Assembly: GCA_025359505.1 (NCBI GenBank) | Contig: JANYHH010000039.1 | Span: 1 to 52,744 of the forward strand | Length of the DNA stretch: 52,744 bases | Reading direction: 5' to 3' | Source of the DNA: Deinococcales bacterium | GTDB taxonomy: Bacteria > Deinococcota > Deinococci > Deinococcales > JAAFIG01 | In this document: positions 1 through 52,744 of the stretch, one piece after another | How the letters are laid out: every line of letters starts with the position of its first letter | How positions within the stretch are numbered: position 1 is the first letter of the stretch | Program-made: the position numbers and the translations under genes | Notes under the pieces: model-generated | Told to the model about the DNA's origin: nothing | Seen by the model: only the letters and a program-made list of their open reading frames with translations | The model's database searches: none

Positions 1-1
1 C

Positions 2-21
2 GGCGACCCGATTGGGTCGCC
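2..21 (-). terminator. Intrinsic terminator-like hairpin
   Basis: A perfect 8-bp inverted repeat (ggcgaccc / gggtcgcc) with a GATT loop lies about 22 bases past the stop codon of the minus-strand gene that ends at 44. A T-tract on the minus strand would fall outside the window, so the terminator call rests on the stem and its position only. Confidence 0.55.
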
Positions 22-43
22 ACGTACTCACATTGCTCCCGCG

Positions 44-958
44 TTAATCGCGGCGCTTGCCGAAACCGTGATCCTTGCGGCGGGCAAACCCACTGCTCTC
101 ACCGCTGGGACGATCACTTCGAGGGCTGGGGCGCTCGCCCGCGCCGCGTGGCTCGGATGGGCGGCTGTCGCGGCTGAAGCTGCTGGTCACGCGGTCTGTG
201 CCGCCGAAGCGCGGGCGATCCCCGCTCGGACGGTCGGAACCGCTGGGGCGCGAATCGCGGTTGGCGCTTGGGCGCGAGTCGCTGCCGCCACCGAAACGTG
301 GACGGTCGGAGCCACCGCTGGGGCGGCTGTCACGGTTGAAGCTGGGTCGGGAATCGCCACCCCCAAAACGCGGACGGTCGCCGCCACCAGATCGGCTGTC
401 GCGGTCGCCGCTCGGACGATCACCGCTGGGGCGCGAATCGCGGTTGAAGCTGGGTCGGCTGTCACCGCCACCGAAGCGCGGTCTCGAGGAGGAATCACCG
501 CCCCCAAAACGTGGTCGGTCGCCACTCGGGCGGTCGCCGCCGCCAAAACGAGGACGATCACCGCTGGGGCGCGAATCGCGGTTGAAGCTCGGGCGGCTGT
601 CGCGGTCAAAGCGCGGGCGCTCGTCGTCACCGCGTGGTGCGGCCCGTGCGGGCGCTTCAGCGGCTTTCTCCAGTTTCTTCTCTAATTTCCTGACAATCGT
701 TGTCAGCTCTTCAATGCGGGCGGTCAGCACGCCGAGTTGAATCTCGATGCCGCTGACCGCTTCCTCGTCAAGCCCAGCCGCTTCCTCGTCAGAAGCCAGT
801 TCGTACTCGTTCTCCTCGGCTTCCTCGAGCATCAGCGCTTCGTTGGTTTCGAGTCGCTCCATCTCGAGCTGCTCGGTGGATTCAGCGCCGATCTCCAGAC
901 TATCGTCTTGCAAGTCGGTCTCATCGGGGATTGAATCGGTTTTCTTCTTGCGTGGCAT
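44..958 (-). CDS. Low-complexity Arg/Gly-rich repeat protein
   Basis: This encodes a 304-residue protein of unknown function. Residues 1-65 are strongly acidic. Residues about 66-103 form a heptad-like amphipathic stretch (ARIEELTTIVRKLEKKL) that should be a short coiled coil. From about residue 104 to the end it consists of irregular repeats of units such as RPRFGGGD and SRPSFNRDSRPSG, closing in a basic tail (GFGKRRD). The repeats resemble RGG/RG-type RNA-binding or phase-separating tails, which suggests a disordered nucleic-acid-binding protein; that is inference. The DNA from about 110 to 620 is internally repetitive, so repeat number may vary between strains. ATG at 958 is preceded by a weak purine-rich AGAAAGAGAG. 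Confidence 0.75.
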   Translation of the reverse strand: MPRKKKTDSIPDETDLQDDSLEIGAESTEQLEMERLETNEALMLEEAEENEYELASDEEAAGLDEEAVSGIEIQLGVLTARIEELTTIVRKLEKKLEKAAEAPARAAPRGDDERPRFDRDSRPSFNRDSRPSGDRPRFGGGDRPSGDRPRFGGGDSSSRPRFGGGDSRPSFNRDSRPSGDRPSGDRDSRSGGGDRPRFGGGDSRPSFNRDSRPSGGSDRPRFGGGSDSRPSANRDSRPSGSDRPSGDRPRFGGTDRVTSSFSRDSRPSEPRGAGERPSPRSDRPSGESSGFARRKDHGFGKRRD

Positions 959-1496
959 ACATCTCTCTTTCTCTTCTGCGCTGACTGTTCTGGAGTCGAG
1001 CGCGATGTGGTTGAAACGTGAATTGAGCGCGGGATATCATCAACACACCGCGCTAAGTCTCAACGGACGCGCACCTTTGGCGGGTGCGGCAGCAGAGCAT
1101 CATAGCGTAAAACTGGCTCGAGCGTCTGAAAGCTCGAGGCGGGCAAAAGTTGGAGTGGTGGATCGTCATGTTGTTGTCGTCCGCACGTTGCACGGGCGAG
1201 GCGTGCGTCGAACCCATGTTCGCGAAGCGAAACGCCCCTACGGGGATGATAGCAAATGCCTGTGTAGAACACGGTTTTTTGTAGGGGCGAACCTTGTGTG
1301 TCTTGCCCCGACTACAGCACCTTCTTGATCCTAACCGTGCACCTTGCGGGCAGGATCGCTTACGGGCTTGGGCGCTTCGCCCGGTACGACAGGCAGCCAA
1401 CCTAAGCAAATCTCGAGATTCAGACTTTACGCTTACCGTGAGGCTCGAGGTGATGGCGTGCGGTTCATGGTTCACGCGCTCATCACAGTGTCACCC
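959..1496. other. Intergenic region with repeat pieces, no gene
   Basis: I find no convincing gene in these 540 bases. The short open frames on both strands lack recognisable protein character and start signals. From about 1201 to 1345 the region holds inverted and degenerate copies of elements also found at 22727-22892, and a pair of facing CCCCTAC/GTAGGGG blocks. Those are listed separately. Confidence 0.6.
1200..1345. repeat. Dispersed intergenic repeat, copy 1
   Basis: Two blocks here match the region 22727-22892 in opposite orientation. The block around 1200-1234 (with gtcgaacccatgttcgcgaa) is the reverse complement of about 22727-22760 with few mismatches. The block around 1321-1344 (cttcttgatcctaaccgtg) is the reverse complement of 22793-22816. 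Between them, CGCCCCTAC at 1233-1241 faces GTAGGGGCG at 1281-1289, a 9-bp inverted repeat that matches the ends of the hairpin family seen at 20437, 44489 and 52491. Confidence 0.65.
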
Positions 1497-2435
1497 TCAA
1501 GACGCCACGCGGGGCGGCACTTTGTGCGTCTCGAGGTTCAGCCACGCGACTTCCAGCGGCTCGAGGTGAATCTCTAGCGCCCGGAACGAACTGGCGGTTT
1601 CGGCTTGGCTGCGCGGGCCGATCAGTGGGAAGGTCGTGAACGGTTGGTGCAACACATACGCGAGCGTGACGTTGATCGCTTCCACACCCAGCGAACCCGC
1701 CAGCGCCTTTGCTCGCTCGAGCCGCTGGAAATTCTGGGCGTCGTACCAGCAGCGCACCAGTTCAGGGTTGCTGGTGTCGCTGGCGTTGCCCGCCACGAAG
1801 AAGCCTCTGGCTTGCGATGACCAAGGCATCAGCGCGATTCCTTCACGCTCGAGCCAGCTCGGTTGATCGGCGTCGTTGCTCGAGACGCAACCGCTCCAGA
1901 CGGGTGACAGCATCTTGGCGAGGCTGAACTGATTGGAAATCAGTGTGATGCCGCGCAAGCCGTGAACAGCCGCGTACTGATTCGCGGCGATCATGCGCTC
2001 CAAGCTCCAGTTGGACACGCCGAAGATCCGCATTCGTCCCAGCGCGTGCTGCGCGTTCAGTGCATCTATGAATTCGCCGACGGGCACGTCCGGGTTGTCG
2101 CGGTGCATCATGTAAACATCCACGAAATCGGTTTGTAGGCGCTCCAAGCTGACCGTCAGTTGCGCCCCAATCGCGGCTGGGTTGCAGTTGGGCGTGTGTG
2201 CGCCTTTGCCGAGAATCACAACTGAATCGCGCAACCCTCGCTGCTCGAGGTACGCGCCGAGCAGCGTCTCGCACTGACCACCGCCGTAAACGAATGCGGT
2301 ATCGAACGCGTTGCCGCCGCGCTCGAGGTAATCGTCCAGCAGCGGTGCAAGTGTTTCAAAGTCGACTTGATTGTCCACGCCCAGCACCAGCCTCGAGACG
2401 GATTTTTGTAGACCCGCGACGGAGCCGTAGATCAC
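1497..2435 (-). CDS. Aldo/keto reductase
   Basis: This is a 312-residue NAD(P)H-dependent oxidoreductase of the aldo/keto reductase superfamily, cytosolic with a TIM-barrel fold. The catalytic set is visible: Asp45 in FDTAFVYGG, Tyr50, Lys77 in VVILGKGAH and His111 in YMMHRD. The segment MRIFGVSNW is the usual barrel strand after the catalytic His. Its length is normal for the family. The GTG start at 2435 overlaps the TGA stop of the upstream short-chain dehydrogenase by four bases (GTGA), so the two are probably translationally coupled and may act on related carbonyl substrates. The actual substrate cannot be read from the sequence. Confidence 0.9.
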   Translation of the reverse strand: MIYGSVAGLQKSVSRLVLGVDNQVDFETLAPLLDDYLERGGNAFDTAFVYGGGQCETLLGAYLEQRGLRDSVVILGKGAHTPNCNPAAIGAQLTVSLERLQTDFVDVYMMHRDNPDVPVGEFIDALNAQHALGRMRIFGVSNWSLERMIAANQYAAVHGLRGITLISNQFSLAKMLSPVWSGCVSSNDADQPSWLEREGIALMPWSSQARGFFVAGNASDTSNPELVRCWYDAQNFQRLERAKALAGSLGVEAINVTLAYVLHQPFTTFPLIGPRSQAETASSFRALEIHLEPLEVAWLNLETHKVPPRVAS

Positions 2436-3286
2436 GCCAGTCCTGCGATGCGCTCACTCTCGAGCCACAGGCGCTCCTGCGCGTCGCGGTCTTGGGTTGC
2501 GGCACTTGCCTTGGCGATGCGCTTATCGTTCCAATACGCGCCCGTCACGCCTTGCACCGCGTCGCTCGAGGCCAGATACACGCTGGTTTCAGCACCGCGC
2601 TCTGGGGGGATCATCGCGCCGGGGATCAAGCGCAGCAGTCCAAACAGCCATTTCCACGGGCCCGTGGAGCTTTGCGCGAAGCCCGTGGCGACCACGCCCG
2701 GATGCAAGGCGTTGGTGACGATTTTCGTCCCCTCGAGCCGCCGTGTGAGGGCGTTGCTGAAGAGAATATTCATCAGCTTGGATGTGCCGTAAACGGTCAT
2801 ACCGGAGAAACTCTTCAGGCTTTGCAAATCCTCAAAATTGACGCGCCCGTAACGGTGCGCCTCGCTTGAGACATTGACGACTCGAGCGGCTGGGGCGGCT
2901 TTAAGTTCCTCCAGCAACAGGTTCGTTAGTAAGAAGTAATTCATGTGGTTCAGCGCAAACGTCTGCTCTAAGCCCTCGCTGGTCACTTTGCGCTCGGTGA
3001 AGATCGCGCCTGCGTTGTTGACGAGCACGTCCAACGCACCAACGCGAGATTTGACTTCTTCCGCCAACTTGCGCGTGTCGGACATCAAGCTCAAATCTGC
3101 CAGCAGCAGCTCGAGGTTCGCGTCTGGTACGGCGCGTCGGATCTCCTCGAGCGTGGCTGCGCCTTTGCTGGGATCGCGGGCGACCAGCAGCACCCGAGCG
3201 CCCATTTTCGCCAATTCCAAAGCCGTGATCTTGCCGATGCCGTTGGTCGCGCCCGTCACGAGGACGGTTTTTCCGGTCATGCTCAT
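2432..3286 (-). CDS. Short-chain dehydrogenase/reductase
   Basis: This is a 284-residue Rossmann-fold NAD(P)-dependent oxidoreductase. It shows the cofactor motif TGATNGIG (residues 11-18), NNAG (90-93), the catalytic Ser near 140 (NVSSEAHRYG) and the Tyr166-x3-Lys170 pair (YGTSK). The spacing and the RVNFEDL segment after the catalytic Ser resemble the retinol dehydrogenase/protochlorophyllide reductase-like branch. It is the first gene of a two-gene unit with the aldo/keto reductase. Only 26 bases separate its start from the divergent VOC gene. On the minus strand TAACCT ends seven bases before the ATG, so the mRNA may be leaderless. Substrate unknown. Confidence 0.9.
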   Translation of the reverse strand: MSMTGKTVLVTGATNGIGKITALELAKMGARVLLVARDPSKGAATLEEIRRAVPDANLELLLADLSLMSDTRKLAEEVKSRVGALDVLVNNAGAIFTERKVTSEGLEQTFALNHMNYFLLTNLLLEELKAAPAARVVNVSSEAHRYGRVNFEDLQSLKSFSGMTVYGTSKLMNILFSNALTRRLEGTKIVTNALHPGVVATGFAQSSTGPWKWLFGLLRLIPGAMIPPERGAETSVYLASSDAVQGVTGAYWNDKRIAKASAATQDRDAQERLWLESERIAGLA

Positions 3287-3293
3287 AAGACAC

Positions 3294-3299
3294 AGGTTA
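3294..3299 (-). promoter_or_regulatory. -10 box, leaderless SDR-AKR unit
   Basis: TAACCT on the minus strand lies seven bases before the ATG at 3286, with no room for a ribosome binding site. It sits in the 26-base gap shared with the divergent VOC gene. Confidence 0.4.
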
Positions 3300-3312
3300 C
3301 TCGAGAATTATC

Positions 3313-3993
3313 ATGAGCACCGCGATGCGAATTCGGCAATTGACGCTCCAAACCGCCGACTGTGAAACGCAGAGCGCCTTTTACCGCGACCTGCTCGAGT
3401 TACCCGTCACGCAAGACGACTCGAGTTTGACTGTGCAAGTCGGCTCGAGCGAATTGCGGTTTGAATCCCACGCGGGCTTTGAGGGGCAGTATCACGTCGC
3501 TTTCGATGTCCCCAACAATCAGTTCGCCGCTGCCGTCGCGTGGCTCGCGGCTCGAGCGGCGATTTTCGGCGCTGAGCGCGTGTATCACGTCGATAACTGG
3601 AACGCCGACAGCGTGTATTTTCTGGATGCGGCTGGCAACATTTTGGAGCTGATCGCACGGCACACCGCCAATACTGCCCGCACCGCTGCGTTTTCAGCCG
3701 CGAGTCTGCTGCACATCTCCGAGATCGGACTGAGCGCTCCTAACCCGCTCGAGTTATCAAATTGGCTGGAGGTGCAGTTCGGCTGGCGAAAATACCGCGA
3801 TCACTCCCCCGATTTCGTTCCCTTCGGTGACGATCACGGCGTGCTGATCCTCGTGGCAAACGGGCGCGAGTGGTTCCCCGCGACGGGCGTTCGCGCCGCG
3901 CCGCTGCCAACGCAGGTCACGCTCGAGGGGCAAAGATCGGTGACGCTGAACGTCCCCGGTTTGCCGTATCAGATCAGCTTGAGCGAGCGCTGA
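3313..3993 (+). CDS. VOC (glyoxalase/dioxygenase fold) protein
   Basis: This 226-residue protein carries a vicinal-oxygen-chelate module in its first half, with the family's opening strand (RIRQLTLQTADCETQSAFYRD), YHVAFDVP in the third strand and ILELIAR at the end of the module near residue 115. The second half (about 130-226) begins again with HISEIGLSAPNPLELSNWL and looks like a second, diverged module. Together they form the usual pseudo-symmetric two-module unit of this family. Candidate metal ligands are the His of YHVAF and the Glu of ILEL. Family members include lyases, dioxygenases and resistance proteins, and nothing here fixes the reaction. It is divergent from the SDR-AKR pair and just upstream of an EamA transporter. 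Confidence 0.8.
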   Translation: MSTAMRIRQLTLQTADCETQSAFYRDLLELPVTQDDSSLTVQVGSSELRFESHAGFEGQYHVAFDVPNNQFAAAVAWLAARAAIFGAERVYHVDNWNADSVYFLDAAGNILELIARHTANTARTAAFSAASLLHISEIGLSAPNPLELSNWLEVQFGWRKYRDHSPDFVPFGDDHGVLILVANGREWFPATGVRAAPLPTQVTLEGQRSVTLNVPGLPYQISLSER

Positions 3994-3999
3994 TACACT
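3994..3999 (+). promoter_or_regulatory. -10 box, leaderless EamA gene
   Basis: TACACT directly follows the stop codon of the VOC gene and ends seven bases before the GTG at 4007. This supports both that start codon and an independent leaderless transcript. Confidence 0.5.
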
Positions 4000-4006
4000 C
4001 CACCCT

Positions 4007-4897
4007 GTGACTCGAGTTGCCCCGCGCACACTAGCGTTTTGTTTGATGGTGCTGGTCACGGTGCTGTGGGGCAGCACGTTCCCGCTGGTCAAAGCACTGG
4101 TCGCTCAAGTCTCGCCAGCGTTGATGCTGGCGGCGCGGTTCACGATCGCGGCACTGGTGCTGCTGCCGTGGTTGCGGCGTGCCGGTAAGCAACTCTGGCT
4201 CGAGGGGGCGCTGCTGGGCGGCGTGCTGTTTGCCAGTTACTGGACGCAAGCGATTGGTATGACGACGATTCCCAGTGGTCGCGCCGCGTTCATCACGGGC
4301 CTCAACGTGATCCTCGTGCCGCTGATGCTGCCGTTCCTGAAACGCCGCGTGCCGTGGCCCGCATTTGTGGCGGCGGCATTGGCGCTCGGCGGAATCGGGC
4401 TGATGAGTTTGAACGGCGTGACCCTCGAGTTCGCGTGGGGCGACCTGTGGGTGCTGGGCTGCGCTTTTGCTTACGCGGTCTACATTCTGCTGGTGGATCG
4501 CGCCGTGACGCGCCACGCGACGCTGCCGCTCGCAGCGGTGCAAGTCACGGTTGTTTGCTTGCTTGGCTGGCTGACCGCCGCACCAGAGATCATCGGCGGC
4601 TCGAGCCTGTCTGCGCTGCTCGAGTTCTGGCCGCAACTGGTCTTTCTGGGCGTGATGGCGACCGCGCTGACGACGCTAATGCAAGCTTACGCGCAGCGCT
4701 TTTTAGCCGCGTTCCAGATCGCCACATTGTCCGCCCTCGAGCCGGTCTGGGCGGCGATTTTTGGGTTTTTCCTGCTGAGCGAGCATCTGTCCGAGCGTGG
4801 GTTGATTGGCGCTGGTCTGATTCTCGCGGCCATGGTGTTGTCGCAGTTTGACCCGAAGCCTGTGAGAGCGCTAGAGAATGTGCAGGAGCGCGTTTAA
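4007..4897 (+). CDS. EamA/DMT-family transporter
   Basis: This is a 296-residue inner-membrane protein with about ten predicted helices arranged as two EamA repeats (residues about 8-140 and 148-283). The first repeat contains VLWGSTFPLVKALV and the characteristic GLNVILVPL segment. The second ends with ALEPVWAAIFGFFLLSEHLS, a hallmark of drug/metabolite exporters. Length is typical. These proteins usually export small metabolites or amino acids by proton antiport; the substrate here is unknown. The start is a GTG seven bases after a TACACT -10 box. It follows the VOC gene by 13 bases, but the promoter suggests it is also transcribed alone. Confidence 0.9.
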   Translation: MTRVAPRTLAFCLMVLVTVLWGSTFPLVKALVAQVSPALMLAARFTIAALVLLPWLRRAGKQLWLEGALLGGVLFASYWTQAIGMTTIPSGRAAFITGLNVILVPLMLPFLKRRVPWPAFVAAALALGGIGLMSLNGVTLEFAWGDLWVLGCAFAYAVYILLVDRAVTRHATLPLAAVQVTVVCLLGWLTAAPEIIGGSSLSALLEFWPQLVFLGVMATALTTLMQAYAQRFLAAFQIATLSALEPVWAAIFGFFLLSEHLSERGLIGAGLILAAMVLSQFDPKPVRALENVQERV

Positions 4898-4945
4898 CCT
4901 CGAGTACCGCAGGATCTGAACGCCTCGAATCCCAAGCCTCGAGAC

Positions 4946-4976
4946 TTGACAAAAACGCTACTCCTAGTGGTATTCT
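4946..4976 (+). promoter_or_regulatory. Promoter of the nrdJ leader
   Basis: A perfect -35 TTGACA (4946-4951) is followed after 19 bases by TATTCT (4971-4976). Transcription would start near 4983, giving a 5' leader of about 240 bases before nrdJ. Confidence 0.55.
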
Positions 4977-4992
4977 TGTACTCAGCCACTAG
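4964..4992 (+). promoter_or_regulatory. Inverted repeat overlapping the nrdJ -10 box
   Basis: CTAGTGG (4964-4970) and CCACTAG (4986-4992) form a perfect 7-bp inverted repeat spaced by 15 bases and spanning the -10 box and probable transcription start. The position suits a repressor operator. It does not resemble the NrdR box closely enough for me to name the regulator. Confidence 0.45.
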
Positions 4993-5090
4993 ATGTTGTT
5001 TCAAACTTCATTCGGAGTACATGATTCAGAACCCTCGCCCGCAACCTTTGGAGGGCGGCGCTTGGGACGCACATCTTAAGAGGAGAACCC

Positions 5091-5147
5091 GTGTTCGAGC
5101 AAATGCCATTCATCACCACCGCTCGAGCCACCGCCCGCAAAGCCTGA
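5091..5147 (+). CDS. Possible 18-codon leader peptide of nrdJ
   Basis: A GTG at 5091 is preceded at ideal distance by AGAGGAG (5079-5085) and opens an 18-codon frame rich in Thr, Ala and Arg that ends at TGA 5145-5147. The stop lies 14 bases before the terminator hairpin at 5161-5179. There is no run of a single amino acid that would name an attenuation signal. It may be a real leader peptide or an accident of the purine-rich leader. Confidence 0.35.
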   Translation: MFEQMPFITTARATARKA

Positions 5148-5160
5148 AGCCAGCTTACTC

Positions 5161-5190
5161 GCGCCGTGTACAGCGGCGTTTTTACTTTTT
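5161..5190 (+). terminator. Terminator hairpin inside the nrdJ leader
   Basis: GCGCCG (5161-5166) and CGGCGT (5174-5179) form a GC stem with a seven-base loop, followed by TTTTT A C TTTTT (5179-5190). This intrinsic terminator lies 33 bases before the nrdJ start and downstream of the leader promoter, as expected for transcription attenuation. An alternative partner for the left arm, CGGCGC at 5056-5061, could act as antiterminator, and CGCCC/GGGCG at 5036-5040/5053-5057 could compete with that. Confidence 0.6.
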
Positions 5191-5223
5191 ACAGCACTGC
5201 AACCATGTTCAGGGGGAAACCAT

Positions 5224-8214
5224 ATGACCGCAACGCTCGAGACTGCCCAGACCGCGTACACCTTCGATGACCACGCCCAGTCGATCGCCAAACGCCAATA
5301 CCTGCAAGCCAGCGACGGCGACGTGCAAGGCATGTTCAAACGAATTGCCAACTGGGTCTCGAGCGCGGAAGCTACGCCAGAACTGCGCGTCAAGTGGGGC
5401 GCGACGTTCTACGATTTGATGGCCAGTAAGCGCTTCTGCCCCGGCGGGCGCGTGCTGGCCGGCGCGGGTACGCAGCACGGCAACGTGCTCAACTGCTTCG
5501 TGCAAGGCGCGACTGAGTTTGAACCCAGCAGCTTTGAAGGCGTGATGGAAGTCGCCAAGAAACTCGCGCTCGTCACCAAAGTCGGCGGCGGCAACGGCGT
5601 GAACTTGGATGTCTACACGCCTCGAGCCGCGACGGCCCGCCCCGACGCAGGCGTGCGCGGCTGGGCATACATGAGCGCCGATCACAAAGACGTCGAGGAC
5701 TTCATCAAGGGCTTGATGCGCCCACCGACGATGCCCGACGGCGAAAAAGTCCCGACCGTGATCCGCAACTGGAACAAAGTCATTTACGGCATCGTCCCCT
5801 CGAGCGTGGCTGCACTCGCCCGTCAATACGGTGTGACATTGACCGCCAGCCTGCCCGCAGGCGTGGAAGCCGTCAACGACGACATGGGCAGCATCATCGA
5901 CGCCGCCAAAGCCGTCTGCGCCCAAGCTAAGCAGGGCCTCGAGCCGCGCATTGATGTCACGCCGCTGCGAGCCGAAGGCGCACCGATCAAGGGTAGCGGC
6001 GGAACCTCGAGCGGGCCGGTCAGCTTCCTGTTTGAAATCTTTGACAATTTCCTCGAGTGGGCGAATTTGGGCGCGGAACAGAGCGGCCCCGTCGCCACAT
6101 TGCGCTACTGTTACTCGCCTGTCCTGCGTGTGGTACGTCAGGGCGGGACGAGGCGTGGGGCCGGGATGGCCACAATCAGCATCGACCACGCCGACGTGCT
6201 GGACTTCCTGACCGCCAAGGATCTCGACCGTGAGCAGGGTGAGGGCGACATCAGCACCTTCAACATCTCGATCCTCGCCACCGACAAATTCCTAGCGACG
6301 CTCGAGAACGATGCGCTTTGGGCTTTGAACCCGCTCGAGGTGATGGGCAAGTATTACGTCGCGCCGCAGACGGGCGAGTACACGGGCACGCTGCCGATGC
6401 TCGAGGCAAGGGGAGCGGATGGGGCGAAAGCCGTACCGCTGTACACTGGCGGCGTGCCCGCCAAGTGGCTGTGGCGGCAGATCGCCGAACACGCGTGGAG
6501 CACTGGGGAGCCGGGACTGATCTTCAACGATCGCGTCAACGAGAAAAGCGCGATTGCTGGGCTTGGGGAAAAGTACATTATCAAGTCCACGAATCCCTGT
6601 GGTGAGATCCCGTTGACGGTTGGCGAACCGTGCGACCTCGGTGCGATCAACTTAGCCGCTTACGTGCAGGACAAGCAATTTGACTTTAAAACCTTCCGCC
6701 ACGACGTGCGCGACACGATCCGCTTCCTCGACGACGTGCTGGATGTCAACGTCTTCGCGCTTGAGGATAACCGCGTGGCATCGCAAAACCTGCGCCGCCT
6801 CGGGCTGGGCGTGATGGGCTTGGCGGACGCCTTGATCCTGATGGGGCAGCGCTACGACTCTTCAATTGGGCGCGACACGATTGACGCGATCATGAGCGCG
6901 ATGCGCGAAGAGGCGATCCTCGAGAGCGAAAAGCTCGGCAACGAGCGCGGGCATTACCCCGTGTATCTCGAGCACGCCAGCCAGATGCCGCACGCGCCGC
7001 GCCGCAACGTCGCCGTGCTGACCGTCGCGCCGACCGGCACGACCAGCATGTTGATGGGCGTCTCGAGCGGGATCGAACCGATTTTCTCGCCGTTCATCTG
7101 GCGCAAAATCGGCGCGGAGTACAAAGCCCTGATCGCGCCATTGTTCCAGCAACTCTTGGAGGAGTACCCCGCGCACCCCGCCTACGCCCGCGATGGACGC
7201 TGGGATTGGGATAAGGTCACGGACGCGCTGAGCGGCAATCACGGCAGTTGCATCGGTCTCGAGTTCGTGCCGGACGCAGTGCAGAGCGTGTTCGTCTGCT
7301 CGCACGACATCGCGCCGCTGGATCACGTGCGGATGCAGGGCGTCGTGCAACGGGCGTTCGACGCGGAAGGCTACGCCGCCAACAGCCTGTCGAAGACGAT
7401 CAACATGCCCAACAGCGCGACCGTCGAGGACATTGAAAGCGCGTACACCGAAGCCTTCAAAACCGGTTGCAAAGGCATCACGGTTTACCGCGACGGCAGC
7501 CGTCAATTTCAGGTCTTGTCCGTCAGCAAAGACGAGAAGAAGGACACTGAGCAGGAAACGGACGCCTCCTCGAGCCTCGAGATTCAACACGTGCCCAGCG
7601 TCTCCAACGAATCCAATTGGCACGCGACCAGCACGTTCCAACCCGGCAAGCCGCTGATGGAACGACCGAGCCGACTGACCGGCGTGACCGATATGGTCAA
7701 ACTGACCGATCTGGCGGCTGGCACGAAGCGCACGTTCCTGATTACCACCAATACGTTTGAAAATAAGCCCGTCGAGATCGTCGTCGTCTCGGGACGCGCT
7801 GGCGACGAAGCCAACGCCGACAGCGAAGCGCTGGGGCGCGTCGTCAGCATCGCGCTGCAATACGGCGTGCCGGTCGAAGCGATTCAAAAAACCCTGCGCG
7901 GCATCAACGGCGGACTGTACGGCAGTTACAACGGTCGCCTCGTGGCCAGCAAAGCCGACCTAATCGCCGTCGCATTGGAAAGCACGGGCGGTTCACCTAG
8001 CGGCGCGTTCAAACCCGCCGAGCAACCGCTGCTCTACCCGAGCCTGATCGGAGCCGCCCCGAGCGGTGACGAGCTGCAACTCCCGCTCGAGCCGAGCTGG
8101 AACGCGAGCGTCACGATGAAGGGCGAGACTTGCCCGAGCTGCTCGAGTCCGAATCTGGTGCGCGAAGAGGGCTGCTTGAAATGCCAGAGCTGCGGCTACA
8201 GCAAATGCGGGTGA
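5224..8214 (+). CDS. nrdJ: Adenosylcobalamin-dependent ribonucleotide reductase
   Basis: This is the 996-residue class II ribonucleotide reductase, which makes deoxyribonucleotides using a radical generated from adenosylcobalamin and so works with or without oxygen. It shows the first redox Cys in NVLNCFVQGA, the active-site block TNPCGEIPL, GLGVMGLADAL, and PTGTTSMLMGVSSGIEP. A C-terminal tail has a zinc-finger-like set of Cys pairs (CPSCSSPN, CLKCQSCGYSKCG) that should re-reduce the active site. The length fits an NrdJ with C-terminal extension, and I see no intein. AGGGGG precedes the ATG by seven bases. Expression is probably controlled by the attenuator-like leader at 4983-5190. No class I RNR gene is in the window. 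Confidence 0.96.
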   Translation: MTATLETAQTAYTFDDHAQSIAKRQYLQASDGDVQGMFKRIANWVSSAEATPELRVKWGATFYDLMASKRFCPGGRVLAGAGTQHGNVLNCFVQGATEFEPSSFEGVMEVAKKLALVTKVGGGNGVNLDVYTPRAATARPDAGVRGWAYMSADHKDVEDFIKGLMRPPTMPDGEKVPTVIRNWNKVIYGIVPSSVAALARQYGVTLTASLPAGVEAVNDDMGSIIDAAKAVCAQAKQGLEPRIDVTPLRAEGAPIKGSGGTSSGPVSFLFEIFDNFLEWANLGAEQSGPVATLRYCYSPVLRVVRQGGTRRGAGMATISIDHADVLDFLTAKDLDREQGEGDISTFNISILATDKFLATLENDALWALNPLEVMGKYYVAPQTGEYTGTLPMLEARGADGAKAVPLYTGGVPAKWLWRQIAEHAWSTGEPGLIFNDRVNEKSAIAGLGEKYIIKSTNPCGEIPLTVGEPCDLGAINLAAYVQDKQFDFKTFRHDVRDTIRFLDDVLDVNVFALEDNRVASQNLRRLGLGVMGLADALILMGQRYDSSIGRDTIDAIMSAMREEAILESEKLGNERGHYPVYLEHASQMPHAPRRNVAVLTVAPTGTTSMLMGVSSGIEPIFSPFIWRKIGAEYKALIAPLFQQLLEEYPAHPAYARDGRWDWDKVTDALSGNHGSCIGLEFVPDAVQSVFVCSHDIAPLDHVRMQGVVQRAFDAEGYAANSLSKTINMPNSATVEDIESAYTEAFKTGCKGITVYRDGSRQFQVLSVSKDEKKDTEQETDASSSLEIQHVPSVSNESNWHATSTFQPGKPLMERPSRLTGVTDMVKLTDLAAGTKRTFLITTNTFENKPVEIVVVSGRAGDEANADSEALGRVVSIALQYGVPVEAIQKTLRGINGGLYGSYNGRLVASKADLIAVALESTGGSPSGAFKPAEQPLLYPSLIGAAPSGDELQLPLEPSWNASVTMKGETCPSCSSPNLVREEGCLKCQSCGYSKCG

Positions 8215-8263
8215 GGTAAACGCACAAAACGCTAGACTCGAGAAACGAAGGAAACCGACGACG

Positions 8264-8620
8264 ATGCCCGAAACGCTGAAATTCTACATGGATGTCAATG
8301 TTCCAGCCGCTGTAACCAAAGGGCTTCAAGCTCGAGGGATCACCGTTATCACCGCGCAAGAAGATCAAAGACACCAAACGCCCGATCCAGACTTATTGGA
8401 TCGGGCGGCTTCGTTGGGATGCGTGCTGTACACGCACGATGCAGACTTTTTTGAAATCACCAGCGAACGCCTGATGACGGGAGAATCATTCACAGGCGTC
8501 ATCTACAGTCCGCAAACAGCCTTACCGTATGGACGAGCGATAGAAGAATTATTGACTTTCGCGCTGTGCTGCACATTTGAGGAGATGCAGAACAAGCTAG
8601 AATTTTTACCGTCGCGCTAA
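8264..8620 (+). CDS. DUF5615-family PIN-like toxin
   Basis: This 118-residue protein begins with LKFYMDVNVPAAVTKGLQARG and continues to VLYTHDADFFE, the pattern of DUF5615/Mut7-C PIN-like proteins. Asp in MDVNV and in THDADF are the expected acidic residues of a PIN-type RNase centre. Such proteins act as toxin components and are usually encoded just after a DUF433 antitoxin. Here the DUF433 gene lies convergently on the other strand and overlaps the last 15 bases, so the usual operon order has been rearranged. AAGGAA lies 11 bases before the ATG and TAGACT at 8233-8238 is a possible -10 box. Confidence 0.8.
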   Translation: MPETLKFYMDVNVPAAVTKGLQARGITVITAQEDQRHQTPDPDLLDRAASLGCVLYTHDADFFEITSERLMTGESFTGVIYSPQTALPYGRAIEELLTFALCCTFEEMQNKLEFLPSR

Positions 8621-8917
8621 GCGCTCTTGCAGCTCAGCCCGAGTGAATCTCGGTTCGTAGCTTTTGAGGAATTCCGCTTCCGCCGCGTGCGCCGCTGCGA
8701 TCTGCGCGTCCACCGCTGCCTTGTGATCCCAGTAGTACGCCAGCGCCGAGTGAATCTGCCCAAAGGTCAGAAATGGGTAATCTTCCTGCAATTTTTCGAC
8801 GCTCGAGCCGCTGAGGTATCGTTCAGCAAGCATCCGAACTTTGAAACCGGACGGCACAATAATGACTGCGCCGTCGGAGCGCGTCCCGATATGTTCATAT
8901 AAAAGCTGTGTTGGCAT
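8606..8917 (-). CDS. DUF433-family antitoxin-like protein
   Basis: This 103-residue protein contains the DUF433 helix-turn-helix signature: MLAERYLSGSSVEKLQEDYP followed by LTFGQIHSALAYYWDHK, with a charged tail. DUF433 proteins are generally antitoxins and DNA-binding autoregulators of DUF5615 toxins. It has a good AAGAGG ribosome binding site before ATG 8917. It converges on the DUF5615 gene with a 15-base overlap, an unusual arrangement for a toxin-antitoxin pair. A close paralogue lies at 11215-11487. Confidence 0.8.
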   Translation of the reverse strand: MPTQLLYEHIGTRSDGAVIIVPSGFKVRMLAERYLSGSSVEKLQEDYPFLTFGQIHSALAYYWDHKAAVDAQIAAAHAAEAEFLKSYEPRFTRAELQERLARR

Positions 8918-8989
8918 GACGACCTCTTAGGCTGGAATGTTACACGATTGTCAAACGCAATAGGTCAATATGAGGTGAGTATAAGCGCG

Positions 8990-8995
8990 TATACT
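8990..8995 (+). promoter_or_regulatory. Possible -10 box upstream of the 9045 gene
   Basis: TATACT lies within an imperfect inverted repeat (GAGGTGAGTATAAGCG and CGCTTACCTC, about 8972-9009) about 50 bases upstream of the gene at 9045. The pair could be a promoter with an overlapping operator. No clear -35 box is visible. Confidence 0.3.
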
Positions 8996-9044
8996 GACGC
9001 TTACCTCACAGCCAAAAATCTCGAGGGGAGAGGCGCGTGAATAG

Positions 9045-9344
9045 GTGATGATTGCAGAGCAAAGTAACCCAAAACTCCGTGAAGCCCTCGGGCAGTACCA
9101 CAGTCAATTGACCGCGCTGTTCATGCAGCAACCCGAGGTGCTGGCGCAAATGCCAGATCATTTCGAGCTTGTCCCGCTCCCTGTCAGAGACCCAGAAGTG
9201 ACCCAGTACGCGCTGAGCCTAGCCACGCATCACAAAGAAGCGATGCAACCCGTCGTGTACGCCAGCATCGATTCGGAAAGCGTGACGTTTTCGCTATCAG
9301 ACGGGCCGCTCGAGGCAGCATTACCGAAGCTAAATACAGTTTAG
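9045..9344 (+). CDS. Hypothetical protein, 99 residues
   Basis: This is a small soluble protein with no family I recognise. It has an N-terminal helical part (PKLREALGQYHSQLTALFMQQ) and a C-terminal beta-like part (VVYASIDSESVTFSLSDG). The purine-rich GAGGGGAGAGG at 9023-9033 serves as ribosome binding site; the start may be GTG 9045 or ATG 9048. It lies directly before the AT-rich DUF262-HEPN island and has native base composition and a CTCGAG site near its end. It may mark the left border of the acquired segment. Confidence 0.55.
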   Translation: MMIAEQSNPKLREALGQYHSQLTALFMQQPEVLAQMPDHFELVPLPVRDPEVTQYALSLATHHKEAMQPVVYASIDSESVTFSLSDGPLEAALPKLNTV

Positions 9345-9391
9345 AAATAACGTATTGAAATTTTGAATATAAGATGATTCTTAAGGAGAAT

Positions 9392-10498
9392 ATGAAATCA
9401 AGTTTGCAAGATGAAATTGACAAGAATGCAGCAAAAATAGCAACAGATGGTTATCCTATGTCGTTAGGAGAACTTATAAATCTATATGAGAATAAAGAAA
9501 TAGATATTCATCCTGAATTCCAAAGGTTTTTTAGATGGTCATTGATCCAAAAATCAAGATTGATTGAATCTATAATGCTAGGTATACCAATTCCATCTAT
9601 ATTTGTAGTCCAAAGGGAAGATGGAGTATGGGATGTTGTAGATGGCTTGCAACGGCTATCAACTATTTTTGAATTTGTTGGAATATTAAGAGACCCCAGC
9701 GAGGAGATTTTACCTCCTTTACGCCTCGAAAGCACTCGATATCTCCCATCGTTAGACAAAGTTTTGTGGCAAAACTCGTCCAACACAAATTCCTTTTCGC
9801 CAGCCCAAAGACTTCTACTCAAAAGAGCTAAGTTAGATGTAAAAATTTTAAAATCTCAGAGTTCACCAAATACGAAATACGATTTATTTCAGCGCCTTAA
9901 CTCTGGAGGAACGGCTCTCTCAGACCAAGAATTACGAAATGGAATGTTGGTCGGCTTAAATAAAGCATTTTATGATATGATTGAGGAGTTAAGTCAATAC
10001 TCGAGCTTTGTTGAATGTACCTTCTTGAGTGAGAATCAAATTGTAGAAAGATATGATATGGAGCTTGTGCTTAGATTTATTGTTTTTAGATCTTTATCTG
10101 ATATTGATAAGATTAATTTAGGTGATTTAGGTAGTTTTGTTACTGAGAAAATGCTTGAACTTGCTCAACTGACTGATTTCAATTTCAATCTAGAGAAAAC
10201 TGTGTTTAAATTCACATTCGACAAGCTGGCAAGAGCTCTTGGAGAAAATAGCTTCAGGAAATTTGATAAAGTCAAAAAGAAATTCCTTGGAGGCTTTACT
10301 GTATATGGATTTGAATCAATTGCACTTGGGATTGCATTCAACTATCTGAAATTTAAATACACTGACGAAAAAATAGTTGTAAAAGTGAAAACAATTTGGT
10401 CAGAAAGAGAAGATCTGGGGTTTTCAAGCAGTGGTATGAATGCCTCACAGAGACTTAAAAAAGTATTACCTTATGGGCGCAAGGTGTTCAAAACTTGA
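9392..10498 (+). CDS. DUF262 domain (ParB-like) defence protein
   Basis: This is a 368-residue DUF262 protein with the family's ParB/Srx-like NTPase/nuclease motifs: PEFQRFFRW (FQR at 43-45), SRLIESIMLGIPIPSIF, and DVVDGLQRLSTIFEF (DGLQR at 84-88). The second half is helical. I find no DUF1524 HNH domain, so it is a stand-alone DUF262 protein rather than a GmrSD fusion. AAGGAG at 9383-9388 precedes ATG 9392, which I prefer over an in-frame ATG at 9374 that has no ribosome binding site. The gene is far richer in AT than its neighbours and nearly lacks CTCGAG, which indicates recent transfer. It overlaps the HEPN gene by four bases. A role in phage defence is inferred from the family and the partner. 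Confidence 0.82.
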   Translation: MKSSLQDEIDKNAAKIATDGYPMSLGELINLYENKEIDIHPEFQRFFRWSLIQKSRLIESIMLGIPIPSIFVVQREDGVWDVVDGLQRLSTIFEFVGILRDPSEEILPPLRLESTRYLPSLDKVLWQNSSNTNSFSPAQRLLLKRAKLDVKILKSQSSPNTKYDLFQRLNSGGTALSDQELRNGMLVGLNKAFYDMIEELSQYSSFVECTFLSENQIVERYDMELVLRFIVFRSLSDIDKINLGDLGSFVTEKMLELAQLTDFNFNLEKTVFKFTFDKLARALGENSFRKFDKVKKKFLGGFTVYGFESIALGIAFNYLKFKYTDEKIVVKVKTIWSEREDLGFSSSGMNASQRLKKVLPYGRKVFKT

Positions 10499-11142
10499 GA
10501 GTAAACTCTATAGATCAGCTAGGGACATACATAGAGAATGAGTACGGTAATAGAAGAAGAGAAATTTTTCTTTTAATCAATATTGCCGAAAAAGCGGATA
10601 TTTCATCTCGAGAAGCAGTAATTCGTTCTACTATAACTATTTTATACGCACATTGGGAAGGTTTTGTAAAAGAATCTGCTATAGCTTTTTTGACTCACAT
10701 AGAGTCGAAAAAGCTAAAAAATAGTGAAATAAAAAAGTGTTTTTTAGCAGTATCCCTGATCCCTATGATAAACAGTACCTATAACGAGCTAACTCTCGAG
10801 AATTTACTCAAAATAGTAGATAAATTTCAAAATAATAACTCTCGCTGGAAACTCACAATACGAAAAACAGTGGACATGGAATCGAACTTGAGTTCCAAAG
10901 TATTTAAAAAATTGGTTAAAAACTTAGGATTCGATTACAGTAAATTTGAGTTAAAAGAAAAGTTAATAGATGAAAAATTGTTGAGTAAAAGAAATATAAT
11001 AGCACATGGTGGCTACGAAAAAATAGACATTGAGCAACTTAAAGAAGTGTACACTATAATCATAGGTGTAATGGAAGATTTTAAAGATCAGATATACGAT
11101 TGTGCGCGAGATAAAAAGTATCTTGAATCGTCAAACAGCTAG
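10495..11142 (+). CDS. HEPN nuclease (MAE_28990/MAE_18760 type)
   Basis: This 215-residue protein resembles the MAE_28990/MAE_18760 HEPN family. It has YAHWEGFVKESA near residue 51 and the catalytic R-x4-H motif in KRNIIAHGG (Arg166, His171), the RNase centre of HEPN toxins. It starts at TTG 10495, overlapping the DUF262 stop as TTGA, so the two are co-translated. Families of this type are paired with DUF262 proteins in defence islands, where HEPN would cleave RNA and DUF262 would sense or regulate. The mechanism here is inference. The gene is AT-rich and foreign-looking. The island appears to end near 11200, where composition returns to normal. Confidence 0.8.
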   Translation: MRVNSIDQLGTYIENEYGNRRREIFLLINIAEKADISSREAVIRSTITILYAHWEGFVKESAIAFLTHIESKKLKNSEIKKCFLAVSLIPMINSTYNELTLENLLKIVDKFQNNNSRWKLTIRKTVDMESNLSSKVFKKLVKNLGFDYSKFELKEKLIDEKLLSKRNIIAHGGYEKIDIEQLKEVYTIIIGVMEDFKDQIYDCARDKKYLESSNS

Positions 11143-11214
11143 TCACTAGATAGAAAATTTTCCTTACCACTATTAAAATAATTTCTTATCCTCGAGTTTC
11201 CACTTTGGCACGCG

Positions 11215-11487
11215 TTACCCGCCTCTTCTCTTCTCGAGCCGCTCGAGCAATTCAGATCGTAATAACCCCTGCGGATGCTCGCTCATGTAAGCTCGAGCCA
11301 TTGCTTCCGCTGCGGCAATCTGCGCGTCCACAATCTCCTTGTGATCCCAGTCATACGCCAGCGCCGCGTGAATCTGCCCGAAGGTCAGAAACGGGTAATC
11401 CTCGTGCAAATCCTCGACGCTCGAGCCGCTGAGGTGTCGTTCAGCCAGCATCCGCATCTCAATGTCGCGCAAGAGGTGATCGAGCAA
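11215..11487 (-). CDS. DUF433-family protein, second copy
   Basis: This is about 90 residues and is closely related to the DUF433 protein at 8606-8917: MLAERHLSGSSVEDLHEDYP and LTFGQIHAALAYDWDHK match almost residue for residue, including the charged tail. The N-terminus differs and seems shortened. The first possible start is TTG 11487, which overlaps the ATG of the divergent xisI-like gene, and later starts would remove part of the fold. No DUF5615 partner is adjacent, so it may be an orphan antitoxin left by duplication, or it may work with the XisI-like gene next door. Confidence 0.7.
   Translation of the reverse strand: MLDHLLRDIEMRMLAERHLSGSSVEDLHEDYPFLTFGQIHAALAYDWDHKEIVDAQIAAAEAMARAYMSEHPQGLLRSELLERLEKRRGG
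11471..11480 (+). promoter_or_regulatory. Strong ribosome binding site of the xisI-like gene
   Basis: AAGAGGTGAT matches the anti-Shine-Dalgarno complement at nine of ten positions, six bases before ATG 11487. It fixes the start of the XisI-like gene in a place where a divergent gene starts at the same bases. Confidence 0.65.
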
Positions 11488-11822
11488 TGGACGTGAATCA
11501 AACGCAACGCGCCATTCTGCAACTCCTGAACGACATCACGCCCGATGGCGGTCAAATTGGCGGTTTGTCTTACGATCAAGTGATTGACTCGCAGCGCCAT
11601 CATTACCAGCTCGTCGTCAGCGGCTGGCAACTCGGTCAGCGCGTGCATGGCATCGTCGCGCACATGGACATCAAAGACGGGCTGATTTGGGTGCAGGAAG
11701 ACGGCACGGACTTTGGTATTGCTTCGGAACTCGAGCGGCTGGGCGTTCCCGCAAATCGGATTGTTCTGGCGTACCAAGCCGCACCAGTCGCGTCAACGCA
11801 ACCGGAATTCGTCACTCGTTGA
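11487..11822 (+). CDS. xisI: XisI-family protein
   Basis: This 111-residue protein matches the XisI family in order and spacing: Y-DQVIDSQRHHYQLVVSGW, then VHGIVAHMDIKDGLIWVQEDGTD and GIASELERLGVPANRIVLAY. XisI was named as an fdxN-element excision controlling factor in cyanobacteria and normally accompanies XisH. No XisH gene is present here. XisH/XisI pairs are widespread in toxin-antitoxin-rich islands and their general role is uncertain. It is head to head with a DUF433 gene, the two starts overlapping. Confidence 0.82.
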   Translation: MDVNQTQRAILQLLNDITPDGGQIGGLSYDQVIDSQRHHYQLVVSGWQLGQRVHGIVAHMDIKDGLIWVQEDGTDFGIASELERLGVPANRIVLAYQAAPVASTQPEFVTR

Positions 11823-11856
11823 AGGCGCTCACCCTCGAGCCTGCGCTTTGGCGCGC

Positions 11857-11922
11857 GCTCGAGGCAGCAAGCGCACCCAGCGTCGCATTTCCCCGCCCCT
11901 CGAGCCGCTGTTGTGACGCTGG
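11857..11922. repeat. Intergenic repeat C, copy 1
   Basis: The stretch starting gctcgaggcagcaagc and ending gtgacgctgg is repeated at 12663-12724 with the same borders, the same internal CTCGAG and a variable middle. Both copies flank the HigB-HigA pair, one on each side. Confidence 0.6.
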
Positions 11923-11949
11923 TCGCGTTTGAAAAGGTCTTCGCTGCCC

Positions 11950-11993
11950 CTCGAGATCGCTGGTGCTTCAAACCAGTCTGATCTCGAGCCGCT
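11950..11993. repeat. 44-bp repeat covering the HigA 3' end
   Basis: This 44-base segment, bordered by CTCGAG, covers the last codons and stop of the HigA-like gene. It recurs at 13300-13343 with three mismatches, where it is not attached to any intact gene. Confidence 0.7.
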
Positions 11994-12243
11994 TACCGAG
12001 CGCTACTGCCGCCCGCTCCAAGGTTTGCAGGGTCACGCCTTTCTCGTTGGGATCTAAGAGTCTGTCCAGCGCAGCGCGGCTGGTGTTCATGCGCCTCGCC
12101 AGTTCCACTTTGCTGAGCTTTTCGCTCGACATCGCTTGGCTGAGTTGGTAAGCGATCACGCGCTTCAAGGCGACGGCTTCGGCATCTGCCAGCAGTCCTT
12201 CCTCGAGCAGGAAATCATCGAAGTTACTTCCGACGTGTTTCAT
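11968..12243 (-). CDS. HigA-like XRE-family antitoxin
   Basis: This is a 91-residue helix-turn-helix antitoxin. KVELARRMNTSRAALDRLLD (about residues 44-63) is the XRE/Cro-type helix-turn-helix, and VTLQTLERAAVALGKRL follows as the usual next helix pair. It overlaps the upstream toxin gene by four bases (ATGA), giving the toxin-first order typical of HigBA-like modules, in which the antitoxin binds both toxin and operator. Its 3' end lies inside a 44-bp repeat. Confidence 0.85.
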   Translation of the reverse strand: MKHVGSNFDDFLLEEGLLADAEAVALKRVIAYQLSQAMSSEKLSKVELARRMNTSRAALDRLLDPNEKGVTLQTLERAAVALGKRLEIRLV

Positions 12244-12638
12244 GCGGTGTCCTCCTTAAATGCGTTCAGGCGCTTTCTTGCCAATGCCAAATCGGTGGCG
12301 GGTGTTTTCTGTGATTTTTTGACGAAGGCGTGCAGTAAAACTATTCCGTCGTTCTGAACCGTGAACAGCGTTCTAGCAATGCCGTCGGTGAGGTGAGAAC
12401 GCACTTCCCACAGCTCTGGCTCGAGTTTTCTGACGAGTGGCATTCCAACTGGATAACTGAATTGCACCGTTTTGATGTCCTCGCCGATAATGCGGCGGTC
12501 GTCTTTGACCAGTGCTTTGAGCCAGTCTCGCACGGGTTCTTTGCCACTACTTGAACGGTAGAAGATCACGGTCAGGGTTGGCTCATTCGGTGGCGAGGCT
12601 GGGCGCGTCACCAGAGGAGTGTACCAGAAAAAGTACAT
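12240..12638 (-). CDS. HigB/RelE-like toxin (Gp49 family)
   Basis: This encodes a RelE-superfamily mRNA interferase of the phage Gp49/DUF891 branch. The fold core is clear: LTVIFYRSSSGKEPVRDWL, PVGMPLVRKLEPELWEVRSHL and RTLFTVQNDGIVLLHAFVKKSQKTP, with the late basic/aromatic residues expected of the active site. The open frame reaches 12710. I choose ATG 12638 because the residues before it look non-coding, and even this leaves about 20 residues before the domain, so the true start may be the GTG of the TVIFYR segment. The last base pairs overlap the antitoxin start. The pair is a complete type II toxin-antitoxin module. Confidence 0.85.
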   Translation of the reverse strand: MYFFWYTPLVTRPASPPNEPTLTVIFYRSSSGKEPVRDWLKALVKDDRRIIGEDIKTVQFSYPVGMPLVRKLEPELWEVRSHLTDGIARTLFTVQNDGIVLLHAFVKKSQKTPATDLALARKRLNAFKEDTA

Positions 12639-12662
12639 TTCTATTGCAGGTCGTTTGCATCT

Positions 12663-12724
12663 GCTCGAGGCAGCAAGCCTCTTTTTCCTATTTCCCGCCG
12701 CTCGAGCCACTGTGGTGACGCTGG
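12663..12724. repeat. Intergenic repeat C, copy 2
   Basis: This is the second copy of the repeat at 11857-11922, with matching ends (gctcgaggcagcaagc and gtgacgctgg) and a shorter variable centre. It lies just upstream of the HigB gene. Confidence 0.6.
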
Positions 12725-12812
12725 CTTAGTGCCGTGACGAATCACCCGCTCGAGCTTGCTGAATGTCGCTCGGGATGTTGCGCTTTGCTCAGACATCTTC
12801 TACGCTGCTGCA

Positions 12813-13100
12813 ATGTCCGAACCCATCACAGAACTGATCGGTGGTGAACCGTACTCGTATCACCCAATGGGTGAGTATGTCGTGCGTTCATTAGAGGTCT
12901 GCGGCGGCAGACCGACATTCAAGCACACGCGGATCGAGATCACGGGCGCACTGGCTCGGCTGGCGAGCGGCGAATCCTTGGATGACATCGTGGCTGGGTA
13001 TGCAGGGCGGGTCAGCCGCGAGGCGCTGCTGGAAGCTAGCGAGATCATGCGCGGTCGCTCTGACGTAACCTCGAGCAGCCGTGTAGTTCAAGTGCTTTGA
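12813..13100 (+). CDS. DUF433-family antitoxin-like protein, third copy
   Basis: This 95-residue protein is a classical DUF433 member: VVRSLEVCGGRPTFKHTRIEITGALARLASG followed by SLDDIVAGYAGRVSREALLEA. It belongs to the common branch with the GGRPTFKHTRI motif and is only distantly related to the two copies at 8606 and 11215. I place the start at ATG 12813; the frame is open to 12756 without convincing protein. No DUF5615 toxin gene follows. Instead it converges with a HicB-like gene, overlapping it by 13 bases. Confidence 0.75.
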   Translation: MSEPITELIGGEPYSYHPMGEYVVRSLEVCGGRPTFKHTRIEITGALARLASGESLDDIVAGYAGRVSREALLEASEIMRGRSDVTSSSRVVQVL

Positions 13101-13267
13101 GTTGATTCGCTGCCAAACGTCTCGATGTGAAATTCTAAAGCGGATCGTGCATCCTCGAGCGCGTCCGCTCTGGTGTCACCCTGCCCAATGACCACGCCGC
13201 GCACGCCGAGCGGGTAAGCGATGAAACCGTCTGGGTGCTGCTCGACGATGAAATGAGCGCGTTGCAT
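13088..13267 (-). CDS. HicB-like antitoxin-type protein
   Basis: This small protein of about 59 residues has the HicB fold pattern: HFIVEQHPDGFIAYPLG, then VIGQGDTRADALEDARSALEFHIETFG. HicB proteins are antitoxins with a degenerate RNase H fold. A HicA toxin partner is not visible nearby, so it is an orphan. I choose ATG 13267, which puts the first beta strand right after the start. It converges on the DUF433 gene at 12813-13100. Confidence 0.7.
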   Translation of the reverse strand: MQRAHFIVEQHPDGFIAYPLGVRGVVIGQGDTRADALEDARSALEFHIETFGSESTQST

Positions 13268-13299
13268 GGAATCAATGCTAGCACGAGCGACTGACGGCG

Positions 13300-13343
13300 C
13301 TCGAGATCGCGGGTACTTCAAACCAATCTGATCTCGAGCCGCT
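13300..13343. repeat. 44-bp repeat, detached copy of the HigA 3' end
   Basis: It matches 11950-11993 at 41 of 44 positions by eye. On the minus strand it still reads as the last codons and TGA stop of the HigA-like antitoxin (RLEIRLV-stop), but the rest of that gene is missing. It is the footprint of a lost second copy or of a repeat-mediated duplication. Confidence 0.65.
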
Positions 13344-13371
13344 GTTCACTTCCCCTCGAGCAATGGTGATC

Positions 13372-14073
13372 TCAGCGCAGCAGGGTCGTCACCACGATGC
13401 GCTCCACGCCGTACAGCAGATTCCCCAGTGGCTCGCGCAGTAAGACGATCACGACGATCACCAGCCAACTCGAGCCGGCCAGATTGACCCGCAGGCTTTC
13501 ACCCAAGCGTCCGGGGATGATCGCGGCCAGCGCGTTCGCGCCGTCCAGTGGCGGGATCGGTAAGGCGTTGAACACCGCCAGCGTGATGTTCAGCGTCACC
13601 AGTTGCACGATGAAGTACAGACCAGCTTCTGGCACGCCCGCAGCGCTGTACGCGAAGCCACCCGCGAGGACTGGATTCAGCACCCCCAGCGGCAGGGCTT
13701 CAAACAGCGTGTAGGCTCGAGCGTCAATTAGGCGCAGGGTCAGCGCGGCGAGCAGCAGCAAAACAATGTTCATGACGATGCCCGCGATGCTGACGATGAA
13801 GCTGCCCCAGACTGGGTTGCGGTACTTGTCCGGGCGGGTTCGCACGTACCCCAGTGCGCCGAAGCCGATCAGCAAGAACATCAGCACGCCGATGAAGTCC
13901 AAGTACCGCAGCGGGTTCCAGTCAAAACGCCCGTTTTTGGTCGGCGTGTCATCACCCTGCCAAATCGCGGCCCACGCGTGGCCGTACTCGTGCAGGATCA
14001 CCGACAGCAGCAGCGCCAGCATCCACAGCAGCGCGAAGACTGGGTTGTCGTTGAGGCGCTGGAGGATCGTCAC
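13372..14073 (-). CDS. Site-2-protease-family (M50) membrane protease
   Basis: This is a 233-residue polytopic membrane metalloprotease. The zinc motif HEYGH (residues 28-32) sits at the end of the first hydrophobic segment, and the third ligand is Asp177 in FNALPIPPLDGANAL, both typical of M50 proteases that cut within membranes. About five membrane helices are visible. No PDZ domain is present, so it belongs to the small Rip/SpoIVFB-like or YwhC-like type. A diverged, apparently inactive paralogue is encoded 70 bases upstream on the same strand, and the two probably form one unit. The substrate is unknown. Confidence 0.88.
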   Translation of the reverse strand: MTILQRLNDNPVFALLWMLALLLSVILHEYGHAWAAIWQGDDTPTKNGRFDWNPLRYLDFIGVLMFLLIGFGALGYVRTRPDKYRNPVWGSFIVSIAGIVMNIVLLLLAALTLRLIDARAYTLFEALPLGVLNPVLAGGFAYSAAGVPEAGLYFIVQLVTLNITLAVFNALPIPPLDGANALAAIIPGRLGESLRVNLAGSSWLVIVVIVLLREPLGNLLYGVERIVVTTLLR

Positions 14074-14143
14074 GTTGACCAGCGCGTCTCGAGGATCGAG
14101 CGGTGCGTGCTCGAGTTTGCGTTCATTGGCAGTTCCCTAGCGT

Positions 14144-14803
14144 TCAGAGTAAGCCCACGGTTTGCAGCACGGCCGTGAAGATGTTGAGGAAGAATCGGCT
14201 GATCGCGCCCGTGATGCCCAAGGCACTGAGCACCACGAAGATAATCATGAACGAGAACGGTGAGCGCGACATCCACAGCTCTAAATTGCTCAAGGAATTA
14301 CGCACCTGCGCGTTGCCAATCGCGTACAGGGCTTTCGCGCCAGACAGCGGCGGAATCGGAAACAGGAACACCACGGCTAAGCCCAGCACCTGCCCAGCCC
14401 CAAATTGCAAACCGCTCGCCAACCCCTCGAGCGCCGTCCCGCCGTAACGCAACGTCGCAATGCCAGCCGTGAACAGCACGAACGCCCAGAGGATCATCGC
14501 CAGTGGCCCAGACCACCACACCAGCGCCTCCCTCGCGCTTTGCTTGGCGAAAACGTAACTGTTGACTGGAATCTGCGTCGGAATCGCAAAGCCAAAGACC
14601 GCTAGCCAGATCAGGTAGATCGTGTTCAAGTGGACTCGAGGTTCGGAAGCCGTGAAACCGCGCAGCGCCGCTGTCTTGTCACCGAAGCCCGATGCGAGGC
14701 TGGCTTGCGCGATGTTGTGCAGCACCAGTGAAAACGCCAGTGTCGCCAAGGCGACGAGGTACGCGAGCGGATCTGTGGCCAGCAGTTGAATGAAGAAAAA
14801 CAT
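14144..14803 (-). CDS. M50-like membrane pseudoprotease
   Basis: This 219-residue membrane protein has the topology and landmark segments of the M50 protease next to it. Where the protease has HEYGH it has HNIAQ (residues 29-33), and where the protease has PIPPLDGAN it has PIPPLSGAK (Ser154 for the metal-binding Asp). The glutamate base, the second His and the Asp ligand are thus all replaced, while the prolines and glycine around them are kept. This indicates a conserved fold without protease activity, perhaps a regulatory partner of the active enzyme. Both genes are on the minus strand, this one first. Confidence 0.8.
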   Translation of the reverse strand: MFFFIQLLATDPLAYLVALATLAFSLVLHNIAQASLASGFGDKTAALRGFTASEPRVHLNTIYLIWLAVFGFAIPTQIPVNSYVFAKQSAREALVWWSGPLAMILWAFVLFTAGIATLRYGGTALEGLASGLQFGAGQVLGLAVVFLFPIPPLSGAKALYAIGNAQVRNSLSNLELWMSRSPFSFMIIFVVLSALGITGAISRFFLNIFTAVLQTVGLL

Positions 14804-14903
14804 GACCGTTCAACCCTAGCACGCCGCAGAGCAGCCCCTCGAGCCGTGAGTCACGAATGGGCAGCGTGATTGGTTTCTTACACGCTCGAGATGCGAATCC
14901 TAT

Positions 14904-15338
14904 TCATGGTTGCCACAGCTCAAGCAAGCTCGAGCCAGCGATGCGTTTAAACAGTTGCTGATCGAAAGTCAGGAATTTTAAGTCGTTGCCCAGTCTTTGT
15001 AGTGTGACCGCTGTAGCAACGTGAACCGCGTCACAACCTTTTAACAGATGCTTGTCGGCGATTACCCCAGCCAGCAGGGCCAGTGACCCTCCAACCTCGA
15101 ACTGCTCAACGGTGTGCCAATCGCGTTCAAAGTCTTGCCCTGCACGCTGATACTCGCGCTGTGTGATGCGCTTGGTGAACCGCAGGGAAGAAAAAGCGGC
15201 GCGAACCTCGGGGTAAGCGATGAGACTTGAGACGGTTGAAGCAGATTCGGCAATGGCTTGTTTGGTCAGTACGGCGTGATGCGGATTGTCGTTGGTGTAT
15301 TGGGAAACGAAGGCGTTGCTGTCAACGTAAAGCTTCAC
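14904..15338 (-). CDS. PIN-domain (VapC-like) toxin
   Basis: This 144-residue PIN-domain RNase shows all expected acidic residues: Asp6 in LYVDSNAF, Glu44 in AYPEVRAAF, Asp103 in KGCDAVHVATA and Asp126 in FLTFDQQL. Its length is normal for VapC. It starts at GTG 15338 and overlaps the stop of the upstream helix-turn-helix gene by four bases (GTGA), the usual antitoxin-toxin order. Toxicity by tRNA or mRNA cleavage is the family's known action; the target here is unknown. Confidence 0.88.
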   Translation of the reverse strand: MKLYVDSNAFVSQYTNDNPHHAVLTKQAIAESASTVSSLIAYPEVRAAFSSLRFTKRITQREYQRAGQDFERDWHTVEQFEVGGSLALLAGVIADKHLLKGCDAVHVATAVTLQRLGNDLKFLTFDQQLFKRIAGSSLLELWQP

Positions 15339-15742
15339 CTGCGCCCTTCACGGATTATTTCGACAATGGTTGGGCCGGGGCCGCGCACCGTGACTGGATG
15401 GCGCGATCCCAGTGGCTTGCCTTGTGGCTTGGACGACTTGGCGTCCTTCGCGGCAGCGGCGATCAAATCGGTCAAGTCAACTGGCTCGAGTGGCACATGT
15501 TCATCCGCTTCAGGCTCTGGGACGCGCTCGAGCAGATCGTTGATCGTCACGGGTATACCTGTGATGCGCTCCAAGGCATTCACGACTTCGCCAACGGTGC
15601 GTAGGTCAATGCGACGAGCAGGTTTACGGGCGAGGTCGTACACCGTGTTTGGGGCGAGTTGCCCGCTGGTCTCCTTGACGACGCGGTACGCGCTGATCGC
15701 GTGTCGCTCGAGAAAAGAGGAGAGATTCAGTTGAGTAATCAC
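15335..15742 (-). CDS. Cro/C1-type HTH antitoxin for the PIN toxin
   Basis: This 135-residue protein has an N-terminal Cro/C1-type helix-turn-helix (residues about 1-72, with HAISAYRVVKETSG and PNTVYDLARK). A Pro- and acid-rich linker (VPEPEADEHVPLEPVDL) and a basic C-terminal tail probably bind the toxin. It is not a standard AbrB or ribbon-helix-helix VapB, so this is a mixed module of phage-repressor-like antitoxin plus PIN toxin. TATAGT ends 11 bases before GTG 15742, so the transcript has almost no leader. Confidence 0.8.
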   Translation of the reverse strand: MITQLNLSSFLERHAISAYRVVKETSGQLAPNTVYDLARKPARRIDLRTVGEVVNALERITGIPVTINDLLERVPEPEADEHVPLEPVDLTDLIAAAAKDAKSSKPQGKPLGSRHPVTVRGPGPTIVEIIREGRR

Positions 15743-15817
15743 GCACTGACTTTACTATACTCCGAGTTATCAATAGTAATGACTGAGACGCTGCCGCTCG
15801 AGATTGTGTGGCACGCT

Positions 15818-16048
15818 TCAAGGCAGTTCATCCCCGCGCAATGGTGTGTCGCTGGGAACTTTGGCGAGCACATCTAAAAACGCGGCGCTCGAGCCTCTAC
15901 GCGCCCGCTCGAGCAGCAGCGTTTCAGTCTCGAGCGCTGAGAGTTTTTCAGCGACGGCTGTACTGACGAGGCTGATCCCTTCTCGAGCGGCGATCAATCG
16001 CAAACGTTTGTGCAAAGCATCTTACAGTCGAATCTCGAGCGTAACCAT
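15818..16048 (-). pseudogene. Ribbon-helix-helix antitoxin broken by an in-frame stop
   Basis: On the minus strand ATG 16048 opens MVTLEIRL, the typical first beta strand of a ribbon-helix-helix antitoxin. It is followed at once by TAA (16024-16022), and then in the same frame by DALHKRLRLIAAREGISL and a tail ending LAKVPSDTPLRGDELP, as in intact family members. One base change from a Lys, Glu or Gln codon to TAA explains it. A shorter protein might restart at TTG 16015, but it would lack the DNA-binding strand. No toxin gene is adjacent, so the module seems to be decaying. Confidence 0.7.
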
Positions 16049-16138
16049 GTCGTGAGCATAGACCAGATTGGCTCGAGACTCGCAGGTTTACTCGAGCGAA
16101 GGAAGGGATTTCAGGATTGGCTCGAGCGGCAAAAGAAG

Positions 16139-16165
16139 AGCCCCCCGCAACCTGCGCGGGGGGCT
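16139..16165 (-). terminator. Terminator of the slpA-like gene
   Basis: A 10-bp perfect stem (agccccccgc / gcggggggct) with a seven-base loop lies 19 bases beyond the S-layer stop codon. On the minus strand it is followed by CTTCTTTT. It is the strongest hairpin in the window, as expected for a highly expressed gene. Confidence 0.85.
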
Positions 16166-16183
16166 TGCTCACCACAAGTTTGT

Positions 16184-19100
16184 TTAGAACTTGAGGCTGT
16201 ACTTGATGCTGAACGCCTGACCGAAGGTCACGCGACCAACGGCTGTGCTGCTGGCGAACGTCAAGTCCGTCAGCGCGAAAATACCGTAGTTGAAGTCCAA
16301 GCCGTAGTAGCTGAACTGGAAGTACAGACCGCTGAGGTTGGTGCTGACGCCGAGGGTATCACCGTCGAGGGTGTAGACGCTCGTGCCGGCCCAAGTGTCG
16401 TTACCGACCGGGCTGCTCAAGCTTGGGCCAGCGCCGCGACCTTCGCGGTTCTGATCCGTGCGGCTAGCGAAGGCGACCTTGAAGGTGCTTGGCGTGCCGA
16501 AGATGCTTGGGTTGAACGCGAGGCTGGTGCTGAACCAACCGGTGCTCGAGGTGTACGCGCCGACCGAGCTACCGCTGTGGCTGCTTTGATCGAGCGCACC
16601 AGCGAGGCTGATCGTGCTGCCGAAGATGAAGCCGCCACTGATGGACAGAGCGCCACCGTAGTTGGTCACATCGTCGTTGGCATAACCGTTACCAGTGTTG
16701 AAGGTAGTTCCGGTTGTGCTGACCGTGCTGAAGTATGCCTTTGGCGCGATGGTGAAACCAACCAAGCTGATCTTCGTGTCTGCGTAGGCATACAGAGTGG
16801 TTTTGCCGTCAGCGTTGAGACCGTTGGTCTCGCCGAGGTAGCCCAAGGCAAGATTGAAGTTGCCGATTAGTGCATCGGGCTTGCTGCCGTCGTGCGTAAG
16901 CTTGACGCCGTAGGTCGTGCGGTCATAAACGGCCGTGCCGTTTGCAAAAGTCTCGTTCTGACGGGTGACGAATGGTGCAATGTCAAAACCGATCAAACGG
17001 ATCGTCAGATCGACACCAAAATCGGTTTCGCTGTTGACGATATTTGTGGTCACGACATCATCACCTTGAGTGTCACTCTTTGGACCGTTGCCAACAGAAA
17101 CACCGGGATTCTGTGCAGTGCGTTGATCGTAGTAAGCATTGACTTTTGCAAAGCCCAAGTTGATACCAAGGTCAATACCGAAGCCGCGCTGGTTGAGCTT
17201 ATACGGGCCGTCGTTGACGCTGATGCCATTGCGCTGCGAGAAGTCGTTGTCGATCACGCGGTAGTTACCAGCGATGGTGAAGATCGCAAGATCGACGTTC
17301 GCTTTGACGAAGCCAGCCACTTGTGCAGGTGATCCGTCTGGAATGCTGACGTTGTACTCGCCGCTGAGCGTGATCGGCCCCAAAGCGCCGCCGAAGTTCA
17401 AACCAAACAAATTGACGTTCGCTTGTGGGTTGGTAACAATGTCATAAGACTCGAGACCGTAGTAGATGCCGCCAGTGAAACCGGGGATCAATGAAGCTGT
17501 GCCACGGAAGCCAGTGTAGTAGCGGTTCAAGTTAGTATCGCCTGCGACATCAAGACCGCTGGTCGAACCGTAAGCAATCGTCAGCGCCAAGTTCAGCGGC
17601 AGTAAACCAGCGCCGTCTAAGGTAGCCACGAAGCCGTCGCCGCGACCATTGTTGTCGCCAGCGTTGTTGAAGCCGTACTCCGTGAACTTGAAGGCTGGGT
17701 TAATACCGAAGTTGATCAGCAGCGGAGCGCCGCCAACCGTGTACTTCGTTTCCAACTTTGTCAGCTTCAGTACCACTGGGTTAACGGAATCACTACCATC
17801 GCTGGGCTTACCATAGTTACCCGAAGACTCGAGACTCAGCGTTAAAGCAACCGAGAAGCTGTTGCCAACGCCGTTGGTGGTTCCACCGACCAAAGCGCGT
17901 GGCTTGAACGTGAAGTTCAGGCTGATACTTGGATCGAAGTTACCCTCGACGCGAACGCCCACTGGTGCTTTATTCAACGCATTGACGCGCAAGTTAGTAA
18001 TACCAAACGTCGGAGTCAATGTGCTGACACCGATGTCGTTTGCAATGTCATTGGCTGTGTTGGCGCTGGTAGAGCCGAAATCGCCGTAATCAGATGGCTT
18101 ATCATCGCCATTGTCGTCGTTGTTAACCTCACCCGTGGTGAATGGCGAGCCGAAGTACAAGCGGTCAACGTCGAAGTTGAAACCGTTACCGCCGCTATTA
18201 CCGTCCCATGTGGTGGCGCGGTAGTAGTTCAATCCCAGCGTACCGCTGACGATGAAGCCGTTGTTCTCCAAAACCGTGACGCGGCTCTCGACGCCCGTGA
18301 TGCGGGTTTCGACAGCTCCGACGCGGCTTTCCAACTCGCCGACGCGATCAGCCAAGGCGGTCTGGTCGCGTCGCAGCAGCGTCGTGAACTCGCGCAGGCT
18401 GTCCAGATCGTCTTGCGTGGCAAACGTTGCCAGCGCGTCTGCGGTGGCGGCGTTGCCGTCGGCAACTTGACGCTCCAAGTCGGTGACGCGATCTTGCAGG
18501 CTCAGCACGTCTTGGTTGAGCAGTACAACCAAATCGTTCAGCGCAGCGATGCTGTCGGCTTGACCTTCAACGGTCGCGCCGATCTCGCCGAGCTGACCTT
18601 CCAAATCGTCGACGCGACCGCTGAGTTCGTCAACCTTGTCTTGCAGCTCGCGGGCTTGGGCCAGCGCGGTGTCGGCAGCGATGCTGGCGGCTTCGACTTG
18701 ATCGGTCAGGTCGCTCAGGGCTCCCGGATCGATCATGCCACCTTCGCCGGTGGTCGCGGTCTGGTTGGCTAGTGCTTCGGCGAGGTCGCGGGCTTCTTGG
18801 GCGATCTCTTCGACGCGGGCCAGATCGTCTTGCGTGGCGAAGTTGCCAACGTCAGTGCCACCAGCGGCCGCTGCTTGCTCGGCGAGGTCGCGGGCTTGCG
18901 TGGCGATCTCTTCGACGCGGGCCAGATCGTCTTGCGTGACCGCGTTGTCTTCCAGTTCAGCGACGCGCACACCCAGTTGGGCGAGGTCGGCGCTGAGTTC
19001 TTGGACGGCGTTCTCTAAGGCGGTCAGGTCGGTCGGCGTCATCGTGCCGACCGTGCCGGGCTTACCGGGCAGTCCGCACTCGCCGTTCTTCACTGCGTCG

Positions 19101-19384
19101 AGCAAGCGGGCGATGATCGCGGCCGCTTGGTAACGCGTGACGGGTTCGTTGCCACGGAAGGTTCCGTCTGGGAAGCCACGGATGATCCCGCAGTTTTGAG
19201 CGACTTGAATCGCGGCCGATGCCCAGTGTCCAGCGGGCACGTCCTTGAGTTCAACTGGCTTCTGGTTCTGGGCTTGGCCGGTTGGAGCGTCCACCTGACC
19301 CGTTGGGTTGGTGGTCTGGGCATACGCGGATACGCCCAAGCTCAATGCGGCTGTGAGAAACAATGCAGCGGAGACTTTCTTCAT
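16184..19384 (-). CDS. slpA: SlpA-like S-layer / outer-membrane protein
   Basis: This 1066-residue envelope protein has four parts. Residues 1-22 are a signal peptide ending AYA. One SLH domain (about 43-100, with LKDVPAGHWASAAIQ, GIIRGFPDGTFRGNEPVTR) should bind the secondary cell-wall polymer. A long coiled coil (about 105-365) contains two near-identical DDLARVEEIA blocks. The region from about 370 to the end has alternating hydrophobic strands and closes with SIKYSLKF, a C-terminal Phe as in outer-membrane beta-barrels. This matches Deinococcus/Thermus SlpA, which links cell wall and outer membrane. It has its own promoter, a leader of about 200 bases and a strong terminator. CTCGAG is rare in it (three sites in 3.2 kb). 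Confidence 0.92.
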   Translation of the reverse strand: MKKVSAALFLTAALSLGVSAYAQTTNPTGQVDAPTGQAQNQKPVELKDVPAGHWASAAIQVAQNCGIIRGFPDGTFRGNEPVTRYQAAAIIARLLDAVKNGECGLPGKPGTVGTMTPTDLTALENAVQELSADLAQLGVRVAELEDNAVTQDDLARVEEIATQARDLAEQAAAAGGTDVGNFATQDDLARVEEIAQEARDLAEALANQTATTGEGGMIDPGALSDLTDQVEAASIAADTALAQARELQDKVDELSGRVDDLEGQLGEIGATVEGQADSIAALNDLVVLLNQDVLSLQDRVTDLERQVADGNAATADALATFATQDDLDSLREFTTLLRRDQTALADRVGELESRVGAVETRITGVESRVTVLENNGFIVSGTLGLNYYRATTWDGNSGGNGFNFDVDRLYFGSPFTTGEVNNDDNGDDKPSDYGDFGSTSANTANDIANDIGVSTLTPTFGITNLRVNALNKAPVGVRVEGNFDPSISLNFTFKPRALVGGTTNGVGNSFSVALTLSLESSGNYGKPSDGSDSVNPVVLKLTKLETKYTVGGAPLLINFGINPAFKFTEYGFNNAGDNNGRGDGFVATLDGAGLLPLNLALTIAYGSTSGLDVAGDTNLNRYYTGFRGTASLIPGFTGGIYYGLESYDIVTNPQANVNLFGLNFGGALGPITLSGEYNVSIPDGSPAQVAGFVKANVDLAIFTIAGNYRVIDNDFSQRNGISVNDGPYKLNQRGFGIDLGINLGFAKVNAYYDQRTAQNPGVSVGNGPKSDTQGDDVVTTNIVNSETDFGVDLTIRLIGFDIAPFVTRQNETFANGTAVYDRTTYGVKLTHDGSKPDALIGNFNLALGYLGETNGLNADGKTTLYAYADTKISLVGFTIAPKAYFSTVSTTGTTFNTGNGYANDDVTNYGGALSISGGFIFGSTISLAGALDQSSHSGSSVGAYTSSTGWFSTSLAFNPSIFGTPSTFKVAFASRTDQNREGRGAGPSLSSPVGNDTWAGTSVYTLDGDTLGVSTNLSGLYFQFSYYGLDFNYGIFALTDLTFASSTAVGRVTFGQAFSIKYSLKF

Positions 19385-19393
19385 TTGGTATTA

Positions 19394-19412
19394 CCCCCAT
19401 AGATTTGTGGGG
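19394..19412 (-). promoter_or_regulatory. Hairpin covering the slpA ribosome binding site
   Basis: On the minus strand CCCCA and TGGGG pair across an eight-base loop. The right arm contains the GGGGG that would be the Shine-Dalgarno sequence, ten bases before ATG 19384. Folding would hide the site, which suggests translational control. Confidence 0.45.
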
Positions 19413-19547
19413 CTTTTGCCAGTTTTGCCTAAAACACAGTGGTTCCAGAAGGCGAGTTGCCGGGTTTCCTCTTCCCGTACTACACACTGTTTTGGGCGTT
19501 CCAGCATCAGCCAGTCGGAGCCGTCAGTTCAGTCCTCTTTGGGGGAT

Positions 19548-19557
19548 TCACCTCCTT
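19548..19557 (-). promoter_or_regulatory. Full-length Shine-Dalgarno sequence inside the slpA leader
   Basis: The minus strand reads AAGGAGGTGA, a perfect ten-base complement to the 16S rRNA tail, about 165 bases upstream of the slpA start. No convincing frame starts at the right distance. Such sites in long leaders can bind ribosomes to stabilise mRNA, as known for the STAB-SD of Bacillus cry genes; that role here is inference. Confidence 0.45.
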
Positions 19558-19598
19558 CCCATGAGTTGAGGCTGTCTTAGAACTCCATTCCACTTAAA

Positions 19599-19629
19599 AT
19601 AATAACACAATGAGAAGCATCAAAGTCAA
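19599..19629 (-). promoter_or_regulatory. slpA promoter
   Basis: On the minus strand TTGACT (19629-19624) is followed after 19 bases by TATTAT (19604-19599), within the most AT-rich stretch upstream of slpA. Transcription would start near 19592, giving a leader of about 205 bases. Confidence 0.5.
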
Positions 19630-19743
19630 GCGTGCTGAAACGGGTTCTTGGCGTTTTCAGAGCCTGCTAATACGTCAGCCTGAGGTCAAGCTGAAGGCTG
19701 GCTCAGGGAACATTTAGCAAAGCTTGTACTGGATATTCACAAG

Positions 19744-20334
19744 TCAAGGGTGCTTGCCTGCCAATCCCAGCAATTCAGCCCGTGACCGCAGCCCCTCGAG
19801 CACGTGCTCAATGTGTGTTTCCAGCGTTAGATCCGGGATGACGAGCGTCATTTCCTCTAAGCCAATGGCGATGTCGTCGCGGTTGACGCCTTTGGCGAAG
19901 GCTTTGTCTTTGAGCTTCTTCTTGACGCTACTCACCTCTAAATTGTGGACGCTGCGGTCTGGGCGCACATACGTGGCGGCGGTGCAAAAGCCCACCAGTT
20001 CATCGACCGCGAACAATGTGCGGGCGAGCGTTGTGACCCTGAGCGTGCCACCCTCGCGGTAATGCCCCAATATAGCCTCGAGTACAAGTTCAGGAAGGTC
20101 GCTGTGCTGGCGCAGGTACGCCACGCCCCAGAACGGATGCCCTGCTGGCCCGACAACCGGATGCGATTCGTAATCGAAATCGTGCAGCAAGCCCGTGACC
20201 GCGAACAGTTCGGTGTCCTCGCCGAGTTTCTGCGCGTACCAAACCATCGCGGCTTCCACGGCCAGCATGTGCTTGCATAGGGATTCCGAATTCGTGAACT
20301 GCTGCACCAACGCCCAAGCGTCATCGCGTGTCAT
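19744..20334 (-). CDS. HD-domain hydrolase
   Basis: This 196-residue protein has an HD phosphohydrolase-type metal centre: an early His (KHMLAVEAAM), the His51-Asp52 pair in GLLHDFDYE, and a His further on in EAILGHYRE. Proteins of this small HD group are often annotated as hydrolases acting on phosphorylated metabolites; the substrate is not readable. On the minus strand TAAGTT lies six bases before ATG 20334, so translation is probably leaderless. Confidence 0.82.
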   Translation of the reverse strand: MTRDDAWALVQQFTNSESLCKHMLAVEAAMVWYAQKLGEDTELFAVTGLLHDFDYESHPVVGPAGHPFWGVAYLRQHSDLPELVLEAILGHYREGGTLRVTTLARTLFAVDELVGFCTAATYVRPDRSVHNLEVSSVKKKLKDKAFAKGVNRDDIAIGLEEMTLVIPDLTLETHIEHVLEGLRSRAELLGLAGKHP

Positions 20335-20340
20335 GAAGCA

Positions 20341-20346
20341 AACTTA
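20341..20346 (-). promoter_or_regulatory. -10 box, leaderless HD-hydrolase gene
   Basis: TAAGTT on the minus strand is six bases before ATG 20334, with no ribosome binding site between. Confidence 0.4.
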
Positions 20347-20436
20347 TCAAATCTCGAGGCTCGAGATTCGGTTGATGTGGTATTTGGTGGCTCGAGTCTG
20401 ATCGATGGATCTCATGTCGTCGTTGGAGCGCTGCAC

Positions 20437-20462
20437 GGGGCGAACATGCAGTTCGCCCCTAC
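20437..20462. repeat. CCCCTAC hairpin-family element
   Basis: GGGGCGAA (20437-20444) and TTCGCCCC (20452-20459) form a perfect 8-bp stem with a seven-base loop, followed by TAC. It shares its closing CCCCTAC with elements at 1233, 44489 and 52491. Confidence 0.6.
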
Positions 20463-20651
20463 GTGATGACTGCAAACGCTCGAGCCAGACACGTTTTTTC
20501 AAAAGCAAATACCATGTCCATGCGTGCAACTTGTGCTGTGTTCACCCGCTCGAACAAACGGCTGAATTGATGGAACCCTCGAGAATCGCGATCTTTACAC
20601 CTGCCCTGACCTCGAGACTCGCAACGCTAAGCCACTTCCCCACTAGCCCCG

Positions 20652-20657
20652 TATACT
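20652..20657 (+). promoter_or_regulatory. -10 box, leaderless tgt
   Basis: TATACT ends eight bases before GTG 20666. It supports that start over any upstream codon in the same open frame. Confidence 0.55.
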
Positions 20658-20665
20658 CCCCATCT

Positions 20666-21814
20666 GTGTTCGAGTTCACCTCCCTTGCCAGCAGTGGCCG
20701 CGCTCGAGTGGCAACCCTCACCACGCCGCACGGCGATGTGACCACGCCGATGTTCATGCCAGTTGGCACGCAGGGCAGCGTCAAGGGTTTAAGCGCCACG
20801 GAGCTGCGTGAAATCGGCTCGCAGGTGATTCTGGGCAACACCTACCACCTGCTGCTGCGCCCCGGTCTCGAGGTCATGCGCCAGTTCGGGGGGCTGCCGG
20901 GATTCACCGCGTATCCGGGGGCGTTTCTGACCGACAGCGGCGGCTTTCAAGTCATGAGTTTAGGGGATATCCGCACGATTTCGGAGCGCGGCGTGATTTT
21001 TAAGAACCACATCAACGGCGATCCGTTGGAGATGACGCCGGAAAGCAGCATCGCCGCGCAGGAGGCCATCGGTGCGGACATCATCATGGCTTTCGACGAG
21101 TGCCCACCGCACCCGGCGACATTTGACTACGGCAAAGCCAGCTTGGAGCGCACCGTGCGCTGGCTCGAGCGTTGCCTGAATGCGAAGACCAGACCCGATC
21201 AGGCGCTGTTTGCCATCGCTCAGGGCGGGGTTGATTTGGAGCTGCGGCGCATCAGTCTGGAGGCGACGTTGCCGTTCGCCACGCCGGGCTTTGCGATTGG
21301 CGGCTTGGCGGTCGGTGAACCCAAGGAGCTGATGATGCCAGTCGTGGAGTTCAGCACGGCCCGGATGCCAGCGGGTAAACCGCGCTACCTGATGGGCGTG
21401 GGGTTCCCCGAGGATTTAATCAGTTGCATCGCGCTCGGGGTGGACATGTTCGATTGCGTCTACCCGACGCGCACCGCCAGATTCGGGTACGCGCTGACCG
21501 ATGACGGTCGCCTGAATCTTAACAACGCCGCTTGCCGCACCGACCCGCGCCCGCTGCAAGACGGTTGCGACTGCTACGCTTGCACGCACCACAGCCGCGC
21601 CTACATCGCGCACCTGCAACGCGCTAAGGAAATGCTCGCGCCGAGGTTGCTGAGCCTGCACAACCTGCGTTACCTGCACCGCATCACTGAAACGGCAAGA
21701 ACCATGATTCGGGCGGGGCGCTATCACGACTTCGCGCTCGAGTGGGGCGAGCGCTATTTCAAGGGTGCGATTCCGGCGTGGTTCAGTGAAGCGATTGAAG
21801 CCGGGCGGGGCTGA
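20666..21814 (+). CDS. tgt: tRNA-guanine (queuine) transglycosylase
   Basis: This enzyme of 382 residues exchanges guanine-34 for a queuosine precursor (preQ1) in tRNAs with GUN anticodons. It shows LTTPHGDVTTPMFMPVGTQGSVKGL at the N-terminus, the substrate-binding TDSGGFQVMSLG, the nucleophile-region GVGFPEDL and FDCVYPTRTARFG. The zinc site is formed by CDCYACTHHSRAYI (three Cys and a His). The start is GTG 20666: family proteins begin just at this point, and a TATACT box lies eight bases upstream. Length is normal. It is cytosolic and stands alone; no other queuosine genes are in the window. Confidence 0.96.
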   Translation: MFEFTSLASSGRARVATLTTPHGDVTTPMFMPVGTQGSVKGLSATELREIGSQVILGNTYHLLLRPGLEVMRQFGGLPGFTAYPGAFLTDSGGFQVMSLGDIRTISERGVIFKNHINGDPLEMTPESSIAAQEAIGADIIMAFDECPPHPATFDYGKASLERTVRWLERCLNAKTRPDQALFAIAQGGVDLELRRISLEATLPFATPGFAIGGLAVGEPKELMMPVVEFSTARMPAGKPRYLMGVGFPEDLISCIALGVDMFDCVYPTRTARFGYALTDDGRLNLNNAACRTDPRPLQDGCDCYACTHHSRAYIAHLQRAKEMLAPRLLSLHNLRYLHRITETARTMIRAGRYHDFALEWGERYFKGAIPAWFSEAIEAGRG

Positions 21815-21892
21815 GGGCGTGAAGCTCGAGATCGAAGCCGTTGCTGACCAGAATGAGCCTCGAGACGCCGCTATTCCCGAGCGCGACCGGGT

Positions 21893-22477
21893 TTACAGCT
21901 CGAGCAACTGATTGAAGTTCAGGTGGTTAAAGACGTAATGCGCCAAGATTCCCGGCACGACGCTGCCCGTGGCGAGAGTGACCACACCGAACCACACGCC
22001 GATCAAGCCCGTCCACAGCGGATAACCCCACGCGGCTCGAGGGGCCGGGTGGAGGGCAGCGAACAGCAGCGCTTGCGCGAGTACCGCGCCCCAGACGGGT
22101 AGAAACGTCAATCCCAAGCCTAATAGAAAGCCGCGAAAAAACAGTTCTTCGCCAACAGCGCTCGTCAAACTCAGCGCCATCGCCCACAGCGGTGTGAGTT
22201 TCAGTTGCCGCACCGCCGATTCCAGTGAACCGCCCGCCAGTCTGAAGCTCGGCACGCGTTGCTCGAAAAAGGCGCTCAGCGCGGCTGCGATGAAAAATGC
22301 CGTCAGTGTGGCAAAGACCGTGACCTCGAGCGGCGCGTCGTTCAGCGGCAAGCCCAGCCAACGGCACGCGCCGTAACCGATCAGCATCATGGCAATGCCG
22401 GGCAGTGCGAGCAGCAGTTTTAAGTCGATGGCTCTCAAATCAACGCGGTGCACAGCGCGGATTGTACGCCGCTGCAA
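21893..22477 (-). CDS. CPBP-family intramembrane metalloprotease
   Basis: This 194-residue membrane protein has the Abi/CPBP (CAAX protease-like) motifs: Glu110-Glu111-x3-Arg115 in VGEELFFRGFLLG, a His at 143 in ALLFAALHPAP and the final HYVFNHLNF that supplies the fourth motif. About five or six helices are predicted. In bacteria these putative proteases are linked to bacteriocin immunity or protein processing. It has no close gene partner here. The N-terminal 15 or so residues are basic and may lie before the real start. Confidence 0.85.
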   Translation of the reverse strand: MQRRTIRAVHRVDLRAIDLKLLLALPGIAMMLIGYGACRWLGLPLNDAPLEVTVFATLTAFFIAAALSAFFEQRVPSFRLAGGSLESAVRQLKLTPLWAMALSLTSAVGEELFFRGFLLGLGLTFLPVWGAVLAQALLFAALHPAPRAAWGYPLWTGLIGVWFGVVTLATGSVVPGILAHYVFNHLNFNQLLEL

Positions 22478-22651
22478 ACGCAGCGTATGGGCGCTTTCTG
22501 CGTTGCACAGGCCTTGAGCATGACCAAATACTGAAGTTCTTCATGAGGCTCGAGACTATTCGCGTTCTCAGCATTGGCTCTGACTTACTCTGGAACACGT
22601 GCTGTACAACACCTGTGCGAATCTCGAGCGTCGCACAGCCCTCTCCCCCAG

Positions 22652-22678
22652 CCCCTCTCCCGAAGGGCGGGAGAGGGG
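22652..22678. repeat. CCCCTCTCCCG hairpin repeat
   Basis: CCCCTCTCCCG (22652-22662) and its exact reverse complement (22668-22678) flank a five-base loop. Related CTCTCCC/GGGAGAG blocks follow near 22709 and 22769 and 22909. This is the style of short dispersed palindromic repeats common in intergenic DNA of many bacteria. Confidence 0.6.
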
Positions 22679-22726
22679 AGCAAAACAAGTTTGGCTCGAG
22701 CACTGCTCCCTCTCCCGGTCACGCCG

Positions 22727-22760
22727 TTTCGCCCTGCGAACATGGGTTCGACGCGTGCAA
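22727..22760. repeat. Dispersed intergenic repeat, copy 2
   Basis: This block (with gcgaacatgggttcgacg) is the reverse complement of the block at about 1200-1234, with a few mismatches. The tandem units that follow continue the homology. Confidence 0.6.
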
Positions 22761-22792
22761 GACCCGAAGCGGGAGAGGCGATCCTGCCCACT

Positions 22793-22892
22793 AGGTGCAT
22801 GGTTAGGATCAAGAAGCGATTCCGCCCGTCAGGTGCATGTTTGGAATCAAGAAGCGATTCCGCCCGTCAGGTGCATGTTTGGAATCAAGAAG
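22793..22892 (+). repeat. 38-bp tandem repeat, 2.6 units
   Basis: Units begin at 22793, 22831 and 22869 with AGGTGCATG and run through TCAAGAAGCGATTCCGCCCG. The first two units are complete and nearly identical, the third is cut short at about 24 bases. The unit start also occurs once, inverted, at 1321-1344. Confidence 0.8.
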
Positions 22893-23026
22893 GTGGCGCT
22901 TTAGCGACGGGAGAGGGTTGCGACGCTTGCACGACTGATGCAATAAACACCTCGTGCCACACGATACAAGGCGGTGAACTCATGTGCTCGAGTCGTAATC
23001 AAAATCTGTACGTTGCCCGCTTGTGC

Positions 23027-23895
23027 TTACAGCCCGTCGTCGTCGCGCCAGTGCGCTTGCCAACGCGGGTCAATCGCTTCACGGCTCGGTTGAAAGCGAA
23101 TATCGGTCGATAGGCGCATTCGCCGCTGATCGTCCGCGTTGTTGAGGCTGGCGTGCAGCAGGTACGGCGAGTGAACCACCACATCGCCCGCTCGGTAATC
23201 GGTGATCAACCAGCGCGTGTCCAGTTGCTCCGCCAGTGCGGGCAGGTCGTAACTGATGTGCTCAGCCCGTAAGCGCCCACCTTCAGCCGCGTCTCGAGCG
23301 GCGAAATGTTTGTGGCTGCCTTCCAAGTAGATCAGTCCGCCGCGCTCGACGGGGCAATCGCCGAGCGGAATCCATGCAGACAGAAGCTTAGGGCTGCCCT
23401 CGCGCAGGTAGACCAGATCGTAATGCGCGGGCGTGATCCACGTGTCGTTCACCAGTGCGTGACGGATCAACTTGCGCTGGTGCAAGTGAACACTCGCATC
23501 AAACAACCACTGGAAAAAGCCGCTCAGCGCGTTGCAGAAATTTGCATAGACCGCGCCCGGCACGATCTCCTCAAACAACGTGCGGCGCAGCGCAGCGCAG
23601 CGCGGTCGTACTCGAGGTGTGAAGCGATGCCCAGTGCGGGGTCGGAATCTGGCTCGAGCAAGCCTGAAGCCTGCAAACTAGCGAAGTAATAGCTTCGGAA
23701 CTCCACCGAAGCTATGGGCGGAATCGCGCCGCGCAGCAGTAGATACCCGTCGCGCTCGAGCCGCGCCCAAAGTGCAGTGCGACTTTGACGCTCAGCGTCT
23801 GGCACGTCCTCGAGCCAGCCAAGGCGCTCGGCGCTGGTGTCCAGTTTGTGGTCGCGGCCCCTCAGTGGGGGCAGGTCGCTGATGGCTCGGTTCAT
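23027..23895 (-). pseudogene. Phytanoyl-CoA dioxygenase-like gene with frameshift
   Basis: Two frames on the minus strand encode adjacent parts of one Fe(II)/2-oxoglutarate dioxygenase of the PhyH family. The first part starts at ATG 23895 and reads to HLEYDRAALR near 23600; the second continues from LFEEIVPGA to the stop at 23027. The iron ligands are intact in the second part: HYD in PAHYDLVYL and a distal His in HSPYLLHAS, with an Arg in RMRLSTDIRF for 2-oxoglutarate. The break falls in three tandem copies of CTGCG (plus-strand 23586-23600). With two copies the frame would be continuous. This is a slippage mutation, a possible phase-variation switch, or a sequencing error. Confidence 0.8.
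23586..23600. repeat. Pentanucleotide repeat at the frameshift
   Basis: Three consecutive CGCAG units on the plus strand (CTGCG in the coding sense). The unit length is not a multiple of three, so gain or loss of one copy shifts the dioxygenase reading frame. Confidence 0.85.
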
Positions 23896-24109
23896 GGGCT
23901 GCTCGTGACCGATTCTAGCGCCCGCAAGGCAAACTCGGCGAAGAGGCTGTTCGCCCACGCGAACCACGGGCGCGTGAAAAGCCCTGTACATGCGGTCTCA
24001 ATCGTGGTCGCCATCAGCGGCTCGAGCGGTAACGATCAACCGCAACCTGATTACCGTCACGCAGCCGATCCCCGAAAAACGGCGCACTCGGCAAGCGCAC
24101 AGACTGCGG

Positions 24110-24115
24110 TAAAGT
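24110..24115 (+). promoter_or_regulatory. -10 box, leaderless nitrilase-family gene
   Basis: TAAAGT ends five bases before GTG 24121, with no ribosome binding site between. Confidence 0.45.
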
Positions 24116-24120
24116 GATTC

Positions 24121-25098
24121 GTGTTCATCAGCGCCGTGCAAACCATGCTCGAGCCAGCAGCGTATGGCAGTGCAACGGCTTTTGGCGCATGGATTGATGA
24201 GCAGACCCGCGCCGCGCTCACCGCTCACGATCCAATGGAAGCTGGTCTGGTCGCGTTCCCAGAACTGATCGGCTTGCCGCTGCTGTTTTACTTGGATCGT
24301 CAAACCCAAGCCAGCACCGTGCAGGACGCCGCGCTCGAGTTGCTGCGCTCCGACTGGCTGGGGGCATTGCGGCTGGGCGTCACGCACCGTTATTTCAGCG
24401 TTTCAAATCTGGTTCTGCCCCGTGCGATGCAAATGCACCGCACGCTGCTCAACGCGTTTTCATTCGCCGCGCAGCGCCACAATACTTTCATCGTTGCTGG
24501 CTCGAGCTTCCTGCCACTGATCGACCGTGAAGCGGCAAGAGGAGAGCACATCGCCGACCCTCGAGTCCAGAACGTGTCATACCTGTTCACTCCAAGCGGG
24601 CGCTTGCTGCACCGCAGCGCCAAACTGAATCTAACGGGCGGTATGGAAAGTCGCCTCGGCTTGACCCGAGAAAAAAGCGTGACCTCGAGCCGCACAGCGA
24701 TTGGAGAGATTGCGACACTGATCTGCTATGACGCGTTTTTTGACTCGCTCGTCGCTCGAGCTGACGCGCTCGGAGCCAGTATTCTGGTGCAACCCAGCGC
24801 CAACGCTGCTCCGTGGCGCGGCCCGTGGAGCGCGGACGCAACACGGCTCGAGGGTGAGGAGTGGCTGGCGCGGGGCTTACCAGCCCTGATCCAGCACCGC
24901 ACGAACCTGCGTTACGGTGTCAACCCGATGCTGGTCGGCAAGCTTTTTGACTTGACGTTTGAGGGTTGCTCGAGCATCAGCGCGAACACGTCACTAACGG
25001 GTCGCATAGATCCGATTGTCAACATAGCCGCGCAACCCGATCAATTCGAAATTGTCAGTGCTCGATTAGACGACACGTTGACCGCCACTCGAGCCTGA
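24121..25098 (+). CDS. Carbon-nitrogen hydrolase (nitrilase superfamily)
   Basis: This 325-residue cytosolic hydrolase has the nitrilase-superfamily triad: Glu48 in VAFPELIG, Lys168 in HRSAKLNLTGG and Cys202 in TLICYDAFF. The surrounding pattern (NTFIVAGSSF, then IGEIATLICYD) fits amidases of the superfamily rather than true nitrilases. Substrate unknown. It starts at GTG 24121, preceded by a TAAAGT box. It is divergent from the frameshifted dioxygenase gene, with 225 bases between the two starts. Confidence 0.87.
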   Translation: MFISAVQTMLEPAAYGSATAFGAWIDEQTRAALTAHDPMEAGLVAFPELIGLPLLFYLDRQTQASTVQDAALELLRSDWLGALRLGVTHRYFSVSNLVLPRAMQMHRTLLNAFSFAAQRHNTFIVAGSSFLPLIDREAARGEHIADPRVQNVSYLFTPSGRLLHRSAKLNLTGGMESRLGLTREKSVTSSRTAIGEIATLICYDAFFDSLVARADALGASILVQPSANAAPWRGPWSADATRLEGEEWLARGLPALIQHRTNLRYGVNPMLVGKLFDLTFEGCSSISANTSLTGRIDPIVNIAAQPDQFEIVSARLDDTLTATRA

Positions 25099-25212
25099 AA
25101 AATCCGTGAGCCACGCCCCCCGAGAATCACGCAGCCGCATGTCAAAAACGTGATGAACCTCGAGCCTCGAAGCGCGATTCAGTCATCTCGAGTCCAAGGT
25201 GGAGGCTGCGGG

Positions 25213-26253
25213 TCATGGCTTTGGTTTGATGACCTCGACCTCGACGCTTTTGACGCCCGCATCAACGGTCATCATCAGGTACGGACTGGTGATGACCTGC
25301 GCTTGCACTCCACCCGCTGGCGGGGCGCTGCTTTCCAGCAGCAAACGCAAGGTATCGCGGCGCTGACTGCTCGAGACGAGCCGCAGACCGTAGCCCCCCG
25401 TGGGTCTTTGCCCCATGAAGACCGTCACGACCTTCTGCTTCGTGAAATCCACAGTCGGCGCGGTGGGCGCTGGAATCTGCGTGCCAGCCGCCAGTTGCCA
25501 GATCGCGCTAAACTCCGTGACGCTCGAGGAGAGGCGGGTGTCGAGCGTCGTGGCTTCGTATAAGCTCTGCGCTCCGCTTTGCAAAACCTGTACGCTTGCG
25601 GCGACCTGCGCGGCGGCGGCGCTCGCGTCCGTGGCGTTGCGGATACCGATCTGCACAAACAGGGCGGTGCTGCGGTAACTCTGAGGCGCGGGCGTGAATG
25701 GGGAAGGGTTTGGAGCGCTTAGACCCGTGCCGACCACGACTTCCTGCTTGCTGACTGTCAAATAATTGCCTAGCGCAATCGCTTCAGGGTTCGTCAGTAA
25801 ACCCGCGCCGAACATGCTGTTGCGCGGTATGGGCGTGACTTTGACGTTCTCCAACTCTGCAATCGTGCGCGACATCGTGTTCCAGCGCTTGCCGTCAAAG
25901 TAATACACGCTGGTCATTGGCACTCGAGTAATCAAGCGCAACCCACCCGAGTTTCTGAAAACCGTCAGCGCCGTCAAGTTCTGCGAGGGTAACGCGAGTG
26001 ATCCTGCACCCATCACGCGCAACGCATCCGGGAATTGTAAGCCCTTCGCGCTCGAGCTGCTGGCTTTGGTGAGGTTGAGTGCGTTACCACCGAGTTTGAT
26101 TGTTCCCGCGTCGCCGTAAAAAACCGCGTGGCGCTCGTCGATGCCGTAGAGTGTGATGTCTGAAACGCGGTAACTTCTGGGAGCGGTAACGCTTTGCGCG
26201 GCGGCGGTGACACCCAAGACGGACAGCAGCAGCAGTCTTTTCATGACCGCCAT
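25213..26253 (-). CDS. Secreted protein with PrcB C-terminal domain
   Basis: This 346-residue exported protein has a signal peptide at 1-19 (MKRLLLLSVLGVTAAAQS). The C-terminal region of about 100 residues (FTKQKVVTVFMGQRPTGGYGLRL) matches the PrcB C-terminal domain, known from a protein that stabilises the dentilisin protease complex of Treponema and common in Deinococcus proteins. The middle is unassigned beta-rich sequence (GLRLITRVPMTSVYYFDGKRW). It may modulate an extracellular protease or simply be an envelope protein. The plus-strand membrane-protein triplet starts 88 bases away in the opposite direction. Confidence 0.75.
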   Translation of the reverse strand: MAVMKRLLLLSVLGVTAAAQSVTAPRSYRVSDITLYGIDERHAVFYGDAGTIKLGGNALNLTKASSSSAKGLQFPDALRVMGAGSLALPSQNLTALTVFRNSGGLRLITRVPMTSVYYFDGKRWNTMSRTIAELENVKVTPIPRNSMFGAGLLTNPEAIALGNYLTVSKQEVVVGTGLSAPNPSPFTPAPQSYRSTALFVQIGIRNATDASAAAAQVAASVQVLQSGAQSLYEATTLDTRLSSSVTEFSAIWQLAAGTQIPAPTAPTVDFTKQKVVTVFMGQRPTGGYGLRLVSSSQRRDTLRLLLESSAPPAGGVQAQVITSPYLMMTVDAGVKSVEVEVIKPKP

Positions 26254-26329
26254 GTTAGCTCAGCGGGCAAAAATCACATGATGAAGTCATGAACGAGCTG
26301 TTTGGGACACGGTTCTCGAGGTTTGAATC

Positions 26330-26335
26330 TATAAT
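26330..26335 (+). promoter_or_regulatory. -10 box, leaderless membrane-protein paralogue 1
   Basis: A consensus TATAAT ends six bases before ATG 26342. It is the best -10 box in the window. Confidence 0.6.
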
Positions 26336-26341
26336 CTAACC

Positions 26342-26842
26342 ATGTCAGAACTGATGATCCTCGCGGTGGCGCTGACAGCAATTGCGGTACTCGTCGCCTT
26401 CGGTTACGGTCTTCACGCGCTGCGAATGATCCGCGACCAGCCCGACCGCAAGACGCTGCGCCTCGCGGCGCTCAATCTGCTCGAGCCGAGCGTGACGATC
26501 GGTACGTGGCTGACGATTTTTATGGCGACAAACGCTCCCAACTCGAGCCAAGCCGCTCAACTGCTGCCGCTGATCGCGGGCGTTCCGCTGACGGTGATGC
26601 TGCTCGCGCCGATCGTCACTCGAGCCGAATCAACCTTGCACCGCAGAATCGCGGTTTACGGCTGCTTGCGCTGGCTCAACACCGTCGCACTGTGGGGTGT
26701 GATGATCGGCGGCAAGTCTGGGGATGACCTCCGCGTCGCACTTGTATGCACTTTGATCGTGATTGGAGTTGTGATTCTCTGGGCCAGTGTGCTGCACATC
26801 GGCTCGAGCTTAGAATCTGCGAAGACTCAGCCTGTGCAGTGA
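26342..26842 (+). CDS. Unknown four-helix membrane protein, paralogue 1
   Basis: This is the first of three tandem paralogues (166 residues) of a family I do not recognise. Four hydrophobic helices are visible. The conserved landmarks are GYGLHALRMI near residue 21, LRLAALNLLEPSVTIG (about 39-54), an LTVMLLAPI helix, a second basic loop with HRRIAVYGCLRWLNTVALWGV, and the C-terminal HIGSSLESAKTQ. The invariant LEPS and LRWxNT motifs may mark a binding site between helices 1-2 and 3-4. It has its own TATAAT box and no ribosome binding site. Function unknown. Confidence 0.8.
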   Translation: MSELMILAVALTAIAVLVAFGYGLHALRMIRDQPDRKTLRLAALNLLEPSVTIGTWLTIFMATNAPNSSQAAQLLPLIAGVPLTVMLLAPIVTRAESTLHRRIAVYGCLRWLNTVALWGVMIGGKSGDDLRVALVCTLIVIGVVILWASVLHIGSSLESAKTQPVQ

Positions 26843-26872
26843 CCCTCGCTGACCGGCTGCTCGAGCCTCGAG

Positions 26873-26878
26873 TATAGT
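26873..26878 (+). promoter_or_regulatory. -10 box, leaderless membrane-protein paralogue 2
   Basis: TATAGT ends seven bases before ATG 26886, which favours that codon over the upstream GTG 26877 that overlaps the box. Confidence 0.5.
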
Positions 26879-26885
26879 GCTGAAC

Positions 26886-27392
26886 ATGCAGGAGGTACTG
26901 GTTCTCGTTGTTGTGTTGACCGCGATTGCGGTGTTTGTCGGCTTCGGTTACGGCATCTACGCGCTGCGGCTGATGCGGAGCCACGCCGACCACACGGGGC
27001 TGCGCTTGGCGGCCCTTAACTTGCTCGAGCCGAGCGCGACGATTGGCACGATGCTGGCCCTCGGGCTAGCGACGGATGCGTTTAACTCGAGCGAATCAGC
27101 ACCACCGTTTTTGCTGCTCGCGGCTGTTCCGTTGACGCTGATGCTGCTCGCGCCGATCAAAACCCGAGCCGAGTCCGCCCTGCACCGTGTGGTCGTGGTG
27201 TACGGTAGCCTGCGCTGGATCAACACCGTTGCGTTCTGGGGCGTGGGCATCACCGCCTTGGAAAACACTTCGAGCCAAGAAGCCTTCGTCCTCGCGGCGG
27301 TGTTGATTGGCTCCGGACTGCTGATTCTGGTGACGAGCGTAATTCACATCGGCTCGAGCTTAGAAACGGCGAAGACTCAACGGGCACAGTGA
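26886..27392 (+). CDS. Unknown four-helix membrane protein, paralogue 2
   Basis: This second paralogue of 168 residues is close to the first: GYGIYALRLM, LRLAALNLLEPSATIGTML, LTLMLLAPIKTRAESALHR, YGSLRWINTVAFWGV and HIGSSLETAKTQ are all retained. The differences lie mainly in the loop between helices 2 and 3. I start it at ATG 26886, which aligns with the start of paralogue 1 and has a TATAGT box seven bases upstream. The 5' parts of genes 1 and 2 are also alike at the DNA level, so the duplication is fairly recent. Confidence 0.8.
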   Translation: MQEVLVLVVVLTAIAVFVGFGYGIYALRLMRSHADHTGLRLAALNLLEPSATIGTMLALGLATDAFNSSESAPPFLLLAAVPLTLMLLAPIKTRAESALHRVVVVYGSLRWINTVAFWGVGITALENTSSQEAFVLAAVLIGSGLLILVTSVIHIGSSLETAKTQRAQ

Positions 27393-27447
27393 TCCTTAAA
27401 GAGTGCGATTCAGATGCTGCACCCTTGCTGTTTAAAGCCAATAAGCC

Positions 27448-27990
27448 TTGTCAAACGCAGTGCTCGAGCTTACAGTGGCCGCTATGGGTGCGATGCTCTT
27501 TTTTGGTTTGGTTGTCACTGGGTTCTTTGCGATCACTGGTTGCTTTTTGGGCGCTATGGCCTTGCGTTTAATGGTGCATTATCCGAATCGCTTGGAGCTG
27601 CGCTCGGCGGCCTTCAACCTCTTCGAGCCAAGTGTGACGATTGCCGTGGTGCTTTTTGTTGGATTTGCGACAGGCTCTAGTCCGTTCAACCAAGTCATCG
27701 TTGCCGTCTGCGCTGGTATCTCCATGACTGTAATGTTGCTCTTACCGCTGGGTACTCGAGGCGTCCAGCCATTGTTGAGCGTGGTTGCGGTTTACGGTGT
27801 GTTGCGTTGCGTGAACACGGCCGCGCTGTACGCGGTCAGCTTACCCACACCGCAAAACCCTTCGGGTTGGTACAACCCTGCTAGCACACTGCCAATCGCG
27901 TTTTTTTGCTCTGGATTGCTGCTGCTCGGCTCGAGCCTTTTGGACATCGGCTTGAGCTTGGAGGCGTTGCAACCCCGAAGTGCTCAGTGA
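27448..27990 (+). CDS. Unknown four-helix membrane protein, paralogue 3
   Basis: This third, more diverged paralogue of up to 180 residues keeps the plan: ALRLMVHYPNRLELRSAAFNLFEPSVTIAVV, a SMTVMLLLPLGTRG helix, YGVLRCVNTAALYAV and LLDIGLSLEAL at the end. The Trp of LRWxNT is replaced by Cys, and the loop before the last helix is longer. The start is uncertain between TTG 27448 and GTG 27460; the second aligns better with the paralogues. It is the oldest of the three copies by divergence. Confidence 0.75.
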   Translation: MSNAVLELTVAAMGAMLFFGLVVTGFFAITGCFLGAMALRLMVHYPNRLELRSAAFNLFEPSVTIAVVLFVGFATGSSPFNQVIVAVCAGISMTVMLLLPLGTRGVQPLLSVVAVYGVLRCVNTAALYAVSLPTPQNPSGWYNPASTLPIAFFCSGLLLLGSSLLDIGLSLEALQPRSAQ

Positions 27991-28006
27991 TCCTCGAGAG
28001 CCGCGT

Positions 28007-29197
28007 TTACAATCGGCTGCGCGGGTCGAGCGCGTCGCGCAGACCATCGCCTAAGAAGTTGATGCTCAAGGAAGTCAGCAGAATGAACAGACCGGGCCAG
28101 AAGACCGTGTACGGACTCTGAAAAATCGCTTCTTGCGCCCCGCTGAGCATGTTGCCCCATGACGCGGTTGGTTCTTGAATGCCGAAACCCAAGAAACTCA
28201 ACGCAGCTTCGCTGACGATGTTATTACCGACATCCAACGTGACCTGTACGATGATCGGCGCGACCGCGTTGGGCAGCAAGTGCCGCAGCATGATTCGCCA
28301 ATCGCTCGAGCCGAGCGCTCTGGCCGCGTCGGTGAACTCGCGTTGGCGCAGGCTCAGCACCAGCCCGCGAATGATTCGCGCCGTGCCGAGCCACCCAAAA
28401 ATCGTCAGCACCAAAATGATCAAGATGATCGATCTGGACTCGCCAAAGTAATCCTGCAACCAGCGCCCCAAGGCGACATCTGGATTGGCCAGTAATCCAG
28501 ACAAAATCAGCAGAAACGGAATTTGCGGCAAGCTCAGCATCACGTCGATGAACCTCGAGATCAAACTGTCGATGTCGACCGCGATGCTGCGGTAAAACGC
28601 GAAATACGCGATGGTTAGCGCCAGCGAAACGCCGATCAGCCACGTGACCGTCACGCCCGCTTGAGTGAAGGTGCTGGCGAACTGCCCGGTGACTTGCACG
28701 ACGAAAAACACAATCCCTGCCCAGATCGCGTAACGCATTACCGACCACCAGACGAAGGCTTTACCCTGCCCGAGCCGCAGTGCCGTCCACTCTTTAGAGC
28801 CGGGCCCGGCCGCCAGCACCAGCGGTTGCCCGCTGTAATACCCAGCCAACAAGCCCATGACCACACCGATGATTGCTGACAGCAGTGCGACCACGATGCC
28901 GACCAACAAGCTGACGCGCCCCGCGTACAGCACGCGGCTGAAAATATCGCGCCCCAAGCCGTCCGTGCCCATGAAATGCTGGACTGACGGGCCCGCGTAA
29001 AGGTTAGAAGAGTCGATCTTGTCCGGTGCGTAAGGCGCGATCAGCGGCGCGAAGATCGAGGTCAGCAGCAGTAAACCCAGCACCAGCAAGGAAAACATCG
29101 CCAGTTTGTGCTTCTTGAAGCGCCGCCAAGCGACGGCGCTCGAGGATTCGTCCTTGCGTTCGGGGAGGGCGTTGGTGGTTACGGTGGCTTGGCTCAT
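28007..29197 (-). CDS. Peptide ABC transporter permease (DppC/OppC type)
   Basis: This 396-residue inner-membrane permease has an OppC N-terminal segment (residues about 20-70), the first periplasmic block MGTDGLGRDIFSRVLYAGRVSL, and the cytoplasmic EAA loop (EFTDAARALGSSDWRIMLRHLLPNA) that contacts the ATPase. It is about 90 residues longer than usual: between the first core helices and DSLISRFIDVMLSLPQ it carries an insert with two extra hydrophobic stretches (about 125-205). It should form the channel with the DppB-type protein encoded upstream. The ATPase subunits are not in the window. Substrates are probably di- or oligopeptides. Confidence 0.9.
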   Translation of the reverse strand: MSQATVTTNALPERKDESSSAVAWRRFKKHKLAMFSLLVLGLLLLTSIFAPLIAPYAPDKIDSSNLYAGPSVQHFMGTDGLGRDIFSRVLYAGRVSLLVGIVVALLSAIIGVVMGLLAGYYSGQPLVLAAGPGSKEWTALRLGQGKAFVWWSVMRYAIWAGIVFFVVQVTGQFASTFTQAGVTVTWLIGVSLALTIAYFAFYRSIAVDIDSLISRFIDVMLSLPQIPFLLILSGLLANPDVALGRWLQDYFGESRSIILIILVLTIFGWLGTARIIRGLVLSLRQREFTDAARALGSSDWRIMLRHLLPNAVAPIIVQVTLDVGNNIVSEAALSFLGFGIQEPTASWGNMLSGAQEAIFQSPYTVFWPGLFILLTSLSINFLGDGLRDALDPRSRL

Positions 29198-29287
29198 GGG
29201 GTCTCTTTCAACGCTACTTGCGGCTCTCGAGGTGAACGGCGCGGCGGCTCGAGCGGTTGAGTTTTAGATGCAGGTAGTTTTGGCTAT

Positions 29288-30484
29288 TTAGCTGTAACGG
29301 ATGCGTGGATCGACCAGCGCGTACAGTAAATCCGTCAGTAAGTTAGACGCCAGCGTCGCCAGCGCCAGCATCATCAGGATCACCATCGCAACGTTGTAAT
29401 CCTTTTGCACCACGCTATCCAGCAATGCCGTGCCCATGCCGGGCCAGTTGAAGACCGTTTCGGTCAGCACCGCACCGTTCAGTAGTCCCGGCACTGATAA
29501 GCCCAGCAGTGTGACGATTGGAATCAACGCATTTCTGAGCGCGTGTTTGTAAATCACGATCCGTTCGTTCAAGCCTTTGCTGCGGGCGGTGCGAACGAAA
29601 TCCTGATTGATGACCTCGAGCAGACTGGCCCGCATGAAACGCGTCCAGCCCGCGATTTGAATGATGCTCAGCGCCAACGCGGGCAGGATCAGGTATTTGA
29701 GCCGATCGAGCGCCCAGAGTGTCCAACTGACAATCGTTACCGTCTGCCCAGCGCTCTGCCCGTCACTGACCAGATCGCCAACCGCGACGGCGGGTTGGAT
29801 GTTGCCGGATAGCACCAGTTCCTTTGGCACTTCGATTGCCTTGTCCGGGTCGTAAACGGAAACCGTAATCACCTGCCCGCCGTCGCCTCCTCGAGCCTCA
29901 ATTTTTTGTACCGTTCCCGTGAATGTGAACCGCGCATCGCTTTCGACATACGGCGTCACGCCCTCAGAGCCGATGCCGCCGCTGGGCAGAATCTTAAAAG
30001 TCACACTGAACAAAATCAGCATCATGATCCCCAACCAGAACACAGGCACGCTGTAGCCCACGAACGATAGAAATGTCGTGACGTAATCCAAAACACTGTA
30101 CTGTTTGACAGCCGCGTAGATCCCCACTGGAATCCCGATCAGGATCGACAGTAAAAACGCGGTCGTGCTGAGCAGCAAGGTGTTGCCCATGCGCTGGTTA
30201 AAAACGAATTCCGTGGCCGACACGTAGCCGTTCGCCCTCGAGATGCCAAAATCCAGCACGGCCGCTTTTGAAAGCCACTTACCGTATTGCACGTACCACG
30301 GCTGATCCAAGCCAAACTCGCGGCGCAACCGCACGGCATCGGCAGCCGTCATCTTTGGGTTTCCTAACCGCAGCTCATCGACGAAATCGCCGGGTTGCAA
30401 TTGCACCAGTCCAAAAATGATCATCGAGATCGCCAGTAGAAGCGGGATCATGAACAGCACCCGCCGCGTTGTGTAAATCAGCAT
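29288..30484 (-). CDS. Peptide ABC transporter permease (DppB/OppB type)
   Basis: This permease starts with the family's YTTRRVLFMIPLLLAISM helix and has GDFVDELR in the first periplasmic region and the EAA loop SLLEVINQDFVRTARSKGL. It ends with LLTDLLYALVDPRIRY. At 398 residues it is about 60 longer than usual because of a beta-like periplasmic insert (about residues 185-255, with FTGTVQKIEARGGDGGQVITVSVYDPDK). I start it at ATG 30484, where the homologous helix begins and TATGCT lies five bases upstream; TTG 30499 is an alternative. It pairs with the DppC-type permease and the binding protein upstream. Confidence 0.9.
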   Translation of the reverse strand: MLIYTTRRVLFMIPLLLAISMIIFGLVQLQPGDFVDELRLGNPKMTAADAVRLRREFGLDQPWYVQYGKWLSKAAVLDFGISRANGYVSATEFVFNQRMGNTLLLSTTAFLLSILIGIPVGIYAAVKQYSVLDYVTTFLSFVGYSVPVFWLGIMMLILFSVTFKILPSGGIGSEGVTPYVESDARFTFTGTVQKIEARGGDGGQVITVSVYDPDKAIEVPKELVLSGNIQPAVAVGDLVSDGQSAGQTVTIVSWTLWALDRLKYLILPALALSIIQIAGWTRFMRASLLEVINQDFVRTARSKGLNERIVIYKHALRNALIPIVTLLGLSVPGLLNGAVLTETVFNWPGMGTALLDSVVQKDYNVAMVILMMLALATLASNLLTDLLYALVDPRIRYS

Positions 30485-30489
30485 GGGTG

Positions 30490-30495
30490 AGCATA
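30490..30495 (-). promoter_or_regulatory. -10 box, leaderless dppB-type gene
   Basis: TATGCT on the minus strand ends five bases before ATG 30484. With the terminator at 30798-30830 upstream, it suggests that the permeases are transcribed separately from the binding protein. Confidence 0.45.
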
Positions 30496-30499
30496 GCAA

Positions 30500-30797
30500 A
30501 TCGGGCGCGGTCAGTTCATGTAAAACACATCTCGAGCCTGAAAGTCGCGGGCCCCGTTGCAGCGGTTCGCCACGTCAATGCTCGAGCGCCGAATCTGGCG
30601 AGGGCCACAGCCGCTGAAAACTCCAGTAAAAGTCGCAACCCGCTGTGAATTGTGCATCAGCAGCTCGAGCGGGCGAAAGCTTTTCACACCTCGAACCGAG
30701 GCACAAAATTCTTGGTTCACTCACGATCCTCGAGCCACACAGCGCTCCCGACCCTCGGGTGGCGAACGGGGGTGGTAACTCTCTCTCTCTCGAGATG
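30500..30797. other. Intergenic region between binding protein and permeases
   Basis: Nothing gene-like is visible. The region contains several CTCGAG sites, a CT dinucleotide run (about 30780-30790) and the permease -10 box. The binding-protein terminator marks its border. Confidence 0.5.
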
Positions 30798-30830
30798 AAA
30801 AAAGCGGTGCGTGAGTAATTCACGCACCGC
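30798..30830 (-). terminator. Intrinsic terminator after the peptide-binding protein gene
   Basis: An 11-bp perfect stem (gcggtgcgtga / tcacgcaccgc, 30804-30814 and 30820-30830) with a five-base loop is followed on the minus strand by TTTTTT. It lies 18 bases after the stop codon at 30848 and should limit read-through into the permease genes, giving more binding protein than permease. Confidence 0.88.
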
Positions 30831-30847
30831 CCTCGAGAGACTTGCGG

Positions 30848-32686
30848 TTACTTCATGACGATGACTTCTTTTTGTCCCTTTTGCTGCCAGCCGACGAGCC
30901 AACCCAAAGCGCTCGGGTAGCGGGTCGCGGCGTTCCACGTGTAGTTACGCAGACCCGTGCGGGCCGTGTAGAGATCGGTGCGCTCGTAAAGCGGGATGGC
31001 GGGCAGTTCCTCGTTCCAGATTTTTTGGGCTTCGGCCAGCAGCTTTTTGCGGGCGTCCAAGTCAAACTCGCGGCGGGCTTGATCCCAGAGTTTGTCGTAA
31101 GCAGCGTTGCACCAACCGCCGATGTTCTGACCAGCGAAGCCGTTGGCCGACGTTGGCACGTTGTCCTTGACGGTTTTGCTGGCTGGGTCTTCGCAGTAGT
31201 ACGTGCCTAAATCCTCGGTCAGCGGTTGCTGCACGTAGGCGAATTGGAACACGCCTTTCCACTTGCCGCTGCTGGCTTGCGCGATGAAAGCATCATCGAA
31301 AACGACGCTGCTCGGTGCGTTGTTGAAACGCACGTCGATGCCGACTTTCTTCAAATTATCTTTGTAAAGCTGCTGGTCACGCTCGCGCACCACGTTACCA
31401 GCGGTGGTGACATACTCCAAAACAAATTTGACGGTTTTTCCGCCAACGGTGCGTTCCATGATGCCGTCGCTGCCAGCCTTCCAGCCCAGTGCGGCCAAAA
31501 GCTGCTTGGACTTTTCGGGGTTATAGCCGTAATTGGTCAGGCCCTGCGTGCTGTAAACGCTGGCCACAGAATTGACGAAGTTGTTGGTGACGACAGCCGT
31601 ACCGCCGCGCAGATCACGGGCGCTGGTTTCACGATCCAGCGCGTAGATTAGCGCTTGGCGGGTGCGTTTATCCTGAAGTTGCAGATCGGCCACTTCCGGC
31701 ACGCTTTGATCGAATTGATTGATGTCCAAATGTTCCCACAGCGCGGCCTTTGGCGTATAGACGCTGTACACGCCTCTTGCGGCCGCTTTCAGGGTTTGCA
31801 CGGTCGTGGCGCTGGCGACCAGTCCGACGCTCGAGGTGGCGTCCACTTGCCCGGCCAACACGTTGACTTGTAAGGTGTCGGTTTTCTGGAAGAAGCGGTA
31901 GACGATGCGATCGACGCTGGTTGGGTTGTTGTTCCAGTAATTGGCGTTACGCACCAGCGTCCAGCTCTGATCGCGCTGCCATTTGGAAAACTTGAATGGC
32001 CCCGAGGTCACGACTGGCCCCTGACGACTGGTGAAGAACGGCGCGGCGAGGAATTCCTTTTGCAGGATCTCGATTTGCTGCTCTTTGGACTTGCCGACCA
32101 GTAGAGCTTTGGCACGCTCCCAAAGCGGCTTGATGATGTGGGCTGGCGGCACGTAGTTCTGGACGAGTCCCTGCGAAACCGTGGCAAACAGGTACGGTGG
32201 GTCGTAGGTGAGTTCAAAGCTGTTGGCGTCAATCGCTTTGAAGGTTTTTGGGTAATTGTCGCGGCTGGCTACGGGCAAGCGCTCGTCACCGAAAACCTCG
32301 TAGGCAAACCTGAAATCCTCGGTGGTGATCGGGCGACCGTCAGACCATTTGAGGTTGGGCTTCAAGTTCCAGCGGATCGTCTGCGCGATCACGTCGCCGG
32401 CCGCGTTTTTCGTGAGTTTGATGCCGCCGTTTTTCTCGGTCGGGACTTCGGCCGCTAGGTCGGCTTGGATGTTGCCGTTCTGATCAAAGTACGTTAGACC
32501 CGCATGCAACCACGAGTTGACTTCAGCGCTGATCGCCTGATTGTTGACGTATGGATCAAGTTGCGTGGGCTGCTGGGTCGTCCCCAGTACCAACGAGTTG
32601 TCCGTCGGGCCCGCGAGGGCTGCGCCGGACAGTGTTGCACCGGCAAGGGCGAGCGCACCTAAAGTCACCAAGAATTGCTGCTTCAT
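30848..32686 (-). CDS. Peptide-binding protein of an ABC importer (SBP family 5)
   Basis: This is a 612-residue extracytoplasmic solute-binding protein of family 5 (DppA/OppA-like). A signal peptide covers about residues 1-25 (LGALALAGATLSGAALAG). Typical segments are TTQQPTQLDPYVNNQAIS, IRWNLKPNLKWSDGRPITTEDFRF and ALIYALDRE. No lipobox Cys is seen, so it is probably periplasmic or surface-held in another way. A strong ribosome binding site (TAGGAGG) precedes ATG 32686, and a perfect terminator follows. CTCGAG occurs only once in 1.8 kb. High expression is likely. It delivers peptides to the two permeases encoded just downstream. Confidence 0.92.
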   Translation of the reverse strand: MKQQFLVTLGALALAGATLSGAALAGPTDNSLVLGTTQQPTQLDPYVNNQAISAEVNSWLHAGLTYFDQNGNIQADLAAEVPTEKNGGIKLTKNAAGDVIAQTIRWNLKPNLKWSDGRPITTEDFRFAYEVFGDERLPVASRDNYPKTFKAIDANSFELTYDPPYLFATVSQGLVQNYVPPAHIIKPLWERAKALLVGKSKEQQIEILQKEFLAAPFFTSRQGPVVTSGPFKFSKWQRDQSWTLVRNANYWNNNPTSVDRIVYRFFQKTDTLQVNVLAGQVDATSSVGLVASATTVQTLKAAARGVYSVYTPKAALWEHLDINQFDQSVPEVADLQLQDKRTRQALIYALDRETSARDLRGGTAVVTNNFVNSVASVYSTQGLTNYGYNPEKSKQLLAALGWKAGSDGIMERTVGGKTVKFVLEYVTTAGNVVRERDQQLYKDNLKKVGIDVRFNNAPSSVVFDDAFIAQASSGKWKGVFQFAYVQQPLTEDLGTYYCEDPASKTVKDNVPTSANGFAGQNIGGWCNAAYDKLWDQARREFDLDARKKLLAEAQKIWNEELPAIPLYERTDLYTARTGLRNYTWNAATRYPSALGWLVGWQQKGQKEVIVMK

Positions 32687-32903
32687 TCGTCCTCCTAAAT
32701 AGAACTATGAGTGAACCGCTCATCGCTGTCGGCAACCCGCAAAGATGAGCTTTTCTGAAGTTCAGGATACGGTCTGGGTATGGCACTGTCAACGCGCCGC
32801 AAAACGAGCGCGTCTCGAGCGTCGCCCAGAGCCACATTCCACCGCGCTCGAGGATCGAGATCAGTTATTCTCAACACTCGCTTCGATATAGTCTGATTCA
32901 GCC
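32687..32903. other. Divergent promoter region
   Basis: These 217 bases separate the peptide-binding protein gene and the TPR gene. The minus side carries the strong TAGGAGG site and a CATAGT box before it; the plus side carries TATAGT at 32887-32892, eleven bases before the TPR start. Confidence 0.5.
32887..32892 (+). promoter_or_regulatory. -10 box of the TPR gene
   Basis: TATAGT ends eleven bases before ATG 32904, leaving at most a few bases of leader. Confidence 0.45.
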
Positions 32904-35429
32904 ATGCCCGAGAAACCCAGCTCCAAGACGTTGGAAAGTCAACTGAGTCACTGTCAGCAGTTGCTCGAGGCTGAGCATTTCACAGCGGCACTCGAGGCAG
33001 CAGCGGCGTTGTCGCTTGGATTCGCTGAGCATCAACTGGCTCGAGCGGTGGTGGCCGAGGCGCGATTGGTGCAGGCACAGGCGCTGGCGGGTTTGGAGCA
33101 GTTTGCAGCGGCACTGGAAATTTACGACTGCTTGCAAGCCGAGTGCATGGATGCTGAGGACTCGGATTTGAACGCCGTCGGCGCTCATGCGCTGATGTTC
33201 GCGGCGTTTTTGCACGAGCGCTTGGGAGATAAGTCGCTGGGTTTCTCCAAGCTCACAACGTTGCTGAATCACGTTTTCGTGATTGAAAACTTAGAGTTGC
33301 GCCGTTTGCAAGCTTGGGCCGGAGCGGTGCTGGCGCGGTGGCAATTGGTTGCTCTGGAAGAGGATGATCCAGAGGACGAAGATTGGTTCGCGGCTGGGTT
33401 CACTGGCGAGGCTTTTGAGAAAGTGCTGCTGACCTGCGAGTTGGTGCAAAGCAGATACGGTGATGCCAGTGACGCGAGGTTGCTGATGCACGTCAACATC
33501 TGCATCGGGGTGCAACTCGAGACGCTCGCCTTGCAAGGCTTGAGCGCTTGCACCGCTCGGGCCGATCAGCTCGCGGCGCGACAATGGGCCCTATACGCTC
33601 ATCACCCCAGTACCAGCGTGCAGAATCAGGTTTTTGTCGCGCAGCTCGAGCGCACGATATATTTAGCGCCTGCCCTCGAGCTACTGGAGTACCAGCGTTT
33701 GCTGGCTCATTTCGGCGGCAGTCAAGCGGGCCCACTGCAAGTGACCTTGGCTCGCACGTACTACAGCCAAGCTCGGGCGATGCTGGTTGTAGAGCCGCAG
33801 CAGACCGCGCAAATCCTCGGATTACTGGGGACGTTAGAAACTCGTTTTGGTGGCGCGAGTGACGAGGCGGTGCAGCATCAAGTGGCTGTCGCTCGGCTGC
33901 TGATCGTGCGCGTGCTGCGCGGCGCGGGTCGCTGGCGCGAAGCGTTGACGGTGCTGGAGACGCAAGCTCACTCCGGCAACTTTGAGCAACTGAGCGCTCG
34001 GCAGGCTGCGGTGGACGCCTTAGAAACCCAAGCCGAGATTTGGGGCGATCAGTGGCCACCCGCGCTCATCAACTCGACCGCTAAAACCCTCGAGCCGGCC
34101 TTCTTTGAAGCCGAGACCGAGGGTCTGCATGTGGTGAAGCGTCTGCTCGAGCGGTTCGGAACCGATGACAACGCTGGGATTCGCAGCCTCGTGGCGCTGC
34201 GTTTGTACAACACGGCCGTTGACCTGCGCGAGCGTCGCCACTTTGCGGCCGCCATAGAACTCTACCAGTCGTATCTGCACGCGTTCGCCTCCGACGAGGC
34301 GATCCCGGCGGCGAAAACCGCCAGCACGCACTTGAACATGGCGTTTTTGCTGCTCGAGCTGGAAGATTTCGGGTCAGCATTGAAGACCTACGATGCGTTG
34401 CTGGCCCGTCTGGTAGATGCGACCACATCTGAAACCCGCAACACGCGCTCCAGAGCCGTCGCCAGTCGCGTGACTTGCATCAACCGCATGCAACGGGCTG
34501 GGATCGAAGTCAGTTTCGGAGCGGAGTTTGAGGAGCTATCGGTGCTCGAGCGCGACCAAATCTGGGATGCGATTGACCGCGCCCGCCTGCTCAGCGCCGA
34601 CGGTCATCACCTTGAGGCAATCGCCATTTACGACAGCGTTTTGGATCAGCACGCCGCGTCACCGCATCCCGAGCTGCGCCGTTCATGCAGCGATGCGTTG
34701 ACCCGAAAAGCCTACAGCCTTGCCCGTTTAGGTCAGCCGCAAGCGGCGATTGCAGCCAATCAGTTGCACGTCACCGTATACGGCGACGACTTGAGTCAGA
34801 GCATCCAAAAAGACGTTGCCTTGGCGCTCTCCAACACAGCAGTGGAGCTGAATAAATTGGGTCGTCACACCGCAGAGATCGCCATTTACGATCAAATCGT
34901 GCTGCGTTATAGCAGCAATGAACTCGCGTATCTGCGCGAAAGAGTGGCTAAAGCGTTGTACGCCAAAGGGCTGACCTTGTGCAGCGATCAAGCTGGTCTG
35001 GCGGGCGATGTCACGGCAGGCTTAGCGGTTTACGCAGCGCTGATTGATCGCTTCCTGCACGATGAGTTGGCGGTCGTGCGCCTGCAAGCGGCGCAAGCGC
35101 TGGTCAGCACTGGTTTGAAGTTGCGCTCGTTGCAGCGCGATCAGGAAGCCATCACTGCGTATCAGCGGTTGCTCGAGGTTTGCGATACCGACTCAGATCC
35201 TGAAATTCGCTCGCAATGCGTCAGGGCTAGAGTTGGGCTGGCTCGCGCCTACGGCGAGCTTGGGCAACCAGACCAGCAAATTGAGATTTTTAAGTACCTG
35301 CTGGCGCTGCCCGAAAAAGAGTTGGTGATCGAAACCCACGCGTCCCTGCGCTCAGCGCTCAGTCGCCTCGAGCCTGCGCGAACAGTGGCTCAGCAGGTGA
35401 CGAGGTGGTGGAATCGCAAACGGCCGTGA
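32904..35429 (+). CDS. Large tetratricopeptide-repeat protein
   Basis: This 841-residue, almost entirely helical protein is made of degenerate 34-40 residue repeats with TPR character, for example FAAALEIYDCLQAE (about residue 66), FAAAIELYQSYLHAF, FGSALKTYDALLARL, LEAIAIYDSVLDQ, HTAEIAIYDQIVLRY and QEAITAYQRLLEVC. The phrase A-x-IYD-x-(V/L) recurs through the chain and the repeats cover most of it. There is no signal peptide, membrane segment or recognisable enzymatic domain, so it is probably a cytosolic scaffold for protein interactions. Its partner cannot be inferred from the neighbouring genes. Confidence 0.85.
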   Translation: MPEKPSSKTLESQLSHCQQLLEAEHFTAALEAAAALSLGFAEHQLARAVVAEARLVQAQALAGLEQFAAALEIYDCLQAECMDAEDSDLNAVGAHALMFAAFLHERLGDKSLGFSKLTTLLNHVFVIENLELRRLQAWAGAVLARWQLVALEEDDPEDEDWFAAGFTGEAFEKVLLTCELVQSRYGDASDARLLMHVNICIGVQLETLALQGLSACTARADQLAARQWALYAHHPSTSVQNQVFVAQLERTIYLAPALELLEYQRLLAHFGGSQAGPLQVTLARTYYSQARAMLVVEPQQTAQILGLLGTLETRFGGASDEAVQHQVAVARLLIVRVLRGAGRWREALTVLETQAHSGNFEQLSARQAAVDALETQAEIWGDQWPPALINSTAKTLEPAFFEAETEGLHVVKRLLERFGTDDNAGIRSLVALRLYNTAVDLRERRHFAAAIELYQSYLHAFASDEAIPAAKTASTHLNMAFLLLELEDFGSALKTYDALLARLVDATTSETRNTRSRAVASRVTCINRMQRAGIEVSFGAEFEELSVLERDQIWDAIDRARLLSADGHHLEAIAIYDSVLDQHAASPHPELRRSCSDALTRKAYSLARLGQPQAAIAANQLHVTVYGDDLSQSIQKDVALALSNTAVELNKLGRHTAEIAIYDQIVLRYSSNELAYLRERVAKALYAKGLTLCSDQAGLAGDVTAGLAVYAALIDRFLHDELAVVRLQAAQALVSTGLKLRSLQRDQEAITAYQRLLEVCDTDSDPEIRSQCVRARVGLARAYGELGQPDQQIEIFKYLLALPEKELVIETHASLRSALSRLEPARTVAQQVTRWWNRKRP

Positions 35430-35502
35430 TCGCCTGCTCGAGGACGAAATACTCAGTACGCGTCGAGGACGCAGCACTCATCTCGAGCCAGACCAAATCT
35501 CA

Positions 35503-35508
35503 TAACAT
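35503..35508 (+). promoter_or_regulatory. -10 box, leaderless CAP-domain gene
   Basis: TAACAT ends six bases before GTG 35515, supporting that start codon. Confidence 0.4.
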
Positions 35509-35514
35509 CAAGGC

Positions 35515-36585
35515 GTGAAGGCTCGAGTGACCGCGTTGCTGATCGCGCTGATGGGGATTGCGCTGGCCCGCGATCCGCTGCCGCGCCTGCCGGTCACAAC
35601 GGGTTTTGAAACCGCCGAGCGCGAGGTGCTGACGCAGACCAACGTTGAGCGGGCACGGGCAGGGCTGAAACCGTTGCTGCTCGAGCCGCGCCTCAGTGCC
35701 GCAGCGAGGTTGCACGCCTTGGAGATGGCGCAGAAGAATTACTTTTCGCACACCGGCCCGACTCCAAATCTGAGGACGCCCACAGACCGGATTCACGCCG
35801 CTGGGAGCTTGGATTGGGGCGCGGGTGAGAACATCGCCTTCAACGAGGAACCCACTGCGAAAGTCGGCGCGACGCTGATGCGCCAATGGATGAACAGCCC
35901 GCCGCACCGCGCCAGCATTCTGGACGCCAGTTACACCCACATTGGCATCGGCGTCTACCGCGACGACGCTGGACGCAGTTACGGCGTGCAGAACTTCGTG
36001 GCTCGAGCTTTCAGCGTGACACCCAGCGTCGATACTCGCGTCGTGGAATCGCAAACCCTCGAGCTGCGCGGCGCGGTGACGGGAAACCGAGAAGTCGCGC
36101 TGTTTAGCGGCTCAGCCTTTCTCGGGGAGGTGAAGACTGATCCGGTTGGTCAGTTTGCGTATCAACTGCCGTTCGCGGCCGCGCAACCGTACCAGCTCGG
36201 CGCACGTGCCAGCGGCTCGAGCGGCAAGTACCTGATCGGCGCGACGATGCGCTCGCCTGCCGCGTTCATAGCGGGGGCGTTGGGGATCACGGTGCAAGCT
36301 GGCTCGAGTTTCAAAAGCTTGAGCGCGACCCTGAGCGCCAAGCGCCAGAACAGCCAAGTCCTCGAGCTGCGGCTATCCCAAAGCAAAAACGTGCTGGTGC
36401 TGAGCGGCAGCGACGAAGTGAGGGTAGCGATTCGCGGCGGTACTGCGCGGATCGTCTGCCCCGTCTCAAATCGGCGTTTGCCTGTCAAGCTCGCCCTGAT
36501 GGGGAGCAGCAATCGCTACACGTACACGCATCGGTTTGCGCTGAACTGCGCCACGGGCAACGTCATCGCGGGTGCAGATCAGTAA
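35515..36585 (+). CDS. Secreted CAP-domain (SCP-like) protein
   Basis: This 356-residue exported protein has a signal peptide at 1-19 (VTALLIALMGIALA). A CAP domain (about 38-165) shows NVERARAGLKPLLLEPRL, the cavity His in YFSHTGPTP, GENIAF, and MNSPPHRASILDASYTHIGIGVY with the second His and Glu-like environment. This is the YkwD-type bacterial branch. The rest, about 190 residues, is beta-rich with a repeated Ala/Ser pattern and two Cys near the end that could form a disulphide. Function of bacterial CAP proteins is largely unknown; envelope or lipid binding has been suggested for relatives. Confidence 0.88.
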   Translation: MKARVTALLIALMGIALARDPLPRLPVTTGFETAEREVLTQTNVERARAGLKPLLLEPRLSAAARLHALEMAQKNYFSHTGPTPNLRTPTDRIHAAGSLDWGAGENIAFNEEPTAKVGATLMRQWMNSPPHRASILDASYTHIGIGVYRDDAGRSYGVQNFVARAFSVTPSVDTRVVESQTLELRGAVTGNREVALFSGSAFLGEVKTDPVGQFAYQLPFAAAQPYQLGARASGSSGKYLIGATMRSPAAFIAGALGITVQAGSSFKSLSATLSAKRQNSQVLELRLSQSKNVLVLSGSDEVRVAIRGGTARIVCPVSNRRLPVKLALMGSSNRYTYTHRFALNCATGNVIAGADQ

Positions 36586-36652
36586 ACTCGCTGCGAATGC
36601 CGTCGACGGGTTTGCGCTCGAGACTTTATTTGCACTCGAGCCGCGCCGCGAA

Positions 36653-37513
36653 TCACACGTCCCAAAACGTCAATTGCTCGGCGCGTTCAGGCAACACAGC
36701 TTGCGCGAAACGTTTTAAACCCGCCCTATCCGGCGGCTCGAGGTGATACCTGAAATTCCACAGGTAATGCTGCACGATACGCTCGGGCAGGTTGAGTCTG
36801 GCCGCGTCGCGGGCAGCGATCTCTGCCAGATGCCCAATGCCCGTGCGCCGAGCGCGGCGCATTCCCAGCACCAGCTCGAGTGGCGGGGCGTGGTTTGCGG
36901 GCGTGGCCCAGACCGCGAAGACGAACGGCAATCCCGTGTGTTCGTACCAGCTCATTGCCAGATCCGTGACCGTGACCGCTTGATTGTTCGCCAAATGACC
37001 TTGATTCGGCAACCTGAACATCTGCGTCGTCTCCGAGATCGGCCCGCACACGCGATACCACTCCGAGAGCGCTGCGTCACCGATCAGCAGCACGGCTGGG
37101 TACAGGGAAAGCAATTCCTCTAAAGCCACGCCATCGGTGCGCTCCAAAGTCGCGTTGATGCCATCCAACCGCAGCAGCGTCTCTAAGAGTTTGACGCTGG
37201 TCGCGCTGTGCGTCGTCACGGCAATCGTTTTCCCCTCGAGTTCCGACCACGGCACGGTGTGAAAGAGGTTGACGCTGTAAACCGCGCCCAGCACGCTGAT
37301 GCTGAAATCTGGTAAGGCTCGTAACGATGGAGCGTGCTGAATGAACTCGAACGCGCTGATGTTGGCAATGTCAACGCGTCCGTCCAGCAACGCCGCGTTG
37401 ATGCCCGTCGGCACGTCGCGCACCCACGCGACTTCCTGTCCGATCAATTCATCCTCTAAGGTATGCAGCAGCGGCGCGACATTGGTGTAATGAATAATGC
37501 CGAGGCGCGTCAT
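36653..37513 (-). CDS. mqnA: Chorismate dehydratase (futalosine pathway)
   Basis: This 286-residue enzyme turns chorismate into 3-[(1-carboxyvinyl)oxy]benzoate, the first step of the futalosine route to menaquinone. It has the periplasmic-binding-protein-like fold of MqnA/MqnD. The N-terminus RLGIIHYTNVAPLLHTL, the DVPTGINAALLDGRVDIANISAFEF block and ITVTTHSATSVKLLETLLRL-like segment (IAVTTHSATSVKLL) identify MqnA rather than MqnD. The final part LIGDAAL and FAVWATPANH fit as well. It is cytosolic with no other mqn gene nearby. TAGAAT ends six bases before ATG 37513. Confidence 0.92.
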   Translation of the reverse strand: MTRLGIIHYTNVAPLLHTLEDELIGQEVAWVRDVPTGINAALLDGRVDIANISAFEFIQHAPSLRALPDFSISVLGAVYSVNLFHTVPWSELEGKTIAVTTHSATSVKLLETLLRLDGINATLERTDGVALEELLSLYPAVLLIGDAALSEWYRVCGPISETTQMFRLPNQGHLANNQAVTVTDLAMSWYEHTGLPFVFAVWATPANHAPPLELVLGMRRARRTGIGHLAEIAARDAARLNLPERIVQHYLWNFRYHLEPPDRAGLKRFAQAVLPERAEQLTFWDV

Positions 37514-37519
37514 GACCTG

Positions 37520-37525
37520 ATTCTA
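37520..37525 (-). promoter_or_regulatory. -10 box, leaderless mqnA
   Basis: TAGAAT on the minus strand ends six bases before ATG 37513, with no ribosome binding site between. Confidence 0.5.
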
Positions 37526-37624
37526 GGCGCTCGAGTCGCCTTAATTTGTCCTCACGAGCCACCGCAGCGGCTGATCTCACGGGTCACATCCACAAGTCTC
37601 GAGCGGGTACGCCAAGCGATGCGG

Positions 37625-37630
37625 TACTCT
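37625..37630 (+). promoter_or_regulatory. -10 box, leaderless MFS gene
   Basis: TACTCT ends eight bases before ATG 37639 and sets the start well inside the longer open frame. Confidence 0.4.
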
Positions 37631-37638
37631 GCGTTGCA

Positions 37639-38952
37639 ATGAACTCATGGCGCACGGGACTCCCCGCTTTTCGGCTGGTGGCCTTCGGGCAGATCGTCTC
37701 GAGCCTCGGGGATGCGATCAGCGATTTCGCCGTGGTGATCTGGGCGTACCAAAAAACGGGTTCGGTCACGGCGATTGGGCTGCTGCTGGTGTTCACGATC
37801 GTCCCGTACCTGATTGCGCTACCGTTCGCGGGCGCGATCGTGGATCGCAGCAACCGCAAACTGATGATGATGCTGACCGATATGGCCGCGTTCGTCTACA
37901 CGCTCGCGCTGCTGCTGCTGCAACTCGCGGGTGTGCTCGAGGTCTGGCACATGTACCTTGGCGTGATGTTGGTCGGCGTGGCCATCGCCTTTCGTGACCC
38001 CGCGTTTTACTCGAGCATGAGCTTGATGGTGAAGCCAGAAGACATCCCCAAAGCCAGCGGCGCATTGGGACTGGCTGAAAACACCCGCACGCTCGGCGGG
38101 CCGATCCTCGGCGCGATTCTCTATCCCGTGATCGGTCTGGGCGGCGTGCTGCTGATTGATGTCCTGAGTTTCGCCGCTGCGTTCGCGGTGCTGCTGTTCA
38201 TCAATGTGCCGCAACCGCCGCCGCCAGACGTACCCATGAAAATCAAGTGGCTGGAAGAGACGACGTTTGGTTTCAGGTACATTTTTAAGCGCTCGAGTCT
38301 GCTGGGGGTGGTGCTGTGCAGCTCGTTTTTCAACCTCGCTTTCGGGATCGGTCAAGCGGTGCAGCCCGCGCTGATCCTCGCAAAGGGAGACACGACTGCG
38401 CTGGCTGTGGTTCGCACCGTCGCGGGCGTTGGCGGACTGGCCGGTGGGCTGGCGGTCAGCGCGTGGGGCGCACCAAAGCGCCGCATCGTCGGCGTCTTGC
38501 TGGGCATCGGCATGTACGGCCTCGGCTTGGCAGTCATGGGCGTCGGGCAGAACGTTTGGGTCTGGAGCGCTGGTGCTTTCGTCGGCATGGCGTTTTTTAC
38601 GCTGCTGCCCGCTTCTGGTAGCGCGATCTGGCAACGCAAAATCGCGCCAGAGCACCAAGGCAAAGTCACGGCTGCCAGACGCTTCATGGGCTTCGTCGCC
38701 ACGCCAATCGGTGCATTGCTGGCCGGGCCGCTGACCGACGGCGTGCTGACCCCGGCTATGCGCTCCGGCGGGTCACTCGAGGGCGTGTTTGGCTGGATTG
38801 TCGGCACGGGGGCTGGCGCGGGTCTCGCGCTGGCGCTGCTGATGTGCGGCGTCTGGCAGATCGGCGTGGCGCTGATCGCGTGGCTGAACCCGACTGTCAG
38901 GAATGTCGAAGACCTCGAGCCAGATTTCGTAGCGCCCGCTCAAGTCACTTGA
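37639..38952 (+). CDS. MFS-family exporter
   Basis: This is a 437-residue major-facilitator transporter with about twelve helices. The first repeat has RLVAFGQIVSSLGDAISDFA and the loop motif FAGAIVDRSNRKLMMMLTD, the family's G-x3-D-R-x2-R/K signature. GPILGAILYPVIGLGGVLLID follows in the middle. It resembles the MFS_3/EntS-like group that exports siderophores, macrolides or other small molecules. I start it at ATG 37639: the 31 residues encoded before that in the same frame look non-coding, and a TACTCT box is eight bases upstream. A TetR regulator gene converges on it. Confidence 0.88.
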   Translation: MNSWRTGLPAFRLVAFGQIVSSLGDAISDFAVVIWAYQKTGSVTAIGLLLVFTIVPYLIALPFAGAIVDRSNRKLMMMLTDMAAFVYTLALLLLQLAGVLEVWHMYLGVMLVGVAIAFRDPAFYSSMSLMVKPEDIPKASGALGLAENTRTLGGPILGAILYPVIGLGGVLLIDVLSFAAAFAVLLFINVPQPPPPDVPMKIKWLEETTFGFRYIFKRSSLLGVVLCSSFFNLAFGIGQAVQPALILAKGDTTALAVVRTVAGVGGLAGGLAVSAWGAPKRRIVGVLLGIGMYGLGLAVMGVGQNVWVWSAGAFVGMAFFTLLPASGSAIWQRKIAPEHQGKVTAARRFMGFVATPIGALLAGPLTDGVLTPAMRSGGSLEGVFGWIVGTGAGAGLALALLMCGVWQIGVALIAWLNPTVRNVEDLEPDFVAPAQVT

Positions 38953-38959
38953 AGCTTGA

Positions 38960-39029
38960 GCAATAAAAACGCGCCCTTTTCGGGCGCTCGATAAACAAAA
39001 ATATAGCACAGTATGCGCTATGCGTCAAC
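38960..39029 (-). repeat. 70-bp terminator-bearing repeat, copy A
   Basis: This matches 41671-41740 along its whole length with few differences. Read on the minus strand it holds TTGACG (39028-39023), 17 bases, TATATT (39005-39000), then a GCGCCC hairpin (38987-38971) followed by TTTTTATT. It lies at the convergent junction of the MFS and TetR genes. Confidence 0.75.
38962..38987 (-). terminator. Terminator of the tetR-type gene
   Basis: GCGCCC and GGGCGC (38971-38976, 38982-38987) flank a five-base loop, with TTTTTATT following on the minus strand. It lies about 44 bases after the regulator's stop codon and inside repeat copy A. Confidence 0.75.
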
Positions 39030-39030
39030 T

Positions 39031-39684
39031 TCATGCCCTCGAGCCAGCGGACAGCATCTGCTCCAGACCGTTGATGAACAGCTCCAACCCGAACTCGAAT
39101 CGGTCTTGCGGGTCGTCGCTCATGACTGGCATCAGTTGCGCGATGTTCGGGTAATCGCGCTGATCCATCTGCGCGAAAGACTCGAGCCTGGGTTCGTCTG
39201 GTGTGGCGCTGGCATTGCTGATTTCGATCAGCGCGAAGCCGGTGACAAAGGCGAAAAACGCTTCGCTGGCGTGAACAACTTTTTCCGCACTCAACCCGGT
39301 TTTCAGCATCAAGCCGTACAGCCTTTCAAAAGCGCGGTAGGCGTTTGAGGTGTTTTCGTTCGAAGCAATGAGGCTGGGAAAAAGTTTCGGGTGGCGTAAC
39401 GCGAGATTGCGGTACTGGCGGGCGAGGGTTTTCAAGCCATCGCGCCACGATTCGGTGCTGATCGCATCAGGAATTAACTCTGCCAGTACGGTGTTGTACA
39501 AACCGACAATCAGTGCGGCTTTGCTGGGGATGTGGTGGTACATCGCCATCGGGTCTACGCCCAAGGCAGCCGCCAGTGAGCGCATCGACAGCGCCTCGAG
39601 ACCGTTTTTTTCGATTAGCTCGAGGGCGGCTGTGTGAATGGTGGTAATCGACAGGGGTGTGCGCGGATTGCGGCTTGACTTCAC
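39031..39684 (-). CDS. TetR-family transcriptional regulator
   Basis: This regulator of about 217 residues has an N-terminal TetR helix-turn-helix (TIHTAALELIEKNGLEALSMRSLAAALGVDPMAMYHHIPSKAAL) and a C-terminal region resembling the tetracycline-repressor type ligand domain (GLKTLARQYRNLALRHPKLFPSL). I prefer GTG 39684, preceded by AAGAGG, over TTG 39699, which lies only two bases from the -10 box. A perfect palindrome at 39704-39716 overlaps the promoter and is the likely autoregulatory operator. Possible targets are the gene itself, the convergent MFS exporter or the membrane genes at 40070-41646. Confidence 0.85.
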   Translation of the reverse strand: MKSSRNPRTPLSITTIHTAALELIEKNGLEALSMRSLAAALGVDPMAMYHHIPSKAALIVGLYNTVLAELIPDAISTESWRDGLKTLARQYRNLALRHPKLFPSLIASNENTSNAYRAFERLYGLMLKTGLSAEKVVHASEAFFAFVTGFALIEISNASATPDEPRLESFAQMDQRDYPNIAQLMPVMSDDPQDRFEFGLELFINGLEQMLSAGSRA

Positions 39685-39699
39685 GTTGACCTCTTGCAA

Positions 39700-40069
39700 T
39701 TATTCTACACTGTAGAGTAGAGTTTGAGAGCATAAGTCTACGCTTTAGAATCAAGGGGGTTCGATGACTGAAATTCCAGCTTCATCACCCTCGAGCCTCG
39801 AGTGGCATTGCGCGAATGGCTGCATTCGAAGCTCTAAGGGTATTGATCTACCATGCAAATAGTTCAGTCTGAGTCTGTGGCTTCTTCGCACAATCTTTGC
39901 AAAGCATTCGAGTCACATCAACACGCCTCGCGCATCATTGAATCAATCGCAAAGTGACACGAAAAGCACTCACATCAGCGACTATTCAGCCAACCGACGC
40001 ACCCATTCGCCTCGAGTTGGATCAGTAAAATCGGCAGACACCACTGAGGCGTAAAGACAAAGGAGCATC
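39700..40069. other. Intergenic region upstream of the tetR-type gene
   Basis: Apart from the TetR operator and promoter at its left end and the AAAGGAG ribosome binding site at 40059-40065, nothing gene-like is visible in these 370 bases. I do not see a confident promoter for the plus-strand gene at 40070. Confidence 0.5.
39702..39716 (-). promoter_or_regulatory. TetR operator and -10 box
   Basis: TCTACA-C-TGTAGA (39704-39716) is a perfect 13-base palindrome. Its left half contains the minus-strand TAGAAT (39707-39702) that would be the -10 box of the regulator gene, so binding would block its own promoter. Confidence 0.6.
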
Positions 40070-41143
40070 ATGACCACAATTCCCAATTCCCGCCCGCAAA
40101 TCACCAGCCTCGAGTGGCGACAGTTCGAGCGCATCGGCGCTTGGATCGTGCTGCTGGGCGTTTTCGCAACATTGTTCGGCTTAAGCTGGGATGTCGACTG
40201 GCACAGCAAAGTCGGGCCCGACACCTTCTGGACACTGCCGCACATTTTCGTCTACTCCGGCGCAGCCCTGACCGGTTTCGCCGCGCTAACAGTTGTGTTG
40301 CTCTGCACCTTCAGCCCGCGCCAAACCGGTTGGATCAGCATCCTCAGCGGACGCTTCCACGCACCACTCGGTTTCATCGTCGCGGGCTTCGGCGCGTTCG
40401 GTTTTCTGTCGTTTGGGCTGTTCGACCAGTGGTGGCACACGATTTTCGGCTTCGATGTCAGCATCAGTTCGCCGCCGCATCTCGGACTGATTTTGAGTGA
40501 CATCCTCAGCATGGTCGGCTGCGCCCTAATCTTCGCTCGAGGTCAGCGTACACACACCGTCGGCATTAGCGTCGCCACCGGACTGGCGGTCGCGTTTACG
40601 CTACCGTTCGTGATCGCCATTTTCAGCGACTTCGGCTTTGTGCTGCCACTGCTGGGCTTGCAAGCCGTGCTGATCCCATTGGCGATGCTGTTCGTTGTCT
40701 CGAGCAGCCGCCAACCGATTGCAGCGCTGCTGATGGCGGTCACACTCGTCGGCTTTCGCTGGTTGGCGGAACAAGTCTTCCCGAGCATGACCCTCGCTTA
40801 TGCCAACAGTCTGGGGTTCTCGCCCCGCGACGGCTCGAGCCTCAGCCCAGCCTTGCCGGTACTGATTCCGTGGCTGAGCCTCGCCGCTGGGGTGGCGGTC
40901 AGTGCATTGCTGAGCTTTTGGAAAATCCGCAAGCTGCCGATCATCTGGGGAGTGCTGATTGCCGGACTGATCGCCGCACCGACGCTGTACTCAGACTCGA
41001 GCCTGATCCCGATGCAAGGCGGGTCAGTGCTGCTGCTGATTCCGATTGCCTTTGTAGGCGCGTTAAGCGCGTGGCTCGGTTGGCAGCTCGGCGTGGTCGC
41101 CCGCCACGCCAACCCAGAGCCGCTGGCTCGAGCAAACCCGTGA
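40070..41143 (+). CDS. Unknown polytopic membrane protein
   Basis: This 357-residue inner-membrane protein has about nine helices and no family name that I recognise. It carries conserved-looking His and Trp residues at membrane edges: DVDWHSKVGPDTFWTLPHIF (about 42-60), FDQWWHTIFGFDV (about 118-130) and SSPPHLGLILSD (about 133-144). The repeated His in such positions suggests metal or haem contact. It starts after AAAGGAG. Its TGA overlaps the GTG of the next gene, which encodes a YtkA/FixH-like exported protein, so the two probably work as one complex. A copper- or redox-related role is inference only. Confidence 0.8.
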   Translation: MTTIPNSRPQITSLEWRQFERIGAWIVLLGVFATLFGLSWDVDWHSKVGPDTFWTLPHIFVYSGAALTGFAALTVVLLCTFSPRQTGWISILSGRFHAPLGFIVAGFGAFGFLSFGLFDQWWHTIFGFDVSISSPPHLGLILSDILSMVGCALIFARGQRTHTVGISVATGLAVAFTLPFVIAIFSDFGFVLPLLGLQAVLIPLAMLFVVSSSRQPIAALLMAVTLVGFRWLAEQVFPSMTLAYANSLGFSPRDGSSLSPALPVLIPWLSLAAGVAVSALLSFWKIRKLPIIWGVLIAGLIAAPTLYSDSSLIPMQGGSVLLLIPIAFVGALSAWLGWQLGVVARHANPEPLARANP

Positions 41144-41646
41144 GGCGCTGGTTGATCGCGTTGCTGATCTCGAGCCTATGTGGAGTCGGACTGGCAGCGC
41201 CGCTGAAACACACCCAGCAACTCGAGCTGGATGGGTTTCAGATAACTGTCGGTTTCACCGAGTGGCCACTGCAAGCCGAGCGCTCGCTCGACATGACCTT
41301 CAATCCCGAGGGCGGGATCGCTGGCAAAGCAGTGTTGGCGCGCTTTGTCAAACCCGATGGTACACAGTGGGGTGAAGCGCGACCACTGCCGCGTTTCCCC
41401 AGAGACCGCACGATGTGGGGATATGACAGCGCCGCGCTGCCAATCGAGGGCAACTGGAGATTAGAGCTGAGCGTGGGTAATCAAAAGGCTATGTTGCCAC
41501 TGACCGTCCTCGAGCGCCCAGCGGGCCCGCCGGGCAACCTGATTACCGCACTGGCAATGATCCCAGTCCTCGCGGTGTTTATGCTGGCACTCCGCGCTTG
41601 GCTGCGCGTCAAACCGCTGCGGCAACTCGAGTCCAAAAACTGGTGA
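41140..41646 (+). CDS. YtkA/FixH-like membrane-anchored exported protein
   Basis: This 168-residue protein has a signal peptide (WLIALLISSLCGVGLA), an Ig-like domain of about 100 residues (LDGFQITVGFTEWPLQ, LARFVKPDG, LPIEGNWRLELSVG) and a C-terminal membrane helix (LITALAMIPVLAVFMLAL) with a basic tail. The domain pattern fits YtkA/FixH-like proteins, several of which handle copper or assist oxidases. The GTG start at 41140 overlaps the upstream stop (GTGA), which shows tight coupling with the polytopic membrane protein. The frame is open further upstream, but those residues lie inside the previous gene. Confidence 0.75.
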   Translation: MRRWLIALLISSLCGVGLAAPLKHTQQLELDGFQITVGFTEWPLQAERSLDMTFNPEGGIAGKAVLARFVKPDGTQWGEARPLPRFPRDRTMWGYDSAALPIEGNWRLELSVGNQKAMLPLTVLERPAGPPGNLITALAMIPVLAVFMLALRAWLRVKPLRQLESKNW

Positions 41647-41670
41647 TGAAACCCAAGCAGGCTGGCTCGA

Positions 41671-41740
41671 GGCAATAAAAACGCGCCCCTTCTGGGCGCT
41701 GATAAACGAAAATATAGCACAGTATGCAGCATTCGTCAAC
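41671..41740 (-). repeat. 70-bp terminator-bearing repeat, copy B
   Basis: This is the second copy of the element at 38960-39029. On the minus strand it has TTGACG (41739-41734), 17 bases, TATATT (41716-41711), then a GCGCCC hairpin (41699-41683) and a TTTTTATT tract. It too lies at a convergent gene junction. The two copies differ in the loop, near the stem base and at the outer edges. Confidence 0.75.
41683..41699 (-). terminator. Terminator inside repeat copy B
   Basis: GCGCCC and GGGCGC flank a five-base loop, followed by a T-tract on the minus strand. It would end transcription coming from the minus-strand gene at 41901-42389. Confidence 0.65.
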
Positions 41741-41900
41741 CACATTCGCCTGATATCCAGCCGAAAGTCTGCATATCACCGTCCCAACCACATTTTACTG
41801 AGCGAACCGATTCCTGCCAATGCCCCGAGTTCGTGCGTGGAACGCATCTGATCAGCTTCACAGTCACCTCGAGCAGGGTTGTGGAACCCCAACGGTAGGT

Positions 41901-42389
41901 TTACGCCTTCAACCACGCCTCGAGTACGGGGTCGACGCGGATGCGCCAATTGCTGGTTGTGGCAACGGCAATAATTTTGCGTGCGACCGCTTTTGGATTG
42001 CGCCCAAGTGGAATAATCGGTATGTACGAACGCCCATCCAAGCGCATGCTCAGGCGAGACCGCCCGAACCCAGCGTCTGATTCGAGGGTGAGACTATGCA
42101 CGTGCGCCCATTGAATTCCGATGCGGCCTTCGTGACGTGAAAAGGTGAGACTCCAGAGTCCTATTCCTTGATCGGTCAGGGTGAGTGGCACGCAATCCAA
42201 CGCGAATCGCAGCAACCAGTAAAACCCGAACAGGGACAAGGCGAGGACAGTCACCCCAAACGTGATGACTACCAAAGTGGGTTTTGGAGCCGTGGATAGC
42301 CCCGAACCGTTGATGAGAGCGTGGCTGGCCCACCACATCGCCATCGGTATCACAAACCAGAGCGGATTCGGGTAGATGACCTCTTTCAC
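41901..42389 (-). CDS. Membrane protein with PH-like domain
   Basis: This 162-residue protein has two N-terminal membrane helices (PLWFVIPMAMWWASHAL and LVVITFGVTVLALSLFGFYWLLRFAL). A cytoplasmic beta-rich domain follows (about 70-140): LTLTDQGIGLWSL, GIQWAHVHSLTLESD and RSYIPIIPLG. The order is that of bacterial PH-domain membrane proteins, function unknown. There is no operon partner. Confidence 0.65.
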   Translation of the reverse strand: MKEVIYPNPLWFVIPMAMWWASHALINGSGLSTAPKPTLVVITFGVTVLALSLFGFYWLLRFALDCVPLTLTDQGIGLWSLTFSRHEGRIGIQWAHVHSLTLESDAGFGRSRLSMRLDGRSYIPIIPLGRNPKAVARKIIAVATTSNWRIRVDPVLEAWLKA

Positions 42390-42606
42390 AACGCTCAGTT
42401 TAGCTTTGTTCGACGGCTCGAGAAGGCGCGGACTTTGCGGTGCTTTTCCATCCCCTCAAGACCAATGTTCGCGTCTCGCAGCTCGTAACCGTCAATCGTT
42501 ATTGAAACTCAGGTGTGGTTGACCCGTCAGCGAGTTCGCTAGGCCAGAAGTGTGGCGCTGTGGTCGCTGAGGGCACGCAATCCCGGTTATTAATGTTGCT
42601 GTTTTT

Positions 42607-42840
42607 TCACGGGCGACCAGGATTTTTAGGGGGGATTATTTTTTTTATTTCTAGCGGCTTCTTTTCTGGAGTCGAAGAGAATTGTATCCCTAACCCAATT
42701 GATGCAATTGCAAAAATAACGAGGGTAATAGGTTTTATTGGACTTCCTTTTGAAAAACCGATCATTGCTGCAATTGGGACTATGATCCCCAAGGCAATCA
42801 AGAAGTAGTCTAATGTTTGTTGTGTCACGTTTATTAACAT
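42607..42840 (-). CDS. Small AT-rich putative membrane protein
   Basis: This possible protein of 77 residues has two hydrophobic helices (TLDYFLIALGIIVPIAAMIGF and ITLVIFAIASIGLGIQF) and a basic, Pro-rich tail. Its DNA is clearly richer in AT than its surroundings and lacks CTCGAG, which points to foreign origin. No ribosome binding site precedes ATG 42840, and the upstream overlapping frame looks like the body of another protein. The two may be pieces of one frameshifted gene. Confidence 0.4.
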   Translation of the reverse strand: MLINVTQQTLDYFLIALGIIVPIAAMIGFSKGSPIKPITLVIFAIASIGLGIQFSSTPEKKPLEIKKIIPPKNPGRP

Positions 42841-43111
42841 ACAGCGACACCAGCACATGGTCAAGCGATACTGACTGCCGCGTTTTTTGTTCCACGAATC
42901 CCAAGGTTTCAATCAAATTCAGTTCGTGATTCACGCAATCCGTTCGCAGGTTTGAATCAATTGACATCAGCTTCGCAGGTGATGAACGCAGTTTATCGAC
43001 CAGCGACTCGAGATCGATGATTTCGCGTGCCGAACGATGTTTCTCGAGGATCGCTTTGAAGCGGTTGCCAGTTCGTTCTTGCTTTGGGTCGTCACGGTTT
43101 AGACGCTTCAC
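42790..43111 (-). pseudogene. Fragment of an unknown protein downstream of rarA
   Basis: From GTG 43111, inside the end of rarA, the minus strand encodes a protein-like stretch of about 100 residues (GNRFKAILEKHRSAREIIDLE, KLMSIDSNLRTDCVNHELNLIE, SVSLDHVLVSLYVN). After that the same frame turns into an out-of-frame reading of the hydrophobic sequence at 42607-42840. It is probably a remnant or a frameshifted gene. I cannot name the family. Confidence 0.4.
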
Positions 43112-44375
43112 CAAACCTCGCCCGCAGCCCCTCGAGCCGCTCGCGCACCTTGGCTTCCCAGCCCTCGCCCGTCGCCTCAAAAAGCCGTGCGCCCTCGAGA
43201 CCGTCCGGCAGGTAGCGCTGCGCGAAACTGCCGTCCGGGTCATCGAAGTAATACGCATACGCCGTGCCGTACCCGAGGCTTTTCATGTAACTGGTCGGCG
43301 CGTTCCGCAGGTGCAGCGGCACTTGACCCGCACCGTGCGCCTCGACCGCCTCGAGCGTGGCTTTCCACGCCGTGTACACGCTGTTGCTCTTCGGTGCGAG
43401 CGCGAGGTACACGACCGCCTGCGCCAGTGCCAAATCCCCTTCGGGCGACCCGAGAAAGTCCTGCGCCTGCTGCGCCGCCATCGCAATTTTCAGCGCGTTC
43501 GGGTCAGCCAAACCGATATCCTCCGACGCCATCCGCACGATGCGTCGCGCAACATAGCCCGGATGCGCCCCGCCCGCGATCATTCGCGCCAACCAGTACA
43601 GCGCCCCGTCGACGTGCGAGGCCCGCACGGATTTGTGCAAGGCGCTAATCAGGTTATAAAAATCCTCGCCGTTCTTGTCCATACTGGCGACCTGCGCCCC
43701 AACCGCGTCCCTGACCGCCTCGAGCGTCACGTGCATACCCATCTGCGCCGCGACCTCTAACGCGGTTAGGGCTTTGCGGGCGTCGCCGTCTGTCACGGCT
43801 GCCAGATGCTCGAGCGCGTCCTCGTCGGCTGTCACGTCCGGCAACCCTCGAGCGTCAGACAGGGCGCGATGCAAGAGCTTGACGATCTCCACGTTCGGGA
43901 TCGGCTCGAGTTTCAGTGTGCGAGCGCGGCTTCTGAGCGCGGGGTTGACCTCGAAACTCGGGTTCTCCGTGGTCGCACCGATCAGGATCAGCAAACCTGA
44001 CTCTACGTGCGGCAGTAGCGCGTCCTGCTGCGCCTTGTTGAAGCGGTGAATCTCATCTAAGAACAGCACGCTGCTCCGCCCCATGTTGCGGCTCGCCTCA
44101 GCCGTGACGACGATCTCGCGCACGTCCTTGACGCCTGCACCGACCGCCGATAACGCAAAAAACTGCGCCCCAGCCAGCCCTGCCACGAGCCGCGCCAGCG
44201 TCGTCTTACCGCAACCCGGCGGCCCCCACAGAATCAGACTGCTCAGTTTGCCCCGCTCGAGCATCAACCGCAGCGGCTTGCCCGCCCCGACCAGATGCGT
44301 CTGTCCGACGACCTCCTCGAGACCAGCAGGTCGCATCCGCTCCGCGAGCGGCGCGGCGTGAGCGAAAAGCGTCAT
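43092..44375 (-). CDS. rarA: Replication-associated recombination protein A
   Basis: This is a 427-residue AAA+ ATPase of the RarA/MgsA/WRNIP1 family, which acts at stalled replication forks. It opens with the family's [17 protein letters not shown]. It has Walker A GPPGCGKT (51-58) and Walker [23 protein letters not shown] (Asp107-Glu108). Sensor 1 is in [20 protein letters not shown], with the tetramerisation domain ([24 protein letters not shown]) and C-terminal [13 protein letters not shown] after it. Length is normal. TAGAAT ends six bases before ATG 44375, so the mRNA is probably leaderless. Confidence 0.95.
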
Positions 44376-44381
44376 GGGCGG

Positions 44382-44387
44382 ATTCTA
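44382..44387 (-). promoter_or_regulatory. -10 box, leaderless rarA
   Basis: TAGAAT on the minus strand ends six bases before ATG 44375, the same box and spacing as for mqnA. Confidence 0.5.
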
Positions 44388-44488
44388 CCGCCGCTCGAGC
44401 ATAGCCAAGGTGTAATCGGGTCGGCTCGAGCGATAGCGTTTAATGCTCGAGCCTCATTACGCTTTTGGCGTGGGGCTGCGCGGTGGCA

Positions 44489-44514
44489 GGGCTTGCTACT
44501 GCAAGCCCCTACGG
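44489..44514. repeat. CCCTACGG hairpin-family element
   Basis: GGGCTTGC (44489-44496), loop TACT, GCAAGCCC (44501-44508) and then CTACGG. The element at 52491-52516 has the same layout with one compensated C-G to T-A pair, which supports a conserved stem. Confidence 0.65.
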
Positions 44515-44719
44515 TTGATCGGTGACGCGTCCAATAAATTTTGGAGCCTCGAGCCACGTCCTCAACACAGGTATTCCTCGAGCAATTGAAAAGAACTTGC
44601 TTTTCACTTTTGCCCTTCGCCTTTTGCCTGCCCTTCAGGTGTTCCTCGAGCAGTTGAGGCGATGCTTGAAAGGGGAGTGGTATTGTCCGTAGCGCATTCA
44701 ATTCTTGGAGGTTTCACCC

Positions 44720-46015
44720 ATGACGTATCAAAAAATTGTCGTGCCAGCGGGCGAAAAGATCACCATGCAAAACGGGATGCTGAGCGTTCCCGATCACCCG
44801 ATCGTGCCGTTCATTGAAGGTGACGGCACGGGCGCGGACATCTGGGCTGCCTCGGTGCGCGTGTTGGACGCGGCTGTGGAAAAAGCTTACGGCGGCAAGA
44901 AGAAGATTAGCTGGATGGAAGTCTACGCGGGCGACAAAGCCAACGAGGTCTACAATGAAATCGTCTGGCTGCCCGAGGAGACCAACACCGCGATCCGCGA
45001 GTATCTGGTCGGCATCAAGGGCCCGCTGACCACGCCCGTCGGTGGCGGCATCCGCAGCATCAACGTCGCGCTGCGCCAGATTTTAGATCTGTACGCCTGC
45101 CTGCGCCCAGTCCAGTACTTTGACGGCGTACCCAGCCCCGTCAAGCAACCCGAGCTGGTCGACATGGTGATCTTCAGGGAGAACACCGAGGACATCTACG
45201 CGGGTATCGAATTTCAGGCGGGCACGCCCGAAGTGAAAAAGCTGCTCGAGTTCCTGCAAACTGAAATGAAGGTCACGCAGATTCGCTTCCCTGACTCCTC
45301 GAGCCTCGGCATCAAGCCCGTCTCCAAAGAGGGTACGGAGCGCTTGGTCAGGGCTGCGCTCGAGTACGCGATTGCGAACAAGCGTAAATCGGTGACGCTC
45401 GTTCACAAGGGCAACATCATGAAGTTCACCGAAGGCAGCTTCAAAAACTGGGGCTACGCGTTAGCCGAGCGCGAGTTTGGCCCTTCCGTGTACACGTGGT
45501 CGCAATGGGAGCGCACCAAAGCCGCCAGTGGCGAGTCAGTTGCCAATAGTGAACAGAGCGCGGCGCTCGAGTCGGGCAAGATTCTGGTCAAGGATTCCAT
45601 CGCCGATGCGTTCCTGCAACAGATTCTCTTGCGCCCGAGCGAATACGACGTGGTGGCGACGCTGAACCTCAACGGCGATTACCTCTCGGACGCACTCGCC
45701 GCGCAAGTCGGCGGCATCGGCATTGCGCCCGGCGCGAACATCAATTACATGACCGGCACGGCTGTTTTTGAAGCCACGCACGGCACGGCTCCCAAGTACG
45801 CGGGGCAGGATAAGGTCAATCCCTCGAGCGTGATTCTGAGCGGCGAGATGATGCTGCGTTACTTTGGTTGGACCCAAGCGGCGGATCTGATCGTCGCCAG
45901 TTTGAAGAAGACGATTGGTCAGAAGCGCGTGACCTACGACTTTCACCGCTTGATGGATGGCGCGACGCTGCTCAAATGCAGCGAGTTTGGTAGCGCGATG
46001 ATCGAGAATATGTAA
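44720..46015 (+). CDS. icd: NADP-dependent isocitrate dehydrogenase
   Basis: This enzyme of 431 residues converts isocitrate to 2-oxoglutarate in the TCA cycle. It shows [12 protein letters not shown], the substrate loop [13 protein letters not shown] with the Ser that is phosphorylated in Escherichia coli, [44 protein letters not shown] and a late [11 protein letters not shown]. The dinucleotide-binding C-terminal part suits the NADP type. GGAGG at 44707-44711 lies eight bases before ATG 44720, which I prefer over GTG-like starts upstream. A strong terminator follows at 46036-46064. Aconitase, the previous step of the cycle, is encoded 3.7 kb downstream on the same strand. Confidence 0.95.
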
Positions 46016-46035
46016 ACCGCGACACCCGCAGCCAG

Positions 46036-46064
46036 AACCTCGAGCATCACGCTCGAGGTTTTTG
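46036..46064 (+). terminator. Terminator of icd
   Basis: A ten-base perfect stem (aacctcgagc / gctcgaggtt) with a five-base loop is followed by TTTTT within the right arm and beyond. Both arms contain CTCGAG. The T-tract runs straight into the -10 box of the next gene. Confidence 0.88.
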
Positions 46065-46070
46065 GTTTTG

Positions 46071-46076
46071 TACAGT
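46071..46076 (+). promoter_or_regulatory. -10 box, leaderless hypothetical gene
   Basis: TACAGT ends five bases before ATG 46082 and begins directly after the icd terminator. Confidence 0.5.
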
Positions 46077-46081
46077 GAGCC

Positions 46082-46627
46082 ATGAATCTGCTCGGCATGG
46101 AACACGCGGTCTTCGGGCAGCTCGAGTACGACGAGGATACGTCCTGCTGGAAATGCGTGCTGCCGATCCCAGCGTGCTTATCTCGAGCAAATGGGGAGCA
46201 AGTATTTTACCTTGCGATCACCGCCCCAGACCTCGAGCCGCCCAGTGATGCGGCTGTAGAGCTTTGGGCGGATTTGCAGAGTCGCCCAGCCGAGTTTTCA
46301 GGTTTCCTCGAGCAGGCAATTTTTGCGGCGTACCAGCGCGATCTGCCGCACTACCAATCCACGATGGGCGCAGAAGCACTGGCTCTGGCCGTGCCAGATT
46401 TGACTCGAGCGGAACTGGTCTGGCAGTACGTTGGGCTGCACGACCATCTGATTCGACCAGTCGCGGACGGCGAGGCGCAACTGCTGATCGGGTTGACCGC
46501 CGCATGGCGCAGGGAGTGGGGCATGGATCTAGTGTTTCGCAAGGATCAGCTTGGAGTTGGTGAGGGTCACACGGTGTGGGAAGAGCTGTTGCACTTTGAA
46601 TTGCCAGCGCAGCCAACTCGAGTGTGA
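46082..46627 (+). CDS. Hypothetical protein, 181 residues
   Basis: This soluble protein opens with FGQLEYDEDTSCWKCVLPI, a pattern seen in small uncharacterised proteins of the DUF6985-like sort, and is then mostly helical (LWADLQSRPAEFSGFLEQAIFAAYQRD). Trp and acidic residues recur. No catalytic motif, signal peptide or membrane segment is seen. It is transcribed from its own TACAGT box, right after the icd terminator, and faces the convergent hydrolase gene 13 bases beyond its end. Function unknown. Confidence 0.65.
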   Translation: MNLLGMEHAVFGQLEYDEDTSCWKCVLPIPACLSRANGEQVFYLAITAPDLEPPSDAAVELWADLQSRPAEFSGFLEQAIFAAYQRDLPHYQSTMGAEALALAVPDLTRAELVWQYVGLHDHLIRPVADGEAQLLIGLTAAWRREWGMDLVFRKDQLGVGEGHTVWEELLHFELPAQPTRV

Positions 46628-46640
46628 AAACAGCAATCGT

Positions 46641-47876
46641 TCAAGGAGTCGCGCTGAACGTCACTTGCCGCAAACCATCCTGCGCGGGTAGCAAATCCCT
46701 TGAAAAATCATCGCCCTCGAGTCGCTGCAAATACTCGAGCAGCGCGGTGTTGACGAGCGCTCCCATCCGCGCTGCTGGGACGCTGCCCAGCACGGGTGAG
46801 AAGAGTTTGATCGCGGGGACGTAGTTGAGATCCGTGAAGTTAAAATGCGCCGCTCCGCTCGGCTCGAGCAGATACGCGCCAGCGCCGTTTCGCAGCGGCA
46901 AATCGAACGTTCCGCGCAATGCGAGGTCAGCCCCCGCGACGTTGAATTCCGTGGAAGCCATCACCAGTGCGGGCACGCGCAGCGGCTGAGCGCCGATCCA
47001 CGGTGCGTCCAAAGCGATGATGCCGCGCAGCCCCGCAACGGGCTGGCGTCCAAGCTCAAAAGCGACCATGCCGCCCAAAGAATGCCCACTGACGACGATA
47101 CCGGCGCGATCAGCGAATGGCAATGACGCAATGCCACTTCGCAACCTGTCCAGCACGAAGCGCGTGTCGCGCACCCACCTTCGCAACTGTGGCTCGAGCA
47201 GCGCGTACTGCATTTGCTGCGCCAACTGGCGGCTGGCGGCGCGGTGCTGGGCTAGGGTCGTGGTGTTGCGCTGCGCTTGGTAGCCCGCCTCGAGTTGCTT
47301 GGCGGTCACTTTGAGGTTTTGCTGCAAAGATTTGAGTTGCAGATACGTCGCATCGCGCTGATTGAAGGCAATGCTCGCACCGTTCGCGTCTCGAGCGAGC
47401 AGCGATTCCTCTGGATGACCAATCGAGATCACGACGTACCCGTGACTGGCGAGTTCCTCCATGTTGCTGAAATTCTGCTTCGTGAAAGAACCTTGCCCGT
47501 GATTGAAGATCACCACCCGATGCTTGCCGGGCGCGGCTGGCGCGTCTTGGGCGCTGTGCGAAGCTTGATCGTCACCAATCGCGGGAACACCCTGCACCTC
47601 TTGTATCATCGTCCGCAACGCTGCATCGCTGTACGGCTCGAGCGTCAAGCCAGTTGCGCTGGCAGCCGGATACCAGACATCGAGCGAGATCACTCGAGCC
47701 TCGCCACCGCGCATCGTGCGCGTCGGATCAGTCAGCGTAGTTTCTAAGTAGCCGATGGCGAACGAACCGCTCGGTTTGGGCAGCTCGAGGACGGGTGGGA
47801 ATATCGTCAGTGCGATGGTGGCGGCGGCGATGAGGGTGAGCAGGGTAACGCCGAGACCGATCAAAAATCTTTTCAC
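46641..47876 (-). CDS. Alpha/beta hydrolase, PAF-acetylhydrolase-like
   Basis: This 411-residue protein has an N-terminal membrane anchor or signal peptide (FLIGLGVTLLTLIAAATIALTIF) and an alpha/beta-hydrolase domain. The oxyanion strand VVIFNHGQGS lies at about 121-130. The nucleophile elbow GHSLGG has Ser266, LDAPW follows as the likely acid and GAAHFNF supplies the His. The overall arrangement, with HPEESLLARD after the oxyanion strand and a long helical insert before the elbow (residues about 175-245), resembles plasma platelet-activating-factor acetylhydrolases and dienelactone-hydrolase relatives. It probably hydrolyses a lipid or ester outside the cytoplasm. Confidence 0.85.
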   Translation of the reverse strand: MKRFLIGLGVTLLTLIAAATIALTIFPPVLELPKPSGSFAIGYLETTLTDPTRTMRGGEARVISLDVWYPAASATGLTLEPYSDAALRTMIQEVQGVPAIGDDQASHSAQDAPAAPGKHRVVIFNHGQGSFTKQNFSNMEELASHGYVVISIGHPEESLLARDANGASIAFNQRDATYLQLKSLQQNLKVTAKQLEAGYQAQRNTTTLAQHRAASRQLAQQMQYALLEPQLRRWVRDTRFVLDRLRSGIASLPFADRAGIVVSGHSLGGMVAFELGRQPVAGLRGIIALDAPWIGAQPLRVPALVMASTEFNVAGADLALRGTFDLPLRNGAGAYLLEPSGAAHFNFTDLNYVPAIKLFSPVLGSVPAARMGALVNTALLEYLQRLEGDDFSRDLLPAQDGLRQVTFSATP

Positions 47877-47956
47877 GCCTCGAGTATCGGAGCATCCCTG
47901 CTCAGCTTGATACCCGCGAACCTGAGCAACCTTTTTTGTGCGATGATCCCCTCAGC

Positions 47957-48661
47957 ATGACTCGAGACCTCATCCCGAAGATCGGCGCTTCGATCAGGTA
48001 CTCCAAAACCCTGACGAGCCGCGAATCCATCGCGCTGCTGCACAATCCCAAATACCGCGAGCTAATTCGCTTTTTTATGGCGCAACCCAGCACCGTGCAA
48101 GGTGCGAGTACCGCAACCAATCAATCCGTGCAGCGCACTTATAACTACGTGCAGCGCCTGCTCGAGACGGAGTTTTTAGAAGTCATCAGTCAGCAGCCCC
48201 GAAGTGGACGAGCCATCAAGCATTACCGAGCCACCGCTGAGGATTACTTCGTGCCGTTCGCGCTAACCCAAGCGCTCGGGTACGCCGATCTGCTCGAGCA
48301 GGAACTGCGCCCGCTTCAGAACCAGATGCTGCACGCCTTTGAGCATCACCTCGCGCATCACGATCCGCTCGAGTGGGGCACGCGCTTGTTTTTAGACCCG
48401 AGCGGCTTCACGCATTTGAGCTTCACGCCGAAGGATAACTGGCAGGATTTCTCGTACCTGACGGACTTACTGCGCCCAGACGCGCCCGCGCTTGTTAACT
48501 TCTTGGGCAAAGTCAGCCTGTCAGTCCCGCAAGCCAAAGCCTTGCAGCTCGAGCTGATGCAGCTTTGGAGTAAGTATTACTTCGCGGCACACCTTGCAAC
48601 GGAGGCGGAACACCTCGAGACGTTTGGGGTTGGGTTGAGCCTCGTGCCGCTCGAGGATTGA
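47957..48661 (+). CDS. Winged-helix transcriptional regulator
   Basis: This 234-residue protein has an N-terminal winged-helix DNA-binding region (about 20-90): LTSRESIALLHNPKYRELIRFF, QSVQRTYNYVQRLLETEFLEV and the wing QQPRSGRAIKHYRAT. The pattern matches ArsR-like/GntR-like regulators. The larger C-terminal part (about 95-234) is helical and unassigned. I use ATG 47957; the upstream TTG 47936 adds only seven weakly coding residues. It is divergent from the hydrolase gene by 80 bases and could control it. Confidence 0.75.
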   Translation: MTRDLIPKIGASIRYSKTLTSRESIALLHNPKYRELIRFFMAQPSTVQGASTATNQSVQRTYNYVQRLLETEFLEVISQQPRSGRAIKHYRATAEDYFVPFALTQALGYADLLEQELRPLQNQMLHAFEHHLAHHDPLEWGTRLFLDPSGFTHLSFTPKDNWQDFSYLTDLLRPDAPALVNFLGKVSLSVPQAKALQLELMQLWSKYYFAAHLATEAEHLETFGVGLSLVPLED

Positions 48662-48817
48662 GGTTTGCGCGAGGCTCGAGTTGGCTTTTTGGAATCCGAA
48701 AAGAATGCGTGTAGCTCGAGGTGGCGAGTCACGAAGGTCATTGAGAAAACCCATACCATGATCGCGCTCGAGATTGAAGTGCAAGCGGATGCCAGAGCGG
48801 GTCTCGAGGGGTAGGCT

Positions 48818-49291
48818 TTAGGTTTCGAGGTCTGGCTCGCCATGCAAGCGCAGTAAGTCCGCTGCATCTGCTAAATCCCTCAGTCTGCCTGCCGCTCGCT
48901 TGTTTCTAATTTGATCGTGCGGGTGAATGAACATCACCGTCGCCTCGCGCAATTGCACAGGGACGGCTCGAGCGTAAGCGGCGTCGAACTCCACGGCTTT
49001 GATTCGCAGCAGCACCTCAATTTTATTTGGCTCGAGTCCAACCAGCGGGAAGCCTAAACGGGTCGTCTCGAGCAGTGAAAGAGCGTCCTGTACAGGAAAG
49101 TCAACACTCGCAAACTCGAGGCTTGCCAGTCGCAAACGCTCTAAGTTGTCTGAAGTTGGTTGCACCCAAATATCGAGGTCTTTGGTGTAGCGGCTTTGAA
49201 CGTGAAGAATGTAAGCGTAACCGCCGACGACCATGAATTTTACGTCGCGCTGTGCGAGCAGCACCAAGAAGTCAATGAAATTGTCGTTCAA
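48818..49291 (-). CDS. Nucleotidyltransferase-fold protein, toxin-like
   Basis: This 157-residue protein has the minimal nucleotidyltransferase fold: VKFMVVGGYAYILH supplies the GG motif and YTKDLDIWVQP the catalytic Asp-x-Asp pair. The rest, ending with a helix rich in Arg and Ala, fits the DUF6036/AbiEii-like group whose members act in toxin-antitoxin and abortive-infection systems. It begins at TTG 49291, overlapping the stop of the small upstream gene (TTGA). The pair looks like a type II or type IV-like module; the toxic action is inference. Confidence 0.75.
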   Translation of the reverse strand: MNDNFIDFLVLLAQRDVKFMVVGGYAYILHVQSRYTKDLDIWVQPTSDNLERLRLASLEFASVDFPVQDALSLLETTRLGFPLVGLEPNKIEVLLRIKAVEFDAAYARAVPVQLREATVMFIHPHDQIRNKRAAGRLRDLADAADLLRLHGEPDLET

Positions 49292-49509
49292 AATGCATCT
49301 CGGAGCAGGTTGTAATGAACGGATTTATCAATTGAACTTGGAATCAGAATGCCTTTGATGGCTTCCTCGAGTTTGCGACCACGACTCTGAATTTTTACGT
49401 GTAATGCAAAGCGCTCTTGGGGTGTGAGCAGCAACCAAGCTGGGTCGAGACCGTCATCAGATTCGTCGATTACATCGTTTTTCAGATCGAGCATTCTTAC
49501 GGGTTTCAT
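49288..49509 (-). CDS. Small partner of the nucleotidyltransferase gene
   Basis: This 73-residue acidic-then-basic protein (DLKNDVIDESDDGLDPAW followed by LLLTPQERFALHVKIQSRG) lies immediately upstream of the nucleotidyltransferase gene and overlaps it by four bases. The position suggests an antitoxin or accessory partner. I recognise no DNA-binding motif. The AT-rich spacer above 49509 may hold its promoter. Confidence 0.65.
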   Translation of the reverse strand: MKPVRMLDLKNDVIDESDDGLDPAWLLLTPQERFALHVKIQSRGRKLEEAIKGILIPSSIDKSVHYNLLRDAF

Positions 49510-49691
49510 GACTCTATTATAGTCAACAATCTAATACTTGAGAGAGTCCGATTTATTTCAGGAACCCAAAAGTTGATAATGTACCCCTGCTAGTGACAAC
49601 AACTTTCTTCCCTGACCCTCGAGCCTCGGACTAGAATGCGGTCATTCACGGGCGCAACCCACTCCACCGCTCGAGCAGAAAGGATTCACCC

Positions 49692-52421
<2,730 letters not shown>

Positions 52422-52436
52422 GGGCAAGTGAAAATA

Positions 52437-52477
52437 CAGCGGCTCGAGCAGATTGCCTCGAGCTGCTGTTTGTTTTT
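52437..52477 (+). terminator. Terminator of acnA
   Basis: CAGCGGCTCGAG (52437-52448) and CTCGAGCTGCTG (52457-52468) form a twelve-base stem with one G-T pair and an eight-base loop, followed by TTTGTTTTT. Both arms contain CTCGAG, as in the icd terminator. Confidence 0.85.
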
Positions 52478-52490
52478 AACGGCAAGGGCA

Positions 52491-52551
52491 GGGTTTGCAG
52501 TGGCAAACCCCTACGGAAAATGTGGGTGTGGGGACACGCAGTGGCGTGTCC
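52491..52551. repeat. Two hairpin-family elements in tandem
   Basis: GGGTTTGC, loop AGTG, GCAAACCC and then CTACGG (52491-52516) is followed by GGACACGC, loop AGTG, GCGTGTCC (52532-52551). The first matches the element at 44489; the second keeps the GC-AGTG-GC centre with a different stem. Confidence 0.65.
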
Positions 52552-52567
52552 TGCTCAGGGGGTTGCG

Positions 52568-52609
52568 ATGATCGAGCGTTTGCATCACGTCAATATCAGC
52601 GTCCCCTAA
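52568..52609 (+). pseudogene. VOC-protein gene cut after 13 codons
   Basis: ATG 52568 opens MIERLHHVNISVP, the standard first strand of a vicinal-oxygen-chelate protein, and meets TAA at 52607. The next residue in relatives would be D or N followed by a helix; nothing of this follows in any frame. The gene is therefore interrupted or fused to unrelated DNA at about 52606. Confidence 0.6.
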
Positions 52610-52744
52610 CTACTGGACAGAAGTGGGATCACGTCGTCCAGCACGAGCCTCCCAGCGCACCCAGATAACAAGATTTGCCGCAACGTATCCAACCCCACCC
52701 TGAACACGCTCCTCGGCGGTGACCCGTTCTTCTTCAACGCAATC
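52610..52744. other. Unassigned DNA at the window edge
   Basis: The last 135 bases contain no CTCGAG and follow a broken VOC gene. One frame is open to the window end on each strand. An inserted element is possible, but I recognise no transposase motif or terminal repeat. Confidence 0.4.

What the first reader, a model, noticed from the sequence alone, without database searches (positions are those of the whole stretch)
1..52744. CTCGAG is a highly iterated palindrome in this genome
I counted 36 CTCGAG sites in bases 1-5000, about 7 per kb, against roughly 0.3 per kb expected from base composition. acnA alone has 18 in 2.7 kb. The sites occur in all three coding frames (Leu-Glu, Ser-Arg and Ser-Ser contexts), between genes, in promoters, in terminator stems and at repeat borders. 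Most often they are flanked as GCTCGAGC or GCTCGAGG. The only well-known parallel that I can name is HIP1 (GCGATCGC) of cyanobacteria, which is tied to a solitary DNA methyltransferase. A HIP-like element of this sequence in a Deinococcota-like genome would be new to me. It may serve as a methylation, repair, mismatch-correction or chromosome-structure signal.
Basis: partly seen in the sequence, partly recalled or inferred. Interest (0 to 1): 0.92.

Follow-up and report, generated by a model that had tools for sequence, protein, structure and literature searches.

The report
CTCGAG saturates an uncultured bacterial genome
A six-letter DNA palindrome, CTCGAG, is written some 27,000 times into the genome of an uncultured relative of Deinococcus and Thermus, inside and between genes, and its kin share it; what keeps it there is not known.

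Summary
The window holds 314 CTCGAG sites (5.95/kb; about 20 expected); the 4.23-Mb genome holds 27,118, against 9 of the mirror word GAGCTC. Three family members and one other genus hold 21,900-28,200 each (5.9-6.3/kb) at sampled G+C of 44-51%. Many other genomes of the order show weaker excess, some none. Three Deinococcus plasmids and 66 loci of other phyla show none overall.

Codon usage does not explain it. All three frames exceed a synonymous-shuffle null (1906 vs 449, 434 vs 15, 700 vs 68), spacers between genes hold 12/kb (49-fold) and proteins carry 2.5 times too many Leu-Glu pairs. Only the exact hexamer is strongly enriched. Sites turn over yet regain a similar frequency, so the force seems active.

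It is HIP-like, outside cyanobacteria and denser than HIP1. The methyltransferase link stays open: of 49 methyltransferase ORFs compared, none is shared by all four family genomes, but not every hit could be compared; two in this genome belong to PvuII- and BanI-type systems. The reader of the site is unidentified. Favoured: an enzyme with type II-like hexamer specificity plus selection or biased repair. RuvC is a weaker, testable rival.

The parts
1..52744 (.). 314 CTCGAG sites spread over the whole window (mean spacing 166 bp)
49692..52421 (+). acnA (aconitase) with 18 sites, 6.6/kb; matches at E <= 1e-100 in 96 of 101 genomes, own included
5224..8214 (+). ribonucleotide reductase gene (nearest plasmid matches are annotated adenosylcobalamin-dependent) with 18 sites, 6.0/kb
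15743..16183 (.). intergenic spacer downstream of the S-layer gene holding 9 sites in 441 bp (positions 15797, 15888, 15908, 15929, 15982, 16034, 16072, 16091, 16121)
   Evidence: positions; gene bounds
16184..19384 (-). S-layer protein SlpA gene, the most significantly site-poor gene of 602 in the sample: 3 sites in 3.2 kb
30848..32686 (-). family 5 solute-binding protein gene, site-poor: 1 site in 1.8 kb
9374..10498 (+). GmrSD_N restriction-type gene with one site (10000); that it is a recent arrival is a guess
7569..7581 (.). two sites 7 bp apart, one of four such pairs (7569, 20353, 26860, 39790), the closest spacing in the window

Best explanation
CTCGAG is a HIP-like element of a Deinococcota clade: a short exact palindrome kept at about 6 per kb by a continuing force that acts on DNA, not on codons or proteins, and that has rewritten part of the proteome (excess Leu-Glu and Ser-Ser pairs). 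Shown: the excess, its independence of coding, its nearly exact 6-bp limits, its phylogenetic pattern, and regain of a similar frequency after turnover.
For: Whole-genome counts: 27,118, 28,178, 27,159 and 26,619 in the four family genomes and 21,868 in G012, versus 4-25 GAGCTC, at sampled G+C 44-59%. Coding: 1906/434/700 in frames 0/1/2 versus 449/15/68 in 50 synonymous shuffles. Between genes: 734 sites in 61 kb versus 15.0 expected; four genomes pooled 1,177 versus 22, 54-fold. Leu-Glu O/E 2.46, with 1906 of 2858 Leu-Glu pairs written CTCGAG. Exact 6-mer: in spacers the six transversion-neighbour classes sit at 0.75-1.15 of expectation; flanks near background. Active force: at conserved Leu-Glu pairs of own versus G001 the chance of a site is 0.66 if the orthologue has one (n = 142) and 0.65 if not (n = 74). 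Sites are shared at 0.34-0.57 over six genome pairs, control hexamers at 0.09-0.22. A weaker excess in several contexts in G025, G009 and G008.
Against: No reader was found. A persistent force should have a persistent gene, and no methyltransferase orthologue among those compared is shared by all high-site genomes. The genomes are MAGs 91-94% complete, not every hit was fetched, and other families were not searched. Three transition neighbours in spacers are about 2-fold enriched (97th-98th percentile of 840 control hexamers), which a simple equilibrium of selection on the exact site does not predict; they may be decay products or weakly functional sites. Over whole sequences, genes included, transversion neighbours are raised too in G012 (ATCGAG 20 vs 5.0). 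In the other five genome pairs a site is commoner where the orthologue has one (e.g. 0.90 vs 0.62, n = 104 and 16), so descent contributes. Frame-1 sites of own versus G001 are shared less than control hexamers (0.089, n = 45, vs 0.161). In G002 and G003 spacers are no denser than genes (5.7-5.9/kb up to 600 bp).
Confidence: 0.5

Rival explanations
1. RuvC resolution sites. The Holliday-junction resolvase of this clade cuts at a TC-containing tetranucleotide; if it cuts at CTC|G, the only hexamer that offers that sequence on both strands at the same point is CTCGAG. Dense symmetric sites would let junctions be resolved in either direction within about 150 bp.
For: D. radiodurans RuvC cleaves preferentially at 5'-(G/C)TC|(G/C)-3', while EcRuvC, TtRuvC and PaRuvC are said there to prefer (A/T)TT|(G/C) (PMC9601230, abstract and passages). 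The model gives palindromicity, 6-bp length and lack of flanks.
Against: GTCGAG/CTCGAC (1.04 in spacers) and GTCGAC (0.05-0.56) also fit the published consensus and are not enriched. Three Deinococcus plasmids are not rich in CTCGAG: 18, 12 and 5 sites versus 42, 17 and 23 (order-1) or 23, 8 and 16 (order-2) expected; plasmids may not speak for chromosomes. Synechocystis RuvC prefers TG|(G/A), which does not explain HIP1 (PMC11063404, passages). The RuvC of this family was not located in the fetched loci.
Confidence: 0.1
2. DNA-uptake signal. Competence machinery or post-uptake processing prefers DNA with CTCGAG, and recombination of such DNA drives the motif up, as for Neisseria and Haemophilus uptake sequences.
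For: Such signals are over-represented in genes and outside them and are thought to spread by molecular drive (PMC1939737, passages). Natural competence is common in Thermus and Deinococcus (recalled).
Against: Known signals are not palindromes and are longer and about 1/kb (recalled); here the density is about 6/kb and 95% of gaps in the window are below 480 bp.
Confidence: 0.1
3. Nucleoid or chromosome-structure protein binding CTCGAG along the chromosome.
For: Genome-wide spread with mean gap 153-168 bp; gaps below 20 bp are fewer than an exponential predicts (own 223 vs 386, G001 83 vs 235; the prediction includes some impossible overlaps).
Against: Spacing is otherwise near-exponential (CV 1.01-1.05). 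In spacers the shortage of close pairs is weak (own 24 vs 38 at 6-9 bp; G001 0 vs 7). Graded flanks, usual for such proteins, are almost absent.
Confidence: 0.1
4. Mutational context bias or gene-conversion by-product without function, e.g. a repair enzyme that turns certain near-sites into CTCGAG.
For: In this genome and G001 strongest where constraint is least (spacers 12.0 and 7.1/kb, genes 5.8 and 5.9). Transition neighbours are about 2-fold enriched.
Against: No neighbour is consistently depleted as the feeder of a single channel; the exact 6-mer must be read. In G002 and G003 spacers are not denser than genes.
Confidence: 0.15
5. Codon-pair or dipeptide usage.
For: Frame 0 (Leu-Glu) is the commonest coding frame.
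Against: Synonymous-shuffle null, frames 1 and 2, and the excess between genes.
Confidence: 0.01

Closest known systems
HIP1 (GCGATCGC) and alternate HIPs of cyanobacteria
   Same: Short GC-rich palindrome, grossly over-represented, clade-specific with exceptions; a biased-repair model exists for its growth (PMC4390886: abstract and passages; section 18, first of two parts).
   Different: Other sequence and phylum; the unit is 6 bp; about 6/kb, against about 1/kb for HIP1 octamers in most cyanobacteria (the octamer GCTCGAGC alone stands at 0.90/kb here); no specific methyltransferase identified; near-sites deviate by transitions at all positions, those of HIP1 mostly at the ends.
Orphan CTCGAG methyltransferase of Nocardia with CTCGAG clusters near dnaA
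   Same: Same recognition word, non-restriction role proposed (PMC4752239, section 15).
   Different: There the reported signal is a cluster at the origin; here sites are everywhere.
XhoI/PaeR7I restriction-modification systems (CTCGAG)
   Same: Same recognition word (recalled).
   Different: No XhoI-family nuclease was found in the genome, but the search rang in no control genome either; sites of such systems are commonly avoided (PMC4687349, passages).
DNA uptake sequences
   Same: Over-represented short words in genes and spacers, spread by molecular drive.
   Different: Not palindromic; longer and sparser (recalled).
D. radiodurans RuvC cleavage consensus (G/C)TC|(G/C)
   Same: CTCGAG carries CTC|G on both strands at one point (consensus).
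   Different: Other words that fit the consensus are not enriched; three Deinococcus plasmids are not enriched.

Membership tests
HIP elements | Palindrome grossly over-represented genome-wide | tested here: met
   27,118 sites versus 9 of the mirror word; 23-, 48-, 97- and 69-fold over order-1 expectation in samples of the four family genomes
HIP elements | Over-representation independent of coding frame and present between genes | tested here: met
HIP elements | Specific methyltransferase generally present (Elhai notes exceptions) | tested here: inconclusive
   No orthologue spanning the four family genomes among 47 ORFs plus two of the D12 family; specificities unknown, several hits not fetched, MAGs incomplete
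HIP elements | One-off neighbours biased to the outer positions (described for HIP1; not a defining trait) | tested here: not met
   Excess at transitions in all three positions about equally: 1.99, 2.24, 2.04
HIP elements | Site is methylated in vivo | not testable with these tools
   needs long-read modification data
XhoI/PaeR7I restriction-modification | XhoI-family endonuclease gene | tested here: inconclusive
   PF04555 found nothing in G000, but rang in 0 of 14 control genomes as well
DNA uptake sequence | Uptake bias for the motif | not testable with these tools
   needs transformation assays
RuvC resolution site | Other words matching (G/C)TC|(G/C) on both strands enriched too | tested here: not met
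   GTCGAG 1.04 in spacers, GTCGAC 0.05-0.56
RuvC resolution site | RuvC of this clade cuts at CTC|G | not testable with these tools
   needs biochemistry; the gene was not in the fetched loci

The most novel reading that the evidence does not exclude
CTCGAG is the target of an old, vertically inherited recombination or repair enzyme of these Deinococcota (RuvC or another resolvase or nuclease), with no methyltransferase involved; in one family and one further genus the drive has gone to near saturation and reshaped the proteome. This would make HIPs a general outcome of sequence-specific recombination or repair enzymes, not a by-product of methylation.
Probability: 0.2. Interest if true: 0.95.

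Novelty: new variant of a known kind. Interest (0 to 1): 0.82.

Why it matters
HIP1, in print since at least 1995 (reference seen), still has only models for its origin. An independent and denser case in another phylum, graded from about 0.3 to over 6 sites per kb among related genomes and without a methyltransferase known to go with it, lets the methylation model be tested by comparison, and cultured relatives (Meiothermus, Oceanithermus) allow experiments. It also shows a DNA word writing itself into protein sequence: in 547 genes Leu-Glu pairs are 2.5 times as common as expected.

Tried and rejected
Codon-pair explanation: rejected. Chance or composition: rejected. Relief from restriction avoidance: other palindromes are strongly avoided, but CTCGAG is 23-97 fold above order-1 expectation, so relief alone cannot explain it. 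Single mutational channel: no consistently depleted feeder. Octamer GCTCGAGC as the unit: flanks near background in spacers; a weak preference for G at -4 and against G at -3 recurs in four genomes.

Shared methyltransferase: 47 ORFs from six genomes (14 of G000, 7 of G001, 5 of G002, 11 of G003, 9 of G012, 1 of G062) were compared with each other; one, G003_C168, was read there on the wrong strand as a 46-aa fragment and redone. Pairs above 45% over most of their length: G000_C3-G012_C303, G000_C21-G012_C113, G000_C51-G001_C57a, a C5 group in G002, G003, G012 and G062, and the paralogues G000_C17 and G000_C29. None spans the four family genomes. G000_C51 was sought in 18 genomes: 3 hit, itself included, one only weakly. 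D12 (PF02086): hits in 8 of 14 genomes, among them all four family genomes and G012. Only three could be read: G000_C111 and G001_C6 are 58% identical, G003_C246 is unrelated. Those of G002, G012, G025, G075 and G009 and second copies in G000 and G001 were not compared, so a wider D12 group is not excluded. Several weak or long hits were not fetched. In one search the G015 ORF was read on the wrong strand and gave no comparison.

Not uniform: one 20-kb stretch of G008 has no excess (11 vs 11.8) although G008 as a whole has 13,552 sites.

My gene caller is home-made and missed 4 of 14 methyltransferase genes, so spacers include some uncalled coding DNA; spacers of 20-200 bp give the same or higher densities (14.8, 9.2, 6.5 and 6.6/kb in own, G001, G002, G003).
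Full report
What was claimed and what is there. The window has 314 (5.95/kb) against 19.6 in dinucleotide-preserving shuffles (largest of 100: 32). By order-1 excess CTCGAG is first of the 64 palindromic hexamers and of all hexamers. acnA has 18. In the whole genome (G000, 4,230,927 bases, 127 contigs, 92% complete) there are 27,118 sites, 6.41/kb, and 9 of the mirror word GAGCTC.

Not codon usage. In 547 called genes of a 625-kb sample, frames 0, 1 and 2 hold 1906, 434 and 700 sites; 50 synonymous shuffles give 449, 15 and 68. Between genes this genome has 734 sites in 376 spacers (61 kb), 12.0/kb, expected 15.0, and 14.8/kb in spacers of 20-200 bp; genes have 5.8/kb. G001 has 7.1/kb in spacers and 5.9 in genes. 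G002 and G003 have 5.7 and 5.9/kb in spacers (expected 1.1 and 1.4 sites against 87 and 86), no more than overall (5.95 and 5.97). In this genome tandem and convergent spacers are denser (14.3 and 14.8/kb) than divergent ones (9.9). Of 2858 Leu-Glu pairs 1906 are written CTC GAG, and Leu-Glu occurs 2.46 times as often as residue frequencies predict, Ser-Ser 1.57 times: the DNA word has entered protein sequence. Of 265 genes above 900 bp 4 lack a site (0.35 expected); the most site-poor is the S-layer protein, and many of the next look periplasmic or secreted. That these are abundant proteins under codon selection is inference.

Exact limits. In spacers of four genomes the six transversion-neighbour classes of CTCGAG stand at 0.75-1.15 of expectation, the site itself at 54; the three transition neighbours stand at 1.99, 2.24 and 2.04, at the 97th-98th percentile of 840 control hexamers. 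Over whole sequences, genes included, neighbours vary more (0 to 4 fold). Flanking bases are close to background, with a weak preference for G at -4 and against G at -3 in all four genomes. This sharp six-base limit resembles type II enzymes more than a nucleoid protein or a regulator (inference).

Phylogeny. Counts for 86 genomes at least 90% complete: family f1 (G000-G003) 26,619-28,178; f2: G012 21,868, G008 13,552, G004 683; genus g13 of f5 3,329-11,982, genus g7 of f5 1,443-2,513; f3 509-12,737; f4 1,390-6,655. G016, of G012's genus, has 10.8/kb in 8 kb sampled. From contig lengths I take G025 to be Meiothermus ruber, G009 Truepera radiovictrix and g7 Thermus (recalled lengths, no tool result). 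Samples of 4-24 kb from 20 genomes outside f1 put CTCGAG top or near top in most, with no excess in G004 and in one stretch of G008, and little in some f3 genomes. Larger samples of G025, G009 and G008: spacers 17 vs 1.7, 17 vs 3.9, 33 vs 5.1; frame 0 307 vs 95, 229 vs 150, 482 vs 132; frame 1 23 vs 1.4, 5 vs 0.7, 3 vs 0.9; frame 2 26 vs 7.9, 33 vs 10.5, 74 vs 17. Outside the order: three Deinococcus plasmids have 18, 12 and 5 sites versus 42, 17 and 23 (order-1) or 23, 8 and 16 (order-2) expected; an Oceanithermus plasmid has 133 versus 31, but there GAGCTC is raised too (83 vs 28.5). 66 loci titled as other phyla (those of 12 kb or more among 77 fetched) have 244 versus 314, the highest single one 2.4-fold. 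Plasmids may not speak for chromosomes. The family is uncultured as far as seen: contigs of G001, G002 and G003 match, by length and hit, GenBank MAGs titled 'Deinococcales bacterium'.

Turnover. Orthologues from sampled stretches (11-30 gene pairs per genome pair among G000-G003): sites are shared at 0.34-0.57, control hexamers of the same G+C at 0.09-0.22; the exception is frame 1 of own versus G001 (0.089, n = 45, control 0.161). At conserved Leu-Glu pairs of own versus G001 a site is present with probability 0.66 when the other genome has one (n = 142) and 0.65 when it has none (n = 74); in the five other pairs the values are 0.77-0.93 and 0.57-0.71, the latter with n = 5-42. So sites are lost and regained, and the force acts in more than one lineage; descent contributes as well. 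Leu-Glu pairs at sites are not consistently more or less conserved than other Leu-Glu pairs.

Pfam searches for methyltransferases (PF00145, PF01555 and PF07669 in 101 genomes, PF02384 in 21, PF02086 in 14) gave many hits. Of 47 ORFs compared, no orthologue group spans the four family genomes. A Dam-like (PF02086) enzyme is shared by G000 and G001 (58%), while G003's is unrelated and G002's was not read. In G000 one enzyme lies beside a PvuII-type nuclease and one beside a BanI-type nuclease, in accord with the avoidance of CAGCTG (5 vs 236) and GGCGCC (1 vs 499). The gamma-class enzyme G000_C34 resembles M.BseCI in its C-terminal half (BseCI reads ATCGAT, recalled); I think it the best single candidate in G000, but it has no close relative among the family ORFs compared. 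A beta-class enzyme is conserved in G077, G079, G085 and G099 (G099 shares 68-91% with the others); no f1 enzyme compared there comes near it.

Mechanism. The best reading is a HIP-like element under a continuing DNA-level force with a type II-like reader. Elhai's model for HIP1 needs a site-specific methyltransferase and methyl-directed repair and sets a plateau of about 1 site per kb (PMC4390886, section 18, first part); here the hexamer stands six times higher, the octamer GCTCGAGC at 0.90/kb, and the methyltransferase is not identified. A second reading came from the literature: D. radiodurans RuvC cuts at (G/C)TC|(G/C), T. thermophilus RuvC at (A/T)TT|(G/C). CTCGAG is the word that shows CTC|G on both strands at one point, and the presumed Thermus genomes lack most of the excess; but GTCGAG and GTCGAC are not enriched, and Deinococcus plasmids are not rich in the site. 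I rate it a testable rival.

In print. Seven searches of open-access full texts listed no paper that by title or abstract start reports genome-wide CTCGAG over-representation in Deinococcota. I looked into passages or sections of PMC4390886, PMC4752239, PMC1939737, PMC4687349 and PMC5317091 from them; other listed papers, some of which contain the word CTCGAG, were not opened. The Nocardia orphan CTCGAG methyltransferase with origin clusters (PMC4752239, section 15) is the nearest precedent seen for the word itself. Subscription papers and preprints were not searched.

Limits. Gene calls are home-made. Expectations vary by a factor of two with the treatment of the sites themselves (15.0 with sites masked and both strands pooled, 30.3 unmasked, for the same spacers). 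The family genomes are MAGs, and 16% of this one was read in detail.

Noticed in passing
G000 whole genome; sampled loci of G000-G003: Many other palindromic hexamers, above all G+C-rich ones, are strongly avoided (GAGCTC 9 in 4.23 Mb; GCGCGC 8 vs 1441 in the 697-kb sample), probably a sign of heavy restriction pressure.
   Followed up: partly
L040:8825-10670 and L041:7799-10509 (G000): PvuII-type and BanI-type restriction-modification gene pairs; the words CAGCTG and GGCGCC/GGTACC are avoided in this genome.
   Followed up: yes
sampled loci of G000-G003: AGCGCT is the second most enriched palindrome in the pooled sample of the four genomes (1.5-2.7 fold in each), although TGCGCA, GGCGCC and CGCGCG are mostly avoided.
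   Followed up: no
window 9374-10498: GmrSD_N restriction-type gene with a single CTCGAG site.
   Followed up: no
window 16184-19384: Large SlpA-type S-layer protein gene almost free of CTCGAG.
   Followed up: partly
L037:10663-11533 (G000): Two neighbouring ORFs match the first and the last part of one alpha/beta hydrolase family, beside a C5 methyltransferase.
   Followed up: no
L307 (G000:C111) and L433 (G001:C6): A Dam-like (PF02086) methyltransferase shared by G000 and G001 (58% identity); similar-scoring hits in G025 and G075 were not read.
   Followed up: partly
G077, G079, G085, G099: A beta-class methyltransferase conserved among these f5 genomes, specificity unknown.
   Followed up: partly
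L299:4068-7569 (G009): CRISPR-like array with up to 58 copies of a repeat.
   Followed up: no
L330, L370 and other viral contigs: Some G+C-rich viral contigs of unknown host are also dense in CTCGAG (e.g. 57 sites in 9.7 kb and no GAGCTC in L370); the set was selected for the motif.
   Followed up: partly
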